Of a stretch of DNA of 64,000 nt, positions 1 through 64,000 are shown piece by piece (positions within the stretch are counted from its first letter, which is position 1; each line of letters starts with the position of its first letter). The position numbers and the translations under genes are program-made. The DNA is from Saccharomonospora cyanea NA-134. GTDB taxonomy: Bacteria > Actinomycetota > Actinomycetes > Mycobacteriales > Pseudonocardiaceae. The notes under the pieces are model-generated. The model saw only the letters and a program-made list of their open reading frames with translations, had not been told where the DNA came from and made no database searches. The DNA is taken from positions 1,539,538-1,603,537 of the forward strand of contig NZ_CM001440.1 of NCBI RefSeq assembly GCF_000244975.1, given 5' to 3'.

Positions 1-168
1 AGTCCTGCCGTGGTTCGCGGCTGCCACGTGTCAACCGCTCTTCCTACCGTAGGAAGCCCGCCATGCGCGCCGCAACCTTTTCCCGGTTCTACTCACACGG
101 ACTTCGCACGGCGTTTGATGTGGACGTCGAGTGGGTACGCCGGGACTTCGCGAACAAGGAGGGTGCCC

Positions 169-636
169 ATGAGTGACGGCAGCGAACCAGTGACTCCTCC
201 ACAGGACACCGGGATGCCGGACAGTGTCGAGACCGATCCGGCCGCACTGAACAGCGCCGAGGACCTGGACGAGGACCGGATGCGGCTCGATCCGCTCGAG
301 GAGGGCATGGATCCGCCGGAACACTGGAGCGAGGCCGATCGCTACGGCATGACCCCGTTCGAGCAGCGGCAGGGCGAACCTCTGGAAGAACGCGTGCGGC
401 AGGAGCGACCCGACGTCCAGGCGGCCGACGTTCCGGAACGTCCCGTCGCCGCGACTCCCGCCGGCGAGCTGGACGAGACGGTGGACGACGTCACGGAGGA
501 CGTCGAACCCGTACCGCCGGACGAGGATCTCGTCCATCCCGACGCGAAGGGTGTCGGGCCGGCGCAGAACGCCAACCAGGCGGACGGCCCGGTGGCCGAT
601 GCCCGCACCCCCGAGGACCCGGAGGCCGGCCGATGA
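169..636 (+). CDS. DUF5709 family acidic protein
   Basis: A 155-residue, very acidic, low-complexity protein with no signal peptide or membrane segment. The block LDPLEEGMDPPEHWS followed by DRYGMTPFEQRQGE is the signature I associate with the actinobacterial DUF5709 family, whose function is unknown. The C-terminal half is mostly Asp, Glu, Pro and Ala and is probably disordered. The ATG at 169 is chosen over an upstream GTG-type extension because AAGGAGG sits 5-6 nt before it and the extension reads like non-coding sequence. Its stop overlaps the next start (ATGA at 633), so the two genes are probably translated together. Confidence 0.8.
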   Translation: MSDGSEPVTPPQDTGMPDSVETDPAALNSAEDLDEDRMRLDPLEEGMDPPEHWSEADRYGMTPFEQRQGEPLEERVRQERPDVQAADVPERPVAATPAGELDETVDDVTEDVEPVPPDEDLVHPDAKGVGPAQNANQADGPVADARTPEDPEAGR

Positions 637-1091
637 GCTCGGCGGGCGCGGACGTGCGCGGGCTCACCGAACAGCTCGTGGAGATCGCCCGGCGCGACGA
701 CGTGGAAGCGCTCGCCGGACTGCTCACGCGGGTCGTCGGCCCGCACGGTGACCGCCTGTTCGAGCCCGTGCTCGCGGAACTCGTCGCCTCGGTGGTGCGG
801 GCGTTGCGGAGGAACGCGGACGACCGGGAACCCGGGGGGACCTACACCGCCGACCTGGTGGACGCGGCCGACAACGACGTCGACATCGACGAGGTCGACC
901 CGGCCCTTCGCGCGGTGTTGCGTGCCGTGCTCGCCCAGCTCAACGACGAGACCGACGACGCGCGGTTCCAGCTCTCGCTGGTGAGCGCGGACCCGGATCC
1001 GCTCGCCCGGCTCGACGCGTTGTGGCACGCCCTGTTGTGGGTCAGTGTGCTCGACGACACGTCCGCCGGGCGTGCCACCGACCCGGACTGA
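633..1091 (+). CDS. Hypothetical protein, translationally coupled
   Basis: 152 residues, starting inside the stop codon of the DUF5709 gene (ATGA overlap). I do not recognise the family. The protein is predicted soluble and largely helical, with an Asp-rich middle (about residues 70-88, NDVDIDEVD) and a Leu/Ala-rich helical segment around 89-105. There are no cysteines, no signal peptide and no nucleotide-binding motif. The coupling suggests a role with the DUF5709 protein, but nothing in the sequence says which. Confidence 0.7.
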   Translation: MSSAGADVRGLTEQLVEIARRDDVEALAGLLTRVVGPHGDRLFEPVLAELVASVVRALRRNADDREPGGTYTADLVDAADNDVDIDEVDPALRAVLRAVLAQLNDETDDARFQLSLVSADPDPLARLDALWHALLWVSVLDDTSAGRATDPD

Positions 1092-1124
1092 CAGCGACGA
1101 ACGACCAGGGCGAGGGGGTCCCGC

Positions 1125-1760
1125 GTGGTCCGTTACGAGGGGGCGCAGAACTACCTGCCGCGGGAGAGGGACCTGACGGCGCTGCGCGAGGCGTCGGCGG
1201 TCTGCCGGGGCTGCGACCTCTACGCCGACGCGACGCGGACGGTGTTCGGTGAGGGACCGGAACGCGCCCGGATCGTCATGGTGGGGGAGGTGCCCGGCGA
1301 TCGGGAGGACCGCGAGGGCGCGCCGTTCGTCGGTCCCGCGGGCGGGTTGCTCGACCGTGCGCTCGTGGAGGCGGGTATCGACCGGAACACCGTGTACGTG
1401 ACCAACGCCGTCAAGCACTTCCGTTTCACCCGCGACGAGAAGAGCGGCAGGCGCATTCACAAGAAACCGTCGCGGTCGCAGATCGTGGCGTGCAAGCCGT
1501 GGTTGCTGGCCGAACTGGACACCGTCCGGCCCGAACTGGTGGTCGCACTGGGCGCCACGGCGGCACAGTCGCTGTTCGGCCCGGACTTCCGGGTCAGCTC
1601 CCGGCGTGGGGAGTTGCTGGAACTGCCGGGGGTGGCCGATCCACCGCTCGCCGTCGCGACCGTGCACCCGTCGGCCGTGCTCCGGGCCAGGGACTCCGAC
1701 CGCGAACGCGCGTACGCCGGCCTCGTCGCCGACCTCGTCACGGCGGCGGAGGCACTGTGA
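1125..1760 (+). CDS. udgX: UdgX-type uracil-DNA glycosylase
   Basis: 211 residues of the family 4 uracil-DNA glycosylase superfamily. Visible: CRGC near the N-terminus, GEVPGDREDREG (motif 1 region), FVGPAGG, and HPSAVLRA near the C-terminus. The loop after VTNAVKHF contains RRIH with His112. In Mycobacterium smegmatis UdgX the equivalent KRRIH histidine forms a covalent bond with the deoxyribose after uracil release, so this protein probably traps itself on uracil-containing DNA instead of turning over. Family 4 enzymes have VKCRPP where this has VKHF, so the Fe-S cluster would have three Cys (CRGC and ACKPW) and perhaps that His. GTG start at 1125, with GAGGGGGT upstream. Confidence 0.88.
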   Translation: MVRYEGAQNYLPRERDLTALREASAVCRGCDLYADATRTVFGEGPERARIVMVGEVPGDREDREGAPFVGPAGGLLDRALVEAGIDRNTVYVTNAVKHFRFTRDEKSGRRIHKKPSRSQIVACKPWLLAELDTVRPELVVALGATAAQSLFGPDFRVSSRRGELLELPGVADPPLAVATVHPSAVLRARDSDRERAYAGLVADLVTAAEAL

Positions 1761-1770
1761 GTGTCAGGGC

Positions 1771-1798
1771 CTTCCGCCCGCGGCGTCCGGCGCGCGGG
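1771..1798 (+). terminator. GC hairpin after udgX
   Basis: CCGCCCGCG (1771-1779) and CGCGGGCGG (1790-1798) form a perfect 9-bp stem with a 10-nt loop, 11 nt after the udgX stop. There is no U-tract, which is usual for actinomycete terminators. Confidence 0.5.
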
Positions 1799-1866
1799 CG
1801 GCGCACCGGGCCGGATGCCCTTACGGTGGGGGTGGCAGCCGTACGCGAACGAAGGGAAACACCGAC

Positions 1867-2160
1867 ATGCTCGCCATGACCGACGCTGCCGCCGAGGCGA
1901 TCAGCGTTCTGACCGCACAGGACGGTCAGGATTCCGCGGGTCTGCGGTTCGCGCTGCGGGAGGAGACGGAGGAAGGCGCACAGCTTGCGCTGTCGATCGC
2001 CCAGGCACCCGAAGCGGGTGACCAGGTCCTCGGCACGGAAAGCGGCGCCAGGGTCTTCCTCGAACCCCAGGCGGCGACGTTCCTCGACGACAAGGTCCTC
2101 GACATCCAGCAGGACGAGGAAGGTCAACTCAACTTCGCCGTGATGCCGCAGGCGGGTTGA
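1867..2160 (+). CDS. HesB/IscA-like protein without cysteines
   Basis: 97 residues. The opening MTDAAAEAISVLTAQ and the internal GLRFALRE... pattern, with SGARVFLEPQAATFLDDKVLDI, resemble the A-type Fe-S carrier fold (HesB/IscA). Those carriers bind clusters through three cysteines, one central and a C-terminal CxC pair; this protein contains no cysteine at all. It therefore cannot be a normal Fe-S scaffold and may be a structural or regulatory relative, a group common in actinobacteria. An alternative ATG lies at 1876; GAAGGGAAAC precedes the first ATG. Confidence 0.7.
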   Translation: MLAMTDAAAEAISVLTAQDGQDSAGLRFALREETEEGAQLALSIAQAPEAGDQVLGTESGARVFLEPQAATFLDDKVLDIQQDEEGQLNFAVMPQAG

Positions 2161-2174
2161 TCCGTTTGGCCGTC

Positions 2175-2232
2175 GGTCATCGGTGGTACGCCGCCTTTCG
2201 ACGACACCGGAAGAAGGCGACCACCGATGACC
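2175..2232. promoter_or_regulatory. Long perfect hairpin before the alcohol dehydrogenase
   Basis: GGTCATCGGTGGT (2175-2187) and its exact reverse complement (2220-2232) form a 13-bp stem. Inside the 32-nt loop, GCCTT and AAGGC can add a second stem. It lies 15 nt after the HesB-like stop and 32 nt before the dehydrogenase ATG. It could be a terminator for the upstream gene, an RNA leader element, or a protein-binding dyad. Confidence 0.45.
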
Positions 2233-2264
2233 CGCCAGGCCGGCGGGCGAGGGAGAGAGGCGCC

Positions 2265-3449
2265 ATGAAGGCCGTGACCTGGCAGGGAAAGCGCAACGTT
2301 CGGGTGGACGAGGTACCCGACCCCAGGATCGAGAAGCCCACCGACGCGGTGATCAGGGTGACGTCGACGGGCATCTGTGGTTCGGACCTGCATCTGTACG
2401 AGGTGCTCGGCGCCTTCATCGACCCCGGCGACATCCTCGGTCACGAGCCGATGGGCATCGTCGAGGAGGTCGGCAGCGAGGTGGAGAACCTCAAGCCGGG
2501 CGACCGGGTGGTCGTGCCCTTCAACATCTCCTGTGGACACTGCTACTACTGTGATCAGAAGCTGTACTCGCAGTGTGAGACGACGCAGGTCACCGAACAC
2601 GGCAAGGGTGCGGCGCTGTTCGGCTACACCAAGCTCTACGGGCAGGTGCCCGGCGGGCAGGCCGAGCGGTTGCGGGTGCCGTTCGCGAACTTCGGGCCGA
2701 TCAAGGTGCCGGAGGGGCCGCCCGACGACCGGTTTCTCTACCTGTCCGACGTGGTGCCCACCTCCTGGCAGGCCGTGGAGTACGCGAACGTCCCGCCCGG
2801 CGGATCGGTTTTGGTTCTGGGGCTCGGGCCGATCGGGCAGATGTGCGCGCGGATCGCCCTTCATCGCGGTGCGAGCAGGGTGATCGGGGTCGATCTCGTG
2901 GACGAGCGACTCGAACTGGCCCGTAGCCACGGCATCGACACGATCGACCTGCGCCAGTACAAGCACGTGGCCGACGCGGTCCGCGACCGCACCGACGGCC
3001 GGGGCGCGGACTCGGTGGTCGACGCGGTGGGCATGGAGGCCCACGGCGCTCCGGTGACGGGACTGGCCCAGCAGCTGGCGACGCTGTTGCCGGGGCCGCT
3101 GGCGGCCAAGGCCGTCGAGAAGGTGGGGATCGACCGGCTGGCTGCGCTCTACGTGGCCATCGACGCCGTTCGCCGCGGCGGCACGATCTCACTGTCCGGT
3201 GTGTACGGTGGCATGCTCGATCCGATGCCGATGATGACGTTGTTCGACAAGCAGGTCCAGCTCCGCATGGGACAGGCGAACGTGCATGCCTGGATCGACG
3301 ACGTCATGCCTTTGATCACCGGTGACGGCGACCCGCTCGGCGTCGAGGACCTCGCCACCCACCACCTTCCGCTGTCGGAGGCACCGGAGGCCTACGACAT
3401 GTTCCAGAAGAAGCGCGACGGCGCCGTCAAGATCGTGCTCCAGCCCTGA
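2265..3449 (+). CDS. Zinc-dependent alcohol dehydrogenase, formaldehyde-dehydrogenase-like
   Basis: 394-residue medium-chain dehydrogenase/reductase. GICGSDLHLYE and GHEPMGIVEEVG supply catalytic zinc ligands, SCGHCYYCDQKLYSQC carries the structural zinc cysteines, and VLVLGLGPIGQMCA is the Rossmann NAD(P)-binding loop. An insertion of about 30 residues (around QQLATLLPGPLAAKAVEK) is typical of the glutathione-independent formaldehyde dehydrogenase subgroup. The true substrate (formaldehyde, a long-chain alcohol or a polyol) cannot be read from sequence. ATG at 2265 follows GGGAGAGAGG. The gene overlaps the convergent glycerate kinase gene by 23 bp at the 3' ends. Confidence 0.85.
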   Translation: MKAVTWQGKRNVRVDEVPDPRIEKPTDAVIRVTSTGICGSDLHLYEVLGAFIDPGDILGHEPMGIVEEVGSEVENLKPGDRVVVPFNISCGHCYYCDQKLYSQCETTQVTEHGKGAALFGYTKLYGQVPGGQAERLRVPFANFGPIKVPEGPPDDRFLYLSDVVPTSWQAVEYANVPPGGSVLVLGLGPIGQMCARIALHRGASRVIGVDLVDERLELARSHGIDTIDLRQYKHVADAVRDRTDGRGADSVVDAVGMEAHGAPVTGLAQQLATLLPGPLAAKAVEKVGIDRLAALYVAIDAVRRGGTISLSGVYGGMLDPMPMMTLFDKQVQLRMGQANVHAWIDDVMPLITGDGDPLGVEDLATHHLPLSEAPEAYDMFQKKRDGAVKIVLQP

Positions 3450-4551
3450 ACTCCCGGACGACGGCCGCCGTCGCGCCGCGTAGGAGTTCCGCCGCGCGCC
3501 GCAGGGCGTCCTCGACCGACTCGGCCTCGTCCACGAGGGCACGCCATGCCGTGATGCCCGCACCGGCGAGTTCGTTCGGAGCCAGCGCGATCCGGCCCGC
3601 GACGGCGGCCACCGGCACCCCCGCCCGGCGCGCGAGGTCGGCGACCCCGGCCGGGGCCTTTCCGGCGAGGCTCTGGGCGTCCAGAGAGCCCTCGCCGGTG
3701 ATGACCAGGTCGGCTCCCCGGACGGCCTCGTCGACGCCGATGACGGTGGAGACCAGCTCGAAGCCCGACTCGACCTCGGCGCCCAGCGCGATGGCGGATC
3801 CGGCGACGCCGCCGCCCGCCCCCGCGCCGGGGGTGTCGGCCACGTCGGAGGCGCCCGCCTGGGTGAGCGCGTGCGACCAGACGCGCAGGCCGGCTTCGAG
3901 CTGTCGCACCTCCTGAACCCCCGCGCCCTTCTGAGGGCCGAACACCGCCGCCGCGCCGTGGGGGCCCAGGAGAGGATTGGTGACGTCGGTCGCCACCCTG
4001 AGTTCGACGCCGTCGAGGAGCCGCCGTACCGCGGTGAGGTCCACGGTCGCCACCGAGGCCAGCGCGCCCCCGCCCGGCTCCACGGGGTTGCCGCGCGCGT
4101 CGTGGACGACTCCGCCGAGTGCGCGCAGCATGCCGGCGCCGCCGTCGGTGCTCGCCGTGCCGCCCACCGTCAGCACCACGCCGTGGGCGCCGTGCTCGAC
4201 CGCGTGCCGCACGAGTTCGCCGACGCCGCGGGTGTGGGCGCGCAGTGCCGTTCTGGGGGTGGGCTCGACGTACTCGATCCCGCAGGCGCGGGCCGACTCC
4301 ACGTAGGCCCAGCCGTCGAGCACCACGTAGTGCGCGGCGACCGGCGCCGACAGTGGTCCGGGGACCTCGACGTCGACCCTGCGCCCGCCCGCGGCGAGCA
4401 GGACGTCGAGGGTTCCCTCACCGCCGTCGGCGACGGGGCAACGGTCGACGCGCGCGTCGACGACGTCGCGGACCCCGGCCGCCATGGCCTCGGCCGCCTC
4501 GACGGCGGTGAGGCTGCCCTTGAACTTGTCTGGAGCGACGACCACGCGCAC
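3427..4551 (-). CDS. Glycerate kinase
   Basis: 374 residues, full length for the GlxK-type glycerate kinase family (PF02595). The N-terminus VVVAPDKFKGSLTAVEAA and the internal LTVGGTASTDGGAGML and ITGEGSLDAQSLAGKAP are its hallmark glycine-rich blocks. It phosphorylates D-glycerate, usually to 2-phosphoglycerate, with ATP. It lies 2 nt after the stop of a 2-hydroxyacid dehydrogenase in the same direction. Together they would convert glyoxylate-derived tartronate semialdehyde or hydroxypyruvate to glycerate and then to a glycolytic intermediate. Confidence 0.9.
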   Translation of the reverse strand: MRVVVAPDKFKGSLTAVEAAEAMAAGVRDVVDARVDRCPVADGGEGTLDVLLAAGGRRVDVEVPGPLSAPVAAHYVVLDGWAYVESARACGIEYVEPTPRTALRAHTRGVGELVRHAVEHGAHGVVLTVGGTASTDGGAGMLRALGGVVHDARGNPVEPGGGALASVATVDLTAVRRLLDGVELRVATDVTNPLLGPHGAAAVFGPQKGAGVQEVRQLEAGLRVWSHALTQAGASDVADTPGAGAGGGVAGSAIALGAEVESGFELVSTVIGVDEAVRGADLVITGEGSLDAQSLAGKAPAGVADLARRAGVPVAAVAGRIALAPNELAGAGITAWRALVDEAESVEDALRRAAELLRGATAAVVREFRAGARS

Positions 4552-4553
4552 GG

Positions 4554-5519
4554 CTAGCTCCTCACCGGGGTCGGCGGTTCCTCACCGCGCAGCACGGCGA
4601 TGGCGTTGCGCGCGGCGAGCACGGCCATCGCCGTGCGGGTCTCCGTGGTGGCCGACCCCAGGTGCGGTGCGAGGGCCACGTTGTCCAGCTCCAGGAGCGT
4701 GGGATGGACCTCGGGTTCCTTCTCGAACACGTCGAGCGCCGCGCCCGCGATCGCGCCCCGCTTGAGCGCGTCGGCGAGGGCGGCCTCGTCCACCACGGGG
4801 CCGCGGGTGGTGTTGACCAAAAACGCCGTGGGTTTCATCGTGGCGAGCGCGTCGGCGTCGATCAGGTGCCGGGTCTGCGGGGTGAGCGGGCAGTGCAGTG
4901 AGACCACGTCGGAGGTACGCAGCAACTCGTCCAGCGTGACGTACCGGGCGTCGAGTTCCCTCTCGACGCCCGGGTCGGCGCGCCTGCGTCCGGTGTAGAC
5001 GATGTCCATGCCGAAGGCCAGCGCCCGCCGGGCCATGGCCCTGCCGATCTGGCCGAGTCCGACGATGCCGAGTGTCTTGCCCTGCAGCCCGGTTCCGAGC
5101 ATGAACCTCGGGTGGAACATCCACGGCGTGCGTGCCCGTAGCAGCCGTTCGGCCTCGCCGAGCCTGCGGGTCACCGACAGCAGCAGGCCGAAAGCGAGGT
5201 CGGCGGTCGCGTCCGTGAGGACGCCGGGGGTGTTGGTGACGACGACGTCGCGGGCGTGGAGCGCGGGAACGTCGATGTTGTCGTATCCGACGGCGACCGT
5301 GGAGACCACCTTCAACTGTGGGCCCGCCGCGTCGGCGAAGGCTCCGTCCACCTGGTCGTGCAGCGCGCTCACGACCGCGTCGGCACCCGCGACGGCGGCG
5401 TGCAGCTCCTCCGTGGGCAGCGCGCGGTCGGGTTCGGGAACCCACACCTCTCCCGTCTCGCGCAGCAGTTCCAACGCGGGCTCGGCGATCTTCCTGGTCA
5501 CCACGATCCGGGGTCTCAC
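4554..5519 (-). CDS. 2-hydroxyacid dehydrogenase (glyoxylate/hydroxypyruvate reductase type)
   Basis: 321-residue D-isomer-specific 2-hydroxyacid dehydrogenase. The NAD(P) loop is GIVGLGQIGRAMARR, followed by YTGRR; an Arg right after the loop favours NADPH. Catalytic elements: NTTRGPVVDEAAL (Arg), a Glu in the FEKEPEVHP region and LAPHLGSATTETR (His). It reduces glyoxylate or hydroxypyruvate. It is the first gene of a two-gene unit with glycerate kinase, reading away from the CoA-transferase cluster, so 5520-5652 holds divergent promoters. Confidence 0.88.
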   Translation of the reverse strand: MRPRIVVTRKIAEPALELLRETGEVWVPEPDRALPTEELHAAVAGADAVVSALHDQVDGAFADAAGPQLKVVSTVAVGYDNIDVPALHARDVVVTNTPGVLTDATADLAFGLLLSVTRRLGEAERLLRARTPWMFHPRFMLGTGLQGKTLGIVGLGQIGRAMARRALAFGMDIVYTGRRRADPGVERELDARYVTLDELLRTSDVVSLHCPLTPQTRHLIDADALATMKPTAFLVNTTRGPVVDEAALADALKRGAIAGAALDVFEKEPEVHPTLLELDNVALAPHLGSATTETRTAMAVLAARNAIAVLRGEEPPTPVRS

Positions 5520-5606
5520 GTCGCGGTCGTCCTCTCGCTGCTACTCGTCGGCCACAGGGTCCGGGTGCACCTTAACGGGCTCGCCCGGTCTTGACGACGC
5601 TGCTAT

Positions 5607-5621
5607 GTTCACATTGAGAAC
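5607..5621. promoter_or_regulatory. Candidate IclR-type operator upstream of the CoA transferase genes
   Basis: GTTC (5607-5610) and GAAC (5618-5621) flank 7 nt, giving the dyad GTTCACATTGAGAAC. TTGACG (5591-5596) just upstream could be a -35 box, but no good -10 is visible 17 nt further on. The site is 31 nt before the chosen start. The IclR regulator encoded at the end of this cluster is the natural candidate to bind here. Confidence 0.35.
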
Positions 5622-5652
5622 AGTTGTGCGTAATGCGAACGAGGGTGATGAC

Positions 5653-6471
5653 GTGGCGGAGATCGTTTCTCTGGCCGACGCCGTGGCCGAGCTGGTTCGG
5701 GACGGTGACACGGTGGCGCTGGAAGGGTTCACCCATCTCATCCCGCACGCCGCAGGCCACGAGATCATTCGGCAGGGACGGCGTGACCTGGAACTGGTGC
5801 GGATGACGCCCGACATCGTGTACGACCAGCTCATCGGCGCCGGGTGCGCGCGCAAGCTGGTCTTCTCGTGGGGTGGCAACCCGGGGGTCGGCTCGCTGCA
5901 CCGCTTCCGCGACGCCGTGCAGAACGGGTGGCCGGTGCCGCTGGAGATCGAGGAGCACAGCCACGCCGGGATGGCCAACCGCTACGTCGCCGGTGCCTCC
6001 GGCCTGCCGTTCGCGGTACTGCGTGGCTACGCGGGCACCGATCTGCCGGACCACACCGGCACGATCGCCGAGATCACGTGCCCGTTCACCGGGGAGCGGC
6101 TCGCCGCCGTGCCCGCGCTCAACCCCGACGTCTCGATCATCCACGCACAGCGGGCCGACCGGAGGGGGAACGTCCAGCTGTGGGGGCTGGCCGGCGTGCA
6201 GAAGGAAGCCGTGCTCGCCGCCCGGCGCAGCCTGGTCACCGTGGAGGAGGTCGTCGACGAACTCGAACCGGTGCCCGACCAGGTCATGCTGCCGTCCTGG
6301 GTCGTCACCCGCGTCGCCGAGGTCCCCCGCGGCGCGCACCCTTCGTACGCGCAGGGCTACTACGAGCGGGACAACGACTACTACCGTCGGTGGGACGCCG
6401 TCAGCCGGGATCGCGAGGCGTTCCAGGAGTGGGTGCGGGAAACGAGGTCCGGTGCGGAGGTGAAGGCGTGA
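5653..6471 (+). CDS. pcaI: 3-oxoadipate CoA-transferase subunit A
   Basis: 272 residues from GTG 5653, with GAGGGTGA 4-5 nt upstream. An ATG at 5605 would add 16 residues but overlaps the dyad at 5607. Class I CoA-transferase alpha fold: GDTVALEGFTHLIPHAAG at the N-terminus and the glycine-rich GGNPGVGSLHRFRD. It pairs with the next gene to move CoA from succinyl-CoA to 3-oxoadipate in the beta-ketoadipate pathway. The pairing with a PcaF-type thiolase and an IclR regulator supports this substrate. Relatives act on other 3-oxoacids, so the exact acid is inferred. The stop overlaps the next GTG (GTGA). Confidence 0.8.
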   Translation: MAEIVSLADAVAELVRDGDTVALEGFTHLIPHAAGHEIIRQGRRDLELVRMTPDIVYDQLIGAGCARKLVFSWGGNPGVGSLHRFRDAVQNGWPVPLEIEEHSHAGMANRYVAGASGLPFAVLRGYAGTDLPDHTGTIAEITCPFTGERLAAVPALNPDVSIIHAQRADRRGNVQLWGLAGVQKEAVLAARRSLVTVEEVVDELEPVPDQVMLPSWVVTRVAEVPRGAHPSYAQGYYERDNDYYRRWDAVSRDREAFQEWVRETRSGAEVKA

Positions 6472-7241
6472 ACTCCTCGAAACAGGCGGCTTCCGGGTAC
6501 ACCGCCGACGAGATGATGTCGATCGCGGCGGCCAGGGCGCTCACCGGCGACACCCGCTGTTTCGTCGGCATCGGACTGCCCTCCACGGCGGCCAACGTCG
6601 CGCGGCGGACCCACGCGCCCGACCTCGTGCTGATCTACGAGTCCGGGGCGCTCGGGGCCAAGCCCGGCCGGCTGCCCGCCTCCATCGGTGACGGCATCCT
6701 CGCCGAGACCGCCGACGCGGTGGTCAGCGTGCCGGAGGTGTTCAACTACTGGCTCCAGCCGGGCCGCATCGACGTCGGCTTCCTCGGCGCGGCGCAGCTC
6801 GACCGCTTCGGAAACATCAACACCACCGTGATCGGCGACGACTACGCGGCCCCCAAGGTACGGTTGCCGGGCGCGGGCGGCGCACCGGAGATCGCGGGCT
6901 CGTGCGGTGAGGTCTTCGTGGTGGTGCGCCAGAGCAGGCGCACCTTCGTCGACCGGGTCGACTTCGTCACCTCGGTCGGGCACGGCCGCGGTCCGGGGGA
7001 TCGGGAGAAGCTGGGGCTCCGCGGTGCCGGACCGACGCTCGTGATCACCGACCTCGGTGTTCTGCGGCCCGACCCGGAGACCCGCGAACTCGTGCTGACC
7101 CAGGTGCATCCCGGCGTGGACGTCGAACGGGTACGGGAGGCGACGGGCTGGGACCTTCGGGTCTCGCCCGAGTTGTCGACGACGGAACCGCCGACGGACC
7201 GGGAGCTGACCGTGCTGCGCGAGTTGCAGGCGGCATCGTGA
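6468..7241 (+). CDS. pcaJ: 3-oxoadipate CoA-transferase subunit B
   Basis: 257 residues from GTG 6468, overlapping the subunit A stop by 4 nt. The beta subunit supplies the catalytic glutamate, which I place in LIYESGALGAKP (the ESG/ENG motif of class I CoA transferases). GFLGAAQLDRFGNINTTVIG is the conserved block after it. Forms a heteromer with the upstream subunit. The strict coupling suggests equal synthesis of both subunits. Confidence 0.8.
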   Translation: MNSSKQAASGYTADEMMSIAAARALTGDTRCFVGIGLPSTAANVARRTHAPDLVLIYESGALGAKPGRLPASIGDGILAETADAVVSVPEVFNYWLQPGRIDVGFLGAAQLDRFGNINTTVIGDDYAAPKVRLPGAGGAPEIAGSCGEVFVVVRQSRRTFVDRVDFVTSVGHGRGPGDREKLGLRGAGPTLVITDLGVLRPDPETRELVLTQVHPGVDVERVREATGWDLRVSPELSTTEPPTDRELTVLRELQAAS

Positions 7242-7262
7242 CCAGGACGCAGGAGGCACACC

Positions 7263-8438
7263 ATGACTGACGTGTTCGTACTCGACGCGGTTCGGACGCC
7301 GTTCGGGCGGTACGGCGGCGCGCTGTCCGGCGTGCGCCCCGACGACCTCGCCGCGCACGTGCTGCGGGCGCTGGGCGAACGCCAGGACCTCGACCCGGAA
7401 CTCGTCGACGAGGTCGTGCTCGGTGACGCGAACGGCGCCGGGGAGGACAACCGCAACGTCGCCCGCATGGCCACCCTGCTCGCGGGCTGGCCCACGAGCG
7501 TGCCCGGCAGCACGGTGAACCGCCTGTGCGGTTCCGGCCTCGACGCCGCGATCCAGGCGAGCAGGCAGATCGCGGTCGGGGAGGCGTCGGTGGCGGTCGC
7601 GGGCGGTGTGGAGTCGATGAGCCGCGCGCCGTGGGTGCTGCCCAAGCCCGGGAAGGCGTTCCCGAACGGCAACGAGACGCTGTACTCCACCGCCCTGGGC
7701 TGGCGCATGGTCAACCCGCGGATGCCCGGGAAGTGGACGGTCTCGCTCGGGGAGAGCACCGAACTGCTCGCGCAGCGGTACGGCATCGGTCGCGAGCAGC
7801 AGGACGAGTTCGCGCTGCGCAGTCACCGCGCCGCCGCGAAGGCGTGGGAAGAGGGCTTCTACGACGACCACGTCGTGCCGGTGGAGGGCACGGAGCTGCG
7901 CCGCGACGAGGGCGTCCGGCCCGACACGTCGCCCGAGAAACTCGCGAAGCTCAAGGCGGTGTTCCGCGCCGACGGCACGGTGACGGCGGGCAACGCCTCG
8001 CCGCTGTCCGACGGTGCCTCGGCGGTGTTGCTCGCCGACCGTGCCGGAGCCGACCGGATCGGCGCGACCCCGCTGGCCAGGATCGCGGGACGCGGGGCGG
8101 CCGGCGTCGACCCCGACGTGTTCGGAATCGGGCCTGTGAGGGCGGCCGAGCTCGCGCTCAAGCGCGCGGGCATCGGCTGGGGCGACCTCACCGCGGTGGA
8201 GCTGAACGAGGCGTTCGCCGCGCAGTCGCTCGCGTGCCTGGCCGACTGGCCCGACCTCGACCCCGGCATCGTGAACGTCCACGGTGGCGCGATCGCGATC
8301 GGACACCCGCTCGGCGCGTCGGGCGGACGTATCCTCGGCACGCTGGCGCACCAGCTGCGCAGGAAGGGCGGCGGCTGGGGCCTGGCCGCCATCTGTATCG
8401 GCGTCGGTCAGGGGCTCGCCGTGGTGCTGGAGGCGTGA
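7263..8438 (+). CDS. pcaF: Beta-ketoadipyl-CoA thiolase
   Basis: 391-residue degradative thiolase. Nucleophile Cys89 in NRLCGSGLDA, catalytic His in GGAIAIGHPLGASGGR and the second Cys in AICIGVGQG are all present. Cleaves 3-oxoadipyl-CoA to succinyl-CoA and acetyl-CoA. It starts 21 nt after the CoA-transferase B stop, behind AGGAGGCA, so the three genes form the last two steps of aromatic catabolism. The upstream ring-cleavage genes (pcaGH, catA and so on) are not in this window, so the source of 3-oxoadipate is inferred. Confidence 0.85.
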   Translation: MTDVFVLDAVRTPFGRYGGALSGVRPDDLAAHVLRALGERQDLDPELVDEVVLGDANGAGEDNRNVARMATLLAGWPTSVPGSTVNRLCGSGLDAAIQASRQIAVGEASVAVAGGVESMSRAPWVLPKPGKAFPNGNETLYSTALGWRMVNPRMPGKWTVSLGESTELLAQRYGIGREQQDEFALRSHRAAAKAWEEGFYDDHVVPVEGTELRRDEGVRPDTSPEKLAKLKAVFRADGTVTAGNASPLSDGASAVLLADRAGADRIGATPLARIAGRGAAGVDPDVFGIGPVRAAELALKRAGIGWGDLTAVELNEAFAAQSLACLADWPDLDPGIVNVHGGAIAIGHPLGASGGRILGTLAHQLRRKGGGWGLAAICIGVGQGLAVVLEA

Positions 8439-8527
8439 ACGGCACGCAGGAGGGCACGCCCACGCCGACGCTCACTCTCCGAGACGGGCGGGCTCCGGAG
8501 GGGGCCCCGCCGCGATAGGTTGGACGC

Positions 8528-9322
8528 ATGGAGTCAGGCAGCGGACGGGCCGCACACCACGTGCAGTCGCTGGAGCGTGGGCTGGCCGTGATCAAGGCGT
8601 TCGGTGCCGGGACACCGCAGCTCACGCTCAGCGACGTGGCGAAGGCGACCGGGCTGACCAGGGCCGCCGCGCGCCGGTTCCTGCTGACCCTGGCCGACCT
8701 CGGCTACGTCCGTTCGGACGGCCGGTACTTCGGGCTCACCGCCAGGGTGCTCGAACTCGGCTACGCGTTCCTGTCGAGCCTCTCCCTTCCCGAGGTGGTA
8801 CAGCCGCACCTCGAACGGCTGTCGGCGGACGTGCACGAGTCGTGCTCGGTGTCGGTGCTCGACGGCACCGACATCGTCTACGTCGCCAGGGTCGCCGTCT
8901 CCCGGATCATGACCGTGAGCATCGACGTGGGCACGCGGTTCCCGGCCCACGCCACGTCGATGGGACACGTGCTGCTCGCCGGGCTCGACGAGGACGCCCT
9001 CTCCGCGTACCTGAACGAGGCTGAGTTCGACCGGCTCACCCACCGCACGATCACCTCCGCCCCGTCGTTGCGAGCCGAGCTCGACGTGGTGCGCGAACAG
9101 GGCTGGGCGCTCGTCGACCAGGAACTGGAGGAGGGGTTGCGGTCGGTGGCCGCTCCCATCCACGACAAGGACGGCAAGGTGGTGGCTGCCGTGAACATCT
9201 CGACGCACGCGAGCCGTACGAGTCCGGAGGAGGCGCGGACCCGGCTGCTCCCCCGGTTGCGGGAGACCGCCGAACGCATCGAGGCCGACCTGGCCGTCGC
9301 TCCCTCGGCGCGGGTGTCATGA
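8528..9322 (+). CDS. pcaR: IclR family regulator, PcaR-like
   Basis: 264 residues: an N-terminal winged helix-turn-helix (about 12-75; TLSDVAKATGLTRAAARRFL) and a C-terminal IclR effector domain (about 90-255), with the conserved end GLRSVAAPIHDKDGKVVAAVNIS. Its position after the CoA-transferase/thiolase genes matches PcaR/PcaU/CatR, which sense beta-ketoadipate pathway intermediates. TAGGTT (8516-8521) lies 6 nt before the ATG with no Shine-Dalgarno, so the message may be leaderless. The stop overlaps the next start by 4 nt. Confidence 0.85.
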   Translation: MESGSGRAAHHVQSLERGLAVIKAFGAGTPQLTLSDVAKATGLTRAAARRFLLTLADLGYVRSDGRYFGLTARVLELGYAFLSSLSLPEVVQPHLERLSADVHESCSVSVLDGTDIVYVARVAVSRIMTVSIDVGTRFPAHATSMGHVLLAGLDEDALSAYLNEAEFDRLTHRTITSAPSLRAELDVVREQGWALVDQELEEGLRSVAAPIHDKDGKVVAAVNISTHASRTSPEEARTRLLPRLRETAERIEADLAVAPSARVS

Positions 9323-9912
9323 GGACCGCGGGCCTGTTGCTGGCCGCCGGGGCGGGACGCCGGTTCGGCAGGCCCAAGGCACTCGTCGAGGTCGACGGCG
9401 AGGCGCTGGTGACGCGTGCCGTGCGGGTGCTGGCCGAGGGCGGCTGCGATCCCGTCGTCGTCGTGCTGGGCGCGCGGGCCGACGACGTGCGCACGTTGCT
9501 GCCCGGCCGGGTCACGACGGTGAACGTGCCGGACTGGGAGGAGGGCATGAGCGCCTCCCTGCGGGAGGGACTGCGCACGCTCGCCCACCTCGCTCCGGTG
9601 CCGGACGCGGTTCTGGTGCACCTGGTGGACCTTCCCGGCGTCGGGTCCGACGTCGTCACCCGCCTGCGGGCGATGGCCGCGCCGGAGGCCGTGGCGCGCG
9701 CCGCGTACGACGGTGTACCGGGACACCCGGTGTTGCTCGGCCGCCGGTGGTGGGCCGACATCGCCGACGTCACGCGCGGTGACGTGGGCGCGCGGGAGTG
9801 GCTGCGGGGCCGAGCCGACCTGCGGCTCGTGGAGTGCGGTGACCTGTCCGAGGGCACCGACGTCGACTCGCCGGCCGACCTGCCGGGAAGCGACGCGCCC
9901 GACCAGAGCTGA
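9319..9912 (+). CDS. MocA-like molybdenum cofactor nucleotidyltransferase
   Basis: 197 residues with the nucleotidyltransferase signature LLLAAGAGRRFGRPKAL (the LAAGxxxRxGxxK P-loop-like motif) and VHLVDLPGV. This NTP-transferase-like family adds CTP or GTP to molybdopterin. MocA-type enzymes make the cytosine dinucleotide cofactor used by the xanthine-oxidase family, whose subunits are encoded downstream at 14.4-18.2 kb. ATGA overlap with the IclR stop means it may be co-transcribed with that regulator, although its role fits the molybdenum hydroxylase locus. Confidence 0.82.
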   Translation: MRTAGLLLAAGAGRRFGRPKALVEVDGEALVTRAVRVLAEGGCDPVVVVLGARADDVRTLLPGRVTTVNVPDWEEGMSASLREGLRTLAHLAPVPDAVLVHLVDLPGVGSDVVTRLRAMAAPEAVARAAYDGVPGHPVLLGRRWWADIADVTRGDVGAREWLRGRADLRLVECGDLSEGTDVDSPADLPGSDAPDQS

Positions 9913-9968
9913 ACGGAGCGGGGGCCGGAGCGCCGCCGTCGCGAGCCGAGGCCAGTAGGCTCGGCCGT

Positions 9969-10880
9969 GTGACAGCCGACAGCAGCGGAGCACCCGGCGC
10001 GGAGGGCACGTCGCCGGAGACACCCGACGAACTCGCCAAGATCCTCGAACGCGCGGGATACCTCGCCGACGCGGGCGTGGCCACGGCAGCGTTCCTGGCT
10101 CTGCGCATGCAGCGACCACTGTTCTGTGAGGGCGAACCGGGTACGGGCAAGACCTCGCTGGCGGTCGCACTGGCGGAGTCGCTCGACCTGCCGTTGATCC
10201 GCTTGCAGTGCCACGAGGGCATCGACGCGGGGCAGGCACTGTACGAGTGGGACTTTCCCCGGCAGCTGCTGCACCTGCGGGCGCTGGAGGCGGCCGAGGG
10301 CGGACGGCTGGACGCGGACAGCGCAGAGCAGTCCCTCTACACGGAACGGTTCCTCCTGGCGCGGCCGTTGTTGCGGGCGCTCACCTCCGCGCCGTGCGTG
10401 CTCCTCGTCGACGAGATCGACCGTGCCGACGACGAGTTCGAGGCGTTCTTGCTGCAACTGCTGGACGAGAACGCCGTCACGATTCCCGAGTACGGCCAGA
10501 TACGGGCCGAGACCCCGCCGCTGGTGGTCCTCACGTCCAACCGCACCCGCGAGGTCCACGACGCGCTCAAGCGCCGCTGCCTCTACCACTGGGTGGAGCA
10601 TCCCGGACTCGACCGCGAGATCGCGATCCTGCGCCGCCGGGTGCCCGGCCTCGGTGAGCGGCTCTCCCGGCAGATCGCCGAGGCGGTGCAGCGCCTGCGT
10701 GCGATGGAGCTGCTCAAACCGCCGGGCGTGGCCGAGGCGATCGACTGGGCGCAGGCGCTGACGGCTCTGGGCAGGGACGAACTCGACGCCGCCTCCGCCG
10801 CCACCACGCTCGGAGCCGTGCTGAAGTACAGCGAGGACCTGGACCGGGTCCGGGCAGCGCTCGACTCGCTCCTGGGCTGA
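9969..10880 (+). CDS. MoxR-family AAA+ ATPase (CoxD-like)
   Basis: 303 residues. Walker A GEPGTGKTSLA, Walker B CVLLVDEIDRAD, sensor VVLTSNRTREVHDALKRRC. MoxR ATPases work with VWA-domain partners as metal-insertion chaperones; CoxD with CoxE builds the CuSMoO2 site of CO dehydrogenase in Oligotropha. The next gene is such a VWA protein. GTG at 9969 has no Shine-Dalgarno, but TAGGCT (9956-9961) lies 7 nt upstream, so translation is probably leaderless and this is a separate transcription start inside the locus. Confidence 0.87.
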   Translation: MTADSSGAPGAEGTSPETPDELAKILERAGYLADAGVATAAFLALRMQRPLFCEGEPGTGKTSLAVALAESLDLPLIRLQCHEGIDAGQALYEWDFPRQLLHLRALEAAEGGRLDADSAEQSLYTERFLLARPLLRALTSAPCVLLVDEIDRADDEFEAFLLQLLDENAVTIPEYGQIRAETPPLVVLTSNRTREVHDALKRRCLYHWVEHPGLDREIAILRRRVPGLGERLSRQIAEAVQRLRAMELLKPPGVAEAIDWAQALTALGRDELDAASAATTLGAVLKYSEDLDRVRAALDSLLG

Positions 10881-10937
10881 CGGGCTTTCGGCGCCGTGAG
10901 CATGGATCTTCCCTTCCCGGAGGGCGACAATGGAGAC

Positions 10938-12092
10938 ATGAACACGCGGGCTCCGCACGAGTCAGGGCTCGACCCAGGCCTCGACCCAGGGGCCGACCCA
11001 CTGACCGGTCTGGTCGGTTTCGCGGCGGCGTTGCGGGAGGCCGGGGTGCGCTGCGACGCGCACCGGGTGCAGGCCTACCTCGACGCGGTGGAGCGTGTGG
11101 ACGTCGCCGACCCGCGACAGCTCTACTGGGCGGGCAGGCTCGCCCTGTGTTCGGAGCCCGACGACCTGCCGCGCTACGACGAGGCGTTCGCCGCGTGGTT
11201 CCGCGACGAACCTCCCGTGCGGCAGCGCAACGCCCTGCCGGTGCCCACGCAGCCCCGGATCGCGGCTCTCGTGACGCAACCGGCGGGTGCCGGTGAGGGC
11301 TCGGGAACGGACGAGCGGCTGAGCGTGGCCGCCAGTGACGCCGAGGTCCTGCGGCACCGCGACCTGGCCGAGCTCACCAAGGCCGAACGGCGCCACCTGC
11401 GCGAACTGCTGGACACGCTGCGCCCCGTGCCCGCGCGCCGCTCCTCGCCGCGGTACCGGACCGCGCGGCGAGGTCGCCTCGACGCGAGCCGCACGCTGCG
11501 GGCGATGCTCGCCGACGGCGGGGAACCCGGGCGCCTCGTCCACTCCCGACGGCGCACCCGGCCCCGCAGGACGGTGCTGCTCGTGGACGTGTCGGGGTCG
11601 ATGAAGCCGTACGCGGACGCCCTGCTGCGCTTCACCCACGTCGTGGTGAGGGCGTCGCCTGCGGACGTGGAGGTCTTCACCCTGGGCACGCGGCTGACCC
11701 GCGTGACGCGGCAGTTGCGGCAGCGCGACCCCGAGCGGGCGATGCTCGACGCCGCGGGCGCGGTCGCCGACTTCGCCGGAGGCACGCGGCTGGGCGAGAC
11801 ACTGCGCGTGTTCCTCGACCGGTGGGGACAGCGCGGCATGGCTCGCCGCGCCACCGTCGTCGTCTTCTCGGACGGCTGGGAACGCGGCGACACCCGGCTG
11901 CTCGGAGACCAGGCGGCACGCCTGCGCCGCCTCGCCCACCGGGTCTTCTGGGTCAACCCGCACGCCGGGCACGAGGGCTACGAGCCCGTGCAGTCCGGCA
12001 TCGCCGCCGTCCTGCCGCACGTGGACCGCTTGCTCGCGGGTCACAGCCTGGCCACGCTCGAACGACTGCTGAGGGAGATCGCACATGCATGA
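10938..12092 (+). CDS. VWA domain protein (CoxE-like)
   Basis: 384 residues from ATG 10938; GTG 10896 or ATG 10902 would add 12-14 residues. N-terminal helical region GLVGFAAALREAGV, an Arg-rich linker, then a von Willebrand A domain with the MIDAS motif LLVDVSGSMKPY and later FSDGWERGD. Partner of the MoxR ATPase just upstream in maturation of molybdenum hydroxylases. It overlaps the next gene by 8 nt. Confidence 0.82.
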   Translation: MNTRAPHESGLDPGLDPGADPLTGLVGFAAALREAGVRCDAHRVQAYLDAVERVDVADPRQLYWAGRLALCSEPDDLPRYDEAFAAWFRDEPPVRQRNALPVPTQPRIAALVTQPAGAGEGSGTDERLSVAASDAEVLRHRDLAELTKAERRHLRELLDTLRPVPARRSSPRYRTARRGRLDASRTLRAMLADGGEPGRLVHSRRRTRPRRTVLLVDVSGSMKPYADALLRFTHVVVRASPADVEVFTLGTRLTRVTRQLRQRDPERAMLDAAGAVADFAGGTRLGETLRVFLDRWGQRGMARRATVVVFSDGWERGDTRLLGDQAARLRRLAHRVFWVNPHAGHEGYEPVQSGIAAVLPHVDRLLAGHSLATLERLLREIAHA

Positions 12093-13209
12093 CGTGCTGG
12101 ACGAACTCCACCGCCGGTGGGAGGCGGGGGAGACCGTGGGAGTCGGGACCGTGGTCGCCACCTTCTCGTCGGCGCCGCGCGCGCCCGGCGCGGCGATGCT
12201 GGTGGGTGCCGACGGCGACGTGGTGGGCAGCGTGTCCGGTGGCTGCGTCGAGGGCGCGGTGTACGAGCTGGCGCAGCAGGTCGTGCGGACCCACACTCCG
12301 GTGTTGCAACGCTACGGCGTCAGTGACGACGACGCGTTCGCCGTGGGGCTGACGTGCGGCGGCATCATCGACATCTTCGTCGAGCGCATCGACCGCGAGT
12401 CGATGCCCGAGCTGCCCGAACTGGTCGCCTCGGTGCGCCAGGGCACGCCGGTGGCCGTCGCCACGATCGTCGAGCACACCGACGCGACGCTGCTGGGCAG
12501 GCGCATGCTGGTGTGGCAGGACCGCGTGGTGGGCGGGCTCGGCTCGTCCCGCATCGACGACGCCGTGGCCGACGACGCGCGTGGCCTGCTCGCCTCGGGC
12601 CGGTCGGGCACCCTGCACTACGGGCCCGAGGGGCAGCGCCGGGGCGAGGGCATGGCCGTGTTCGTGAACTCGTTCGAACCGCCGCCCAGGATGCTGGTGT
12701 TCGGCGCCATCGACTTCGCCGCGGCGATGGCGAGGATGGGCTCCTACCTCGGCTACGAGGTCACGGTGTGCGACGCCCGCCCGGTGTTCGCCACGAGAAG
12801 CCGCTTCCCGGACGCCGACCACGTGGTCGTGGACTGGCCGCACCGCTACCTGACGGCGGAGGCCGAGGCGGGCCGTATCGACGGCAGGACGGTCGTCACC
12901 GTGCTCACCCACGACCCGAAGTTCGACGTGCCGGTGCTCCAGGTGGCGCTCCGGCTCGACGTGGCCTACGTCGGCGCCATGGGCTCCCGCCGCACCCACG
13001 AGGACCGGTTGCGCCGGTTGCGCGAGGCCGGCATGACCGACGCCGAGCTGAAACGGCTGGCCTCCCCGATCGGCCTCGACCTCGGCGCGCGTACACCGGA
13101 GGAGACCGCCGTGTCGATCGCCGCCGAGATCATCGCGCTGCGGTGGGGAGGTGGAGGCCGCCGACTGTCCGACATCGACGGCCGTATCCACACCGAACAG
13201 CACCGCTGA
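12085..13209 (+). CDS. XdhC/CoxI family maturation protein
   Basis: 374 residues. N-terminal XdhC_CoxI domain (VGTVVATFSSAPRAPGAAML; GSVSGGCVEGAVYELA) and a C-terminal Rossmann-like XdhC_C domain (MLVFGAIDFAAAMARMG; YVGAMGSRRTHEDR). XdhC proteins bind molybdenum cofactor, promote its sulfuration and deliver it to the apo-hydroxylase. It is the last forward gene before the convergent VOC/AraC pair and is separated by that pair from the structural subunits at 14.4 kb. Confidence 0.87.
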   Translation: MHDVLDELHRRWEAGETVGVGTVVATFSSAPRAPGAAMLVGADGDVVGSVSGGCVEGAVYELAQQVVRTHTPVLQRYGVSDDDAFAVGLTCGGIIDIFVERIDRESMPELPELVASVRQGTPVAVATIVEHTDATLLGRRMLVWQDRVVGGLGSSRIDDAVADDARGLLASGRSGTLHYGPEGQRRGEGMAVFVNSFEPPPRMLVFGAIDFAAAMARMGSYLGYEVTVCDARPVFATRSRFPDADHVVVDWPHRYLTAEAEAGRIDGRTVVTVLTHDPKFDVPVLQVALRLDVAYVGAMGSRRTHEDRLRRLREAGMTDAELKRLASPIGLDLGARTPEETAVSIAAEIIALRWGGGGRRLSDIDGRIHTEQHR

Positions 13210-13213
13210 CCGG

Positions 13214-13240
13214 CGAGCGGGCACCTCCTCCCCGGCTCGC
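13214..13240. terminator. Weak hairpin between convergent genes
   Basis: GCGAGC (13214-13219) pairs with GCTCGC (13235-13240), a 6-bp stem with a 15-nt loop in the 33-nt gap between the XdhC and VOC stops. Position fits a shared terminator; the stem is short. Confidence 0.3.
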
Positions 13241-13242
13241 GG

Positions 13243-13668
13243 TCACCCCATGCCGTCGAAGACCTGGGTGAGCCGGATGTGGTTGCCCGAGGGGTCGCGG
13301 AACGCGGCGTCGATGCCGTAGGGCCGTTCCTCCGGCTTCTCCACGAACTCCACCCCGCGGGCACTCAGCTCCTGATAGGTCCTGCGGCAGTCGTCGGTGA
13401 CGAGGAAGATCGACGCGCCGACGCCCTTCTCCATGAGTTGGGCCACCTGGGCGGAGGTCGTCTCGTCGAGTACGGGTGGGCCGGGGATCGCCATGAGCAC
13501 GATCGAGACGTCGGACTGACCCGCGGGGCCGACGGTCAGCCACCGGAAGTCGCCCATCTCCGGCACCGTCACGTCGGCACGGACCTCCATGCCGAGTTTG
13601 CGCGTGTAGAAGTCCAGTGCCTCGTCCTGGTCGTGTACCCACACCTGCATGCTGCCGATCCGGAACAT
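13243..13668 (-). CDS. VOC superfamily (glyoxalase/bleomycin-resistance fold) protein
   Basis: 141 residues in the two-module vicinal-oxygen-chelate pattern: MQVWVHDQDEALDFYTRKLG at the start and SARGVEFVEKPEERPYG...FRDPSGNHIRLTQVF at the end. Metal ligands cannot be assigned with certainty. ATG 13668 is preferred over GTG 13674 because GAGGAG sits 6 nt before the ATG and abuts the GTG. It follows an AraC regulator with only 2 nt between stop and start, an arrangement common for AraC/VOC pairs that respond to small toxic molecules. Substrate unknown. Confidence 0.75.
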   Translation of the reverse strand: MFRIGSMQVWVHDQDEALDFYTRKLGMEVRADVTVPEMGDFRWLTVGPAGQSDVSIVLMAIPGPPVLDETTSAQVAQLMEKGVGASIFLVTDDCRRTYQELSARGVEFVEKPEERPYGIDAAFRDPSGNHIRLTQVFDGMG

Positions 13669-13670
13669 CG

Positions 13671-14153
13671 TCACTCCTCACTGTTCGACCGTGTGTTCGA
13701 CGGTGTGTTCGATGACGTTAGACCGTCACCACGCGGCGGTTCTTCTCGAAACGTCCGGAGTCGGGGACGCCCGTACGCGCGCAGGACGCACCCGGGGACG
13801 CGGGCGTGCACGGCCGCGGGAGGAAACGAGCGCCGGTACGCCTTCGGTGAACGGCCGTAGGTGCGGGTGAAGCTGGTGGTGAAGGATCCGACGCTGGTCA
13901 GTCCGACGGCGTGGCAGATCTCAGTGACCGTCCGGTCGGTGGTGCGCAGCAGGGCCGCCGCGCGTTCCAGCCGTCGCGTCAGCAGGTACGCGTGCGGTGA
14001 CTCCCCGAACGCCTTCCGGAACTGCTCGCAGAAGTGGGAACGCGAGAGCCCGGCCGCCTCGGCGAGACCGGCCACGGTGAGCGGCTCGGCGTAGTAGGCG
14101 TCGGCGAGGTCCTTCGCCCTGAGCAGGTGTCGGGTGAGTGACGGGCGTCCCAT
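13671..14153 (-). CDS. AraC family transcriptional regulator, small
   Basis: 160 residues from ATG 14153 (an upstream start at 14183 would add 10). It is essentially an AraC DNA-binding domain with two helix-turn-helix units: LTVAGLAEAAGLSRSHFCEQFRKAFG and TVTEICHAVGLTSVGSFTTSF. There is no N-terminal effector domain. The C-terminal tail (about 110-160) is Arg/Pro-rich and ends in a short Ser/Asn/Thr repeat (TPSNTRSNS), from a repeated GTGTTCGA in the DNA. Probably regulates the VOC gene behind it and perhaps itself. Confidence 0.8.
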   Translation of the reverse strand: MGRPSLTRHLLRAKDLADAYYAEPLTVAGLAEAAGLSRSHFCEQFRKAFGESPHAYLLTRRLERAAALLRTTDRTVTEICHAVGLTSVGSFTTSFTRTYGRSPKAYRRSFPPAAVHARVPGCVLRAYGRPRLRTFREEPPRGDGLTSSNTPSNTRSNSEE

Positions 14154-14300
14154 GACGGCCAGTATCGCCCGCACCGGTGACACGAAACGCTGGTTTTGTC
14201 GCTGCGCTGGAAAGTCCGCTCCCGATGGAGGGAGACCCCACCGGTTCGACGGCGGCAGGGGTTGTCGTCACCGCGCGGACGTAGCAGGGTTGCCTGTGAG

Positions 14301-14321
14301 GCCGATCACTAGCTGATCGGC
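14301..14321. promoter_or_regulatory. Palindrome upstream of the molybdenum hydroxylase genes
   Basis: GCCGATCA (14301-14308) and TGATCGGC (14314-14321) are exact inverted repeats around CTAGC, 56 nt before the small-subunit ATG. The spacing and symmetry fit a dimeric repressor or activator site controlling the hydroxylase operon. No regulator gene for it can be named. Confidence 0.4.
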
Positions 14322-14377
14322 TACGGCCGTTCCACCCGCGGCCCGCCCCGGCGGGTCGAGCCAGTACAGGAGGCCCA

Positions 14378-14920
14378 ATGCGCATCACCGTCACCGTTGA
14401 CGGAACCCGCTACACCGACGAGGTCGAGCCGCGCACGCTTCTCGTCCACTACCTGCGCAACCAGCTCGGCAAGGTCGGCACCGTGGTGGGGTGCGACACC
14501 AGCAACTGCGGCGCGTGCACCGTGCACCTGGACGGGCAGAGCGTGAAGTCCTGCTCGGTTCTCGCCGTCCAGGCCGACGGCCACGAGGTCACGACGATCG
14601 AGGGACTCTCGCGCGACGGCGAGCTGCATCCGGTGCAGCAGGCGTTCCAGGACAACCACGCCCTGCAGTGTGGTTTCTGCACGCCCGGGATGATCATGCA
14701 GTCCCTCGATCTCCTCTCCGAGAACCCCGATCCGGACGAGCAGTCCGTGCGCGAGGGCCTCGAGGGCAACCTCTGTCGCTGCACCGGTTACCAGAACATC
14801 GTCCGCGCGGTGCGGGACGCGGCCGAGCGCATGCGCCCCGGAGCCGGTCCGGAGGCCGAACGCGTCGGCGAGGCCACGGGCACCGCGACGGCGCCGAGCA
14901 TGGGTGGAGGTGCTGAGTAG
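14378..14920 (+). CDS. Molybdenum hydroxylase small subunit, 2x[2Fe-2S] (CoxS-like)
   Basis: 180 residues. The plant-type ferredoxin cluster is bound by [13 protein letters not shown] (Cys39, 44, 47) and KSC; the second helical cluster by QCGFCTPGM and [10 protein letters not shown]. It passes electrons from the molybdenum site to FAD. The C-terminal 20 residues are a variable tail. The stop at 14920 abuts the ATG of the large subunit, so the subunits are co-translated. Confidence 0.92.
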
Positions 14921-17362
14921 ATGACCGCCACGATGGAGCCGGAGATCGGCAAGGCCCGTCGCCGCAAGGAGGACGCGCGCCTGATCACCGGCAGGACCCG
15001 GTGGACCGACAACATCACGCTGCCCGGCATGGTGCACTTCGCTGTGCTCCGCAGCACCGTCGCGCACGCGCGCATCACGAACATCGACACGTCGGCGGCC
15101 CGCGAGATGCCCGGCGTCATCGCGGTGTACACCGCCGACGACCTCGACCCCGAGGGCGCCATCGGTCTGCCGTGCGCGTGGCCGATCACCCCGGACATGA
15201 AGTGGCCGCGCAGGCCTGTGCTGGCACAGGGCACGGTCAACCACGCGGGTGAGGGGATCGCCGTCGTCGTGGCGCGCAGCCAGGCCGAGGCGTACGACGC
15301 GCTCGCCGAGATCGACGTCGACTACGACGAGCTGCCCGTGGTGCTGGGACTGGAGAACGCGATCGCCGACGACGCGCCGCTCGTACACGCCGACCTCGGC
15401 ACCAACCGCAGTGCCGTGTGGACGTTCGACTCCGCCGAGGCTGGCTCGGGCGACGACGTCGAGCAGGCCATCGCCGAGTCGGAGGTGGTGCTGCGGAAGC
15501 GCTTCCGCCAGCAGCGCCTCATCCCGTCGTTCATGGAACCCCGCTCCGTGGTGGTGGATCCGACGGCCGCGCAGCTCACCATGTGGTCGGCCACCCAGAT
15601 CCCGCACATCACCAAGACCCTGTCCGCTCTGACGCTCGGCATTCCGGAACACCAGCTGCGCGTCATCGCCCCCGACGTGGGCGGCGGATTCGGTGGCAAA
15701 CTGGCCGTGATCCCGGAGGAGTTCATCGCGCTGCTCGTGGCTCGCAAGCTCGGCAGGCCGGTGAAGTGGACCGAGTCGCGGTCGGAGTCGATGGTGGCGG
15801 CTCACCACGGTCGCGACCAGGTCCAGGACATCACCATCTGCGCCAAGCGTGACGGCACGCTCACCGGTCTGAAGGTGGAGTTGCTCGCCGACATGGGCGC
15901 CTACCTCAGCCTGGTCGGGCCCGGGGTGCCGATCCTGGGCGCGTTCATGTTCAACGCGATCTACAAGCTCCCCGCGTACCACTTCACGTGCACGAACGTG
16001 TTCACCAACACGACCGTCACCGACGCCTACCGGGGCGCCGGACGGCCGGAGGCCACGTTCGCCATCGAGCGCATGATGGACGAGCTCGCGGCCGAGCTCG
16101 GCATGGACCCGATGGAGCTGCGGGAGAAGAACTGGATCGCCCACGACGAGTTCCCCTACACCACCGTCGCGGGGCTGACCTACGACTCGGGCAACTACGA
16201 GGCAGCCACCGAGAAGGCCATGCAGTTGTTCGACTACGAGGGGCTGCGACGCGAGCAGCGTGAGCGGCGGGAACGCGGGGATAAGGTGCAGCTCGGCATC
16301 GGAATCTCGACGTTCACCGAGATGTGCGGCCTCGCGCCGTCGCGGGTGCTCGGCTCCCTCGACTACGGCGCGGGCGGCTGGGAGCACGCCGCCATCCGTA
16401 TGCTGCCCACGGGCAAGGTCGAGGTCGTCACGGGTTCGTCGGCCCACGGCCAGGGTCACGAGACGGCGTGGAGTCAGATCGTGGCCGACCAGCTCGGCGT
16501 TCCCTTCGAGGACGTGGAGATCCTGCACGGCGACACCCAGTCGTCGCACAAGGGACTCGACACCTACGGATCGCGCTCGCTGTCCGTCGGCGGGATCGCG
16601 GTCGTGAAGGCCGCCGAGAAGGTCGTCGCCAAGGCCCGCCGGATCGCCGCCCACATGATGGAGTGCGCCGAGGACGACCTGGAGTTCTCCGGTGGCACCT
16701 TCAAGGTCAAGGGCACCGACCGGTCCACCGGGATCCAGGACATCGCGCTCGCCGTGTTCGCGGCCCACGACCTGCCGGACGACGTGGAACCGTCGCTCGA
16801 CTCCGAGGCCACCTTCGATCCGGAGAACTTCTCCTTCCCGCACGGCACCCACCTGTGCGCGGTGGAGGTGGACACCGAGACCGGCCGGGTGGCGATCCGC
16901 AAGTACGTGTGCGTGGACGACGTCGGCGCGGTGGTCAACCCGCTCATCGTCGAGGGCCAGATCCACGGTGGACTCGCGCAGGGCATCGCGCAGGCGCTGT
17001 TCGAGGAAGCCGTGTTCGACGAGAGCGGCACGCTGATGTCGGGCACGCTCGCCGACTACCTGCTGCCCTCGGCGGCGGACCTGCCGTCGTTCGTCACCGA
17101 CCGCACCGAGACGCCGTCGACCACCAACCCGCTCGGGGTGAAGGGCGTCGGCGAGGCGGGCACCATCGCCTCCACGCCGGCCGTCGTGAACGCCGTCGTC
17201 GACGCGGTGCGGCACTTCGGGGTGGACGACATCGAGATGCCGTGCACACCCATGCGGGTGTGGCGGGCGATTCACACCGGGGAACGGGCCGCTGGTGGCC
17301 TGGGTACCGAGGCCGGTGGTGGCCTCGGATCGATCGACGCCGAACACGGAGGTGCGCAGTGA
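14921..17362 (+). CDS. Molybdenum hydroxylase large subunit, form II CoxL-like
   Basis: 813 residues of the xanthine-oxidase-family molybdopterin subunit. KARRRKEDARLITG and GMVHFAVLRSTVAHARI start the first domain; PDVGGGFGGKLAV and GQGHETAWSQ bind cofactor. The active-site loop is AYRGAGR (369-375), the form II signature; true CO dehydrogenases have AYRCSFR with the copper-ligating Cys. The catalytic Glu is Glu745 in KGVGEAGTI. So this is a molybdenum hydroxylase of unproven substrate and CO oxidation is not supported. The C-terminal 25 residues (GGLGTEAGGGLG) are a lineage tail. Confidence 0.92.
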   Translation: MTATMEPEIGKARRRKEDARLITGRTRWTDNITLPGMVHFAVLRSTVAHARITNIDTSAAREMPGVIAVYTADDLDPEGAIGLPCAWPITPDMKWPRRPVLAQGTVNHAGEGIAVVVARSQAEAYDALAEIDVDYDELPVVLGLENAIADDAPLVHADLGTNRSAVWTFDSAEAGSGDDVEQAIAESEVVLRKRFRQQRLIPSFMEPRSVVVDPTAAQLTMWSATQIPHITKTLSALTLGIPEHQLRVIAPDVGGGFGGKLAVIPEEFIALLVARKLGRPVKWTESRSESMVAAHHGRDQVQDITICAKRDGTLTGLKVELLADMGAYLSLVGPGVPILGAFMFNAIYKLPAYHFTCTNVFTNTTVTDAYRGAGRPEATFAIERMMDELAAELGMDPMELREKNWIAHDEFPYTTVAGLTYDSGNYEAATEKAMQLFDYEGLRREQRERRERGDKVQLGIGISTFTEMCGLAPSRVLGSLDYGAGGWEHAAIRMLPTGKVEVVTGSSAHGQGHETAWSQIVADQLGVPFEDVEILHGDTQSSHKGLDTYGSRSLSVGGIAVVKAAEKVVAKARRIAAHMMECAEDDLEFSGGTFKVKGTDRSTGIQDIALAVFAAHDLPDDVEPSLDSEATFDPENFSFPHGTHLCAVEVDTETGRVAIRKYVCVDDVGAVVNPLIVEGQIHGGLAQGIAQALFEEAVFDESGTLMSGTLADYLLPSAADLPSFVTDRTETPSTTNPLGVKGVGEAGTIASTPAVVNAVVDAVRHFGVDDIEMPCTPMRVWRAIHTGERAAGGLGTEAGGGLGSIDAEHGGAQ

Positions 17363-18213
17363 TCCCGGCTCCGTTCGACTACGTTGCCCCGTCCACAGTG
17401 GATGAGGCGGTGCGGGCGCTGTCCGAGGCGGGTGAGGACGCGAAGATCATGGCGGGTGGTCAGAGCCTGCTGCCCGTGCTCCGCCTGCGCATGGCGGCGC
17501 CCACCACGCTGATCGACCTCGGACGGATCGCCGAGCTGCGTGGGGTGCGCGACGACGGGGACGCCGTCGTCATCGGGGCGATGACCACGCACCACGAGGT
17601 CGTGCACGACCCGCTGATCGCCGACCACGCGGAACTGCTCGCCAAGGCGACCGCGACGGTGGCCGACCCGCAGGTGCGGCACCGCGGCACGTTCGGCGGC
17701 TCCCTCGCCCACGCCGACCCGGCAGGCGACCTCCTGGCACCAGCCCTCGCGTTGGGCGCCGAGATGGTGGTGCGCGGCATGGACGGTTCCCGCACCGTGC
17801 ACGCCACGGAGTTCTTCTCCGACTTCTTCACCACCGCCATGCGGCCCGACGAGATTCTCGTCGAGGTGCGGATTCCCAAGCACACCGGCTGGCGAGCGCA
17901 CTACGAGAAGTTCAACCGCGTCGCGCAGGCGTGGTCGATCGTGGCCGTCGCCGCCACCGTGCGAACGGAGGCCGGGAACATCGCCGAGGCGAGGGTCGGG
18001 CTCACCAACATGGCGTCGGTGCCGGTACGGGCTCGTGCCGTCGAGGAAGCCCTGATCGGGCAGCCCGCCACGGCGGAGGCCATCCGGGCCGCCTCCGAGC
18101 GGGCGGCGGAGGGCACCAGTCCCACGCCCGACAGCAACGCCGATGTCGAGTATCGGCAGCACCTTGCCCGGGTACTCACCGGCAGGGCACTCACCACGGC
18201 GGTCACGGGCTGA
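17359..18213 (+). CDS. Molybdenum hydroxylase FAD-binding subunit (CoxM-like)
   Basis: 284 residues from GTG 17359, which overlaps the large-subunit stop (GTGA). The two FAD motifs, AGGQSLLPVLRLR and TFGGSLAHADPAGD, are intact, followed by the CO_deh_flav C-terminal domain (FNRVAQAWSIVAVAA). It takes electrons from the iron-sulfur subunit and passes them to the respiratory chain or another acceptor. Gene order S-L-M is that of form II clusters; classical CO dehydrogenase operons are M-S-L. Confidence 0.9.
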   Translation: MIPAPFDYVAPSTVDEAVRALSEAGEDAKIMAGGQSLLPVLRLRMAAPTTLIDLGRIAELRGVRDDGDAVVIGAMTTHHEVVHDPLIADHAELLAKATATVADPQVRHRGTFGGSLAHADPAGDLLAPALALGAEMVVRGMDGSRTVHATEFFSDFFTTAMRPDEILVEVRIPKHTGWRAHYEKFNRVAQAWSIVAVAATVRTEAGNIAEARVGLTNMASVPVRARAVEEALIGQPATAEAIRAASERAAEGTSPTPDSNADVEYRQHLARVLTGRALTTAVTG

Positions 18214-18234
18214 GGTCTGGCCCACGACCGTGTT

Positions 18235-18303
18235 CCCGAGGCCACGTTCGGTAGTGATCACCGGGTTACAGTGGCCTCGGGGACGGCCTTGGTGAGCAAG
18301 GCC
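18235..18303 (+). terminator. Two stacked hairpins between CoxM-like and CoxG-like genes
   Basis: First stem: CCCGAGGCCAC (18235-18245) with GTGGCCTCGGG (18271-18281), 11 bp, 25-nt loop. Second: GGCCTTG (18285-18291) with CAAGGCC (18297-18303), 7 bp, 5-nt loop. They begin 22 nt after the CoxM-like stop and end 36 nt before the CoxG-like start. They could terminate or attenuate, lowering CoxG relative to the enzyme subunits. Confidence 0.5.
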
Positions 18304-18339
18304 AGGCACTGAGGAAGAGTTGAGGAAGGAGGTCGGCCT

Positions 18340-19119
18340 GTGCGGCTCGACCATGAATTCACCGTTCCGGCGCCCATCGACGAGGTGTGGAAGGCGGTGC
18401 TGGACCCGGAACGCGTCGCGCCCTGCATGCCAGGAGCCACCCTCACCTCCGTGGAGGGGGACAAGTTCAAGGGCACGGTGAAGGTCAAGCTCGGGCCGGT
18501 GTCCCTGCTGTACAAGGGGTCGGGCGAGTTCCTCGAGAAGAACGCCGACGAGCGCAAGATCATGATCAAGGCGTCCGGTAAGGACGCCCGTGGTGCCGGG
18601 ACGGCCGCGGCCACCGTGACCGTGACCCTCACGGCGGAGGGTGGCTCCACGAAGGGCGCAGTGGCCACCGACCTCAACGTCACCGGCAAGCCCGCGCAGT
18701 TCGGGCGCGGCATGATCTCCGAGGTCGGTGGCAAGATCCTCGACAACTTCGCCACCAACCTCGCCGACATGCTCGGCGGTGCGGGGGAGGTGAAGGGTGA
18801 GGACACCACCCCGGGCGCGCCGAAGACCTCCGAGGGGGCCACGGCGGGGGCCACGACGGGTACCGCCGCGGCGACCGGGGTCGAGACCGCTGCGGGAACG
18901 TCGGGTGCGGCCGCCGCGTCGGTCGAGGCCCCGTCCACTGGGAAGCCGAAGCTGGAGAGCGTCAAGCCGACGGCCACCACACCGAGGGAAGCCGAGCCCA
19001 TCGACCTGGTCGACTACGCCGGCGCCTCCGTCGCCAAGCGCCTCGCGCCCGCGCTCGCGGGCCTGGCGGCCCTCTTCGCCTTCCTGGCGGTCAGGAGGCT
19101 GCTCCGCCGCCGTCGCTGA
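18340..19119 (+). CDS. CoxG-like SRPBCC protein with C-terminal membrane anchor
   Basis: 259 residues from GTG 18340 behind AAGGAGG. The N-terminal 150 residues are the CoxG/SRPBCC fold (LDHEFTVPAPIDEVWKAVLD; VAPCMPGATL). A Thr/Ala-rich linker (about 155-215) leads to a C-terminal transmembrane helix (LAPALAGLAALFAFLAV) and an Arg cluster, placing the lipid-binding-like domain in the cytoplasm at the membrane. CoxG recruits the CO dehydrogenase of Oligotropha to the membrane; here it probably docks the hydroxylase to the quinone pool. Confidence 0.85.
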   Translation: MRLDHEFTVPAPIDEVWKAVLDPERVAPCMPGATLTSVEGDKFKGTVKVKLGPVSLLYKGSGEFLEKNADERKIMIKASGKDARGAGTAAATVTVTLTAEGGSTKGAVATDLNVTGKPAQFGRGMISEVGGKILDNFATNLADMLGGAGEVKGEDTTPGAPKTSEGATAGATTGTAAATGVETAAGTSGAAAASVEAPSTGKPKLESVKPTATTPREAEPIDLVDYAGASVAKRLAPALAGLAALFAFLAVRRLLRRRR

Positions 19120-19130
19120 ACCCCGACATC

Positions 19131-19193
19131 GTGTCCGCAGGCTGCGCACGCGTGTCCGCACTTCTTGTAGGCGTGTCCGCGGCCTGCGCACGG
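19131..19193 (+). repeat. Tandem 21-bp 3'-end repeat, group A (3 units)
   Basis: Three contiguous 21-bp units (19131-19151, 19152-19172, 19173-19193), each starting GTGTCCGC and ending in a GCACGC/GTAGGC-like half. They start 11 nt after the CoxG-like stop, read in the sense of that gene and are preceded by GACATC. Same family as groups at 21345, 46819, 46886, 47613 and 61052. Confidence 0.85.
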
Positions 19194-19236
19194 CGAACTC
19201 GGGAAGGCGGCCGCCTGTCGCGGCGTTGCACCGGAC

Positions 19237-20310
19237 ATGCGAGCTGACCATGAAACCGACGTCGTCGTCATCGGCGCCGGACAGGCGGGGCTGTCGTCCG
19301 CGTACTTCCTGCACCGTGCCGGTCTGCGCGGCGGCGCCGGGTTCGTGGTGCTCGACCACGGCAAGCGGGCAGGTGGCGCGTGGCAGTACCGCTGGCCGAC
19401 GCTGCGGATGGACCGGGTCCACGGCGTTCACGACCTGCCGGGACTACGGCTCGTCGAGGTCCCCGGGAGCGGGAACCCGGCCCGCCCCGCAGCCGAGGTC
19501 ATGGCCGCCTACTTCGAGGAGTACGAGCGTGCGTTCGATCTGCCCGTGCACCGTCCGGTGAGCGTGCGTGCCGTGCGGCGGACATCCGACGGCCGGTTCC
19601 TCGTGGACACGGCGGGCGAGACGTGGTCGGCGCGCGGCGTCGTCAACGCGACGGGAACGTGGGACAAGCCGTTCTGGCCGTACTACCCGGGCCGGGAGAC
19701 GTTCCGCGGCAGGCAACTGCACACCGCCGACTACACCGGGCCTGCACCGTTCGCGGGGGCTCACGTGGTGGTGGTCGGTGGCGGCACGTCGGCGGTGCAG
19801 CTGCTCGTCGAGATCGCGGAGGTCGCCGAAGGCACCACCTGGGTCACCCGGCGCCCCCCGGTCTTCCACGAGGGCGAGTTCACACCGGAGCACGGGCGTG
19901 AGGTCGTCGCGGAGGTCGACCGGCGGGTCCGGTCCGGGAGGCCGCCGGGCAGCGTCGTGGGGGCGACCGGGTTGACGTTGACTCCCGAGGTGCGCGCCGC
20001 CCGGGAGGCCGGGCTGTTGGTGCGGCGGCCGATGTTCGAGCGGATCACGCCGCACGGTGTGCGCTGGGCGGACGGTCGGCAGCAACGTGCCGATGTGATC
20101 CTGTGGGCGACGGGTTTCCGCCCGGCGTTGGACCACCTGGCACCGCTGCGGCTACGCGGGGCAGGTAGCGGTATCCGGATGGACGGCACGCGGGTGGTGG
20201 GCGTGCCGCGGTTGCGTCTCGTGGGATACGGGCCCTCGGCGAGCACCGTGGGTGCGAGCCGGGCCGGCCGGGAGGCAGTTCGTGGCCTCCTGGCCGAGCT
20301 CGGCCGATGA
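19237..20310 (+). CDS. FAD-dependent NAD(P)-binding oxidoreductase (flavin monooxygenase-like)
   Basis: 357 residues. FAD site VVVIGAGQAGLSSAYFL at residues 9-25; second Rossmann site VVVVGGGTSAVQLLVEIAE for NAD(P)H. ATGTWDKPFWP and LWATGFRPALDHL match the ATGxxxxP and ATG-type motifs of flavoprotein monooxygenases and thioredoxin-reductase-like oxidoreductases. Substrate unknown. It stands alone between the group A repeats and the AT-rich promoter of the next gene. No clear Shine-Dalgarno is visible before the ATG. Confidence 0.82.
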   Translation: MRADHETDVVVIGAGQAGLSSAYFLHRAGLRGGAGFVVLDHGKRAGGAWQYRWPTLRMDRVHGVHDLPGLRLVEVPGSGNPARPAAEVMAAYFEEYERAFDLPVHRPVSVRAVRRTSDGRFLVDTAGETWSARGVVNATGTWDKPFWPYYPGRETFRGRQLHTADYTGPAPFAGAHVVVVGGGTSAVQLLVEIAEVAEGTTWVTRRPPVFHEGEFTPEHGREVVAEVDRRVRSGRPPGSVVGATGLTLTPEVRAAREAGLLVRRPMFERITPHGVRWADGRQQRADVILWATGFRPALDHLAPLRLRGAGSGIRMDGTRVVGVPRLRLVGYGPSASTVGASRAGREAVRGLLAELGR

Positions 20311-20376
20311 CGGTGTGGTGCGGCGGTGGGCGTGTCACATTGTCGACGTGGTTATCAATTCGAAATGGATTCCGCC

Positions 20377-20405
20377 TTGTAGAAAATATTGTTTTTTGGT
20401 ATTAT
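20377..20405 (+). promoter_or_regulatory. AT-rich promoter of the Ppm-type methyltransferase
   Basis: TTGTAG (20377-20382) and TATTAT (20400-20405) are separated by 17 nt, a near-consensus vegetative promoter. It lies in an AT-rich island (about 20349-20426) that stands out sharply from its surroundings. The predicted start of transcription, about 20412, leaves a leader of some 20 nt before GTG 20433. Confidence 0.55.
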
Positions 20406-20432
20406 TGTTTTGTTTTGGAATATCCTGCCGGT

Positions 20433-21299
20433 GTGACAGTCGATTTTCAGCCGAGTCGTACCGCGTTGTTGTCCGCCGCGGCCCGTGCCGCACATCTCAC
20501 CGTCGATGGCGAACCCGCCCTTTTCCTCGACACCCTGGCCGAGCGGGTCCTCGGAAGTGCCGGTGCCGAGATGATCCGCTACCACCGACAGCAGGGCGGT
20601 CACCCCATCCTGGTCAACGCCCGGGTGAGCGCCACCGTGCGTAGTCGATTCGCCGAGGCCGCGTTGCGAGCCGCCGTCGATCGTGGTGTGGACCAGTACT
20701 TGTTGGTGGGGGCGGGGCTCGACACGTTCGGCGCGCGCTCGGATCTCGCCCGCCGTCTCCTCGTCGTCGAGGTCGACCATCCAGGCACGCAGCGATGGAA
20801 GCGACACCGCCTTGCGGAGTCCGATGTGGACGTCCCGGACACCGTGCGTTATGCCGAGCTCGACCTGACACTCGACTCGGTGTTCGGCCGTGTGGTGGAG
20901 GCCGGGCTCGATCCCTCACGTCCGGTGTTCGTGAGTTGGCTCGGCGGGATACCGTACTTCCGGCAGAGCGAACTCCACCGGGTGCTCGCAGACCTGGCGC
21001 GCCTGTCTCCGGGCAGTGAGCTGGTCGCCGACTACCACGTTCCGCCGCGATGGCGGGACGCGCGTGCCGAACTCTACGTTCGCGCGGTGTCCGCGGTGGC
21101 TTCGGACGGGGCGGAACCGTGGCGCAGCACGTTCACGCCCGACGGTGTGGCGGCGTTGCTCGGCAGCCACACCTTCGTCGTGGTGGCTGACCACGATGAG
21201 CGTGCCGCCGTACCCGCCGACCTGTGGGAACGCCAGGACGAGCTGGTGCCTGGAAGCCTCGTGCGGTTGGTGCACGCCCGCAGCGGCATCGATCGGTAG
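20433..21299 (+). CDS. SAM-dependent methyltransferase, Ppm1/LCMT type
   Basis: 288 residues from GTG 20433 (TTG at 20415 is possible). The opening SRTALLSAAARAAHL, SAM motif I YLLVGAGLDTFGAR and motif II VVEVDHPGTQRWKR identify the actinobacterial S-adenosylmethionine-dependent methyltransferase family related to leucine carboxyl methyltransferase (TIGR00027). Members methylate small molecules in secondary metabolism, but no biosynthetic partner is adjacent. No ribosome-binding site is obvious. It converges on the multicopper oxidase gene. Confidence 0.82.
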   Translation: MTVDFQPSRTALLSAAARAAHLTVDGEPALFLDTLAERVLGSAGAEMIRYHRQQGGHPILVNARVSATVRSRFAEAALRAAVDRGVDQYLLVGAGLDTFGARSDLARRLLVVEVDHPGTQRWKRHRLAESDVDVPDTVRYAELDLTLDSVFGRVVEAGLDPSRPVFVSWLGGIPYFRQSELHRVLADLARLSPGSELVADYHVPPRWRDARAELYVRAVSAVASDGAEPWRSTFTPDGVAALLGSHTFVVVADHDERAAVPADLWERQDELVPGSLVRLVHARSGIDR

Positions 21300-21344
21300 G
21301 TCCGAGCGTGCACGGCCGTGGCCCGCTCGGTTCCTGGACCCGCC

Positions 21345-21365
21345 GCGTACGGGAACCGCGGACAC
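21345..21365 (-). repeat. 21-bp 3'-end repeat, group B (1 unit)
   Basis: One unit, GTGTCCGCG then GTTCCCGTACGC on the minus strand, starting 4 nt after the multicopper oxidase stop and in its sense direction. It is one base different from the third unit of group D. Confidence 0.8.
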
Positions 21366-21369
21366 GGTG

Positions 21370-22902
21370 TCAGCGCACCTCGAAGTTGGCCATCATCATC
21401 ATGTCCTCGTGTTCCAGGTTGTGGCAGTGGAACACGTACCGGCCGCGATAGCCGTCGAACCGCAGCAGGATCTCCGCCTCGCCACCGTTGTCGAGGTCCA
21501 CGGTGTCCTTCCAGCCCGAGGTGGTCGGTCCGCCGCCCAGCACCTGGAACGGTGCGAGATGGACATGGATCGGATGTGGCACGTTCTGTGCTCTGATCCG
21601 CCAGAGCTCCACCGAACCCAGTTCCGGGTCGGCGTCGATGCGTCTGGGATCGAACGCCTGCCCGTTGACGGTCCACAGCGTCATGCCGTGGTGCTGGGCG
21701 CCGCCACGGGCGAAGACGAACTCCCGTTCGACACGTGCCTGCGATCGCGACAAAGGCTCCACCTCGGCCAGCGTGCGTGGCACCCGGCTGTCGTCCCGCG
21801 CCCGCCGGGTGACGACGAACCGGAGCACGGCGCGCGTGCCGCTCTCGCCCAGGGTGTTGACGAGTGTGATCCGCTGTCCCGGCCGGTACGCGGAGAAGTC
21901 CACCACCACGTCGAACCGTTCGGCCTGCGCGATCGGCAGCTCCTCGTGGAGCACCGGCGAGGCGAGCAACCCCTGGTCGCCGCCCACCTGCGTGAAGGCG
22001 GCCCCGCCGGGAGGGGGAGGGTCGAGCGCCAGGCGGTAGCGCCGGGCGTTCGAGGCGTTGAGCAGCCGGAAGCGGTACCGCACGGCCTCAACCTCCAGGA
22101 AGGGCCACGGCACGCCGTTCACCAGCACGCAGTCGCCCAGGACTCCGCTGGCGAAGTCGTCGGTCACCCCGGGTTCGCCGCGCAACGAGGGATCGCGCGC
22201 CGGGTAGTCGAAGGAGCCGTCCTCGGCGAAGGCGCGGTCGGCGATGAGCAGCGGGATGTCGCGCTCGCCCGAGGGGAGCCCGAGCCGGTCCTCCTCGTCG
22301 TCGTGCAGGAGGTGGAACCCGGCGAGCCCGCGGTACACCTGCGGGCCGGTGAAGTCCATGCGGTGGTCGTGATACCAGAGCGTGGCGGCGGGCTGATCCA
22401 GCGGGTAGACGTACTCGCGTCGCGCGCCGGGCTGCATCAGGTCGGTCGGGTAACCGTCGTGTTCGGGAGGGGTCCGGCCGCCGTGCAGGTGCACCACCGT
22501 CGGCACGGGCAGCTCGTTGCGGTGCCGCACCACCGTGCGCCGCCCGCGCCGTGACACGATCGTGGGTCCGGGGAACCGCCCGTCGTAGCCCCACACCCGG
22601 GTGTGCAGACCCGGCAGGATCTCCAGGTCGGACTCCCGCTGGGTGAGCTCGTAGTAATCGGTGGTGGCGTCGGACGACGACGGCCGCAGTACTTCGGGGA
22701 CGCTCAGCGGCAGCGTGAACGGTTCGGGCAGCCGGGCACGCGACCGCAGCACGGCACCCGCGCTCGACTCGGTCGTCACGTTGGGGCCACCGGACACGGA
22801 CAGTGAGAGTCCGGGTCCGGAACATGCCGACGACAGCGGCAGCGCCGCCAATCCGCCCGCGGCCAGCCGCAACGCCGTCCGCCGTGACATGCCCGCGTTC
22901 AC
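21370..22902 (-). CDS. Secreted multicopper oxidase
   Basis: 510 residues from GTG 22902, overlapping the preceding stop by 4 nt. A twin-arginine signal (SRRTALRLAAGG) runs into LPLSSACSG, a possible lipobox, so the enzyme is exported folded and perhaps lipid-anchored. All four copper clusters are visible: VVHLHGG, LWYHDHRMDF, HPIHVHLAPFQ and FHCHNLEHEDMM. The Met-rich end MMMM after the last His may help bind Cu(I). Three cupredoxin domains of the CotA/CueO/PhsA type; likely an oxidase of phenols, bilirubin-like compounds or cuprous ion. Confidence 0.9.
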   Translation of the reverse strand: MNAGMSRRTALRLAAGGLAALPLSSACSGPGLSLSVSGGPNVTTESSAGAVLRSRARLPEPFTLPLSVPEVLRPSSSDATTDYYELTQRESDLEILPGLHTRVWGYDGRFPGPTIVSRRGRRTVVRHRNELPVPTVVHLHGGRTPPEHDGYPTDLMQPGARREYVYPLDQPAATLWYHDHRMDFTGPQVYRGLAGFHLLHDDEEDRLGLPSGERDIPLLIADRAFAEDGSFDYPARDPSLRGEPGVTDDFASGVLGDCVLVNGVPWPFLEVEAVRYRFRLLNASNARRYRLALDPPPPGGAAFTQVGGDQGLLASPVLHEELPIAQAERFDVVVDFSAYRPGQRITLVNTLGESGTRAVLRFVVTRRARDDSRVPRTLAEVEPLSRSQARVEREFVFARGGAQHHGMTLWTVNGQAFDPRRIDADPELGSVELWRIRAQNVPHPIHVHLAPFQVLGGGPTTSGWKDTVDLDNGGEAEILLRFDGYRGRYVFHCHNLEHEDMMMMANFEVR

Positions 22903-23120
22903 CGTTCCTCCCGCCTGCGGCGCAGTTTCGTGTCGAGCACGACGGCGACCACGCCACCGACCACGGCGGACAGCTGGGGGCCGAAACCGATGACGAACGT
23001 CCACGGTGCCTCCACCACGCCGTCATCGGCCACGAGCCGGCCGACGAGTTCGCTGAAGAGGGCGAAACCGACTGCCAGCCCGGCGAAGACGCCGAGCACG
23101 GCAACTCCGAGAGTGCGCAT
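22899..23120 (-). CDS. Small two-helix membrane protein
   Basis: 73 residues from ATG 23120 (GTG 23129 possible). Two hydrophobic segments, LGVAVLGVFAGLAVGFALF and FVIGFGPQLSAVVGGVVAVV, and an Arg-rich C-terminus DTKLRRRREER. It overlaps the multicopper oxidase start by 4 nt, so the two are coupled. TACCGT lies 7 nt before the ATG with no Shine-Dalgarno, suggesting a leaderless message. Family not recognised. Confidence 0.65.
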   Translation of the reverse strand: MRTLGVAVLGVFAGLAVGFALFSELVGRLVADDGVVEAPWTFVIGFGPQLSAVVGGVVAVVLDTKLRRRREER

Positions 23121-23273
23121 GTCCAGCACGGTAGGTACGGGGACGGGTGCTCGTCGTCCGTCCGGACTCGGTTCTCACCACGCCCGTGTGTCGGCGGGAG
23201 GCGACATCGGAGGTAGCGCGGACTCGACTGTGGACGACCGCGCGGCGGCGCTCCGATCGCTACCCTCGACGAC

Positions 23274-24401
23274 GTGCGTGTCGACGGGAGGGTGGACGAC
23301 CGCGTGGTGGACGCGGTCCTGGCCGTCGCGGTGTCCGCGGTGGTCGCGGTCGCCATCGCGGCGGATCTGGGTGGGACGCGCGGTCCGGAACCGGGGGCGT
23401 TCCTCTTCGCGTTGGGGCTCGGTGCCCTGATGTTCGTGCGGCGTTCCTACCCCGTGCTGACGCTCGCGGCCACGGTCGCGGGCATCATCGGCTACTACCT
23501 CGCGGACTACCCGCCCATCGGGCTCGCCATCCCGGTCGCCGCGGCGCTGTACTCGACGGCCGAGGCGGGCAGAACGCGCGTGGCCGTGGCGGTGTCCGTC
23601 GGACTGCTGGCGGTGACGACCGGTTTCCGGCTCGCGGAGGGGGACGATCCGGTGTACCTGTTCGGGTACGAGTTCGCCTCCACCGTCGGGTTGATGGCGG
23701 CGGCGATCGCGTTGGGCGACGGCGTCCGCTCGCGGGCGCTGCTGGCCGCGGAGCAGGAGCAGCGGGCGCGGCGCAGGATGGAGGAGGAACGCATGCGGAT
23801 CGCCCGCGAGGTGCACGACGTGCTGGGCCACACCGTCACGGTCATCTCGATCCAGGCGAACGTCGCCACCGAGGCCGTCGACGACGACCCCGAGTCGGTG
23901 CGAGCGGCGCTGGGGGTGATCCGAGAGGCGGCCGACGGAGCCGTGCGGGAACTGCGGGCGACGGTGGGGCTGCTGGCCTCGTCCGGTGACGAGGACCCGT
24001 CGCGCGCGCCGGTCGGGAGCGTGCGCCACCTCGACACCCTGGTGCAGGCGACGTCGGACAGCGGGTTGCCCGTCGGCATCACGGTCGAGGGCACTCCGAG
24101 ATCACTGCCGTCGGCGGTGGACTCGACCGCGTACCGCATCGTGCAGGAGGCGTTGGCCAACAGCCTGCGCCACTCGGCGGCCACGCATGCGGAGATCGTG
24201 CTCACCTACGGTGACGACCGGTTGGAGATCAGCGTCGCCGACGACGGCCGTGGGTGGTCGGGTTCGGTGGACGACGCGGTGGGCAACGGCCTGCGCGGCA
24301 TGCGGGAGCGCACCGTTCTGCTGGGCGGGTCCCTGGCCGTCGATTCCCGGCCCGGTGAGGGTTTCCGTATCGACGCCTTACTTCCCCTGGAGCAACGATG
24401 A
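23274..24401 (+). CDS. Sensor histidine kinase, NarL/DesK type
   Basis: 375 residues. About four to five N-terminal membrane helices (residues 12-150), a short coiled coil, then HisKA_3 with phospho-acceptor His181 in REVHDVLGHTVTVIS and a HATPase_c domain (VADDGRGWSG; GNGLRGMRERTVLLGG). No extracellular sensor domain, so the signal is probably sensed in the membrane. TACCCT (23261-23266) sits 7 nt before GTG 23274, with no ribosome-binding site: probably leaderless. The stop overlaps the response regulator start (ATGA). Confidence 0.9.
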   Translation: MRVDGRVDDRVVDAVLAVAVSAVVAVAIAADLGGTRGPEPGAFLFALGLGALMFVRRSYPVLTLAATVAGIIGYYLADYPPIGLAIPVAAALYSTAEAGRTRVAVAVSVGLLAVTTGFRLAEGDDPVYLFGYEFASTVGLMAAAIALGDGVRSRALLAAEQEQRARRRMEEERMRIAREVHDVLGHTVTVISIQANVATEAVDDDPESVRAALGVIREAADGAVRELRATVGLLASSGDEDPSRAPVGSVRHLDTLVQATSDSGLPVGITVEGTPRSLPSAVDSTAYRIVQEALANSLRHSAATHAEIVLTYGDDRLEISVADDGRGWSGSVDDAVGNGLRGMRERTVLLGGSLAVDSRPGEGFRIDALLPLEQR

Positions 24402-25069
24402 TCAAGGTCGTGGTCGCCGACGACCAGCAACTCGTGAGGGCCGGCCTGTGCTCGCTGCTCGACCGGGCCGACGACATCACGGTGGTGGGGGAGGCGTCGG
24501 ACGGGACGAGCGCGGTGCACGCGGTCCGTTCGCTGCGCCCCGACGTCGTGTTGATGGACATCCGGATGCCGGGCATGGACGGCATCGAGGCGACCCACCG
24601 CATCACGGCCGACGCCGAGCTGCGGTCGGTCCGGGTGGTCGTACTGACGACGTTCGACACCGACGAGCACATCTTCGACGCCATCCGTGCGGGTGCGGCC
24701 GGCTTCCTGCTGAAGAACACGGCTCCCGAGGAACTACGGGCAGCGGTGCGGACCGTGACCGAGGGTGAGGCGCTGCTGTCGCCGTCGGTGACCCGTCGCG
24801 TGCTCGCGGCCGTGGCCTCCGACAGCGGGACAGTCGAGCCCCGGCTGCTCGATCCGCTCACGGAGCGCGAGCGGGAGGTCCTGGCCGAGATCGCCGCTGG
24901 GCTGTCGAACACGGAGATCGCGGCGGTTCTCCACCTCAGCCCGGCCACCGCGCGCACCTACGTCAGCAGGCTGCTCGCCAAGCTCGGCGCTCGGGACCGA
25001 GCACAGCTCGTTCACATCGCCTACGAGGCGGGTCTGGCGCAGCCGGGGACTCGTCACCGGTCGCGGTGA
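24398..25069 (+). CDS. LuxR/NarL-family response regulator
   Basis: 223 residues. Receiver domain 1-120 with acidic pocket VADDQQ, phosphorylated Asp54 in VVLMDIRMPG and Lys in FLLKNTAPEE. A LuxR helix-turn-helix covers about 155-215 (LTEREREVLAEIAAGLSNTEIAAVL). Cognate partner of the overlapping histidine kinase. Targets unknown; the divergent multicopper oxidase pair is one candidate. Its 3' end overlaps the convergent DUF6098 gene by 16 nt. Confidence 0.92.
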   Translation: MIKVVVADDQQLVRAGLCSLLDRADDITVVGEASDGTSAVHAVRSLRPDVVLMDIRMPGMDGIEATHRITADAELRSVRVVVLTTFDTDEHIFDAIRAGAAGFLLKNTAPEELRAAVRTVTEGEALLSPSVTRRVLAAVASDSGTVEPRLLDPLTEREREVLAEIAAGLSNTEIAAVLHLSPATARTYVSRLLAKLGARDRAQLVHIAYEAGLAQPGTRHRSR

Positions 25070-25479
25070 GTCGCCGCGCCCGCCCTGAGCCGGGTGGTGT
25101 AGCGCTCGCGTGCCTCCTCGACGAGTTCGGGGGCGACCCACGCGACCGGTTGGATGTCCACGAGCAGTGGTTCGTTGTCGGGCCCGAAATCCACCTGCCT
25201 GCCCGACAGTACCCACGGCCGAGCACCCTCGTCGAGCTCGCGCAGGTACTGGCACACGCGGCGGGCGAGCCAGTCCTCCAGTGGCAGGGTCCACCACTTG
25301 GGTGCCGCGAGCGGGTTCGCCGAAACCCCCGGCATCGTCAGGCCGCTCTCGTGGTCGGTGCTGGAGTGCTCGGCGTCGGATTCGGGCCCGGGTGAGTAGC
25401 GCAGGTACGGAGCCTCGCCGGAACTCGTGAGTTCGGCGAGCTGCGCCAGTGTGCGCACGGTCTGCATGTCCGCTGTCAT
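25054..25479 (-). CDS. DUF6098 family protein
   Basis: 141 residues from ATG 25479 (ATG 25467 also possible). Conserved blocks: APYLRYSPGPESDA, MPGVSANPLAAPKWW, RPWVLSGRQVDFGPDNEPLL. I associate these with DUF6098, a soluble actinobacterial family of unknown function. No catalytic residues can be named. The gene stands alone, converging on the response regulator. Confidence 0.68.
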   Translation of the reverse strand: MTADMQTVRTLAQLAELTSSGEAPYLRYSPGPESDAEHSSTDHESGLTMPGVSANPLAAPKWWTLPLEDWLARRVCQYLRELDEGARPWVLSGRQVDFGPDNEPLLVDIQPVAWVAPELVEEARERYTTRLRAGAATHRDR

Positions 25480-25741
25480 CACCGGAAGCAGTACCCCTCC
25501 GAAGGGCGGGGCAATCGCCCGGGAACCCGCGATCGTGGCGTGCCCTTCCACCGCCGGTAGAAAGTGGACGTTGCCGACCCGGACTCCGCGGCACGAACGT
25601 CACTCACGCGGTTGTTTCGGACGCGGCGAGGATTGCTGATCTCGATTGCTGCGCACACTGTAGCCACACGGGCGCGGAGCGTACCTGAGTAGCGCACCGT
25701 TGTTGTGATCGAAACCAGTATTTCCGAGGAGAACTCTCACC
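25480..25741. other. Divergent intergenic region
   Basis: 262 nt between the DUF6098 gene and the repeat-protein gene, so it must hold both promoters. I see only GAGGAGAAC as ribosome-binding site for the forward gene (just before 25742) and no convincing -35/-10 pair. No coding signal. Confidence 0.4.
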
Positions 25742-26302
25742 ATGGCAATCCGTAGAGGTGCAGTTGTCACTGCGATCGCGATCGGCGCCGCGCTGGCCGT
25801 TTCCGGCACCACCAACGCTTCCACCGACGAGGACTGCGCCACCGGTATCTCCGTGCAGTCGCTGTCCGACACCGAGTGCGCCGAGTACGACTTCGTCAGC
25901 AGCGGCGAGGAGTGGGACAAGGAGCACGACAAGGGTCACGACGGTGACCACGGCAAGGACTGGGAGCACGACAAGGGTCACGACGGTGACCACGGCAAGG
26001 ACTGGGAGCACGACAAGGGTCACGACGGTGACCACGGCAAGGACTGGGACCACGGCAAGGACTGGGACCACGGCAAGGACCACGGCCACGACAAGGACTG
26101 GGACCACGGCAAGGACTGGGACCACGGCAAGGACCACGGCCACGACAAGGACTGGGACCACGGCAAGGACCACGACAAGGACAGGCACCACGACAAGGGC
26201 AAGCACCACGACAAGGACCGCAAGCACCACAAGAAGCAGGTCCACAAGAAGCCGCACGGTGGTGTCGAGACCGGTGACGGGTCGCTGGCGGCCCTGCTCT
26301 GA
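25742..26302 (+). CDS. Secreted His/Asp/Lys-rich repeat protein
   Basis: 186 residues. A Sec signal peptide (about 1-26, AIAIGAALAVSGTTNAS) is followed by a short region with two Cys, then about 110 residues made of GDHGKDW/DHGKDW/EHDKGH repeats, a basic H/K stretch, and the tail GGVETGDGSLAALL. The repeat is strongly charged and His-rich, suited to binding divalent metal or anionic polymers. The VETGDG tail resembles short sorting-like motifs next to class F sortases, but lacks the hydrophobic helix and positive tail of a full LPxTG signal. The sortase gene starts 11 nt after its stop. Confidence 0.8.
   Translation: MAIRRGAVVTAIAIGAALAVSGTTNASTDEDCATGISVQSLSDTECAEYDFVSSGEEWDKEHDKGHDGDHGKDWEHDKGHDGDHGKDWEHDKGHDGDHGKDWDHGKDWDHGKDHGHDKDWDHGKDWDHGKDHGHDKDWDHGKDHDKDRHHDKGKHHDKDRKHHKKQVHKKPHGGVETGDGSLAALL
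25922..26155 (+). repeat. In-frame coding repeats, 3 x 42 bp plus 2 x 54 bp
   Basis: Three perfect 42-bp copies start at 25922, 25964 and 26006; two perfect 54-bp copies start at 26048 and 26102. All keep the reading frame. Exact DNA identity, including third positions, points to recent slippage or recombination. Confidence 0.9.
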
Positions 26303-26313
26303 GCCGATCCGCG

Positions 26314-26940
26314 ATGCGTGATGTGACGTCTCTCCGTTCCCGCCCGTCGGTTCGCCGACTGGCGGGGACGGTGGCGTTGGCCCTCCTGCTACTGCTCTCC
26401 GGTTGCGGCGGCTCCGAACAGATCGCGGGGCATGCCGAGGCGGGGATGGAGCAGGGCGAAGTCGGCGCTCAGGATTTCCTGTCGCCGTCGCCACCTTCTC
26501 GGTTACGTATCCCCGCACTCGGGGTGGACTCGGGAACGTTCGTGGGGCTCGGCCTGAAGCCGGACAACACCATGGAGGTGCCCGAGGGCGCGCAGGCCGT
26601 CGGTTGGTACGTCGAGTCTCCCACCCCCGGCGAGCGCGGCCCCTCGGTCCTGGCCGCACACGTCGACTGGAAGAACCAGAAGGGTGTGTTCTTCGAGCTG
26701 CGCAACCTGGAGGTCGGTGACGACGTGATCGTGGACCGGTCCGACGGCACGTCGATCAGGTTCGAGGTCGACGAGGTCGAGCAGTACCCGAAGGACGAGT
26801 TCCCCACCGAGAAGGTGTACGGCGACACCGAGGGCGCGGAGTTGCGGCTCATCACCTGCGGCGGTGAGTTCGACCAGTCCGCGGCGAGCTACCGGGACAA
26901 TGTCGTCGCCTACGCCACGATGGTGGAAACCGCCGAGTGA
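26314..26940 (+). CDS. Class F sortase
   Basis: 208 residues. The N-terminus ends LLLLLSGCGGSEQ, a lipobox, so the enzyme may be a lipoprotein where a plain membrane anchor is usual. The sortase domain covers about 60-205: His116 in VLAAHVDW, Cys182 in LITCGGEF and Arg194 in SYRDNVV form the catalytic set. Class F sortases are the usual Actinobacteria type; substrates are poorly known. The gene is 11 nt behind the repeat protein and probably acts on it. Confidence 0.85.
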   Translation: MRDVTSLRSRPSVRRLAGTVALALLLLLSGCGGSEQIAGHAEAGMEQGEVGAQDFLSPSPPSRLRIPALGVDSGTFVGLGLKPDNTMEVPEGAQAVGWYVESPTPGERGPSVLAAHVDWKNQKGVFFELRNLEVGDDVIVDRSDGTSIRFEVDEVEQYPKDEFPTEKVYGDTEGAELRLITCGGEFDQSAASYRDNVVAYATMVETAE

Positions 26941-26946
26941 ACTGGC

Positions 26947-27960
26947 TCAATCCATAGTGGACGAGGTGAGCACCTCCGCCGGAAAATGGCAGGCGACCGG
27001 GTGATCGGTGTCGCGGTGGACGAGTTCCGGCTCGTCGACCCGGCACCGATCTCTCGTTTTCCAGCACCGTGTGTGGAACCGGCAGCCTTGCGGTGGAGAG
27101 AGCGGGGAGGGTACGTCTCCCCGCAGCACGATCTCGTCCGTGCTCGGAGAACGCCAGTCCTCCAGGCTGGGCGCGGCCGAAAGCAGCGCCTGGGTGTACG
27201 GGTGGGCGGGTCGCTCGTAGATCTGGCCGACCTCGCCCGTTTCCACGATCGTGCCCAGGTGCATCACCGCGACCCGGTCGGCGAAGTGCCGTACCACGCC
27301 GAGGTCATGGGTGATGAACAGGAAGGCGACTCCGAGGTCGCGTTGAAGCTCCGCGAGCAGGTTCAGGATCTGCGCCTGGATCGACACGTCGAGAGCCGAG
27401 ACAGCCTCGTCGCAGACGATGAGCCGGGGCCTCACCGACAGAGCCCTGGCGATGGAGATCCGCTGTCGTTGTCCACCGGAGAACTGGTGTGGGTAGCGTT
27501 CGGCGTGACCGGGACTCAATCCGACGCGTTCCAACAGCGACGCGACCTCGGCGTCCCAGGACTCCCGCTCGACGAGGCCGGGATGGATACGCCACGCCTC
27601 GCTGACCAACTCGTGCACCGTCATGTTCGGGTTGAGCGAGGCGTACGGGTCCTGGAACACGAGCTGGACCTGACGCCGGAGGTCCTTGCGTTCGGCGCGG
27701 GAGAGTGTGCGCACGTCCCGTCCGTCGAACCGGACCTCGCCGGACTGCGGCTCCAGAAGTCCCACGACCGTTCGGGCCACTGTGGACTTCCCGCAACCGG
27801 ACTCGCCCACCAGGCACACCGTTTCGCCCGCGTGGACGGTGAGGTTCACTCCCGCGACGGCGCGCACGTTCCGACGCCGTCCCCACATGCCCTGCCGTTG
27901 CTGGTAGCCCGCCACCAGGTCGACCAGCTCAAGCACGGGCTGCACCGAGTGACTCGCCAC
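26947..27960 (-). CDS. Oligopeptide/dipeptide-type ABC transporter ATP-binding protein (DppF-like)
   Basis: 337 residues. Walker A GESGCGKSTVARTV, signature FSGGQRQRISIARAL, Walker B LIVCDEAVSAL, and the C-terminal Opp/Dpp extension with cysteines (GCRFHTRCWKTRDRC), which in this family can hold an Fe-S cluster. Last gene of the reverse transporter operon. Its start overlaps the other ATPase gene by 32 nt. The natural cargo is unclear: Opp-type systems move peptides, but also oligosaccharides and nickel chelates. Confidence 0.9.
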   Translation of the reverse strand: MASHSVQPVLELVDLVAGYQQRQGMWGRRRNVRAVAGVNLTVHAGETVCLVGESGCGKSTVARTVVGLLEPQSGEVRFDGRDVRTLSRAERKDLRRQVQLVFQDPYASLNPNMTVHELVSEAWRIHPGLVERESWDAEVASLLERVGLSPGHAERYPHQFSGGQRQRISIARALSVRPRLIVCDEAVSALDVSIQAQILNLLAELQRDLGVAFLFITHDLGVVRHFADRVAVMHLGTIVETGEVGQIYERPAHPYTQALLSAAPSLEDWRSPSTDEIVLRGDVPSPLSPPQGCRFHTRCWKTRDRCRVDEPELVHRDTDHPVACHFPAEVLTSSTMD

Positions 27961-28918
27961 GGCTCAGCACCTCCTCTGCGAAGTGACACGCACTCTTCCT
28001 GCCGGGCGCGATGGTGCGCAGCTCCGGTTCGTCGGTCCGGCAGCGCCCCTGCGCGAACGGGCACCGGGGGTGGAACGCGCAGCCGCTGGGGGGCGACGTG
28101 ATGTCCGGTGGGTAGCCGTCGATGGGACGGATGGTTCGATCCGCGTCGCGTGCCGACGGGCTCGCCGCCATGAGCCCCCGCGTGTAGGGGTGCGCGGGCG
28201 CGCTGTAGAGGTCCGCGACCGTGCCCGACTCCACGGCCCTCCCGGCGTACATCACCACGACCGACTGTGCCGTACGAGCGACCACGCCGAGGTCGTGACT
28301 GATGATGATCACCGCGAGGCCGGCTTCCTGCCGCTGGCGAAGTAGTCGCAGGATCTGGGCTTGCACCGTCACGTCGAGGGCGGTGGTCGGCTCGTCGGCG
28401 ATGAGCAGCCGAGGCTCCAGTGCCAGAGCCATCGCGATCATCACGCGTTGGCGCATACCACCGGAGAACTCGTGCGGGTAGTTGCCCGCCCTGGCCGCGG
28501 CGTCCGGAATGCCGACCTCGGCCATCGCCTCGACCGCCCGGTTTCGCGCTTCCTCCCGGCTCAGCCCGCGGCGCCGGCGGAACATCTCGCCGATCTGATA
28601 ACCGACGGTCAACGACGGGTTCAGCGCGCTGAGAGGATCCTGAAAGATGATCGCCAGTTCCTCGCCGCGCAGCTGCCGCAGCTCCTCGTCGCCGCACGCC
28701 AGCAGGTCGTGGCCGTCCCAGCGGATATCGCCTGCGACCACCCGGGCCTGTGGCGGCAACAGCCCGAGCACGGCGAGCGAGCTGAGGCTCTTGCCACTGC
28801 CGGACTCGCCCACGATCGCGAGTGACTCGCCTGCCTCGACGGTGAACGACACACCTCGGACCGCGCGAACGTCACCGAACGCGACAGCGAGGTCGGACAC
28901 CTCCAGTAGCCTGCTCAT
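27929..28918 (-). CDS. Oligopeptide/dipeptide-type ABC transporter ATP-binding protein (DppD-like)
   Basis: 329 residues. Walker [16 protein letters not shown], signature [15 protein letters not shown], Walker [13 protein letters not shown], and a C-terminal [14 protein letters not shown] motif. Forms the ATPase pair with the following gene. Its ATG overlaps the permease stop (ATGA at 28915-28918). Confidence 0.9.
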
Positions 28919-29781
28919 CGGATCACCGCCGTTGCCGTCGTTGTCGTCGTCTTCCGGTTCTTCGTGATCTTCGGGTCGGTACGGTCCCGGAACGCGTCAC
29001 CGAGCACACCGACGCAGATCACCACCAGGGTGAGCGCAACCCCGGGCACCGTGGCGATCCACCAGGCCGAGTCGAGGTAGTCACGTCCGTTGGCGATCGT
29101 CGACCCCCACGACGCCTGGTCGATGGGAACGCCGAGCCCGAGGAACGACAGCGCGGCCTCGGCCACCATGGTGAGCCCCACCTGCATAGTGGCGGCCACG
29201 ACCAGGGGCTGGACACAGGACGGGAACACGTAGCGAGCCATGATCCGCACGTCGCTCGCGCCCAGGACACGCGCGGAGTCGACGAACTCGCGGTTGCGTG
29301 CCGCCAGTGCCGAGCCGCGTACGACTCTGGCGAAGATCACCCACCGGGTCACCGCGAGCGCGATGATCACGTTGAGGAGGCTTGGTCCGAGCACACCCGC
29401 CAGCAGGATCGCGAGGAGGATGCTGGGGAAGGCCAGTTGCATGTCGCCGACGCGGGAGATGAGCGCGTCGAGCCAGCCGCCGTAGTAGCCGGCGAGCAGT
29501 CCGAGTACCAGGCCGACGAGTCCGCCGACGACCACCACGGTGACCGCCACCAGCAGCGAGACACGGGACCCCGCGATGAACTGGGCGAAGACGTCCCGGC
29601 CGTCCTGGTCGGTTCCGAGCAGCGCGAGGCCGCCGTCGGACAAGGTGCTTCCAGGGGGCAGGAGGCGGTCGGTGACGTGGGTCGCGACGCCGTCGTAGGG
29701 CACGACCAACGGGCCGAACACCGCGACGAGCGCGAACAACGCCAGCACTCCGCCCGCGATCTTGGCAGCCGTGGACCTCAT
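28915..29781 (-). CDS. ABC transporter permease (DppC-like)
   Basis: 288 residues from ATG 29781. N-terminal helix KIAGGVLALFALVAVFG and five further helices; the EAA-type loop is EAALSFLGLGVPIDQASWG. Its start overlaps the DppB-like stop by 4 nt. A much longer upstream open frame exists but runs through the DppB-like gene, so it is ignored. Confidence 0.88.
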   Translation of the reverse strand: MRSTAAKIAGGVLALFALVAVFGPLVVPYDGVATHVTDRLLPPGSTLSDGGLALLGTDQDGRDVFAQFIAGSRVSLLVAVTVVVVGGLVGLVLGLLAGYYGGWLDALISRVGDMQLAFPSILLAILLAGVLGPSLLNVIIALAVTRWVIFARVVRGSALAARNREFVDSARVLGASDVRIMARYVFPSCVQPLVVAATMQVGLTMVAEAALSFLGLGVPIDQASWGSTIANGRDYLDSAWWIATVPGVALTLVVICVGVLGDAFRDRTDPKITKNRKTTTTTATAVIR

Positions 29782-30704
29782 ACGGTCTCCAGTGTGATTC
29801 TCGGGTCGAGGTGGAAGTAAAGGACGTCGACCAGCAGGTTGAGTCCGATGTAGAACACCGCGATCAGGATGATCGCCGCCTCCGCGACCGCGTAGTCGCG
29901 GTGGATGATCGAGTCGATCATCAGCGTGCCGATGCCCTGCCAGGCGAACACCTGCTCGATGATGACGGCGTCGGCGATGAAGTTGCCCATGACCAGGCCG
30001 AGCACGGTCACCACGGGGGTCAGGGTGTTGCGCAGCACGTGGACGTTGAACACCACGCGTTCGGGCAGTCCCTTCGAGCGGGCGGTGCGGACGTACTCCT
30101 TGCCCAGCTCCTCCAGCGTGCCGTTGCGGACGAGGCGGGCGAGCCAGCCGACGAACGGCAGCGCGAGTGTGAACGCGGGCAGGATCGCGCCCAGCGGAGT
30201 GCCGTCGGCGGTGCCGGGAAGGATGTCCAGCATCCGGGCGAAGACGAGCACCAGCATGATGCCGACCCAGAAGGACGGCAGGGCCTGGCCCGCAAGCGAC
30301 AGGTACGACACCAACCGGTCGGCGAGCCTGCCGGTGTGGCGAGCGGCGTAGACACCCAGCGGAAAGCCGATCAGCACGGTCAACAGCAGCGACCATCCCG
30401 CGAGGGTCAGTGTCGCGGGAAGCCGTTCCAGCACGTTCGCCAGCGCGTCCCCGCCGAGGCGCCAAGACTCTCCGAAGTCGAGCGTGACGACCTCGCCGAG
30501 GTGGCGGAGGTACTGGTCCCACAACGGGTCGTCGAGACCGAGTCGCTCGCGTGCCGCTTCGAGCTCCGCTTCGGTGGCCTGTGCGCCCAGCATGAGCGAG
30601 GCGGGGTCACCGGAGACCACGCGCAACACCACGAAGACGATGGTGATCGCGCCGAAGATGAGGAACACCGACTGTCCCAGCCGGCGTGCGATGTAAATGA
30701 TCAC
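29778..30704 (-). CDS. ABC transporter permease (DppB-like)
   Basis: 308 residues. Classic DppB N-terminus MIIYIARRLGQSVFLIFGAI; six membrane helices; EAA loop around FIADAVIIEQVFAWQGIG. Its start overlaps the LacI stop by 4 nt, so the regulator and the permeases are translated in series. Confidence 0.9.
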   Translation of the reverse strand: MIIYIARRLGQSVFLIFGAITIVFVVLRVVSGDPASLMLGAQATEAELEAARERLGLDDPLWDQYLRHLGEVVTLDFGESWRLGGDALANVLERLPATLTLAGWSLLLTVLIGFPLGVYAARHTGRLADRLVSYLSLAGQALPSFWVGIMLVLVFARMLDILPGTADGTPLGAILPAFTLALPFVGWLARLVRNGTLEELGKEYVRTARSKGLPERVVFNVHVLRNTLTPVVTVLGLVMGNFIADAVIIEQVFAWQGIGTLMIDSIIHRDYAVAEAAIILIAVFYIGLNLLVDVLYFHLDPRITLETV

Positions 30705-31777
30705 GTCATTGTGCCCTTACTGGCTCGGCTGGATGCCCGCACGACCAGATCACACCGTTCGCGTCGTTTCTCGGCGGCGGCATTGTCGCCGCCGCCGTGG
30801 CTGCCACCACGGATGCGGTTCAGCAGCAGGTCGACGGCAGCGGTGCCGATCTGCGCGGCGGGCAGCCGCACGGTGGTCAGCCCCGGACTGAGGTAGGCGG
30901 AGAACGGGTGGTCGCCGAACCCGCCGACCAGCACGTCGTCACCCACTCGCAATCCGGCCTCGGTCAGCGCGCGGTACACGCCGAGCGCGAAGTAGTCGTT
31001 ACCGACCATGACGGCGTCGGGGAGGTCGCCCTGGTCGACGATGTCCTGCGCCAACCGGTAGGCGTCGGCGGGTTCCCACGGCAGCGCGAGCGACTCGCGG
31101 CGCCGGGTGGGAACCGAGATCACGGGGTCTCCGGCCGAGGAGATTCCAGCCTCGGCCAACGCCTTGCGGAAGCCCGCGGTTCGTTCAGCGACGGGGGAGA
31201 TCGGAAGGTCCTCCTCCAGCAGGCGGAGCGAGCGAGCACCGCCGTCGATGAGGTGCCGGGTGGCTTCGTAGGCGCCGTGTTCGTAGTCGACGCCCACGAA
31301 GTCGAGGTCGAGCGTCGGGAGGTCACGGTTGAGGCAGACCAGCGGGATCCCCGACTCGTCGAGCCGTTCCCAGTGCTCCCCTTCGCCCTGGACGGGGACG
31401 ACGAGCGCACCGTCCACACCCCACCGCAGGAGGGTTTCCGCGGCACGGCGGTCGACTTCCGGACTCTCCTCGGTGACCAGCAACATCAGCGAGTAGCCGT
31501 GGGTGCGGCCCCGTTGTTCGATGGTGCTGATCAGTTGCGAGTAGAACGGGTTCGACGGGTTGGTGATCACCAGGCCGAGGGTCATGGCGGAGCCGAGCAC
31601 CAGGGACCGGGCCATCGAGTTGGGGACGTACCCCAGTCGCGCGGCCTCAGCCTTGATCCTCGCCCGGGTGTCCTCACCGACACTGTCCTTGTCGGCCAAC
31701 GCCCGGGACACGGTGTTGACCGACACTCCGAGCGACCTGGCGATGTCCTTCAACGTCACCCGCCGTGACTCACCCAT
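30701..31777 (-). CDS. LacI family transcriptional regulator
   Basis: 358 residues. Helix-turn-helix VTLKDIARSLGVSVNTVSRALADKD at residues 7-31, hinge YVPNSMARSLV, then a periplasmic-binding-like effector domain. Being LacI-type it probably senses a sugar or glycoside, which argues that the Opp-type transporter of this operon imports a carbohydrate. CGTTAACG palindromes around 34.67-34.81 kb, upstream of the operon, are the likely operators. It starts 11 nt after the binding-protein stop. Confidence 0.9.
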   Translation of the reverse strand: MGESRRVTLKDIARSLGVSVNTVSRALADKDSVGEDTRARIKAEAARLGYVPNSMARSLVLGSAMTLGLVITNPSNPFYSQLISTIEQRGRTHGYSLMLLVTEESPEVDRRAAETLLRWGVDGALVVPVQGEGEHWERLDESGIPLVCLNRDLPTLDLDFVGVDYEHGAYEATRHLIDGGARSLRLLEEDLPISPVAERTAGFRKALAEAGISSAGDPVISVPTRRRESLALPWEPADAYRLAQDIVDQGDLPDAVMVGNDYFALGVYRALTEAGLRVGDDVLVGGFGDHPFSAYLSPGLTTVRLPAAQIGTAAVDLLLNRIRGGSHGGGDNAAAEKRRERCDLVVRASSRASKGTMT

Positions 31778-31787
31778 GTGCTCCCCC

Positions 31788-33305
31788 TCAGTTCGCGAGC
31801 GTCACGCCGCGCAGGTCCGGCTGGTTGCTCGGAACGGGCTCGAAGCCCTTCACCGAACCGCGCAGGGCGTAGGTGCTGACCAATGCTGCAGGGAAGATAC
31901 CGACGGCGTCGTCCCAGATGATCCTGCACGCCTCGGCGTACAACTCGCGGCGCTTGCCCTGGTCAGACTCCTTGTGTGCCTGGCGCAGAACCACGTCGAG
32001 CTCCCGGTTCGCATACCCCATCCGGTCGGCGGCCGAGTCGTACAGCCTGCCCAACGTGAAGTCGGCGTCGCCCGTGGTGACGGTGTTGATCTGCAGGTCC
32101 ATGTCGAAGTCCTTGTCGTTGAGCCGTTGCAGCCACTCGGCCTTCTCCACGTTCTGCGCTTCCACGACGACGCCGATCTTCGCCCAGTCCGAGATCATCG
32201 CCTGGGCGAGGCCGTCGGCGAGCGGTCCGGTGCCGGAGAACCACATCAGCGAGGTGCGAAATCCGTCACCGAGGCCGGCCTCCGCCAGTTCCCTCCTGGC
32301 CGCTTCCGGGTCGTACGGGTAGGGCTTCTGCGCCGCGTGCCCGAACACCGTGGACGGGATGGGCGCCGTCATCAGCTCCGCCCCCGCCCCGAACAGGCTC
32401 TCGACGATGGTCGCGACGTCCACGGCCTTCCACAACGCCCTCCGGACGCGCGGATCGGTGAACGGTTCGCGGCCGCAGTTGAACCAGTTGAAGTAGTACG
32501 CGTAGCTGGGCACCGTCTCCAACGTGATGTCGTCGCGGCCGTCGAGTTGCCGGATCTGGTCGGGCGGCACCGGCCAGAGCACGTCCAGCTCACCGGTCCG
32601 CAACGCGGTGATCTGGCTGGACGTCTCCGGGATGTACGGCAGGGCCGCCCTGGTCAGTTCCGGCCTGCCGTTCCAGTGGTCCGCCGCCGACAGCTCCAGC
32701 ACGTCGGAGGGGGTGAACGAATCGACCTTGAACGGGCCGCTGCCGATGGGCTTCCGGAAGAAGCCCTCGTCGTTCATCTTGTCCGCGGGCAGGATGAACA
32801 TCAGCGTCAGGTTCACCGGCAGCGTGCCCAACGGTTCGTCGGTGACCACACGCACGGTGTGGTCGTCCGCGGCCTCCACCTCGGTGACCGACGTCCACAG
32901 CGCGGACTGCGCCGTGCCGGCGTCCCGTACACGCTCCAGCGAGGCCTTGACGTCCCGCGCGGTCAGCGGGGTCCCGTCGTGGAAGGTCACGTCGTCACGC
33001 AAGGTGAGAACCCACGTCGTGGGGTCGGTCTGCTCCCAGGACGTGGCGACGCTCGGCGCCAGCTCCTCGCCGTCGCGCCGGATGAGCGTGTCGTAGACGA
33101 GCCTGCTCGCGAGCAGAGTGCTCTCGTCGACGCTACTGGGCCCGTGCGGGTCGAGGTCGTTGATCGGCTGGCTGAACGCCGCCCGCAACAGTCCCTCGGC
33201 TCCGGCTCGGGTGCCGCCTCCGAAGCTGCAGGCGGCGAGGTAGGCGCCGGCGAGGCTCAAGCTGCTGATCCTGAGAAAGCTACGCCGGTTGTAGGTGGTC
33301 GCCAT
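31788..33305 (-). CDS. ABC transporter substrate-binding lipoprotein, family 5
   Basis: 505 residues. Twin-arginine-like signal NRRSFLRISSLSLAGAYLAAC with a lipobox at LAAC, so it is exported and lipid-anchored outside the membrane. SBP_bac_5 domain: VYDTLIRRDGEELAPSVATSWE, WVLTLRDDVTFHDGTPLTA, VRRALWKAVDVATIVE. Binds the cargo of the DppBCDF-like transporter. Located between the DUF6772-like pair and LacI in the same operon. Confidence 0.92.
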   Translation of the reverse strand: MATTYNRRSFLRISSLSLAGAYLAACSFGGGTRAGAEGLLRAAFSQPINDLDPHGPSSVDESTLLASRLVYDTLIRRDGEELAPSVATSWEQTDPTTWVLTLRDDVTFHDGTPLTARDVKASLERVRDAGTAQSALWTSVTEVEAADDHTVRVVTDEPLGTLPVNLTLMFILPADKMNDEGFFRKPIGSGPFKVDSFTPSDVLELSAADHWNGRPELTRAALPYIPETSSQITALRTGELDVLWPVPPDQIRQLDGRDDITLETVPSYAYYFNWFNCGREPFTDPRVRRALWKAVDVATIVESLFGAGAELMTAPIPSTVFGHAAQKPYPYDPEAARRELAEAGLGDGFRTSLMWFSGTGPLADGLAQAMISDWAKIGVVVEAQNVEKAEWLQRLNDKDFDMDLQINTVTTGDADFTLGRLYDSAADRMGYANRELDVVLRQAHKESDQGKRRELYAEACRIIWDDAVGIFPAALVSTYALRGSVKGFEPVPSNQPDLRGVTLAN

Positions 33306-33320
33306 GAGACTCTCCAGGGC

Positions 33321-33656
33321 TCACTCTTTGAGCGTGAGGTAGATCTGGACCTTGACCGATTCCCCTTCTCCTTCGACGCATCCCTTGATGCGCAGCCACT
33401 GCCCGAATTCGCGCACCGGCCACGAGATCAACGTCTTCCCTTCGGTGAACTGGGTCGGCACGTCGGCGTCGCACCAGTGCAGGCCGTCGGGCGAGATCTG
33501 CGTGGTGATCCTGATCCGGGTCTTCGGCTGGGAACTCTCCAGCACCTGCACGAACCAGCGGGCCTCGCCGGCCCAGGCCGCTTCGTACGGCTCGGTGACG
33601 AAGTCCCCCTCCAGGACCCGGTAACGTTCGAGGACGGCTGTTTGCGTCTGTCGCAT
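33321..33656 (-). CDS. Hypothetical protein in the transporter operon
   Basis: 111 residues without signal peptide. Beta-rich, with many Trp/Tyr/Phe (WAGEARWFVQVLE, ISPDGLHWCDAD, WLRIKGCVEG), which looks like a single jelly-roll or beta-sandwich domain. Family not recognised. It lies 6 nt after the DUF6772-like gene and 15 nt before the binding-protein gene, so it belongs to the same system. Confidence 0.7.
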   Translation of the reverse strand: MRQTQTAVLERYRVLEGDFVTEPYEAAWAGEARWFVQVLESSQPKTRIRITTQISPDGLHWCDADVPTQFTEGKTLISWPVREFGQWLRIKGCVEGEGESVKVQIYLTLKE

Positions 33657-33662
33657 GAGGAC

Positions 33663-34628
33663 CTACCAATCCACCGAGATGAGCACGGAGTCCAGGAACA
33701 GGAAGTTCCGGACGTTCGTGTGCGTACGGGTGCTGACGTAGAAGTTGAGCAGGTTGTCGAGCGAGTCGTAGCGCTCCTCGTACGCGGGCACGGGAATGTC
33801 GCGCATGTCGTAGACCCGGTCGTTCACCTGGAGCTCGACGTTGCGCTGGGCCTCCGTGTCGATCTGCCAGCGCAGGTAGTGCCAGTTGACCTTCGTGGGC
33901 ACCTCGTTGTAACAGAACGACTGCGGCTCCCCGAAGGGACGCCAGTCCTCGGGGTTCGGAGCGGTGAAGTCGTCGGTAGGGCCCAGGTTGGCCTTGCCCT
34001 CCAGGTGCTCCCGGGGGGTCGGCTCGGGAACCACCGGGTACATCCAGCGTCGGGTGAACCGGTTCTCGAGGTCGGTGTTCTGGTACCGGATGACGTTGTG
34101 GTAGCGCACGCCCCGGTCGTCACAGATGTCGGTGGCGATGGTGAAGGCGCCGAACTGCTGCTCCGAGGGGTGGATGTTGCCGTCCCAGTCACCGGCCCCG
34201 GCCTGCTCGAAGGCGCGGTTCTCCTCCGACGACGCCTCGGCCTTGTAGGTGAAGTAGGTTTCGAACTGCACGCGGCCCTTCTTGGCCATGGTGAGCCTGC
34301 GGATCGCCACGCCCGTGTGTCCGGTGAGCGGGCGGGTCGCCACCTTCAGCGCGTAGGTGCCCGTCATCGCCCCGTGGGTTCCGGTGTCGAAGAACGTGCA
34401 GGAACTGAGCTGTGGCGGGCGGAAGTCCTTCATGTGGGCGTCGACGGTGTCGAGGTCGCCCTTGCCGTCGTGGTTGCCGATCAGCTCGGTCCAACCGTGT
34501 GTTCCGGAGTTGAACTGGTCGAACACGAGGATGCGGGACAGTGGGTTGTACCGGGACAACGCCGGGTCGGCGTCGAGCATGGCCCGCCGCAGCTGTGCGG
34601 ACAGGTCCGTGTCAGTGGTGTTAACCAA
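33663..34628 (-). CDS. DUF6772-like beta-sandwich protein
   Basis: 321 residues, no signal peptide. YNPLSRILVFDQFNSGTHGW, PPQLSSCTFFDTGTHG and YFTYKAEASSEENRAFEQ match what I recall of DUF6772, a family of unknown function. Length, beta-rich character and aromatic content suggest a concanavalin-like fold that would bind or process glycans. First gene of the operon that continues through a small protein, the binding protein, LacI and the transporter. Without a secretion signal it would act inside the cell, perhaps on the imported molecule. Confidence 0.72.
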   Translation of the reverse strand: MVNTTDTDLSAQLRRAMLDADPALSRYNPLSRILVFDQFNSGTHGWTELIGNHDGKGDLDTVDAHMKDFRPPQLSSCTFFDTGTHGAMTGTYALKVATRPLTGHTGVAIRRLTMAKKGRVQFETYFTYKAEASSEENRAFEQAGAGDWDGNIHPSEQQFGAFTIATDICDDRGVRYHNVIRYQNTDLENRFTRRWMYPVVPEPTPREHLEGKANLGPTDDFTAPNPEDWRPFGEPQSFCYNEVPTKVNWHYLRWQIDTEAQRNVELQVNDRVYDMRDIPVPAYEERYDSLDNLLNFYVSTRTHTNVRNFLFLDSVLISVDW

Positions 34629-34954
34629 GGTTTTCAGCTCCTGAGGACAGGGCGTCCGGGGAAGGATTAACGTTAACGTGAGCGATCATCTGGCTCCGTG
34701 GTGGGAAAGCTAACCCGGCTGGGGTCACCGAGTCAACGGTGTGGACCAAAGGAAAACCGAGGCTTGACGGCGGTGCGTGCGACACATAGCGTTAACGCTC
34801 CCGTTAACGTTCATGCTTACGGTGGCACCACAGTGCGACGTCCGCTGCCGCGGCGGCGGAACGACCACGGTCCGCATCTCGACGCAGTACTCCACGCGCC
34901 GGTCACGGCAGGGTCGGGGAGCCGAACGGCGCATCATCTCGCGAAGGAGATCCC
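34629..34954. promoter_or_regulatory. Divergent control region with three CGTTAACG sites
   Basis: 326 nt without a gene. CGTTAACG palindromes occur at 34671-34678 (10-bp dyad ACGTTAACGT), 34788-34799 (12-bp dyad AGCGTTAACGCT) and 34802-34809. LacI family operators commonly have this central-CG, TTAA-containing symmetry. The first site is 43 nt upstream of the reverse operon. A 19-nt GC-rich sequence at 34842-34860 recurs at 35019-35037 inside the signal-peptide codons of the phospholipase gene. Confidence 0.6.
34764..34799 (+). promoter_or_regulatory. Candidate promoter overlapped by a LacI-type operator
   Basis: TTGACG (34764-34769), 17-nt spacer, TAGCGT (34787-34792). The 12-bp palindrome at 34788-34799 covers the -10 box and the expected start point, the classical repressor position. 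It would give the phospholipase-D-like gene a leader of about 155 nt. Confidence 0.45.
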
Positions 34955-36124
34955 ATGCGTGTCAGGGCAGTTCTCGCTTCAGCCGCCCTCACGGTCTCAC
35001 TGGTCTCGGCTCCCACGGCCGCTGCCGCGGCGGCGGAGGGACAGCGGCCGTGCGGTGACGCTCCCACGGTCCCGGTCAGGACCGCCGCCGTGTTCAACAA
35101 CCCCGACGCGGGGCAGCCGACCGGCGTGGTCGAACAGATCTGTTCACTCGTCAAGCAGGCGGAGCCGGGGTCGACCATCCGGCTCGCCCACTTCGTCATC
35201 TCCGGCGACGCGGGGGAGGACTTCGTCGACGAGCTGGTGAACGCACACCGGCGTGGTGTCGACGTGCAGGTGGTGCTCGACGGCTGGCAGGACGACAGCG
35301 CCGCCGCGACCGCCCTGCGCGAGGAGATCGGCACCGACAAGGCGCGGGACTCCTGGCTGCACGTCTGCGACAACCTCTCACCGGAGGGCAACACGTCCTC
35401 GTGCCTCGGCACCAAGGGGCAGCACAACAAGTTCTACCTGTTCTCGCGCACGGGCGGCCGGTCGAACGTGGTCGTGCAGTCGTCGGCCAACTTCACCGAC
35501 CTCAACTCGTCGGTGTACTGGAACAACGCCACGACGCTCGTGGAGAACCGCCGCCTGTACGACGCCTACGCCTCGTACTTCGCCGACCTCGCGGAACAGC
35601 ACCAGGACGGCGACTACTACCGCACCGTGACCACGGGGATGCGAGGCGGCTTCGTGAAGGCTCACTTCTTCCCGAGGGCGGAGGGCGACCCGATCGAGGA
35701 GTTCCTCGCCGAGGTCGGATGTTCCGGCGAGACCACCATCCGCATCGGAATGTCCGAATGGGACAGTTACCGCATCGGCATCGCCGAGCGGCTCGTGGAG
35801 TTGGCCGAGCAGGGCTGCGGCGTCCGGATCGTGCGGGGGCTGATGGACGGCGACGTGGAGGCACTGCTGTCGAGCCACGAGAACATCGCCATGCGAACGC
35901 TCGACGATTCGAGCCGGCTTCCCGGCCGGATCCACTCGAAGTACCTCGTCGTCGAGGGAGAGATCGACGGCGAGGCCGACGCGCGTCGAGTGCTCACCGG
36001 CAGTCCGAACTTCAACCACACGTCGTTGCGGCGCAACGACGAGGCGATGATCGCGACCAACCTGCGGTCGGTGTACGACGCCTACCGGGACAACTTCGAG
36101 CAGATGTACGCCGCGGCGCGGTGA
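34955..36124 (+). CDS. Secreted phospholipase-D-like (PLDc_2) protein
   Basis: 389 residues. Sec signal peptide about 1-30. Two HKD-like repeats: GQHNKFYLFS in the first half and RIHSKYLVVEGE in the second. His and Lys of HxK are present in both, but the Asp of HxKxxxxD is Ser in the first and Glu in the second. The conserved SSANFTD and GSPNFNHTS blocks follow each motif. Likely a secreted phosphodiesterase or nuclease of the PLD superfamily. GAAGGAG lies 5-6 nt before the ATG. It shares a control region with the transporter operon. Confidence 0.83.
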   Translation: MRVRAVLASAALTVSLVSAPTAAAAAAEGQRPCGDAPTVPVRTAAVFNNPDAGQPTGVVEQICSLVKQAEPGSTIRLAHFVISGDAGEDFVDELVNAHRRGVDVQVVLDGWQDDSAAATALREEIGTDKARDSWLHVCDNLSPEGNTSSCLGTKGQHNKFYLFSRTGGRSNVVVQSSANFTDLNSSVYWNNATTLVENRRLYDAYASYFADLAEQHQDGDYYRTVTTGMRGGFVKAHFFPRAEGDPIEEFLAEVGCSGETTIRIGMSEWDSYRIGIAERLVELAEQGCGVRIVRGLMDGDVEALLSSHENIAMRTLDDSSRLPGRIHSKYLVVEGEIDGEADARRVLTGSPNFNHTSLRRNDEAMIATNLRSVYDAYRDNFEQMYAAAR

Positions 36125-36128
36125 GCGA

Positions 36129-36164
36129 CGGGTCGCGGGCGCCCGCCGCGGCGTCCGCGACCCG
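36129..36164. terminator. Bidirectional terminator hairpin
   Basis: CGGGTCGCGG (36129-36138) pairs perfectly with CCGCGACCCG (36155-36164), a 10-bp stem with a 16-nt loop in the 42-nt gap between convergent stops. Confidence 0.6.
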
Positions 36165-36166
36165 GC

Positions 36167-36778
36167 TCAGCCACCCACCGGGACGTTGTACTCGATCAGC
36201 GCCGCCGGGCCGGTGCCGTCCCAGCGCACCGTGGTGATCGCGCAGTTGCGGAACACGGGAAACGCGCGGCGGTAGGCGCTCAGCGGCAGACCGAGCAGGT
36301 GGCACAGCAGCAGCCGGTGGGCGGACGAGTGTCCCACCACGAGCACGTGTCCGTCCGGATGCGCCTTCACGATGTCGTTCACGCAGTCGGTCATCCGCTC
36401 GACCGCCAGTACCGGATCCTCCCCACCGGGCAGGTGGTTCGCCACCGGGTCGGCGGTGAACGCGGCGCGAGCCTCCGGGAACCGGGCGGACATCTCCTGC
36501 GCGGTCAGCCCCTCGCCGTGCCCGAAGTCGAGTTCCACTATCCGGTCGTCGACATGCGGTTCCAGGCCCGTCGCGCGCGCGGCCGGTGCGGCGGTGTCGC
36601 GGGCACGGGACAGCGACGACACCCACAGCGCGTCGAGACCGGCCGTGGCGGCCCAGCGGCCCAGCACCTCGGCCTGCTGCCTGCCGTGGTCGGTGAGTGG
36701 CACGTCGGTGCGTCCGGCGTAACGGTTGCCGTGGTGCCACACGGTCTCTCCGTGGCGGACCAGGACGAGATCGGTCAT
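36167..36778 (-). CDS. Histidine phosphatase family protein
   Basis: 203 residues from ATG 36778. Phosphoglycerate-mutase-like fold with catalytic LVRHGETVWH (RHG motif, His9), the proton donor Glu in VELDFGHGEGL and the second His in VLVVGHSSAHRLLL. It is the last gene of a three-gene reverse unit with two FGGY kinases (ATGA overlap), so it may dephosphorylate a sugar phosphate made by a kinase. Confidence 0.85.
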   Translation of the reverse strand: MTDLVLVRHGETVWHHGNRYAGRTDVPLTDHGRQQAEVLGRWAATAGLDALWVSSLSRARDTAAPAARATGLEPHVDDRIVELDFGHGEGLTAQEMSARFPEARAAFTADPVANHLPGGEDPVLAVERMTDCVNDIVKAHPDGHVLVVGHSSAHRLLLCHLLGLPLSAYRRAFPVFRNCAITTVRWDGTGPAALIEYNVPVGG

Positions 36779-38271
36779 CGAGTGCTCCGGTTCCGGGCGT
36801 GGTCGGTCAGTTCGGTGGGCAGCCAGCCGCGCTCGTGCAGCGCGTCGACCAGTGTCAGGTAACCCTCGGTGAGCACGTCCGCGTCCGCATTCTGGGGTTC
36901 CACGGTCTCGGTGTCGCGGACGAACTCCCGCGCGGCCTCGGCGAGCGACGACTCTGCCGACCGGGCGAGCAGCGCCATGCCGACGGCGGGGTCGGCGTCG
37001 CGCGGCACGGTGAGGGGCCTGCCGAGGGCGGTCGCGCGCACGCGGGTCCAGTAGTGGTTGCGTGCGCCGCCCCCGGTCGTGGTGAGGGTTCCGTCGACGG
37101 GTGCGCCGAGCAGGTCCAGATAGTCGAAGCAGAGCCGCTCGACGAACGCGACACCCCGCAGTACGGCGGCGTAGGCGTCCACCTCGTCCTTCGGCGTGCC
37201 GAGGGTGAACCGCTCGGCGTCGGGCGCGACGAACGGGAAGCGTTCCCCACGGGACACCAGCGGATACGTCACCACCGTCGTGGTCGGACGGTCGGACGCC
37301 AGCGTGGTCAGCCGGTCGAGGTCCGAGTCTCCGAACAGGTCGCTGAGGACCCCGGCGCCGACACTGGAAGCCCCGCCGGGAAGCCAGTTGCCGTCGGGCG
37401 CGCGGTGGGAGTACACGACGCCGAGCGGGTCGTGCAGCCTGCGGTCGGTGACGCCCTTGAGCACCAGCGTGGTTCCCAGCACGGTGTTCCACGAGCCGAC
37501 GGCGAACGTGCCGGAACCCAGTGCCGCCGCGCAGCCGTCGGTCATGCCCGCGATGATCGGTGTGCCCGCGGGGATACCGGTGGCGTCGGCCGAGGCCCGG
37601 CACACCTCGCCGATCGGCGTGCCCGGCCGGACCACCTCGGGCAGCACGCCCTCGGGGATGCCGAGCGCGGCGACGACGTCGGTGGGCCAGCGCTCACCGT
37701 CCAGGTCGTACCCCGTCTTGAGGGCGTGGCTCGAATCGACGGCGGTGAGGCGGCCCGCGAGTTTTCCGGTGAGGTAGTCGGCCTGGTGCAGCAGCCGGGT
37801 CTCCGCCGTGGCGGGGTGCTGGCGCAGCAGCCACAACAGCTTCGGCAGCGCCCACGACGCCTGCGGCCGGTATCCCAGCGCCTGCCACAGTTCGGCGCCC
37901 ACCTCGACGGCGTGTGCGGCCTCGTCGGCGGCGCGCGCGTCGTCGTACATCAGTCCGGGCGTGAGCGGGCGGAGGTCGGTGTCCGCGAGCAGCACGGTCC
38001 CCGACGTCGCGCACAGCGACAACCCGCGTACCGGCCGGGAGCCCACCGTCGACATCGTCTTCCCGCACGCGGCGGTCAGCGCGGACCACCACTGTGCCGG
38101 GTCCTGCTCGTGTCGTCGCCCTTCGCGGTGACTGCGCAGGGGACGTGCCGCACTCGCCACGACGGTTCCCGTGCGGTCTGCGGCCACGCACCGCACGCTC
38201 TGCGTGCCGATGTCGAGGCCGAGCCACACGCCTTCGTCGGTGCCTGTCGGAGTGTGCGCGCTGGTCGTCAT
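36775..38271 (-). CDS. FGGY-family carbohydrate kinase 1
   Basis: 498 residues from ATG 38271. N-terminal phosphate-binding loop GLDIGTQSVRCVAAD, LTGKLAGRLTAVDSSHA, the FGGY_C ATP site TTTGGGARNHYWTRV. FGGY kinases phosphorylate pentuloses, tetritols and related polyols. Subgroup not assignable from motifs. The start overlaps the stop of kinase 2 by 4 nt. Confidence 0.85.
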   Translation of the reverse strand: MTTSAHTPTGTDEGVWLGLDIGTQSVRCVAADRTGTVVASAARPLRSHREGRRHEQDPAQWWSALTAACGKTMSTVGSRPVRGLSLCATSGTVLLADTDLRPLTPGLMYDDARAADEAAHAVEVGAELWQALGYRPQASWALPKLLWLLRQHPATAETRLLHQADYLTGKLAGRLTAVDSSHALKTGYDLDGERWPTDVVAALGIPEGVLPEVVRPGTPIGEVCRASADATGIPAGTPIIAGMTDGCAAALGSGTFAVGSWNTVLGTTLVLKGVTDRRLHDPLGVVYSHRAPDGNWLPGGASSVGAGVLSDLFGDSDLDRLTTLASDRPTTTVVTYPLVSRGERFPFVAPDAERFTLGTPKDEVDAYAAVLRGVAFVERLCFDYLDLLGAPVDGTLTTTGGGARNHYWTRVRATALGRPLTVPRDADPAVGMALLARSAESSLAEAAREFVRDTETVEPQNADADVLTEGYLTLVDALHERGWLPTELTDHARNRSTR

Positions 38272-39794
38272 GCCGGGTCTTCCTGTGTCGCCTGCCGGTG
38301 TCCTTGCCGTCCTTGCCGGCCTTGCCGATCGAGGTGCCATCCCCGCGTCGCGATCCGCCGGAGGGAGCCGAACCGCTCGTACTGGTCGGCGTAGCCCTCG
38401 ACGAGGTCGGGCTCGGGTTCGTAGGTGCGGTCGAGGCGGACGTGCCGTCGCGCGGCACGGGTGAGGTCGGGTTCGCTACCGGTGGCCACGAGCCCGGTGA
38501 GGAAGGCGCCCTTGGCTCCGACCTCGCCGTCGGCGGGACGCACCACACGCAGGCCCGTGACGTCGGCGATGAGGCGGCACCACATCTCACTGTTCGAGCC
38601 GCCCCCGCACACCCGCAGCTCGTGGGTCCGTGCTCCCGCGGCCAGAAGGCAGTCCTTGACGACCATGGTGAGGCCCTCGAACACGGCCCGCGCCACCGCG
38701 TCGCGCCCGTGCTCCAGGCTCAGGCCCCAGAACGTGCCCCGTGCCGACGTGTCGAGGAACGGCACCCGCTCTCCCGCGGGAGAGAGGTAGGGCAGGAACA
38801 CGAGACCGCCCGCCCCCGGAGGGGCCTGCTCCGCCAGGGCGCTCAACTCCCGCGGGTGGGCCAGGCCGAGCAGATCACTCGCCCAGCCGAGCACCTCGGT
38901 GCCGGCGAGGGTCGGGAAAGCACGCACGAGGTCGGCGCCGGATCCGAGGACGAGCGTGAGCCCGGACGGATCACCGGAGGTGTCCACGGTCGGTGTGAAC
39001 ACCTCCGTGCACAGGGTCGTGCCGAGGATCGTGCACGCCAGCCCCGCGGCGGTGGAGCCCGCGCCCAGCGCCGTCGAGGCCACGTCGTAGGGGGCGAGCA
39101 CCACGGGGGTGCCCTCGGCGAGCCCGAGTTCCGCCGCCGCCGCGCGGGTGAGGCCCGCCGTGGCGTCGGGTCCGTCGAGAACGCGGGGCAGCAGCGGCCG
39201 GGCCCACTCGATGCCGAACAGCGACAGCAGTTCGGGTGAGTACGCCGACGTCCTCGGGTCGAGCAGTGGCACGGAGGCGTCGGAGAGGTCCACCCCCACC
39301 ACCCCCGTGAGACGGGAGAACAGCCAGCCGCCGCAGGTCAGCGCCGTCGCCGACGAGGCGACGCGGTCCGGGTCGTGCTCCCGCAGCCAGGTGAGGATCG
39401 CATGGGGGAGTCCGGCGAACCCGAGGGAGCCGTTGATCCGGAACGCCTCCTGCGCCACGCCGTCGCGCAGCCACCGGTCGACCACCGGTGCGGCGCGCCC
39501 GTCGGACCACAGGATCGCCGGGCCCGTCGGTTCCGCATGCTCGTCGACGAGCCAGCAGCCGTCCCCCTGTGCGGTCAGCGCGACGAACCGCACCCCGTCG
39601 CGTGCCTGGGGGAGCACCTCGCGGATCGCGGCGGCCACCGCCTGCCAGACGGAGTCCATGTCCTGCTCCGCCCAGCCGGGGTGAGGCCTGCGGACCTCCG
39701 TCGCGTGCCGCGCCACCGCGACCTCGTGCCCGTCGTCGTCGAAGACGACGGCCTTGATCAGCGAGGTTCCGGCGTCGATCGCGATCGCCGACAT
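38268..39794 (-). CDS. FGGY-family carbohydrate kinase 2
   Basis: 508 residues from ATG 39794 behind AGGAGG. Loop AIDAGTSLIKAVVFDDDG, LTAQGDGCWLVD, C-terminal VCGGGSNSEMWCRLIAD. It differs clearly from kinase 1, so the two probably take different substrates in one pathway. The C-terminus has a low-complexity tail (DRQGRQGRQGHRQ) from a GC-rich slippage tract in the DNA. First gene of the reverse unit, divergent from a DeoR regulator. Confidence 0.86.
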   Translation of the reverse strand: MSAIAIDAGTSLIKAVVFDDDGHEVAVARHATEVRRPHPGWAEQDMDSVWQAVAAAIREVLPQARDGVRFVALTAQGDGCWLVDEHAEPTGPAILWSDGRAAPVVDRWLRDGVAQEAFRINGSLGFAGLPHAILTWLREHDPDRVASSATALTCGGWLFSRLTGVVGVDLSDASVPLLDPRTSAYSPELLSLFGIEWARPLLPRVLDGPDATAGLTRAAAAELGLAEGTPVVLAPYDVASTALGAGSTAAGLACTILGTTLCTEVFTPTVDTSGDPSGLTLVLGSGADLVRAFPTLAGTEVLGWASDLLGLAHPRELSALAEQAPPGAGGLVFLPYLSPAGERVPFLDTSARGTFWGLSLEHGRDAVARAVFEGLTMVVKDCLLAAGARTHELRVCGGGSNSEMWCRLIADVTGLRVVRPADGEVGAKGAFLTGLVATGSEPDLTRAARRHVRLDRTYEPEPDLVEGYADQYERFGSLRRIATRGWHLDRQGRQGRQGHRQATQEDPA

Positions 39795-40008
39795 CCCGCC
39801 CTCCTCCTGTCGAACCGCACATTCGCGAAGGTTTCCAGCACACCCGCAAAAGGGGCCGCCGAGCAACGGCCGACGCCCATTCTCACGGCCTTCTGTGCGA
39901 GGGTCATGTGAAAAAGTTCCGTGAACAACGGCTGTTTTGCCTGGTAAAGTCGCTTGGCAGTGGTCGAAGGGGATCAGGACCTCACATTTCTTCACATCGG
40001 GGAGCGGC
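39795..40008. promoter_or_regulatory. Divergent control region of kinases and DeoR
   Basis: 214 nt. ATGTGAA (39906-39912) and TTCACAT (39991-39997) are exact reverse complements 78 nt apart, with a related TCACATTT at 39982-39989. They could be paired DeoR sites allowing looping across both promoters. This stretch is locally AT-richer (around AAAAAGTT at 39911). Confidence 0.35.
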
Positions 40009-40785
40009 ATGAACGGCACCATCCGGTCGCGGCGGCGTGCGTTGATCCGCGACCGGGTGCGCGCCGACGGCTTCGTCAGGGCGTCCGTGCTCGCGGAGGA
40101 GTTCGGTGTCAGCGTGATGACGATCCACCGCGATCTCGACGCCCTCCAGGCGCAGGGCTGGCTCGCCCGGGTGCGCGGCGGCGCGACCTCCGTGCCCTCG
40201 GAGACGTTCCACGGCGACATCGCCCAGCGCAGGACCACGATGGCGCAGGCCAAGCGTGCACTCGCCCGCGCGGCGCTCGAGCGGGTCCGGCCCGGCGACA
40301 CCGTGATGCTCGACGAGAGCACGACGTGCCTGCACCTGGCCGAGCGCCTCGTCGAACGCGCCCCGCTGACCGTGATCACCTACTTCCAGCCGGTGGTGAC
40401 GATGCTCGCCGGTGTCCCGGGTGTCACGCTCATCGCCCTCGGCGGGGAGTACTTCCCGGCCTACGACGCGTTCCTCGGGCTCTACACCGCCGAAGGCGTG
40501 GCCAAGATCAGGGCCGACACTCTCTTCATGTCCACCACGGCCGTCGCGGCCAACCGCTGCTACCACCACTCGCAGGCCACGGTGCAGGTCAAGCGCGCGA
40601 TGCTGGCCTCGGCGTCCCGGTCGGTGCTGATGGTCGACCACACGAAGTTCACCCGCGACGGCCTCTACGCGCTCGCGCCGCTGGCCGACTTCGACCTCGT
40701 GCTGGCCGACGACGGGCTTCCCGTGGCCGAGCAACGCCGCGTCCGGGACAGCGGCGCCACACTGAGGGTGGTCGCCACGCGGTAG
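40009..40785 (+). CDS. DeoR family transcriptional regulator
   Basis: 258 residues from ATG 40009 behind GGGGAGCGG. DeoR helix-turn-helix about 20-50 (ASVLAEEFGVSVMTIHRDLDALQ), then the DeoRC sugar-phosphate sensor domain (GDTVMLDESTTCLHLAERL; LMVDHTKFTRDGLYALAPL). DeoR proteins respond to phosphorylated sugars, which suits the divergent FGGY kinase operon. A start at 39937 would add 24 unsupported residues. Confidence 0.87.
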   Translation: MNGTIRSRRRALIRDRVRADGFVRASVLAEEFGVSVMTIHRDLDALQAQGWLARVRGGATSVPSETFHGDIAQRRTTMAQAKRALARAALERVRPGDTVMLDESTTCLHLAERLVERAPLTVITYFQPVVTMLAGVPGVTLIALGGEYFPAYDAFLGLYTAEGVAKIRADTLFMSTTAVAANRCYHHSQATVQVKRAMLASASRSVLMVDHTKFTRDGLYALAPLADFDLVLADDGLPVAEQRRVRDSGATLRVVATR

Positions 40786-40903
40786 CCGGTCGGCGGTCTT
40801 GGTCACGTTCGCCGCGCGTGGTGGACTGGCCCCGTTCCGGTCGGTACGGTCTGTAACTCGACAACCGAAACACCCAACCGGATATCGCGGCCGATCGAGC
40901 CGG

Positions 40904-41090
40904 AGCGGGAGAGTCCCCGTGCTGTCGGCGGGGCACCGAAGGAGTAAACGCCCCACAATCTCTCAGGTCCACCCACCGCTTCGGCGAGGCCACTCTGGAG
41001 AGCAGGCACCACGTGTGCCTCACCCAAGGTGTAAGCCGTGCGTTCGCGCGGTGAAACTCTCAGGTGCCCATGACAGAGGGGGAGTTCCAG
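40904..41090 (+). promoter_or_regulatory. Tandem glycine riboswitch
   Basis: Two aptamers. The first has GAGCGGGAGAGTCC, GCACCGAAGGAGTAAACGC and AATCTCTCAGG (to about 40970). The second has ACTCTGGAGAG, CACCCAAGGTGTAAGC and GAAACTCTCAGG, ending ATGACAGAGGGGGA. These are the conserved cores of the glycine riboswitch, with the usual tandem arrangement. It ends about 43 nt before gcvP, so glycine should switch on the cleavage operon. The whole gene-free stretch 40786-41132 is this element plus about 118 nt upstream in which I see no clear promoter. Confidence 0.93.
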
Positions 41091-41132
41091 CACAGGGCGG
41101 GTAGTCCTGTGGTACTGCGAGAAGGAGCTCCC

Positions 41133-44015
41133 ATGTCCCCCTCAACCTCGCCGTTCGTCTCCCGGCACGTCGGCCCAGGGCCGTCCGAGCGGGCCAAGAT
41201 GGTGGCCGAGTGTGGCTTCGGCAGTCTCGACGCGCTGGTCGCGGCCGCTGTGCCGAGCGCGATCCGCACCGAGGGCGAGCTGCGGCTGCCCGCGCCCGCG
41301 TCGGAGGAACAGGCCATCGCGGAGCTGCGTGAGCTGGCGCGGCGCAACCGGCCGATGACCCAGATGATCGGCCTCGGCTACCACGACACCGTCACCCCCG
41401 CCGTCATCCGCCGCAACGTGCTGGAGAACCCCGCCTGGTACACGGCCTACACGCCGTACCAGCCGGAGATCTCGCAGGGACGGCTGGAGGCGCTGCTCAA
41501 CTTCCAGACCATGGTCTCCGACCTCACGGGCCTGGCCACCGCGAACGCGTCGTTGCTCGACGAGGGCACGGCCGTGGCCGAGGCCGTGATGCTGATGAAG
41601 CGTGCGTCGAAGTCGAAGTCGCACACCGTGGTGGTCGACGCCGAGTGCCTGCCACAGACCGTCGCGGTGGTGCGCACCCGCGCGCAGGCGGTGGGGGTCG
41701 AGGTCGACGTCCGCGACCTGTCGCAGGGACTGCCCGAGGAGTTCTTCGGCGTCGTCGTGCAGTACCCGGGGGCCTCCGGTGTGCTGCGCGCACCGGACTT
41801 CTACCGCGAGATCGGCGAGGCGGCCAAGCAGGCCAAGGCGCTCTACTGCGTGGCCGCCGACCTGCTCGCCCTCACCCTTCTCGCGGCCCCGGGCGAGTTC
41901 GGGGCCGACCTCGCGGCGGGCACCACGCAACGCTTCGGCGTCCCGCTCGGCTACGGCGGACCACACGCCGGGTACCTCGCGGTCCGTTCGGGGCTGGAGC
42001 GGTCGCTGCCCGGCAGGCTCGTCGGGGTTTCGATCGACGCCGCCGGCGCGCCCGCCTACCGGCTGGCGTTGCAGACGCGGGAGCAGCACATCCGGCGCGA
42101 GAAGGCCACGAGCAACATCTGCACCGCCCAGGTGCTGCTGGCCGTGATGGCGTCGATGTACGCCGTCTACCACGGCCCCGACGGGCTGCGGCGGATCGCC
42201 GAGCGGGTGCACGGGCACGCCGTCGCGCTGGCGGACGCGCTGCGCGCGGGCGGCGTCGAGGTGGTGCACGACCGCTTCTTCGACACCGTGCTCGCCCGCG
42301 TGCCGGGCCGTGCGGAGGCGGTGCTGGCCGCCGCCCGAGAGGCGGGCGTGAACCTCGGTGGCGTCGACGCCGACCACGTGCGCGTGGCGTGCGACGAGGT
42401 CACCACCCCCGAGGTGCTGGCCGCGGTGCTCGGCGCGTTCGGCGTCGAGGGGGCACCGGAGCTGGGGGCTGCGGCGTCCTCGGCGGGATCGGCGTCCTCG
42501 ACACTGCCCGAGGGCCTGCGGCGCACCAGCGACTACCTCACACACGAGGTGTTCCACTCCTACCGGTCGGAGACCGCGATGCTGCGCTACCTTCGCAGGC
42601 TCGCCGACTCCGACTACGCCCTCGACCGCGGCATGATCCCGCTCGGTTCGTGCACGATGAAGCTCAACGCCACCACCGAGATGGAGCCGATCACGTGGCC
42701 GGAGTTCGCGAACATCCACCCGTTCGCGCCCGCCGAGGACTCCGAGGGCTACCGCGAGCTCGTCGGGCAGCTCTCCCGGTGGCTGGCCGAGGTCACCGGC
42801 TACGACAGCGTGTCCCTGCAGCCCAACGCCGGTAGCCAGGGTGAGCTCGCCGGGCTGCTGGCCATCCGGGCCTACCACCGGGCGAACGGGCAACCCGAAC
42901 GGGACGTGTGCCTCATCCCGTCGTCGGCACACGGCACCAACGCGGCGTCCGCCGTGCTGGCCGGGATGCGCGTGGTCGTGGTCGCGTGCACGTCCGACGG
43001 TGACGTGGACCTCGACGACCTGCGCGCCAAGGTCGACGCCCACCGCGACACGCTCGCCGCGATCATGGTCACCTACCCGTCCACGCACGGCGTGTACGAG
43101 ACCGGCATCGGCGAGCTGGCCGAGATCGTGCACGAGGCGGGCGGCCAGGTCTACGTCGACGGTGCCAACCTCAACGCGTTGCTGGGGCTGGCCAAACCGG
43201 GAGAGTTCGGCGGTGACGTCTCGCACCTGAACCTGCACAAGACGTTCTGCATCCCGCACGGCGGCGGTGGGCCGGGCGTCGGTCCCGTGGCGGTGCGCGC
43301 CCACCTCGCCCCGTACCTGCCGAACCACCCGCTGACACCCGAGGCGGGCCCCGAGACGGGCGTCGGACCGATCTCGGCGGCGCCGTTCGGCTCGGCGTCG
43401 ATCCTGCCGATCTCCTGGGCCTACGTGCGCATGATGGGCGCGCGGGGACTCACCGAGGCCACCAAGGTCGCCGTGTTGAACGCCAACTACGTGGCCGCGC
43501 GGCTGGCCCCCCACTACCCGGTGCTCTACACCGGTCAGAACGGGCTCGTCGCCCACGAGTGCATCCTCGACCTGCGCGGCCTCACCAAGCAGACCGGCGT
43601 CACGGTCGACGACGTCGCCAAGCGGCTCATCGACTACGGCTTCCACGCGCCGACGATGTCGTTCCCCGTGCCCGGCACGCTCATGGTGGAGCCCACCGAG
43701 AGCGAGGACCTCGCCGAGCTCGACCGGTTCTGCGAGGCGATGATCGCCATCCGCCACGAGATCGACCAGGTCGCGGACGGTGTCTGGCCCGTCGAGGCCA
43801 GCCCCCTGCGCAACGCACCGCACACGGTCGAACAGCTCGCCGGGGACTGGACCCTGCCCTACGACCGGCGCACCGCCGTCTACCCGGGCCGTACGTCGCC
43901 GAAGGGCAAGTACTTCTCGCCGGTGCGGCGTATCGAAGGTGCCTACGGCGACCGCAATCTCGTCTGCTCCTGCCCGCCCGTCTCCTCCTACGAAAGCGCA
44001 GGTTCCGCGTCGTGA
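41133..44015 (+). CDS. gcvP: Glycine dehydrogenase (aminomethyl-transferring), P-protein
   Basis: 960 residues, the fused (alpha plus beta in one chain) form. Start ATG 41133 behind GAAGGAG; the frame opens earlier, inside the riboswitch. N-terminus [17 protein letters not shown] is typical. PLP is held by Lys703 in [16 protein letters not shown]. Decarboxylates glycine and passes the aminomethyl group to lipoyl-GcvH. First gene of a riboswitch-controlled gcvP-gcvT-gcvH-glyA operon; the stop overlaps gcvT (GTGA). Confidence 0.96.
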
Positions 44016-45148
44016 CAGCCACGCCACTGACCACCCCACTCCACGACGTGCACGTCGAACTCGGCGCGTCGTTCACCGAGTTCGCGGGCTGGTCGATGCC
44101 CGTCCGGTACTCCAGCGAACTGGCCGAGCACCGCGCCGTGCGTGAGGCGGCCGGGCAGTTCGACCTCTCCCACATGGGCGAGATCGAGGTGACCGGTGCC
44201 GACGCCGCCCGCGCGCTGGACTACGCGCTGATCGGCAACCTGTCGGGCGTGAAGGTCGGGCGGGCGCGCTACACCATGCTGTGCGACACCGACGGCGGGG
44301 TGCTGGACGACCTCGTCGTCTACCGCCTGGCCGAGGACCGCTACCTCGTGGTCGCCAACGCGGGCAACGCCGCGCTCGTGGCTGGCGCCCTGCGGGAGCG
44401 GAGCGAGAAGTTCGACGCGACGGTCACCGACGTGGGCGAGCGCACCGCGCTCATCGCCGTGCAGGGCCCCGCGTCGGCGGCGATCGTGGCCCAGGCGACG
44501 GGCGTCGACCTCGACTCGCTGCGCTACTACGCGAGCATGCCCGCCTCCGTCGACGGCCACGAGGTGCTGCTCGCGCGCACCGGCTACACGGGGGAGGACG
44601 GCTTCGAGCTGTTCGTCGACGTCGGCACTGACACCGGCACTGACACCGGCACCGACACCGGCGCCGCCGTCGCCACCTGGAGGCGCCTCGCCGAGATCGG
44701 TGCCTCCCACGGTCTGCTGCCCGCGGGCCTCGCCTGCCGGGACACGCTGCGGTTGGAGGCGGGGATGCCGCTGTACGGCAACGAGCTGACGGCCGCGCGC
44801 ACGCCGTTCCACGCGAACCTGGGGCGGGTCGTGAAGTTCGACAAGCCCGGCGACTTCGTGGGCCGCGCCGCCCTGGAACGGGCCGGCGACCCCGACGTCG
44901 TGCTCGTCGGCCTGCGTGGTGAGGGACGCCGTGCCCCGCGCCACGGCTACCGCGTGCTCGACGGCGACCGTGAGGTCGGCGAGATCACCAGCGGCGCCCT
45001 GTCGCCCACACTCGGCTACCCGATCGCGATGGCGTACGTCACGCCGGAGGTCGCCGAGCCCGGAACCACCCTGTCGGTCGACATCCGGGGCCGCAAGGCT
45101 CCGGTCGATGTCGTGTCCCTGCCCTTCTACCAGCGAACGAAAGGCTGA
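44012..45148 (+). CDS. gcvT: Glycine cleavage T-protein (aminomethyltransferase)
   Basis: 378 residues from GTG 44012. Folate-binding GCV_T domain: [17 protein letters not shown] at the start, [15 protein letters not shown], and the C-terminal beta-barrel ([19 protein letters not shown]). Transfers the methylene group to tetrahydrofolate and releases ammonia. A run of Gly-Thr-Asp-Thr repeats at residues about 205-216, encoded by three 12-nt units, is inserted after FELFVDVG. It probably makes a flexible loop. Confidence 0.94.
44624..44659 (+). repeat. 12-nt in-frame microsatellite inside gcvT
   Basis: GGCACTGACACC, GGCACTGACACC, GGCACCGACACC: three units, two identical. Length changes would keep the frame. 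Confidence 0.8.
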
Positions 45149-45153
45149 CTCCG

Positions 45154-45534
45154 TTGACGAACATTCCGCAGGACCTCCGTTACAGCCGCGAGCACGAATG
45201 GATCCGCACGGGAAGTGACGGGGTCGTGACGGTCGGCGTCACCGCGTTCGCCGCCGAGTCGCTGGGTGACGTGGTCTTTGTCCAGCTTCCCGAGGCGGGT
45301 AGTACCGTCACAGCGGGTGAGGTGTGCGGCGAGATCGAGTCGACCAAGTCCGTCAGCGAGCTGTACGCACCGGTGACCGGTGAGGTCGTCGAGGTCAACG
45401 AGTCCGTCGCGGACTCGCCCGAGACCGTCAACGCCGACCCCTACGACGCGGGCTGGCTGTTCACGGTCCGCGCCGAGTCGGTGCCGGAGCTGCTCGACGC
45501 CGACGCCTACGCCGCGCTGATTCAGGAGGGCTGA
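45154..45534 (+). CDS. gcvH: Glycine cleavage H-protein
   Basis: 126 residues from TTG 45154, 5 nt after gcvT. Lipoyl domain with Lys65 in [18 protein letters not shown], the lipoylation site. Carries the aminomethyl group between GcvP and GcvT. N-terminus [11 protein letters not shown] is standard. The rare TTG start may tune its level. Confidence 0.94.
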
Positions 45535-45535
45535 C

Positions 45536-46807
<1,272 letters not shown>

Positions 46808-46818
46808 CCCTCCCCGGC

Positions 46819-46860
46819 GTGTCCGCAGGTTGTGCACGCGTGTCCGCAGTTCGTGGACAC
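46819..46860 (+). repeat. Tandem 21-bp 3'-end repeat, group C1 (2 units)
   Basis: Units 46819-46839 and 46840-46860, starting 11 nt after the glyA stop in glyA's sense. The second ends in GGACAC, so GGCGTGTCC (from 46817) and GGACACGCC (to 46863) form a 9-bp inverted repeat that could act as a terminator. Confidence 0.85.
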
Positions 46861-46885
46861 GCCGGGAGGCGGGCCAGGCGTTGTG

Positions 46886-46927
46886 CCGTACCGGAAGTGC
46901 GGACACGCGTACGTGAGGTGCGGACAC
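46886..46927 (-). repeat. Tandem 21-bp 3'-end repeat, group C2 (2 units)
   Basis: Minus-strand units 46907-46927 and 46886-46906, starting 4 nt after the O-methyltransferase stop. The stop runs directly into the preceding motif (TGACATC then GTGTCCGC). It faces group C1 from the convergent glyA gene. Confidence 0.85.
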
Positions 46928-46931
46928 GATG

Positions 46932-47594
46932 TCAGGAGGTGACAAGGGCCACGGCGAGTCCGTCGTAGCCCTTCACCCCCACTGTCTGAAGCGCGGTGGC
47001 GTCGAGGCGAGGTTCGCTGCGCAGCAGCTCGATCGCCTCGCGGGTACCGCGCACCGACGGGTCGTCGCTGTCGGCGTCGACCACCCGGCCGCGGCGCACG
47101 ACGTTGTCCACGACGATGACGCCGCCCGGCCTTCCGAGTTCCAGCGCCCAACGGACGTAGTTCGCGTTGTTGGCCTTGTCCGCGTCGATGAACGCCAGGT
47201 CGAACGGCGTGTTCGCGTCGAGTGTGGGCAGGATGTCGAGCGCCTGCCCGACGCGGACCTCCACCCGGTCGGCCAGCCCGGCGCGCTCGATGTTGGAGCG
47301 GGCGACGTCGGCATGGGCGGGGTCTGCCTCGATCGTCACGAGCCGCCCGTCGGCCGGTAGCGCACGCGCGAGCCAGATGGTGGAGTAGCCGCCCAGCGTG
47401 CCGATCTCCAGGATGCGGCGGGCGCCGACCATGCGGGCGAGGAGTTGCAGCAGCTTGCCCTGGTTGGCCGCCACGGCGATGTCCGGCAGCCCCGCTTCGG
47501 CGCATGCCCGCATCGTGGCGTCGAGTGCGTCGTCGTGTGGTGCGAGGTGCTGGTCGAAGTAGGAGTCCACGGCGGTCCACCGGTCTTGGTCCAT
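46932..47594 (-). CDS. SAM-dependent O-methyltransferase
   Basis: 220 residues of the O-methyltransferase family 3 (catechol/caffeoyl-CoA type). Motif I LEIGTLGGYSTIWLARAL, metal-binding FIDADKANNANYVRWALEL and VIVVDNVVRRGRVVD. Divalent-metal-dependent methylation of a catechol-like hydroxyl is likely; the substrate is unknown. Separated from the upstream reverse gene by the group D repeats. Confidence 0.87.
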   Translation of the reverse strand: MDQDRWTAVDSYFDQHLAPHDDALDATMRACAEAGLPDIAVAANQGKLLQLLARMVGARRILEIGTLGGYSTIWLARALPADGRLVTIEADPAHADVARSNIERAGLADRVEVRVGQALDILPTLDANTPFDLAFIDADKANNANYVRWALELGRPGGVIVVDNVVRRGRVVDADSDDPSVRGTREAIELLRSEPRLDATALQTVGVKGYDGLAVALVTS

Positions 47595-47612
47595 GACGTG
47601 AGACTAGCCGCC

Positions 47613-47675
47613 GCGTACGGGAATCGCGGACACTCGTACGTCAGGTGCGGACACGCGTGCGCAGACTGCGGACAC
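47613..47675 (-). repeat. Tandem 21-bp 3'-end repeat, group D (3 units)
   Basis: Minus-strand units 47655-47675, 47634-47654 and 47613-47633, contiguous. They start 8 nt after the stop of the 73-residue gene, preceded by GACATC as in group A. The third unit differs by one base from group B. Confidence 0.85.
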
Positions 47676-47683
47676 GATGTCGG

Positions 47684-47905
47684 TCAGTCGTCCGGGGCGT
47701 CCTCGTCCTCGGGGATGTCGTCGACCTGCATGACCGCCTCGCGCAGAGCCGCTCTCAGCCTGCCCACGTCCAGGGACGTCAGTACGGCAGCTTCGCCGGG
47801 GGGCGCGACGAGCACCACCCGGCCCGCGTTCACGAACACGGTCAACTCCCGGCGTCGCCCGGCCAGATCACGGCAGGCGACGGTCCACTCGTCTCGCGAA
47901 CTCAT
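47684..47905 (-). CDS. Small hypothetical protein
   Basis: 73 residues from ATG 47905 behind GGGGGGAG (an upstream start at 47947 lacks a site). WTVACRDLAGRRRELTVFVNAGRVVLVAPPGEAA is beta-rich, followed by a helix and an acidic end. Soluble; resembles small actinobacterial proteins of unknown role. It lies 45 nt downstream of the MFS start region, reading the opposite way to nothing nearby; its own promoter is not clear. Confidence 0.65.
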   Translation of the reverse strand: MSSRDEWTVACRDLAGRRRELTVFVNAGRVVLVAPPGEAAVLTSLDVGRLRAALREAVMQVDDIPEDEDAPDD

Positions 47906-47950
47906 CCAGCTCCCCCCTTCGTCCACCCGGGGAAACTGTAGCCGCAAACA

Positions 47951-49225
47951 TCACTTCTGGTGATCGATTCGACCGATTTCACCGGAGGTCGCCGCGCGCG
48001 TGAGCAGAGCGAAGACCAGCAGCGCCGCCGCGGCCGCCGTCGCCATCACGGTGGCCATCGCCAGCGCGGACCCACCGAACAGCCCGACGACCGGTGACGT
48101 CCCGCCACCGACGAGGAACTGCACCAGTCCCAGCAGCGCCGACGCCGAGCCGGCCGTGTGGGGGTGGTCGGCCAGGGCGAGGGTGGTGGCGTTCGGGCCC
48201 ACCATGCCGACCGACGACACGGTGACGAACAGCGGCGTGAGCAGCAGCGGTAACGGCGCTTCGACCGCCGCCGCCACCACGACGCCGAGCCCGCCGGTCA
48301 ACGCACTCGTCAACCCCGTCCACAGCAGTGTCCTCGGGGTGAAGCGGCCCACCAGCCTGCCGTTGACCTGCCCCACGAGCACGAGACCGACACCGTTGAC
48401 CGCGAACACGAGGCCGTACTCGGACGGGGAGAGGCCGTAGGTGTGTTGCAGGACGAAGCTCGACCCCGAGATGTAGGCGAACATCGCCGAGAAGGCCAGC
48501 CCGACGGTGAGCGCGTACCCGGTGAAGACGCGGTCGCGCAACAGCGCGGCGTAGGTGCGGGCGATGCGGCCGGGGTGAGCGGAACGCCGGTTGTGCCGGG
48601 GCAGGGTCTCCGGCAGCGCGAGCGCGGCGACCACGAGCAGGACGACGCCGAACACGGTGAGGGAGACGAAGATCCCCCGCCAGGACGTCCACCGCAGCAG
48701 TTGACCGCCGATCAGCGGCGCGAGCACTGGGGCGACGCCGGTCACGAGCATGAGCGTGGAGAAGAACCGTGCCATCGCCACACCCGAGTACAGGTCGCGC
48801 ACCGCGGCCCTGGCGATCACCATGCCGGTGGCAGCACCCAGCGCCTGCACCGCCCTCGCCGCGATCAGGGCCGGAACGGAGGGACTGAGCGCGGCCACCG
48901 CGGACGCCACCGCGAAGACCACCACGCCCGCGAGCATCGGCCTGCGCCTGCCGAACGCGTCGGACAGCGGCCCGGCGACGAGCTGGCCGACACCGAGTCC
49001 GACGAGGAACACGGCAAGGGTGAGCTGCAACTGGGTGTCGGTGGAGTGCAACTCACGCGCCATCACGGGCAGGGCGGGCAGGTACATGTCGATGGACAGC
49101 GGTCCGAACGCCGTGAGGCCGCCGAGAAGCAGCGCGTAGCGGGCGGTGCGATGGGGCCGGGTGGCCGATGCCGTGGATGCCGTGGATGCCGTAGCCGGTG
49201 CGGTTCCTGCCACGCTCGTGGCCAC
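47951..49225 (-). CDS. MFS drug exporter, Bcr/CflA family
   Basis: 424 residues from GTG 49225, with AGGAGG 6 nt upstream. Twelve membrane helices. GPLSIDMYLPALPVMAREL in helix 1 and the motif A loop GPLSDAFGRRRPML mark the Bcr/CflA subfamily, which exports bicyclomycin, sulfonamides and other small molecules by proton antiport. The N-terminal tail has a Thr-Ala-Ser repeat from three 9-nt units (49167-49193). The palindrome at 49276 is its likely control site. Confidence 0.9.
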   Translation of the reverse strand: MATSVAGTAPATASTASTASATRPHRTARYALLLGGLTAFGPLSIDMYLPALPVMARELHSTDTQLQLTLAVFLVGLGVGQLVAGPLSDAFGRRRPMLAGVVVFAVASAVAALSPSVPALIAARAVQALGAATGMVIARAAVRDLYSGVAMARFFSTLMLVTGVAPVLAPLIGGQLLRWTSWRGIFVSLTVFGVVLLVVAALALPETLPRHNRRSAHPGRIARTYAALLRDRVFTGYALTVGLAFSAMFAYISGSSFVLQHTYGLSPSEYGLVFAVNGVGLVLVGQVNGRLVGRFTPRTLLWTGLTSALTGGLGVVVAAAVEAPLPLLLTPLFVTVSSVGMVGPNATTLALADHPHTAGSASALLGLVQFLVGGGTSPVVGLFGGSALAMATVMATAAAAALLVFALLTRAATSGEIGRIDHQK

Positions 49226-49275
49226 CTGACCTCCTGTGTTGCGTCGTGGTCTCTGGTCTCGACCACGCACAACCG

Positions 49276-49290
49276 CTTAGGGACCCTAAG
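49276..49290. promoter_or_regulatory. Operator-like palindrome upstream of the MFS exporter
   Basis: CTTAGGG, one base, CCCTAAG: a perfect 15-bp dyad 51 nt upstream of the GTG start. TTAGG-type dyads are common for MarR family repressors of efflux pumps. No MarR gene is in the window. Confidence 0.45.
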
Positions 49291-49457
49291 TGTTCCGCGG
49301 CAGATGTGATGTTGTCGAGTTCCGGGCGAATCGGGACAAGGCGGTCAGTGCGTCGACGCCGGTGCGGCGGGTCCGGCGACAACGGGTGGGGCACTCCCGC
49401 CCCCGGGCTGTCCGCGCCGTCCACGGTCGGCGGTGTGTCGCGTACCGGCGCCCGTGG

Positions 49458-49745
<288 letters not shown>

Positions 49746-49874
49746 TCACTTTCTGCGTGATGCGTGGCGGGCGTCCAGCACGGCACGGTCCGCACCGCCC
49801 GCCCAGAAGTCGGCGAGGACGATGCCGGGGATCGTCGGCATGAAGTCCTCATCGGTGAGGTCGAATGTGGCCAT
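49746..49874 (-). pseudogene. Truncated thioredoxin remnant
   Basis: A 42-codon frame whose first 25 residues, MATFDLTDEDFMPTI then GIVLADFWA, match the start of a thioredoxin up to the DFWA that normally precedes the WCGPC active site. After DFWA the sequence turns to GGADRAVLDARHASRRK and stops, with no CGPC. It therefore has no redox activity. It is in operon order between the TauE exporter and the repressor, whose possible GTG start follows its stop directly. Best read as the decayed head of a thioredoxin gene, perhaps kept because its translation leads into the repressor. Confidence 0.65.
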
Positions 49875-49914
49875 CTGGGTTCCGTCCCTTCCAACGGGGA
49901 AGGATGTCACGCCG

Positions 49915-50787
49915 CTACCGCGGTTGTGGGCGCGGCACGAGGGGGCAGCGCACTGAGGTCAGGCGGCAGACGGCGACCAGGCAGGAGAGCACCGTCGCGG
50001 CGACCACGACCACGAGACCGGCCGGGGACGGGAGCTCCTGGCTCAGCACGAAGACGCCCATGACGAGTACGAAGAAGCCGAAACCCTTCCTCAACGCCAC
50101 CTCCGGCACCCGGGAGGTCAGAAGCGTGCCGAGCAGCGATCCGACGACGGCCGCGGCGGTGACTCCGACGACCAGGGACCAGTCGAGGCTGACCGTGGTG
50201 AGGTAGCCGGCGAGGCCCGAGAAGGACTTCATCCCTATCACCACCAGCGAGGTACCCACCGCGACCGGCATGGACAGGCCGCCGAGCAGCACGAGCGCGG
50301 GGACGACGAGGAAGCCGCCACCGGCACCGACGAGTCCGGTGACAAGGCCGACGGCGAGCCCGTCGAGGATGACCCGTTTCAGTGGAAGCCCCTGCGGTCC
50401 TCCGCTGGCATCGGCGGTGGTTTTCTTCTTCCCCCGGATCATCGCCACGGCGGTGGCCACCATCATGACGGCGAAAGCGATCATCAGGACGGTGTCCGGA
50501 AGGTACCCGCCGGCAAGCCCTCCCGCGAAGGCGCCCACCATGCCCGCCGCTCCGAAGACGAGCCCGGTGCGCCAGCGGACGTTGCCCTTCCTGGCGTGCG
50601 CGACCGCGCTGATCAGTGAGGTCGTTCCCACCACGAACAGCGACGCGGCGATGGCTTCCTTGGCTCCCATGCCCGCGACATAGGTGAGTAGAGGGACGGT
50701 CAGGATGGAACCCCCGCCTCCGAGCAGCCCGAGCGAGAGGCCCACGGCCACGGCGAGAACCAGAACGATGATCAGGCCGGTCTCCAT
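49915..50787 (-). CDS. TauE/SafE-family sulfite or sulfur-compound exporter
   Basis: 290 residues, about eight membrane helices. The family repeat appears twice: LGLLGGGGSILTVPLLTYVAG near the N-terminus (split here by family convention) and GLVGAGGGFLVVPALVLL at about 160. SD GGGGAGGAAAG precedes the ATG. In persulfide-detoxification operons this family exports sulfite or thiosulfate made by the dioxygenase and rhodanese. Confidence 0.87.
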   Translation of the reverse strand: METGLIIVLVLAVAVGLSLGLLGGGGSILTVPLLTYVAGMGAKEAIAASLFVVGTTSLISAVAHARKGNVRWRTGLVFGAAGMVGAFAGGLAGGYLPDTVLMIAFAVMMVATAVAMIRGKKKTTADASGGPQGLPLKRVILDGLAVGLVTGLVGAGGGFLVVPALVLLGGLSMPVAVGTSLVVIGMKSFSGLAGYLTTVSLDWSLVVGVTAAAVVGSLLGTLLTSRVPEVALRKGFGFFVLVMGVFVLSQELPSPAGLVVVVAATVLSCLVAVCRLTSVRCPLVPRPQPR

Positions 50788-50897
50788 CTTTCCTCCCCGT
50801 TACGGTGCCCGGGTCCCGGTGACCCGCTCATCGGGATTGCCACGGCAGCCGTCTCGCCGCCTCGTCGGTGCCGGTGTCACACGGCATGGTGAACGCC

Positions 50898-51482
50898 TCA
50901 GTCCTTCCGGAGCGCCGTCGGGAGGTTGCAGACGGCCTCCTCCAGCGTGGGGTTCGCGGCCGTCCTGTTCCACGGCATCTTCGCCAGTACCGCCGCCATG
51001 CCACAGGAGTTGGTCAGCGCCGAGAACGTCAGCCCGCCACCGATCGCGGCGGACAGGTAGCCCAGCCGGGGATCGATCAGTCTGGACCCGAGGAAGCCGA
51101 GCAGCACCAGGGAGCCCGCTGCCATGCGGACCTGGCGCTCCATGGCCCAGCGCCGGGCGCCACGGACCACGTCGCCTCCGGCCGACTCGAAGGCGGAGAC
51201 ACCACCGGTGAGCACGTCGGCGTTGTCGAAGCCCACCGCTGTCAGCCGTTGCTGGGCCTGGGCGGCCCGGGCTCCGGACTGGCAGACGAGCACCACGTTG
51301 CCACCGAGGCGTTCGGCGAGGTCACGGGTGTTCTCGGAGAGCAGCTGCAGCGGGATGTTGTGGGACCCGGGAATGTGGGTCGAGCGGAACTCGGCCGGTG
51401 TGCGTACGTCGATGATCGTGAGTTCGTCGCCCTCGGCGATTCGTTGTTTCAACGTGGGTGCGTCGATGACGGTCTTGTCCAT
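50898..51482 (-). CDS. Rhodanese-DUF2892 fusion
   Basis: 194 residues from ATG 51482. Residues about 5-105 form a rhodanese domain with active Cys in LVCQSGARAAQA. The C-terminal part (about 125-185) has two membrane helices of the DUF2892 type (MAAGSLVLLGFLG; LSAAIGGGLTFSAL) and an NSCGMAAVLAKMPW segment with another Cys. It would handle persulfide sulfur at the membrane. It lies 138 nt after the dioxygenase gene in the same operon. Confidence 0.86.
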   Translation of the reverse strand: MDKTVIDAPTLKQRIAEGDELTIIDVRTPAEFRSTHIPGSHNIPLQLLSENTRDLAERLGGNVVLVCQSGARAAQAQQRLTAVGFDNADVLTGGVSAFESAGGDVVRGARRWAMERQVRMAAGSLVLLGFLGSRLIDPRLGYLSAAIGGGLTFSALTNSCGMAAVLAKMPWNRTAANPTLEEAVCNLPTALRKD

Positions 51483-51620
51483 GTGTCGTCTCCGGTCGAG
51501 GTGATCAGTGGTGGTCGGCGGTGGTCGCCGGCTTTTCCGGACCGGCGTTCGGCGAACCGGTCGGCAGCCGGCGGCCACCGGGAGGGGAAGTGGTGCCGAA
51601 TCGGGTCGCGACCAGCCGGA

Positions 51621-53051
51621 TCAGGCTCCCGCGGCTGCGGACTCGGCGCGGTCGGCGCCGTGCCGGGCCTCGTTCCAGGCCGTCCAGCCCGCGTAGCTGC
51701 CGTCGAGTTCGACGACGTCGTAGCCCGCCCGGCGCAGGGCGCTGGCGGCCACCGAGTTGCGCACCCCGCCCTGGCAGTAGGTCACGATGGTGCCGTTCGT
51801 GGGCAGCTCGTCGCGGTGCCAGAGCAGGCGTCCCGCGCTGAGTTGCTTGGAACCGGGGATGTGTCCGGCGGCGTGTTCGGTCCTGTTCCGAACATCCAGG
51901 ACGAGCGCGGCGCCGGAGCGCTCCAGATCGGCGGGTGCGACGAGCGCGGGCCGGGTGCTCGGCAGGCCTTCGAGGCTGGTGGTGTAGCCGGCGACGTGGT
52001 CGATGCCGACGCGCAGGAGGTGGTCCCGCACGGCCCGTGCCGTGTCCCCGTCGGGCGCCAGCAACACGAGCGGTGTGCTCTCGGTTTCGGGGTCGTACGC
52101 CCAGGCGCCGAAACTCGCGGCCTTGGCGGGTCCGGGGATGTTCAGTGCACCCCGCACGGTGCCCTCGTGCACCTCGGTGTGGGGACGGGTGTCGACGAAC
52201 ACCGACTCGTTCGCGTCGAGCGACCGGGCGATCTCGTCGTTGCCCAGCTCCGGCAGCGGCGGCAGGGACCCCAGGATCCGCGGCCCTTCCCTGTTCTGGC
52301 GCTTCATCCGGGCGAAGTACGCGTGGGCGTCCGGTTGCCCGTCGAGCAGCGCCTCGACGAAGCCCTGCTCGTCGTTGTCGCGCAGATACGGGGCCCACCA
52401 GGCGTTGAGGCGTTCGTAGCCGACCGTGGTCGAGGGCAGGGCGCCCAGGGCCTTGCCACACGCGCTGCCCGCCCCGTGCGCGGGGTAGACCTGCACGTGG
52501 TCGGGAAGCGTCAGGAAGGTGTCACGGAGGCTCGCGAACAGCTGGCGGGCACCCTCGAAGCGGGTGTCCACCGCGCCGGCCGCCTCGTCGAGCAGGTCGG
52601 GGCGGCCGAGGTCGCCCGCGAAGACGAAGTCCCCGGAGAGCAGGTACCCCGGCTCGTCGCTGAACGCGCCGTCGGTGACCAGGAACGAGAGGTGCTCGGG
52701 TGTGTGCCCCGGGGTGTGGCTGGCCCGCACCGTGATGTTGCCGACGGTGATGGTGTCACCATCGTGCAGGCGGGTGGCGTCGAAGCCGTACTGCCAGTCC
52801 TGCCCGCCTTCCCCCGAGACGTACACCTGCGCTCCGGTCGCCGCGCCCAGCTCTCGGGTGCCGGAGAGGTAGTCGGCGTGGATGTGCGTCTCCGTCACCG
52901 CCACGATCCGCATCCCGTGCCGCTGCGCCAGGTCGAGGTACTCGCGGACGTCGCGGCGAGGATCGACCACGACGGCCTCCCCCTTCGCCTGGCAGCCGAT
53001 GAAGTAGCTGGCCTGGGCGAGGTCCTCGTCGTAAATGCGTTCGAGCAACAT
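51621..53051 (-). CDS. Persulfide dioxygenase-rhodanese fusion (CstB-like)
   Basis: 476 residues from ATG 53051 behind GAGGGAGA. N-terminal metallo-beta-lactamase domain with iron ligands in THIHADYLSG, GHTPEHLSF and SGDFVFAGDLGRPDL, the ETHE1 type. It is followed by a first rhodanese-like domain lacking a clear active Cys (about 250-360) and a C-terminal rhodanese with Cys in IVTYCQGGVRNSVA. CstB-type enzymes oxidise low-molecular-weight persulfides to sulfite and then to thiosulfate. First gene of the reverse operon; the CsoR-type operator lies 44 nt upstream. Confidence 0.9.
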   Translation of the reverse strand: MLLERIYDEDLAQASYFIGCQAKGEAVVVDPRRDVREYLDLAQRHGMRIVAVTETHIHADYLSGTRELGAATGAQVYVSGEGGQDWQYGFDATRLHDGDTITVGNITVRASHTPGHTPEHLSFLVTDGAFSDEPGYLLSGDFVFAGDLGRPDLLDEAAGAVDTRFEGARQLFASLRDTFLTLPDHVQVYPAHGAGSACGKALGALPSTTVGYERLNAWWAPYLRDNDEQGFVEALLDGQPDAHAYFARMKRQNREGPRILGSLPPLPELGNDEIARSLDANESVFVDTRPHTEVHEGTVRGALNIPGPAKAASFGAWAYDPETESTPLVLLAPDGDTARAVRDHLLRVGIDHVAGYTTSLEGLPSTRPALVAPADLERSGAALVLDVRNRTEHAAGHIPGSKQLSAGRLLWHRDELPTNGTIVTYCQGGVRNSVAASALRRAGYDVVELDGSYAGWTAWNEARHGADRAESAAAGA

Positions 53052-53094
53052 GGCGTCTCCCTCTTCGTGTCCGGGTACCTCTCCACTCTGGCAT

Positions 53095-53110
53095 ATACCC
53101 CCCCGGGTAT
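53095..53110. promoter_or_regulatory. CsoR/CstR-type operator
   Basis: ATACCC (53095-53100), four C, GGGTAT (53105-53110): the 16-bp TACCC-N4-GGGTA dyad recognised by CsoR-family repressors, just upstream of the persulfide dioxygenase gene. It links that gene to the repressor at the far end of the operon. Confidence 0.75.
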
Positions 53111-53229
53111 TCAAGTTCGCTGGTCGGAGGGGGTGTGCCATGGTCTCGTGCCGGATTCGGGACGCCGTCGGCCGACGTGGCCGTGACGGCGACCACGCCG
53201 GGCGGATCGGCGAGGTCACCGTGGGCGGG

Positions 53230-53257
53230 AACCGCCGCGGCCTTGACCGCGGTGGTT
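53230..53257 (-). terminator. Terminator hairpin after the helical-repeat-like gene
   Basis: AACCGCCGCGG (53230-53240) pairs with CCGCGGTGGTT (53247-53257), an 11-bp stem with one G-T pair and a 6-nt loop. It starts 10 nt past the stop of the minus-strand gene at 53268. Confidence 0.5.
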
Positions 53258-53267
53258 TCCGGACGGC

Positions 53268-53921
53268 TCAGGCCAAGGCGGTCAGTGCGTCGCGCAGGAT
53301 TCCCTGTGCCGGGACGGACAACCGCCGTCCGGCGTGCAGCTGGTGCGCCGCCTCGACGAGCCGTTGCCGGTCGGCGGCGGTGCCCGTGTGACCGAGGAAC
53401 GCCGGCAGCAGCAGGGCCAGCGACCGCAGGTCGCGGTCCTCGCAGAGCACGGCCAGCAGGTCCGCCACCCTCTCCTCGCCGGGGCTTCGGACGAGGACGC
53501 CGGTGTCTCGCAGCCCCTCGGCCACGACGTAGCGGAGCCAGTCGGCGTACGAGCCCGGAGGCAGCGCGTCGAGATGGTCGGCGGCGAGGCGGAAATGAGT
53601 CCCGGCCTTCTCGATGTCGCCCAGCTCGCGGTGACAGCGGGCGAGGCACGCGTGCAGCGACGGGTAGAACGCGGCGACCCTGGCGTCGGCCACGGCGTCG
53701 GCGCGCTCCAGGCACACCTCGTTCCAGCTCAGTTCGTCGGCGACCGTCGGTTGGTGACGGGCGAGGTAGTGCGCGGCGACGCATGCCTCGTAGTCGTCGC
53801 TCGCCCGCTCCCAGGCCTGTTCGAACAGCGTCTTCGCGTCGCCGGACCGACCTTCGACCTCGGCCCGCATTCCCTCGGAACACAGGCGAATGACGGGGTT
53901 CTCGGGGTCCAGGGGGGCCAC
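53268..53921 (-). CDS. Hypothetical helical-repeat (TPR-like) protein
   Basis: 217 residues from GTG 53921 (GAAGGGAAG upstream; an internal ATG is possible). All-helical: SGDAKTLFEQAWERASDDYE, YPSLHACLARCHRELGDIEKAGTHFRLAADHL look like tetratricopeptide units. No catalytic motif. It starts 14 nt after the MerR fusion gene stop, so it is probably co-transcribed with it. A scaffold or adaptor role is likely; the partner is unknown. Confidence 0.72.
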   Translation of the reverse strand: MAPLDPENPVIRLCSEGMRAEVEGRSGDAKTLFEQAWERASDDYEACVAAHYLARHQPTVADELSWNEVCLERADAVADARVAAFYPSLHACLARCHRELGDIEKAGTHFRLAADHLDALPPGSYADWLRYVVAEGLRDTGVLVRSPGEERVADLLAVLCEDRDLRSLALLLPAFLGHTGTAADRQRLVEAAHQLHAGRRLSVPAQGILRDALTALA

Positions 53922-53935
53922 TGTGGTTCTTCCCT

Positions 53936-54973
53936 TCACTGGTCCATGCGGACGGGCATGACGAGCGTCGTGAAACTGCCCTGGTCGGCGGAGCGGACCA
54001 CCGTCGGCTGGTCGGCCGCGGTGATCTCCAGCAGTACGTCGGGGCCGACCCCGGCGGCCACGGCGGGCGCGAGCACGGCGGGATCGAACGCCAGGCGGGC
54101 GGTGCCCGAGCACACGGCGGACACGGTGGCATCGCCCACGTGCACCGTGTCCCCACCGGTCTCCAGCACGACCGGGTTCCCGGCAGCGGCCAGCGCGTCG
54201 AGCAGCGCGGTCCGGGTGGTGACGATCCGGCAGGTGTGCGGGGCCAGGGTGTCGAGCACCCGGCGGTAATCGGGATAGTTCCCGTCTCGTGTGGGCAGTG
54301 GCACTTCGCCCGTGGCCGCGTCGTCCCCGGGGTGGTCCGCCACCAGTGAGGCGTCGTCAGCCTCGGCGACCAGCCGCACGGCGTCGTGGCGCACGGCCCA
54401 CGGCAGTGCGGCCACCATCGCGTCGACCGGGACCAGCAGCCGGTTCGGCGGCCCGACGACGCGGTGGGGGACGAGTTCCCGCACCGCGAGGCGGTAGCGG
54501 TCGGTGGCCACGAGCCGCAGCACTTCGGTGGTCCACTCGACGAGCACACACCCGAGTTCCGGGACCTCGGGAGTGCGGGCCGCGGCCGGATGTACCTGGC
54601 GGATCGCGCTGGCGAGTTCCGCTCCGCCGACGCTCACCTCGCCGTGGGACGGCTGCTCCACCATCCGCAGAGCGGCCTCCACCGCGGCGTGGGCCGTGTC
54701 GGCGCGGGACCGCAGCCGCCGGGCGTGCGCCGTCAGCACCTCGCGTGCGGAGGCCGGATCGCCTGCGAGCACGGCGGTGATGTCGGCGAGCGGCACCTCG
54801 GCCTGCCGGAGGGCGCGCAGCAACGCGGCATCGCGTTCCTGGTCCGCGCTGTAGTAGCGGTAGCCGGAGTCCGGGTCCACGTGCGCGGGCCGCAGGACGC
54901 CGCAGTCGTCGTAGAAGCGCAGCGCGCTCGGAGTGAGCCCGACGCGTCGCGCGAAGGTACTGATCGTGTCCAT
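53936..54973 (-). CDS. MerR regulator fused to a DNA polymerase III beta-clamp-like domain
   Basis: 345 residues from ATG 54973. Residues 1-70 are a MerR helix-turn-helix (ISTFARRVGLTPSALRFYDDCGVL, DSGYRYYSADQ), 70-110 a dimerisation helix. From about 115 the chain resembles sliding-clamp modules (LRLVATDRYRLAVRELV, RDGNYPDYRRVLDTL). The combination is known in actinobacteria, but its role is not. Clamp domains normally ring DNA as a dimer of three-domain chains; with about two modules plus a DNA-binding head this chain may dimerise into a ring-like regulator. TTGACC and a dyad precede it at 54981-55011. Confidence 0.82.
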   Translation of the reverse strand: MDTISTFARRVGLTPSALRFYDDCGVLRPAHVDPDSGYRYYSADQERDAALLRALRQAEVPLADITAVLAGDPASAREVLTAHARRLRSRADTAHAAVEAALRMVEQPSHGEVSVGGAELASAIRQVHPAAARTPEVPELGCVLVEWTTEVLRLVATDRYRLAVRELVPHRVVGPPNRLLVPVDAMVAALPWAVRHDAVRLVAEADDASLVADHPGDDAATGEVPLPTRDGNYPDYRRVLDTLAPHTCRIVTTRTALLDALAAAGNPVVLETGGDTVHVGDATVSAVCSGTARLAFDPAVLAPAVAAGVGPDVLLEITAADQPTVVRSADQGSFTTLVMPVRMDQ

Positions 54974-54980
54974 GGCGCCG

Positions 54981-55011
54981 AGTCTGGGGCTTCGAGCGAC
55001 TCGAAGGTCAA
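54981..55011 (-). promoter_or_regulatory. MerR-type promoter with 19-bp spacer and dyad
   Basis: Reading the minus strand: TTGACC (55011-55006), 19-nt spacer, CAGACT (54986-54981). The spacer holds the perfect dyad CTTCGAG-3-CTCGAAG (54990-55006). Long spacers with a central dyad are the mark of MerR-controlled promoters. The -10 is 7 nt from the MerR ATG with no Shine-Dalgarno, so that message is probably leaderless. On the plus strand TAGGAT (55015-55020) could serve the divergent lactate monooxygenase gene. Confidence 0.6.
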
Positions 55012-55057
55012 CCGTAGGATGCCCGGCGAGTCGGCGGCACGGCGCGAGGAGGCGCGG

Positions 55058-56221
55058 ATGAGCGAGCGGTTCGGTCACTACCAGAGCGAGATCTACCTTT
55101 CCGGTTACGGCGGCACGACACCGGCGTTCACCACGGACCTCACCCGGCTGGAGGCGGTCGCCGAGCGGGTGCTGGAACCGGGGCCGTTCGCCTACGTCGC
55201 CGGGGGAGCGGGGTCGGGTGCGACGAGTCGCGCCAACCGGGAGGCGTTCGACCGCTGGGCCCTCGTGCCGCGCATGCTCACCGACGCCACCGAGCGCGAG
55301 CTGGCCACCACGGTGCTGGGTGAGACGCTGCCCGCACCCGTGGTGCTCGCGCCGGTGGGTGTGCAGTCGATCGTGCACCCCGAGGCCGAGCGGGCCACCG
55401 CGAAGGCGGCTGCCGGGCTCGGGCTGCCGATGGTGATGTCCACCGCCTCCTCGACGAGCATCGAGGACGTCGCGTCCGCGTCCGGACCCGGGCCGCGCTG
55501 GTTCCAGCTGTACTGGCCGAACGACCCCGACGTGTGCGGCAGCATCCTCGCGAGGGTGCGAGCCGCCGGGTTCTCCGTACTGGTGGTCACGCTCGACACG
55601 TGGTCGCTCGGCTGGCGGCCGTGCGACCTCGACAACGGCTACCTGCCGTTTCTGAAGGGTGAGGGGACGGCCGTGCCGTTCACCGACCCGGTGTTCCGTT
55701 CACGGCTCGAATCCGCCCCGGATGAGGACCTCGCGATGGCCGTGCTGCGCTGGATCTCGATGATCACCGGGACGGACCGTGACTGGGACGCCCTGCCGTT
55801 CCTGCGGGAACACTGGGACGGTCCGATCGTGCTGAAGGGTATCCAGCACGTCGACGACGCCCGTCGGGCGGCGGCTGCCGGGGTCGACGGCATCGTGGTG
55901 TCGAACCACGGCGGACGGCAGGTCGACGGCGCCGTCGCGTCGCTGGACATGCTGCCCGAGATCGCCACGGCTGTGGGCGACCGGCTCGACGTGCTGTTCG
56001 ACTCGGGGGTCCGCACGGGCGCCGACGTGGTGAAGGCCCTCGCGCTGGGTGCGAAGGCCGTGCTCGTGGGACGCCCGTACGTCTACGGGCTGGCCCTCGG
56101 GGGCGAGGACGGCGTGCGGCACGTGCTGCGGAGCCTGCTCGCCGACCTCGACCTCACGCTGGCGCTGTCCGGCCACCGCGGTGTGCGCGAACTCGGACCC
56201 GGGTCACTCGTACGGCGCTGA
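55058..56221 (+). CDS. Lactate 2-monooxygenase-like FMN enzyme
   Basis: 387 residues from ATG 55058 behind AGGAGG. FMN-dependent alpha-hydroxy-acid oxidase barrel: PFAYVAGGAGSGATSRAN, VVLAPVGVQSIVHPEAE, catalytic His in VSNHGGRQVDGAVASLD, and DSGVRTGADVVKALALGAK. The length and the HPEAERATAKAA stretch favour lactate 2-monooxygenase (lactate plus O2 to acetate, CO2 and water) over lactate dehydrogenase. It may also be an oxidase of another 2-hydroxy acid. Divergent from the MerR fusion. Confidence 0.84.
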   Translation: MSERFGHYQSEIYLSGYGGTTPAFTTDLTRLEAVAERVLEPGPFAYVAGGAGSGATSRANREAFDRWALVPRMLTDATERELATTVLGETLPAPVVLAPVGVQSIVHPEAERATAKAAAGLGLPMVMSTASSTSIEDVASASGPGPRWFQLYWPNDPDVCGSILARVRAAGFSVLVVTLDTWSLGWRPCDLDNGYLPFLKGEGTAVPFTDPVFRSRLESAPDEDLAMAVLRWISMITGTDRDWDALPFLREHWDGPIVLKGIQHVDDARRAAAAGVDGIVVSNHGGRQVDGAVASLDMLPEIATAVGDRLDVLFDSGVRTGADVVKALALGAKAVLVGRPYVYGLALGGEDGVRHVLRSLLADLDLTLALSGHRGVRELGPGSLVRR

Positions 56222-56224
56222 GGC

Positions 56225-56965
56225 TCACATGGACGTCTGCGGCAGGCCCGGGCCCTTGCGAGGACCGACGAGGGCGCCCACCACGGTCAGCAGACAGCCT
56301 GCGAGCAACACCCACGGACCCGCGGAGGATGCCTCGAAGTCGCCCTTGAAGATGTAGGCGATCCCCATGCCGTGGAGCACCGTGGCCGCGAACGCCCGGC
56401 CCGCGAACACGACGCGGTACTTGACGAACGTCCGACGGCTGAGGTTGTTGCGGAGGATGCCGCTCAACCAGCGGGCCGACCTGTCGGTGCGCAGTGCGCC
56501 GAGAGTCCACGGCAGGACGGCCAGCGGCAGCACGGCGAGCAGTACGAAGGACAGGCACACGACGTAGAGCGGACGCAGGTCCATCTCCCAGTCCGTGGCC
56601 TCCCAGAGATCCAGGAACCACACCGAGTTACCCATGGCGCTCGCCCACGGCAGGGCGAACATCCCGACGAATGTCATGACGACGCCGAGCGCGGCGGGTA
56701 GCGCGCCCCAGCCCGCGACCGTCAGCGGGCCACCGGGCACGGGTCCGGGCGCACCGAAGCCCGGGCCCATGCCGGGCGCGGCGCCACCCGGGTACGGCTG
56801 CTGTGGGTAGGCGGGCGGATGTCCCGGGAACTGCTGCGGGTGGCCGGTGGGTTGGGAGGGATAGCCCGCTGGTTGCGACGGATACGGCGCCTGTCCGGGA
56901 TGTCCTTGTTGTGGCTGTCGGTATGGTTGTTGTCCCGCCGGATTCCCCGGCCACGGCTGCCCCAT
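56225..56965 (-). CDS. Pro/Gln-rich membrane protein
   Basis: 246 residues from ATG 56965. The first 90 are low-complexity Pro/Gln/Gly/Tyr (QQPYRQPQQGHPGQ, YPSQPTGHPQQ), a cytoplasmic disordered tail. Then about four membrane helices (ALPAALGVVMTFVGMFALPW; PLYVVCLSFVLLAVLPLAVLPW; a third near AFAATVLHGMGIAYIF; WVLLAGCLLTVVGALVG). Unknown family. Converges on the lactate monooxygenase gene with 3 nt between stops. Confidence 0.75.
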   Translation of the reverse strand: MGQPWPGNPAGQQPYRQPQQGHPGQAPYPSQPAGYPSQPTGHPQQFPGHPPAYPQQPYPGGAAPGMGPGFGAPGPVPGGPLTVAGWGALPAALGVVMTFVGMFALPWASAMGNSVWFLDLWEATDWEMDLRPLYVVCLSFVLLAVLPLAVLPWTLGALRTDRSARWLSGILRNNLSRRTFVKYRVVFAGRAFAATVLHGMGIAYIFKGDFEASSAGPWVLLAGCLLTVVGALVGPRKGPGLPQTSM

Positions 56966-57150
56966 GGCGTCGCACCCTACCGGCCGGACCCCGCCGAGCG
57001 AAGCGGAACGGACCGACGAACGGCTCCGCGAACTCGCCCGCCGTTTCCCACCGCCGCGCACCGGTGAGGCGCGATCGGTGGGAACACCGGTGTGCTCCCC
57101 GGAAAACAGGTGGCCTCGGTGCGAGGGCGGCCGGTTAAGCTGGCTGCCGT

Positions 57151-60100
57151 ATGTCCTCCACGTCTACTCCACAGGTTGCTGTCGGCGAGCTGCGTTCCCG
57201 CCTGTCCGAGCTCATGGTGCGCGACGCGCACCGGTTGGGTCGTCGGCTCGACGGGTTGCGCAGGGCTCGCCGGCCGAAGCAGGGCGTCCTGGCGGGCATC
57301 GCCGCGGACGTGGAGCGGGCCGAGGAACGCGTTCGTCGGCGCCGCGAGTCACGGCCCGAGATCACCTACCCGGACGAACTGCCGGTCAGCAGGCGCAAGG
57401 ACGACCTCGCCGAGGTGATCCGCGACAACCAGGTGGTGATCGTCGCGGGGGAGACGGGGTCGGGCAAGACCACGCAGTTGCCCAAGATCTGCCTCGAACT
57501 GGGCCTGGGCGTGCGGGGGCAGATCGGGCACACCCAGCCGCGCAGGATCGCGGCCAGGACCGTGGCCGAGCGCATCGCGGCGGAGCTGGGGACCGACCTC
57601 GGGACGAGCGTCGGCTACAAGGTGCGGTTCACCGACACCTCGGGCGACGACACGCTGGTCAAGGTGATGACCGACGGCATCCTGCTCGCCGAGATCCAGC
57701 ACGACCGGCTGCTGCGGCAGTACGACACGATCATCATCGACGAGGCTCACGAGCGGAGCCTGAACATCGACTTCCTGCTCGGCTACCTCAAGCGGGTCCT
57801 GCCGCGCAGGCCCGACCTCAAGGTGATCATCACCTCGGCCACCATCGACCCGGAGCGGTTCTCGCGGCACTTCGACGATGCCCCGATCGTGGAGGTCTCC
57901 GGCCGCACCTACCCGGTGGAGGTGCGCTACCGGCCCGTCGTCGACCCCGACGACCCCGGCGCCGACCCCGATCGCGACCAGGTGCAGGCCATCTGCGACG
58001 CCGTCACCGAACTCAGCGCGGAGGGGCCCGGCGACATCCTGGTGTTCCTCTCCGGGGAACGTGAGATCCGGGACACCGACGAGGCGCTGACGGCGATGGA
58101 GCTGCCGAACACCGAGATCCTGCCGCTGTACGCGCGGTTGTCCGCAGCCGACCAGCACCGTGTGTTCAGACCGCACCGGGGACGGCGCATCGTGCTCGCC
58201 ACCAACGTGGCGGAGACGTCGCTGACCGTGCCGGGAATCAAGTACGTCATCGACCCCGGCACCGCCCGCATCTCCCGCTACAGCCATCGCACCAAGGTGC
58301 AACGGCTGCCCATCGAACCGATCTCGCAGGCGTCGGCAAACCAGCGCAAGGGGCGCTGTGGCCGCACCTCGGACGGTGTCTGTATCCGCCTGTACTCCGA
58401 GGACGACTTCCTCTCGCGGCCCGAGTTCACCGACCCCGAGATCCTGCGGACCAACCTGGCCTCGGTGATCCTGCAGATGATCTCCTTGGGGCTGGGTGAC
58501 ATCGGCGCGTTCCCCTTCGTGGAGCCGCCCGACCGCAGGCAGATCACGGCCGGGGTGCAGTTGCTCACGGAGCTGGGAGCGCTCGACGCGTCCGGCAAGA
58601 CGTTGACGCCGGTCGGGCGCAAACTCGCGCAGCTTCCCGTGGACCCCCGCATGGGGCGGATGATCGTGGAGGCCGCCTCGCTCGGCTGCGTGCGCGAGGT
58701 CATGATCATCGCGGCGGCACTGTCCATCCAGGACCCGCGCGAGCGGCCCTCGGAGAAGCAGCAGCACGCCGACCAGCTGCACGCGCGGTTCGCCGACCCC
58801 AACTCCGACTTCCTCGCCTACCTCAACCTCTGGAACTACGTCCGCGAGCAGCAGAAGGCACTGTCGAACAACCAGTTCCGCAAGCTCTGCCGCGCCGAGT
58901 ACCTCAACTACCTCCGCATCCGCGAGTGGCAGGACATCCACGGGCAGCTCCGTCAGATGGCCAAGCCGCTCGGCATCACGTTCAACGACGTGCCCGCCGA
59001 CTCGCAGCGGGTCCACACCGCGCTGCTGGCGGGACTGCTGTCCCACGTCGGGCTCAAGGATCCGGCCAAGGGCGACTACCTGGGAGCCCGAGGCGCCCGC
59101 TTCGCCGTGTTCCCCGGCTCGTCGCTGTTCAAGAAGCAGCCGAGGTGGGTCGCGTCGGCGGAGCTCGTGGAGACCTCGCGACTGTGGGCGCGGGTCAACG
59201 CCCGGGTGGAACCCGAGTGGATCGAGCCGTTGGCCCAGCACCTGGTGAAGCGCACGTACTCCGAGCCGCACTGGGAACGCAAGCGCGGTGCGGTCATGGC
59301 CCTTGAGCGGGTGACGCTGTACGGCATCCCGCTCGTGGTGGGCCGAAAGGTCAACTACGGCCGCATCGACCCCGAGACCTCGCGGGAGCTGTTCATCCGT
59401 CACGCCCTCGTGGAGGGCGACTGGGACACGAACCACCGCTTCTTCCACGACAACCGCGCGCTTCTCGAGGAGGTCACCGACCTCGAGAACCGCGCGAGGC
59501 GACGCGACCTGCTCGTCGACGACGAGACGCTGTTCGACTTCTACGACCAGCGGATCGGGGCCGAGGTCACCTCGGCACGGCACTTCGACACGTGGTGGAA
59601 GAAGACCCGTGGGGAGCAGCCGGAGCTGCTCAACTTCGAGAAGGCCATGCTCGTCAACGAGGCTGCCGACGACGTGCGCGAGGCCGACTACCCCGACACC
59701 TGGCAGCAGGGTTCCCTGACGTTCAAGCTGACCTACCAGTTCGAGCCGGGGACCGACGAGGACGGCGTCACCGTCCACATTCCCCTCGCAGTGCTGAACC
59801 AGGTCGGTCCCGCCGGATTCGAATGGCAGGTTCCCGGCCTTCGCGAGGAGCTCGTCACCGCGTTGATCAAGTCGTTGCCGAAGCCACTGCGGCGCAACCT
59901 GGTGCCCGCGCCCGACACCGCGCGGCAGGTCCTGGCGGCAGCCGGACCCGCGGACGGTCCGCTGCTGCAGGTCCTGGGACGGGAGCTGGAACGGTTGCGC
60001 GGCGTGGACGTGCCGGCCGACGCGTGGCAATGGTCCGCCGTACCCGACCACCTCAAGATGACGTTCCGGGTGCTCGACGAGCGCGGACGGAAGCTCGCCG

Positions 60101-61047
60101 AGGGCAAGGACCTGGAGGCGTTGCGCGACCGGCTCGGCGATCGCCTGCGCAAGACCATCTCCGCCGCCGCCGACGACATGGAGCGGTCGGGGCTTCGCAC
60201 CCCGGACTTCGGTTCCCTGCCGAAGGAGTTCTCGGCCCGGCGGCGCGGGCACGAGGTGAAGGCCTATCCCGCGCTGGTCGACGAGGGCGACAGTGTGGCT
60301 GTGCGGATGCTCGACACGCCGGGGCAGCAGCGCGCGGAGATGTGGCGCGGCACGCGCAAGCTGTTGCGGCTCAACGTCCCCTCGCCCGCCAAGTACGTCA
60401 ACCGGAACCTGTCGAACCAGTCGAAGCTGGTGCTGACCCGCAACCCCCACGGTGGGGTGGCGGCTCTGGTCGACGACTGCGTCGACTGCGCGGTCGACAA
60501 GCTGATGGCCGACGCTGGCGGCCCGGCGTGGGACGAGCGGGGGTTCGCGCCGCTGCTGGAGCGGGTGCGGGGGGCGCTGAACGGCACAGTGCTCAACGTG
60601 TTGCGTGCCGTGGAGGACGTCCTGCGCGCGGCGCACGACGTCGAGGCGCGGTTGCAGGCCACGCGCGGTGACGCCCTCGCCGAATCGCTCGACGACATCC
60701 GCGCGCATCTGTCCGGACTCGTCCACGCCGGGTTCGTCACCGAGACCGGCTACGACCGGCTCGGCGACCTCGTGCGCTACGTCCGGGGGATAGAACGCAG
60801 GCTCGACAAGCTGCCCTCGGACCCGGCGCGGGACGTCGAGCGACTGCGCGACATCGCGTGGTTGCGGCAGGAGTACCGGGCGGCGCTGGACGCGTTGCCG
60901 CCGAGGACGGATCCAAGTCCGGAGCTGGCCGAGATCCCGTGGATGATCGAGGAGCTGCGGGTGAGCTTCTTCGCCCAGACCCTCGGCACGGCCTACCCGG
61001 TGTCGCTCAAGCGTGTCCTCAAGGCCCTGGACGCCGCGGCGCCGTAA
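57151..61047 (+). CDS. hrpA: ATP-dependent RNA helicase HrpA
   Basis: 1298 residues, full length for bacterial HrpA. DEAH-box core in the first third: Walker A AGETGSGKTTQLPKI, IIIDEAHERSLNIDF, SATIDPERFSRHF, QRKGRCGRTSDGV. HA2 and OB-fold domains follow, then the large C-terminal DUF3418 region (YQFEPGTDEDGVTVHIPL). It unwinds or remodels structured mRNA and ribosomal RNA. TAAGCT (57136-57141) lies 9 nt before the ATG without a Shine-Dalgarno, suggesting a leaderless message. Confidence 0.95.
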   Translation: MSSTSTPQVAVGELRSRLSELMVRDAHRLGRRLDGLRRARRPKQGVLAGIAADVERAEERVRRRRESRPEITYPDELPVSRRKDDLAEVIRDNQVVIVAGETGSGKTTQLPKICLELGLGVRGQIGHTQPRRIAARTVAERIAAELGTDLGTSVGYKVRFTDTSGDDTLVKVMTDGILLAEIQHDRLLRQYDTIIIDEAHERSLNIDFLLGYLKRVLPRRPDLKVIITSATIDPERFSRHFDDAPIVEVSGRTYPVEVRYRPVVDPDDPGADPDRDQVQAICDAVTELSAEGPGDILVFLSGEREIRDTDEALTAMELPNTEILPLYARLSAADQHRVFRPHRGRRIVLATNVAETSLTVPGIKYVIDPGTARISRYSHRTKVQRLPIEPISQASANQRKGRCGRTSDGVCIRLYSEDDFLSRPEFTDPEILRTNLASVILQMISLGLGDIGAFPFVEPPDRRQITAGVQLLTELGALDASGKTLTPVGRKLAQLPVDPRMGRMIVEAASLGCVREVMIIAAALSIQDPRERPSEKQQHADQLHARFADPNSDFLAYLNLWNYVREQQKALSNNQFRKLCRAEYLNYLRIREWQDIHGQLRQMAKPLGITFNDVPADSQRVHTALLAGLLSHVGLKDPAKGDYLGARGARFAVFPGSSLFKKQPRWVASAELVETSRLWARVNARVEPEWIEPLAQHLVKRTYSEPHWERKRGAVMALERVTLYGIPLVVGRKVNYGRIDPETSRELFIRHALVEGDWDTNHRFFHDNRALLEEVTDLENRARRRDLLVDDETLFDFYDQRIGAEVTSARHFDTWWKKTRGEQPELLNFEKAMLVNEAADDVREADYPDTWQQGSLTFKLTYQFEPGTDEDGVTVHIPLAVLNQVGPAGFEWQVPGLREELVTALIKSLPKPLRRNLVPAPDTARQVLAAAGPADGPLLQVLGRELERLRGVDVPADAWQWSAVPDHLKMTFRVLDERGRKLAEGKDLEALRDRLGDRLRKTISAAADDMERSGLRTPDFGSLPKEFSARRRGHEVKAYPALVDEGDSVAVRMLDTPGQQRAEMWRGTRKLLRLNVPSPAKYVNRNLSNQSKLVLTRNPHGGVAALVDDCVDCAVDKLMADAGGPAWDERGFAPLLERVRGALNGTVLNVLRAVEDVLRAAHDVEARLQATRGDALAESLDDIRAHLSGLVHAGFVTETGYDRLGDLVRYVRGIERRLDKLPSDPARDVERLRDIAWLRQEYRAALDALPPRTDPSPELAEIPWMIEELRVSFFAQTLGTAYPVSLKRVLKALDAAAP

Positions 61048-61051
61048 CGCC

Positions 61052-61093
61052 GTGTCCGCAGCCTGCGTACGCGTGTCCGCATTTCCTGCACGC
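61052..61093 (+). repeat. Tandem 21-bp 3'-end repeat, group E (2 units)
   Basis: Units 61052-61072 and 61073-61093, starting 4 nt after the hrpA TAA, in hrpA's sense, in the gap to the convergent polymerase gene. Confidence 0.85.
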
Positions 61094-61101
61094 GTCGGGC
61101 G

Positions 61102-62778
61102 TCACGGCGCCTCGGAGTAGACCCTCACCGCTGCCGAGGGCATCGGAAACCGCACGGGGCACGACGGTCCGAACACCAGCGAGGTGGTTTCGCGCACGGC
61201 GTCGGCGAGGCAGTCACCGACCCGCTCGGCGAGCTCGGCGGGACAGTGCACGATCACCTCGTCGTGCTGGAAGAACACCAGGTGTGCCGGTGAGGGCAGG
61301 CGTCTGCGCAGCGTGGCCAGAAGTACCGCCGTCCAGTCGGCTGCGCTGGCCTGCACCACGAAGTTGCGGGTGAACCGGCCCCATTCCCGCGCGGCACGGC
61401 GGGCGTTCCTCTCGTCCCCCGGGCCGCCCGTGAGCGCGCGCCACGCCTCGGACGGGGGAGGGGAGGTCCGGCCGAGCCGGGACCGGACGAGCCCGCCGCG
61501 CTCACCCTCGCGGGCAGCGTGCTCCACATAGGACACCGCGTGGGGGAAGCGCCGCCGCAGCAACGCGAGCAGCGAGGCCGCCTCCCCTGCCGTGCCGCCG
61601 TACATCGCCGACAGCATCGCGATCTTCGCCCGCGACCGGTCGTCGTCGTCCGGTTCGCGGCCGAACATGGCACCGGCCAGGCTCGTGTAGAGGTCGGCCG
61701 ACTCCGAGACCTCGGCGAGCCCGCGGTCGCCGGACAACGCGGCGAGCACCCGAGGTTCGAGCTGCGCCGCGTCGGCCACGACGAGCGTCCAACCCTCGTC
61801 GGCCCGCACGCACTCTCTCAGCACCTTCGGGATCTGCAACGCCGCCCCGCCGCGACTCGCCCACCGGCCCGACACCACGCCGCCCACGACGTAGACCGGA
61901 CGGAACCGGCCGTCACGCACCCACTGGTCGAGCCAGGACCAGCCGTGGGCGGAGTGCAGCCGGGCGAGCTCCTTGTACTCCAGCAGCGGTGGCACGGCGG
62001 GGTGATCGATGTGGCGCAGTACGTGCGCGCGGGTGGACGTCACGTCGACGCCGTCCCCGCGTAGTGCTCTCACGATGCTGCCGGGATGGTCCGGGTTCAC
62101 GACCCGGCCACCGAACGCGGCGGTGATGCGTTCGGCCAGTTCGGCGAGTCTGCGGGGCCGCTGCCCCGACGGCACCCTCGGGCCCAGCAGGTCGGTGAGC
62201 AGTTCCCGATGCACGTCCGCCCGCCACGGCAACCCGTCGGCGGACATCTCCACCGCGGCCAGCGCGCTGGCCGACTCGGCCGCCGTGAGCAGCCGTGTCC
62301 GATCGGGGTGGGGCAGGCCACGCAACCGCTGTCGCTGGTCGTCGTGCACGACGTCGGCGGCCTCGCTCACGTCGACGTCCGGGGGCAGGCCCGAGTCGTG
62401 GAGCTCGAACAGGGTCGGCTCGTCACCCGTCTCGTGATGGTCGCCGCCGGTTTCGGGCGGCGGTGGCAGGCCCCGGGCCCTGGCGTAGGCCGCGGCGAGC
62501 GTGCGTGACTCGCCGTGGCGACCCGCGTGGCCGAGCAGCAGGTACTCGGTCAAAGCGAGATCGGTGCACCGGCCCACGCGCACGCCGTGGGCGACCAACG
62601 GCGGGTAGTCGTGCTCGACGGACGTGAACACCCACCGCGGTGCGTACTCGCGTTCCCAGGTGTGTACCAGTGCGGCGGCCTCGGCCGTGCCGAGACCACT
62701 CGTGGGTACACCGGACACGGACACCGAGGGCCGCAGCAGGTATCTGCCGTCCGGTTGCCGTGCCACGGTGATGTGCAC
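61102..62778 (-). CDS. Bifunctional 3'-5' exonuclease/DNA polymerase (family A)
   Basis: 558 residues from GTG 62778. The C-terminal half is a family A polymerase: motif A VVADAAQLEPRVLAALSG (where PolA has DYSQIELR), motif B region RAKIAMLSAMYGGTAGEA and motif C FFQHDEVIVHCP. N-terminal part (about 1-170) corresponds to the exonuclease-like region, but I cannot see its usual DED carboxylates. It is shorter than PolA and lacks the 5' nuclease. A second, repair-associated actinobacterial enzyme distinct from PolA. No ribosome-binding site before the GTG. Confidence 0.85.
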   Translation of the reverse strand: MHITVARQPDGRYLLRPSVSVSGVPTSGLGTAEAAALVHTWEREYAPRWVFTSVEHDYPPLVAHGVRVGRCTDLALTEYLLLGHAGRHGESRTLAAAYARARGLPPPPETGGDHHETGDEPTLFELHDSGLPPDVDVSEAADVVHDDQRQRLRGLPHPDRTRLLTAAESASALAAVEMSADGLPWRADVHRELLTDLLGPRVPSGQRPRRLAELAERITAAFGGRVVNPDHPGSIVRALRGDGVDVTSTRAHVLRHIDHPAVPPLLEYKELARLHSAHGWSWLDQWVRDGRFRPVYVVGGVVSGRWASRGGAALQIPKVLRECVRADEGWTLVVADAAQLEPRVLAALSGDRGLAEVSESADLYTSLAGAMFGREPDDDDRSRAKIAMLSAMYGGTAGEAASLLALLRRRFPHAVSYVEHAAREGERGGLVRSRLGRTSPPPSEAWRALTGGPGDERNARRAAREWGRFTRNFVVQASAADWTAVLLATLRRRLPSPAHLVFFQHDEVIVHCPAELAERVGDCLADAVRETTSLVFGPSCPVRFPMPSAAVRVYSEAP

Positions 62779-62824
62779 GAAGGAATTGTGCGGCGGGACA
62801 CCGACATTCCGGGCTCGACGCCTT

Positions 62825-62844
62825 AACCTACTTGCGGGTAGGTT
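62825..62844. promoter_or_regulatory. TetR-type dyad between polymerase and acyl-CoA synthetase
   Basis: AACCTAC (62825-62831), 6 nt, GTAGGTT (62838-62844); arms extend to CTTAACCTAC/GTAGGTTGAG with one mismatch. It lies 29 nt upstream of the synthetase ATG. Its symmetry and length suit a TetR regulator of fatty-acid genes. Confidence 0.45.
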
Positions 62845-62873
62845 GAGGGTGCCACGGGAACGAGGAGGTGCTG

Positions 62874-64000
62874 ATGCGGCCATCACCGCTGGTCGACGTC
62901 GCGAGTGCGGTGGCACGGACCGCCCGCAGCATCGCGGTGCTGTATCGCGCGGGGCTCGTGCCGGTGCCCCGCCTCGACGAGGCCGTCCGGTCGCTCGTCG
63001 CCACCCGACGCTACGGGCCGCTGGCCGGTTCCGTCCGCATCGCCGCGCGCCGCGCCCCGCACGCCGTCGGCCTCGTCGACGAACGAGGATCGATGACGTT
63101 CGCCCAGCTCGACCTGCGTTCGAACGCGCTGGCACGGGCCTGGTCGCAGCGCGGTGTGCGGCCGGGAACCACGCTGGCCGTGCTCTGTCGCGACCATCGC
63201 GGCCTCGTGCTCACCCTGCTCGCCGCGGGCAAGCTCGGGGTTCCGGTGCTGCTGCTCAACACCGGGTTCGCCAAGCCTCAGCTCACCGACGTCGTCGCGC
63301 GCGAGAAGGTCGGCGTGCTGGTCCACGACGAGGAGTTCACGGGCCTGCTCGGCGACATCGTCGGCGTCGACCGCTACCTCGCGTGGACGGACTCCGACTC
63401 CGCCGACTCGCCGCTGCTCGAAGACGTCATCGCGGGCAGTGACGACCACCCGCTGCCCGCACCCGCCAAACCCGGCGGGTTCGTTCTGCTCACCAGCGGT
63501 ACCACGGGCACCCCGAAGGGCGCGCCCCGGCCGAAGGTCTCGGCGCTGCACTCCGCGGAGTTCCTCGACCGCATTCCCCTGCGGGTCGGTGAGGCGACGT
63601 ACTTCGGGGCGCCGCTGTTCCACGCCACCGGCATCTCGCAGTTCATCCTCTCGTGCGCGCTCGGCTGCACGGTGGTGTTGCGCAGGCGGTTCGACCCCGA
63701 AGCCACGCTGCGCGGCGTCGCCGAGCACCGGTGCACCGCGGTCGTGCTCGTGCCGACCATGCTCCAGCGGATCCTCGACCTCGGGGCGGACGTGCTGGCC
63801 AGGTACGACACGTCCAGCCTGCGCGTGATCTTCGTCGCGGGCTCGGCGCTCGCGCCCGAAGTGGGCAACCGTGCCAGGGAGGCGTTCGGCGACGTGGTCC
63901 ACAACGTGTACGGCTCCACGGAGGTCGCGGTGGCCACCGTCGCGACACCCGAGGACTGGGTGAGGGCGCCGGGCACCGTGGGGCGGCCGCCCGTGGGGTG
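62874..64000 (+). CDS. Acyl-CoA synthetase (AMP-binding), 3' end beyond the window
   Basis: At least 375 residues; the frame is open at the window end. ATG 62874 follows GAGGAGG. ANL-superfamily signature LLTSGTTGTPKGAPRPK (P-loop), FHATGISQFIL and YGSTEVAVATVATPEDW. The N-terminal 45 residues (RTARSIAVLYRAGLVPVPR) resemble the FadD2-like long/medium-chain acyl-CoA synthetases of actinobacteria. The catalytic Lys of the C-terminal domain is outside the window. Activates a fatty acid with ATP and CoA. Divergent from the polymerase. Confidence 0.88.
   Translation, partial: MRPSPLVDVASAVARTARSIAVLYRAGLVPVPRLDEAVRSLVATRRYGPLAGSVRIAARRAPHAVGLVDERGSMTFAQLDLRSNALARAWSQRGVRPGTTLAVLCRDHRGLVLTLLAAGKLGVPVLLLNTGFAKPQLTDVVAREKVGVLVHDEEFTGLLGDIVGVDRYLAWTDSDSADSPLLEDVIAGSDDHPLPAPAKPGGFVLLTSGTTGTPKGAPRPKVSALHSAEFLDRIPLRVGEATYFGAPLFHATGISQFILSCALGCTVVLRRRFDPEATLRGVAEHRCTAVVLVPTMLQRILDLGADVLARYDTSSLRVIFVAGSALAPEVGNRAREAFGDVVHNVYGSTEVAVATVATPEDWVRAPGTVGRPPVG

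Follow-up and report, generated by a model that had tools for sequence, protein, structure and literature searches.

The window, the whole 64-kb stretch of Saccharomonospora cyanea DNA that was analysed, holds 13 units of 21 bp in six groups, all at the coordinates given by the initial annotation. As had been claimed, every one of the six groups starts 4-11 nt past a stop codon and lies on the strand of the gene that has just ended. The groups and their host genes are the following:

19131..19193, + strand: array of 3 units; the stop of a CoxG-like gene (18340-19119, +) lies 11 nt before; lead-in GACATC
21345..21365, - strand: single unit; the stop of a multicopper oxidase gene (21370-22797, -) lies 4 nt before; lead-in TGACACC
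46819..46860, + strand: array of 2 units; the stop of glyA (45536-46807, +) lies 11 nt before
46861..46885, no strand: centre of 25 nt, the spacing that separates two convergent arrays
46886..46927, - strand: array of 2 units; the stop of an O-methyltransferase gene (46932-47594, -) lies 4 nt before; lead-in TGACATC
47613..47675, - strand: array of 3 units; the stop of a 73-aa gene (47684-47905, -) lies 8 nt before
61052..61093, + strand: array of 2 units; the stop of hrpA (57214-61047, +) lies 4 nt before

The host genes are named after their Pfam matches, hrpA being the earlier reader's name for a DEAH-type helicase with DUF3418, and the 73-aa gene has no Pfam match. The Pfam assignments bear out the remark that the host genes are unrelated in function. 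The lead-in GACATC, which had been described as frequent, precedes three of the six groups and not the other three. The window contains 17 copies of GTGTCCGC, 13 of which are unit heads; the remaining four lie inside called genes (21087, 23331, and 37979) or in a gap between gene calls (54124, - strand). Given that about 10 such 8-mers are expected in the window by chance, it is their phase and place that carry the signal. Indeed, seven exact head-N13-head pairs occur in the window and none in 40 Markov-simulated windows. At gathering thresholds, the only Rfam matches in the window are two glycine riboswitches; the arrays have none. No terminator-like sites were found at the four groups within 45000-62000.

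In the complete S. cyanea genome (G000, 5,408,301 bp), 109 exact tandem pairs (46 + 63) were counted against none for the reversed-pattern control, so that the repeat family is real. A PWM scan of 754 kb, an array-enriched sample since it was taken around 100 of the 109 exact pairs, gave 220 units, and its reversed control gave 2. The phase is as strict as had been described, with 120 of 131 neighbouring heads (no more than 60 nt apart) spaced by exactly 21. A second head (at least six of eight matches) stands at +21 in 111 of 119 groups, most of the stretches having been chosen by such pairs. In G006 the spacing is 21 in 76 of 100 cases and 22 in 20, and G20 and C21 of its units are partly fixed by the fetching pattern. 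The tail consensus in G000 is GYACGC; the unit heads were searched by exact patterns, which partly builds in their conservation, while the middle and tail positions were free. A protein lined up along one face of the DNA, as had been suggested, would be compatible with the 21-bp spacing.

The placement of the units was evaluated with gene calls from our own caller, trained on G000 codons and applied to the other genomes as well. The 754 kb contain 127 groups, of which 119 lie outside called genes and 8, mostly low-scoring singles, inside. For the 119 groups outside genes, the nearest upstream edge is a sense stop in 87 and a start in 32, five of which could be rescued by weaker ORFs. Exactly 4 nt separate the group from a sense stop in 21 of the 119 (random, 0.24%; flipped orientation, 1), and 14 nt or less in 53 (random, 3.5%; flipped orientation, 13). 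It is clear that the units are placed past stop codons in the sense direction far above chance. The word "always" does not hold, because a sense stop is missing ahead of about a quarter of the groups. A set of 18 arbitrary 20-kb stretches holds 7 groups, of which 3 come after a sense stop, 1 of the 7 within 14 nt, compared with 6 of 6 groups in the window. Within the array-enriched sample, arrays occupy 37 of 84 convergent gaps, 36 of 214 codirectional, and 7 of 112 divergent. At the 4-nt junctions, the stop is TGA in 19 of 20, the next base C in 18 of 20, and the previous base C in 19 of 20 (backgrounds of 86%, 44%, and 46%). An array stands at +4 of CTGAC in 17 of 104 stop contexts versus 4 of 147 non-stop intergenic CTGAC (p 2.7e-4). 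Translational read-through, conceivable given that 21 is a multiple of three, was dropped because the stop-to-unit distances mix frames and some units of G009 contain TAG.

Four features went unseen by the earlier reader, namely inverted pairs, dialects, rewriting at orthologous ends, and patchy copy number. Many groups form one arm of an inverted pair, the turn between the two arms often being a palindrome of 26 nt, and arrays often face each other between convergent genes. The commonest centre in G000 has 26 nt, and similar centres of 26 and 55 nt recur at several loci.

The proposed search of related genomes revealed 21-mer dialects in parts of the family: the units of S. cyanea are one lineage dialect of a non-coding tandem 21-mer family present in parts of Pseudonocardiaceae, in which one skeleton starts with GTGTCCGC or with GCGAGTY. 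A further dialect, GTCGAGATCA, suspected from two loci (periods 22 and 23), was found in none of 296 genomes. The ends of glyA and of the 73-aa gene each carry at least one exact unit in all seven unit-bearing congeners tested, and the hrpA end carries units in all six whose contig reaches it. In G006, G007, and G008, which do not have the GTGTCCGC dialect, the hrpA end holds a GCGAGTY array. The same gene ends thus bear units across the unit-bearing congeners tested, with genome-specific tails (many read GTAGCC in G009, and some GTAG in G002 and G005), and the arrays at shared ends are mostly rewritten between flanks about 90% identical. Across species, some array-bearing gene ends are retained even though another sequence has taken the place of the array found there.

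Between G000 and G001, 15 ends are shared (one comparison of shared ends covered 12 of these, leaving out three with identical arrays), five are found only in G000 and three only in G001. Two of these three are soft, one (279046) lying where the compared G000 stretch stops and the other (688611) having a G000 array 213 nt off, with a cut at 150 nt. The arrays of these two genomes differ by changes in unit number and by rewriting. At the one clean presence/absence site the indel measures 105 bp, that is 5 x 21, and no target duplication was seen. Among arrays with a sense stop, 6 of 21 in G003 and 4 of 25 in G006 lie behind a gene orthologous to a member of the set of 82 labelled G000 array genes, where 0.3-0.4 would be expected if all 5,139 genes were equal. 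The other 15 and 21, respectively, have no G000 counterpart among the compared stretches, and 9 of 30 arrays in G003 and 10 of 35 in G006 have no called sense stop within 150 nt. In five other genera, sampled at 37 loci (the first few per genome), a sense stop is the nearest upstream edge of 14 of 20 groups and lies within 14 nt of 10, the junction often reading cTGACC(C) followed directly by GCGAGT. Across 249 family genomes the exact pairs range from 0 to 493, against reversed-pattern controls that are mostly 0-10 and reach 30-31 in G075 and G160; within genera g20 and g26 alone, genomes with 0-4 pairs stand beside genomes with 400-493. To gauge the range outside the family, 118 genomes of the class, a set that includes G000, were scanned for GCGAGTY pairs, and none has more than 4. 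One exotic locus was met in G175; judged by eye, its neighbours resemble an oxidoreductase and a Nudix protein, so that nothing there points to a trans-acting factor. A viral origin was also considered; the pattern occurs in 56 viral stretches, in 55 of them a single time.

These observations suggest either that gene ends are marked or terminated in a manner not recognised before, or that the repeat is of an unusual, dispersing kind. We tentatively propose, as possible rather than probable, that the arrays are directional 3'-end sites used by a coevolving sequence-specific factor. Each 21-bp unit would be a docking site for this putative factor, which would more likely read double-stranded DNA, given a spacing of two helical turns and the lack of a conserved RNA fold. 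At least two in-phase sites just past a stop would act together as a directional 3'-end signal by which transcription is stopped or insulated, chiefly between convergent genes, and dialects would arise by joint change of the factor and its sites. The register of exactly 4 nt and of up to 14 nt from the stop, the enrichment in convergent gaps, the preference for stop contexts over other CTGAC, the second heads at +21, the similar placement in five other genera, and the orthologous ends kept under a changed dialect argue for this proposal. Against it stand the 32 of 119 groups without a sense-stop edge, the arbitrary stretches in which only 3 of 7 have one, and the G003 and G006 arrays that lack a called sense stop or a G000 counterpart. 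Copy numbers of 0-4 versus 400-493 within one genus are odd for a needed signal, the recurring 26- and 55-nt centres resemble copies of an element, array ends do not differ in hairpin strength, and more overlap with G006 would be expected were only some gene ends permissive. A bolder version, which we regard as unlikely, sees lineage-coded 3'-end marks across much of the family, as tandem 21-bp sites at a fixed few bases past the stop, read by a fast-evolving factor for one-way ending or insulation, with the code word changing from GTGTCCGC to GCGAGTY while the addresses are kept, because the factor and hundreds of sites would be rewritten together.

Just as likely as the factor model is a REP-like dispersing repeat that works without RAYT and without host function, its arrays spreading by a recombination or copying process. 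Copies would survive mainly just past stops because they do least harm there, and CTGAC would be their left end or target and hence the source of the TGA, as the base preferences at the 4-nt junction suggest. The range of 0 to 493 pairs among relatives and the extremes inside g20 and g26 are in line with dispersal, as are the scattered copies with similar centres, the changes of unit number and sequence between G000 and G001, the exotic locus in G175, and the GTAG seen in unit tails (G009, and part of those in G002 and G005), which is the tag of one REP super-family. On the other side, G000 has no match to the Y1 transposase (PF01797) of RAYT-driven REPs, and neither do 7 of 11 congeners. Matches occur in G003, G004, G007, and G009, and by eye the copies in G003 and G009 adjoin a TnpB-like ORF, with no array directly flanking. 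As for retro-copying, a search for reverse transcriptase drew a blank in G000 and likewise in 9 of the 11 congeners. The lack of target duplication at the clean 105-bp site and the preference for stop contexts over equal CTGAC elsewhere also speak against dispersal, and selection against gene damage alone explains neither the sense orientation nor why arrays persist at orthologous ends when the dialect has changed.

An alternative in which the units fold individually in the transcript, serving as weak tandem terminators or as barriers to 3' exonucleases, is distinctly improbable. Drawn by eye, the commonest unit gives an imperfect hairpin of 9 bp, and some lead-ins look hairpin-like to the eye as well; the centre of 26 nt is palindromic. 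However, the hairpin drawn as 9+3+9, with G-U pairs only in the sense strand, finds no support against shuffles or antisense: 72 groups of at least two units have a mean z of -0.08 versus dinucleotide shuffles, with no favoured stem, their sense strand is no more stable than the antisense, and single units are more stable in antisense (p 8e-4). Furthermore, the first arm hardly varies, which the search itself partly dictates, and inspection of other dialects shows that they do not keep the pairing. Folding thus lends no help to the RNA role in 3' UTRs raised in the initial annotation. The arrays do not look like intrinsic terminators, with a GC hairpin followed by a T-run, given that hairpin energy is alike at array ends and other gene ends and T-runs are rare (1 of 69 array ends versus about 29 of 271 other ends with 60 nt of room). 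It should be noted that where array ends have fewer T-runs the array itself occupies that stretch. Rho loading sites were set aside as well, since some units are C-rich but those of G005, by eye, are not. Less probable still are self-recognition tags in the manner of DNA uptake sequences, whose dialects would follow a receptor and for which gene ends would be landing places. With their lineage dialects, their many copies, and the inverted pairs that they form at gene ends, the arrays recall the DUS of Neisseriaceae, as far as the accessible part of the source describes them (PMC3630211), but the tandem 21-bp phase, the stop-plus-4 register, and the 8 of 127 groups in coding DNA do not fit.

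A repeat class is thus tied to stop codons by position, phase, and strand in several genera, and to our knowledge transcript ends in high-GC actinobacteria are poorly mapped. Relatives with hundreds of copies or almost none offer a natural contrast, which makes both the function and the spreading machinery testable by gene content and 3' ends. The case bears on the spread of small intergenic repeats in the absence of a RAYT-type transposase and, if the factor model is true, would provide a portable insulator part as well as a directional 3'-end signal whose dialects coevolve.

Among known repeat systems, prokaryotic satellites share the tandem arrangement, and Amycolatopsis mediterranei appears in a table of Subirana and Messeguer 2019, a paper whose accessible part describes no dispersed 21-bp class tied to stop codons (PMC6749651). 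For CRISPR, the S. cyanea genome paper gives 0 repeats in its accessible part (PMC3910552). The middles of the units are variants of one pattern and not unrelated spacers. MIRUs are actinobacterial intergenic tandem repeats in fixed orientation to the neighbouring genes, about 46-101 bp long, lying inside operons and with a small ORF. One report, in its accessible part, describes them as apparently mobile and as inserting at start codons with a -4 nt coupling (PMC12548453). The units described here are 21 bp long, sit at the ends of genes, and in many cases stand between two convergent genes; instead of coupled genes, their groups favour convergent gaps (37 of 84 gaps). DUS measure 10-12 bp. 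In the part of the source available, they are a lineage-coded short motif, often in inverted pairs linked to terminators, with intragenic positions common (PMC3630211), in contrast to 21-bp tandem arrays with 8 of 127 groups inside called genes.

REP/BIME/REPIN elements resemble the units in location, with short intergenic copies by the hundred, most of them located downstream of genes, with inverted pairs, and with sites between convergent or codirectional genes; the 87 of 119 groups after a sense stop and the enrichment in convergent gaps agree with this. Those elements are GTAG- and CGTC-tagged palindromes with RAYT transposases, and while the G000 tail consensus lacks such a tag, GTAG is seen in many unit tails of G009 and in some of those in G002 and G005. 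The earlier judgement that the units are unlike ordinary REPs stands for the two best-tested features, since they have no favoured stem or palindrome (only the centre between convergent arms is palindromic) and G000 has no Y1 transposase match. What further sets them apart is a 21-bp direct tandem in gene-sense orientation, with another dialect at the orthologous end.

Thirteen GTGTCCGC-N13 units, each an 8-nt head followed by N13, are found in the window in six groups, and the positions claimed for all of them in the initial annotation proved exact.

Group 1: starts 11 nt behind the stop, on the strand of its host, a CoxG-like gene
Group 2: starts 4 nt behind the stop, on the strand of its host, a multicopper oxidase gene
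Group 3: starts 11 nt behind the stop, on the strand of its host, glyA
Group 4: starts 4 nt behind the stop, on the strand of its host, an O-methyltransferase gene
Group 5: starts 8 nt behind the stop, on the strand of its host, a 73-aa gene with no Pfam match
Group 6: starts 4 nt behind the stop, on the strand of its host, the DEAH-type helicase gene hrpA

The claimed distance of 4-11 nt, in sense, is thus true of all six groups, and the host functions are unrelated, as had been said. GACATC, described as a frequent lead-in, precedes three of the groups and is missing before the other three. Exact head-N13-head pairs number 7 in the window versus 0 in 40 Markov-simulated windows, while 17 single heads were seen against about 10 expected by chance. 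The window also holds two adjoining, ordinary glycine riboswitch aptamers (40896-41086, + strand; Rfam RF00504), 5' of the run of genes at 41199-46807 whose last member is glyA, and a long 18/36/54-bp tandem repeat (25921-26233), mostly within the called gene 25742-26302 (+ strand), whose 18-mer is in frame with the called gene start and encodes DHGKDW.

The whole genome of S. cyanea NA-134 (a single contig of 5,408,301 bases, also the chromosome length published in PMC3910552) contains 46 + 63 exact tandem pairs, and the reversed control none. Placement was studied in a sample of 754,344 bases, made up of the window, the surroundings of 100 of the 109 pairs and a further 18 stretches of 20 kb chosen arbitrarily, using a PWM trained on exact pairs with a unit cut-off score of at least 12. 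The sample gave 220 units, versus 2 in reversed sequence, in 127 groups, 8 within called genes and 119 outside. For 87 of these 119 the nearest upstream edge is a sense stop, i.e., the stop codon of an upstream gene on the same strand. Placement is clearly non-random, with 53 groups at most 14 nt behind the sense stop (random intergenic placement 3.5%; flipped places 13) and 21 exactly 4 nt behind it (random 0.24%; flipped 1). Arrays lie in 37 of the 84 gaps between convergent genes, in 36 of the 214 codirectional gaps and in 7 of the 112 divergent gaps. The other 32 groups point away from a gene start; weaker ORFs can rescue 5, and several form the second arm of an inverted pair. Within the arbitrary stretches the sense-stop rule holds for 3 of 7 groups, and 1 of 7 lies within 14 nt. 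The stop-codon rule is strong but has exceptions, and the claim that units always follow a stop in sense fails in its "always".

The unit consensus is GTGTCCGC-A-(G/C)-N-Y-Y-N-Y-G-Y-A-C-G-C. The strict 21-bp period is borne out by 120 of 131 neighbouring heads up to 60 nt apart. A second head (at least 6/8 matches) stands at +21 in 111 of the 119 groups and a third at +42 in 37, with a head at -21 in just 2. Where groups have at least two units, the first is mostly of TG type (44/72) and the last TTCC-like in 41/72. Position -1 is C in 97%, and the 4-nt junction reads CTGAC: the stop is TGA in 19/20 genes (background 86%), the next base C in 18/20 (44%) and the previous base C in 19/20 (46%). 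CTGAC alone is insufficient to place arrays: an array stands at +4 in 17 of 104 stop contexts versus 4 of 147 non-stop intergenic ones. The 29 convergent array pairs have gaps of exactly 26 nt in ten cases, 25 nt in two and 4 nt in three, and the centre of the 26-nt gap is a palindromic turn, approximately GTGTYCGC-N10-GCGGACAC. Five of six head-to-head pairs have 14-15 nt gaps, several sharing similar cores. Four arrays (652276, 655861, 659326 and 662868) are spaced about 3.5 kb apart, the last three with an identical first unit and hairpin-like lead-in, as if gene and array had been copied as one block.

Matching DNA of the relative G001 is mostly 88-92% identical. Among 101 orthologous genes, heads occur in both genomes behind 15, in S. 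cyanea only behind 5 and in G001 only behind 3. Two of these last three are soft, one because the stretch has its edge at 279046, the other because the S. cyanea array behind 688611 lies farther on. First-unit middle segments differ at 3.6 of 13 positions, versus 4.4 in shuffled pairs (p 0.036), at 12 of the ends shared by both genomes; the remaining three, whose arrays are identical and where matching DNA is 96% identical, were excluded. The hrpA arrays differ by one 21-bp step, and the one clean presence/absence site is a 105-bp indel with no visible target duplication. A called sense stop lies within 150 nt for 21/30 arrays of G003 and 25/35 of G006, which uses another spelling of the 21-mer; 6/21 and 4/25 of these, respectively, follow an ortholog of one of 82 labelled S. 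cyanea array genes, against about 0.3-0.4 expected for either genome on the assumption that the 5,139 genes are all equal. The G006 figure would be weak if permissive gene ends are only a part of the total.

Across 17 relatives, the glyA-hrpA region carries at least one exact GTGTCCGC unit in sense behind glyA and behind the 73-aa gene in 7/7 unit-bearing congeners, and behind hrpA in the 6/6 whose contig reaches it; only a single exact head is present at glyA in G009 and G010 and behind the 73-aa gene in G002. The tails of the units read GYACGC (S. cyanea, G003), GYAGCC (G009), mostly GYNGTC (G005) and, in another genus (G020), GCACCC. At glyA of G002 and G005 a long GC hairpin, seen by eye, separates stop and array, and the array is therefore downstream of a terminator-like stem. 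The region has no GTGTCCGC units in G006, G007 and G008, and behind hrpA these carry a sense tandem GCGAGTY repeat with steps of 21 (G006: 19, 22, 21). GCGAGTTGCC-N11 pairs number 216 in G006 versus 0 in S. cyanea. Offset by two bases, both 21-mers share the skeleton G16, Y17, C19, G20, C21.

Among 249 family genomes, at least 10 GTGTCCGC pairs occur only in eight Saccharomonospora genomes, S. cyanea included, and in G020, G031, G062 and G092. Counts of GCGAGTY pairs lie between 95 and 493 in 18 genomes spanning nine genera, are just 0-5 in many of their congeners, and are at most 4 in 118 class genomes (S. cyanea and otherwise other families). At 37 GCGAGTY loci, taken from three congeners and from six genomes that represent five other genera, the sense stop is the nearest upstream edge for 21/30 groups (14/20 in other genera alone) and lies within 14 nt for 15/30 (10/20), frequently with the junction cTGACC(C)|GCGAGT; neither of the two G160 groups follows a sense stop. 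G160 has head-to-head GCGAGTY arrays 7-9 bp apart (C20:10663-10830, C24:80991-81137, C35:53278-53383 and 67922-68047, C79:47664-47770), opposite to the tail-to-tail pairs of S. cyanea. G030 shows a higher-order repeat, four identical three-head GCGAGTC matches in exact 84-bp steps (C1:400800-401100). The sole GTGTCCGC array locus of G175 (L349, 11384-14023), a genome with 75 GCGAGTY pairs, was probably gained along with neighbouring genes. In G035 (L231, 416) and Micromonospora gifhornensis (L125, 2252) a stop is immediately followed by a tandem repeat, with a period of 23 and 22, respectively, and a common GTCGAGATCA; a class-wide pattern search for this type gave no additional genome.

Folding of the arrays lends no support to an RNA model. 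Hairpin strength does not differ between array ends and other ends, and T-runs occur at 1/69 versus about 29/271, in a stretch that the array itself occupies. The exact two-turn spacing, the presence of at least two heads, the sense orientation, the convergent-gap enrichment and an address kept under a changed code word suggest, tentatively, that arrays are putative sites for a specific factor working at gene ends. Patchy copy number, fast turnover, similar centres at several pairs and GTAG-like tails in G009 would suit a dispersing repeat, an equally tentative reading, against which the transposase and reverse transcriptase families tried as spreaders were not found in the S. cyanea genome. 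The gene-end factor and the dispersing repeat rank level, and both can be true together.

This class of 21-bp arrays is not described in the literature searched, whose coverage mostly leaves out subscription papers, so that absence is unproven. Identity with REP elements was rejected on stem and transposase tests; nonetheless, according to PMC3733652, REPs share the location downstream of genes and at times provide the stop codon.
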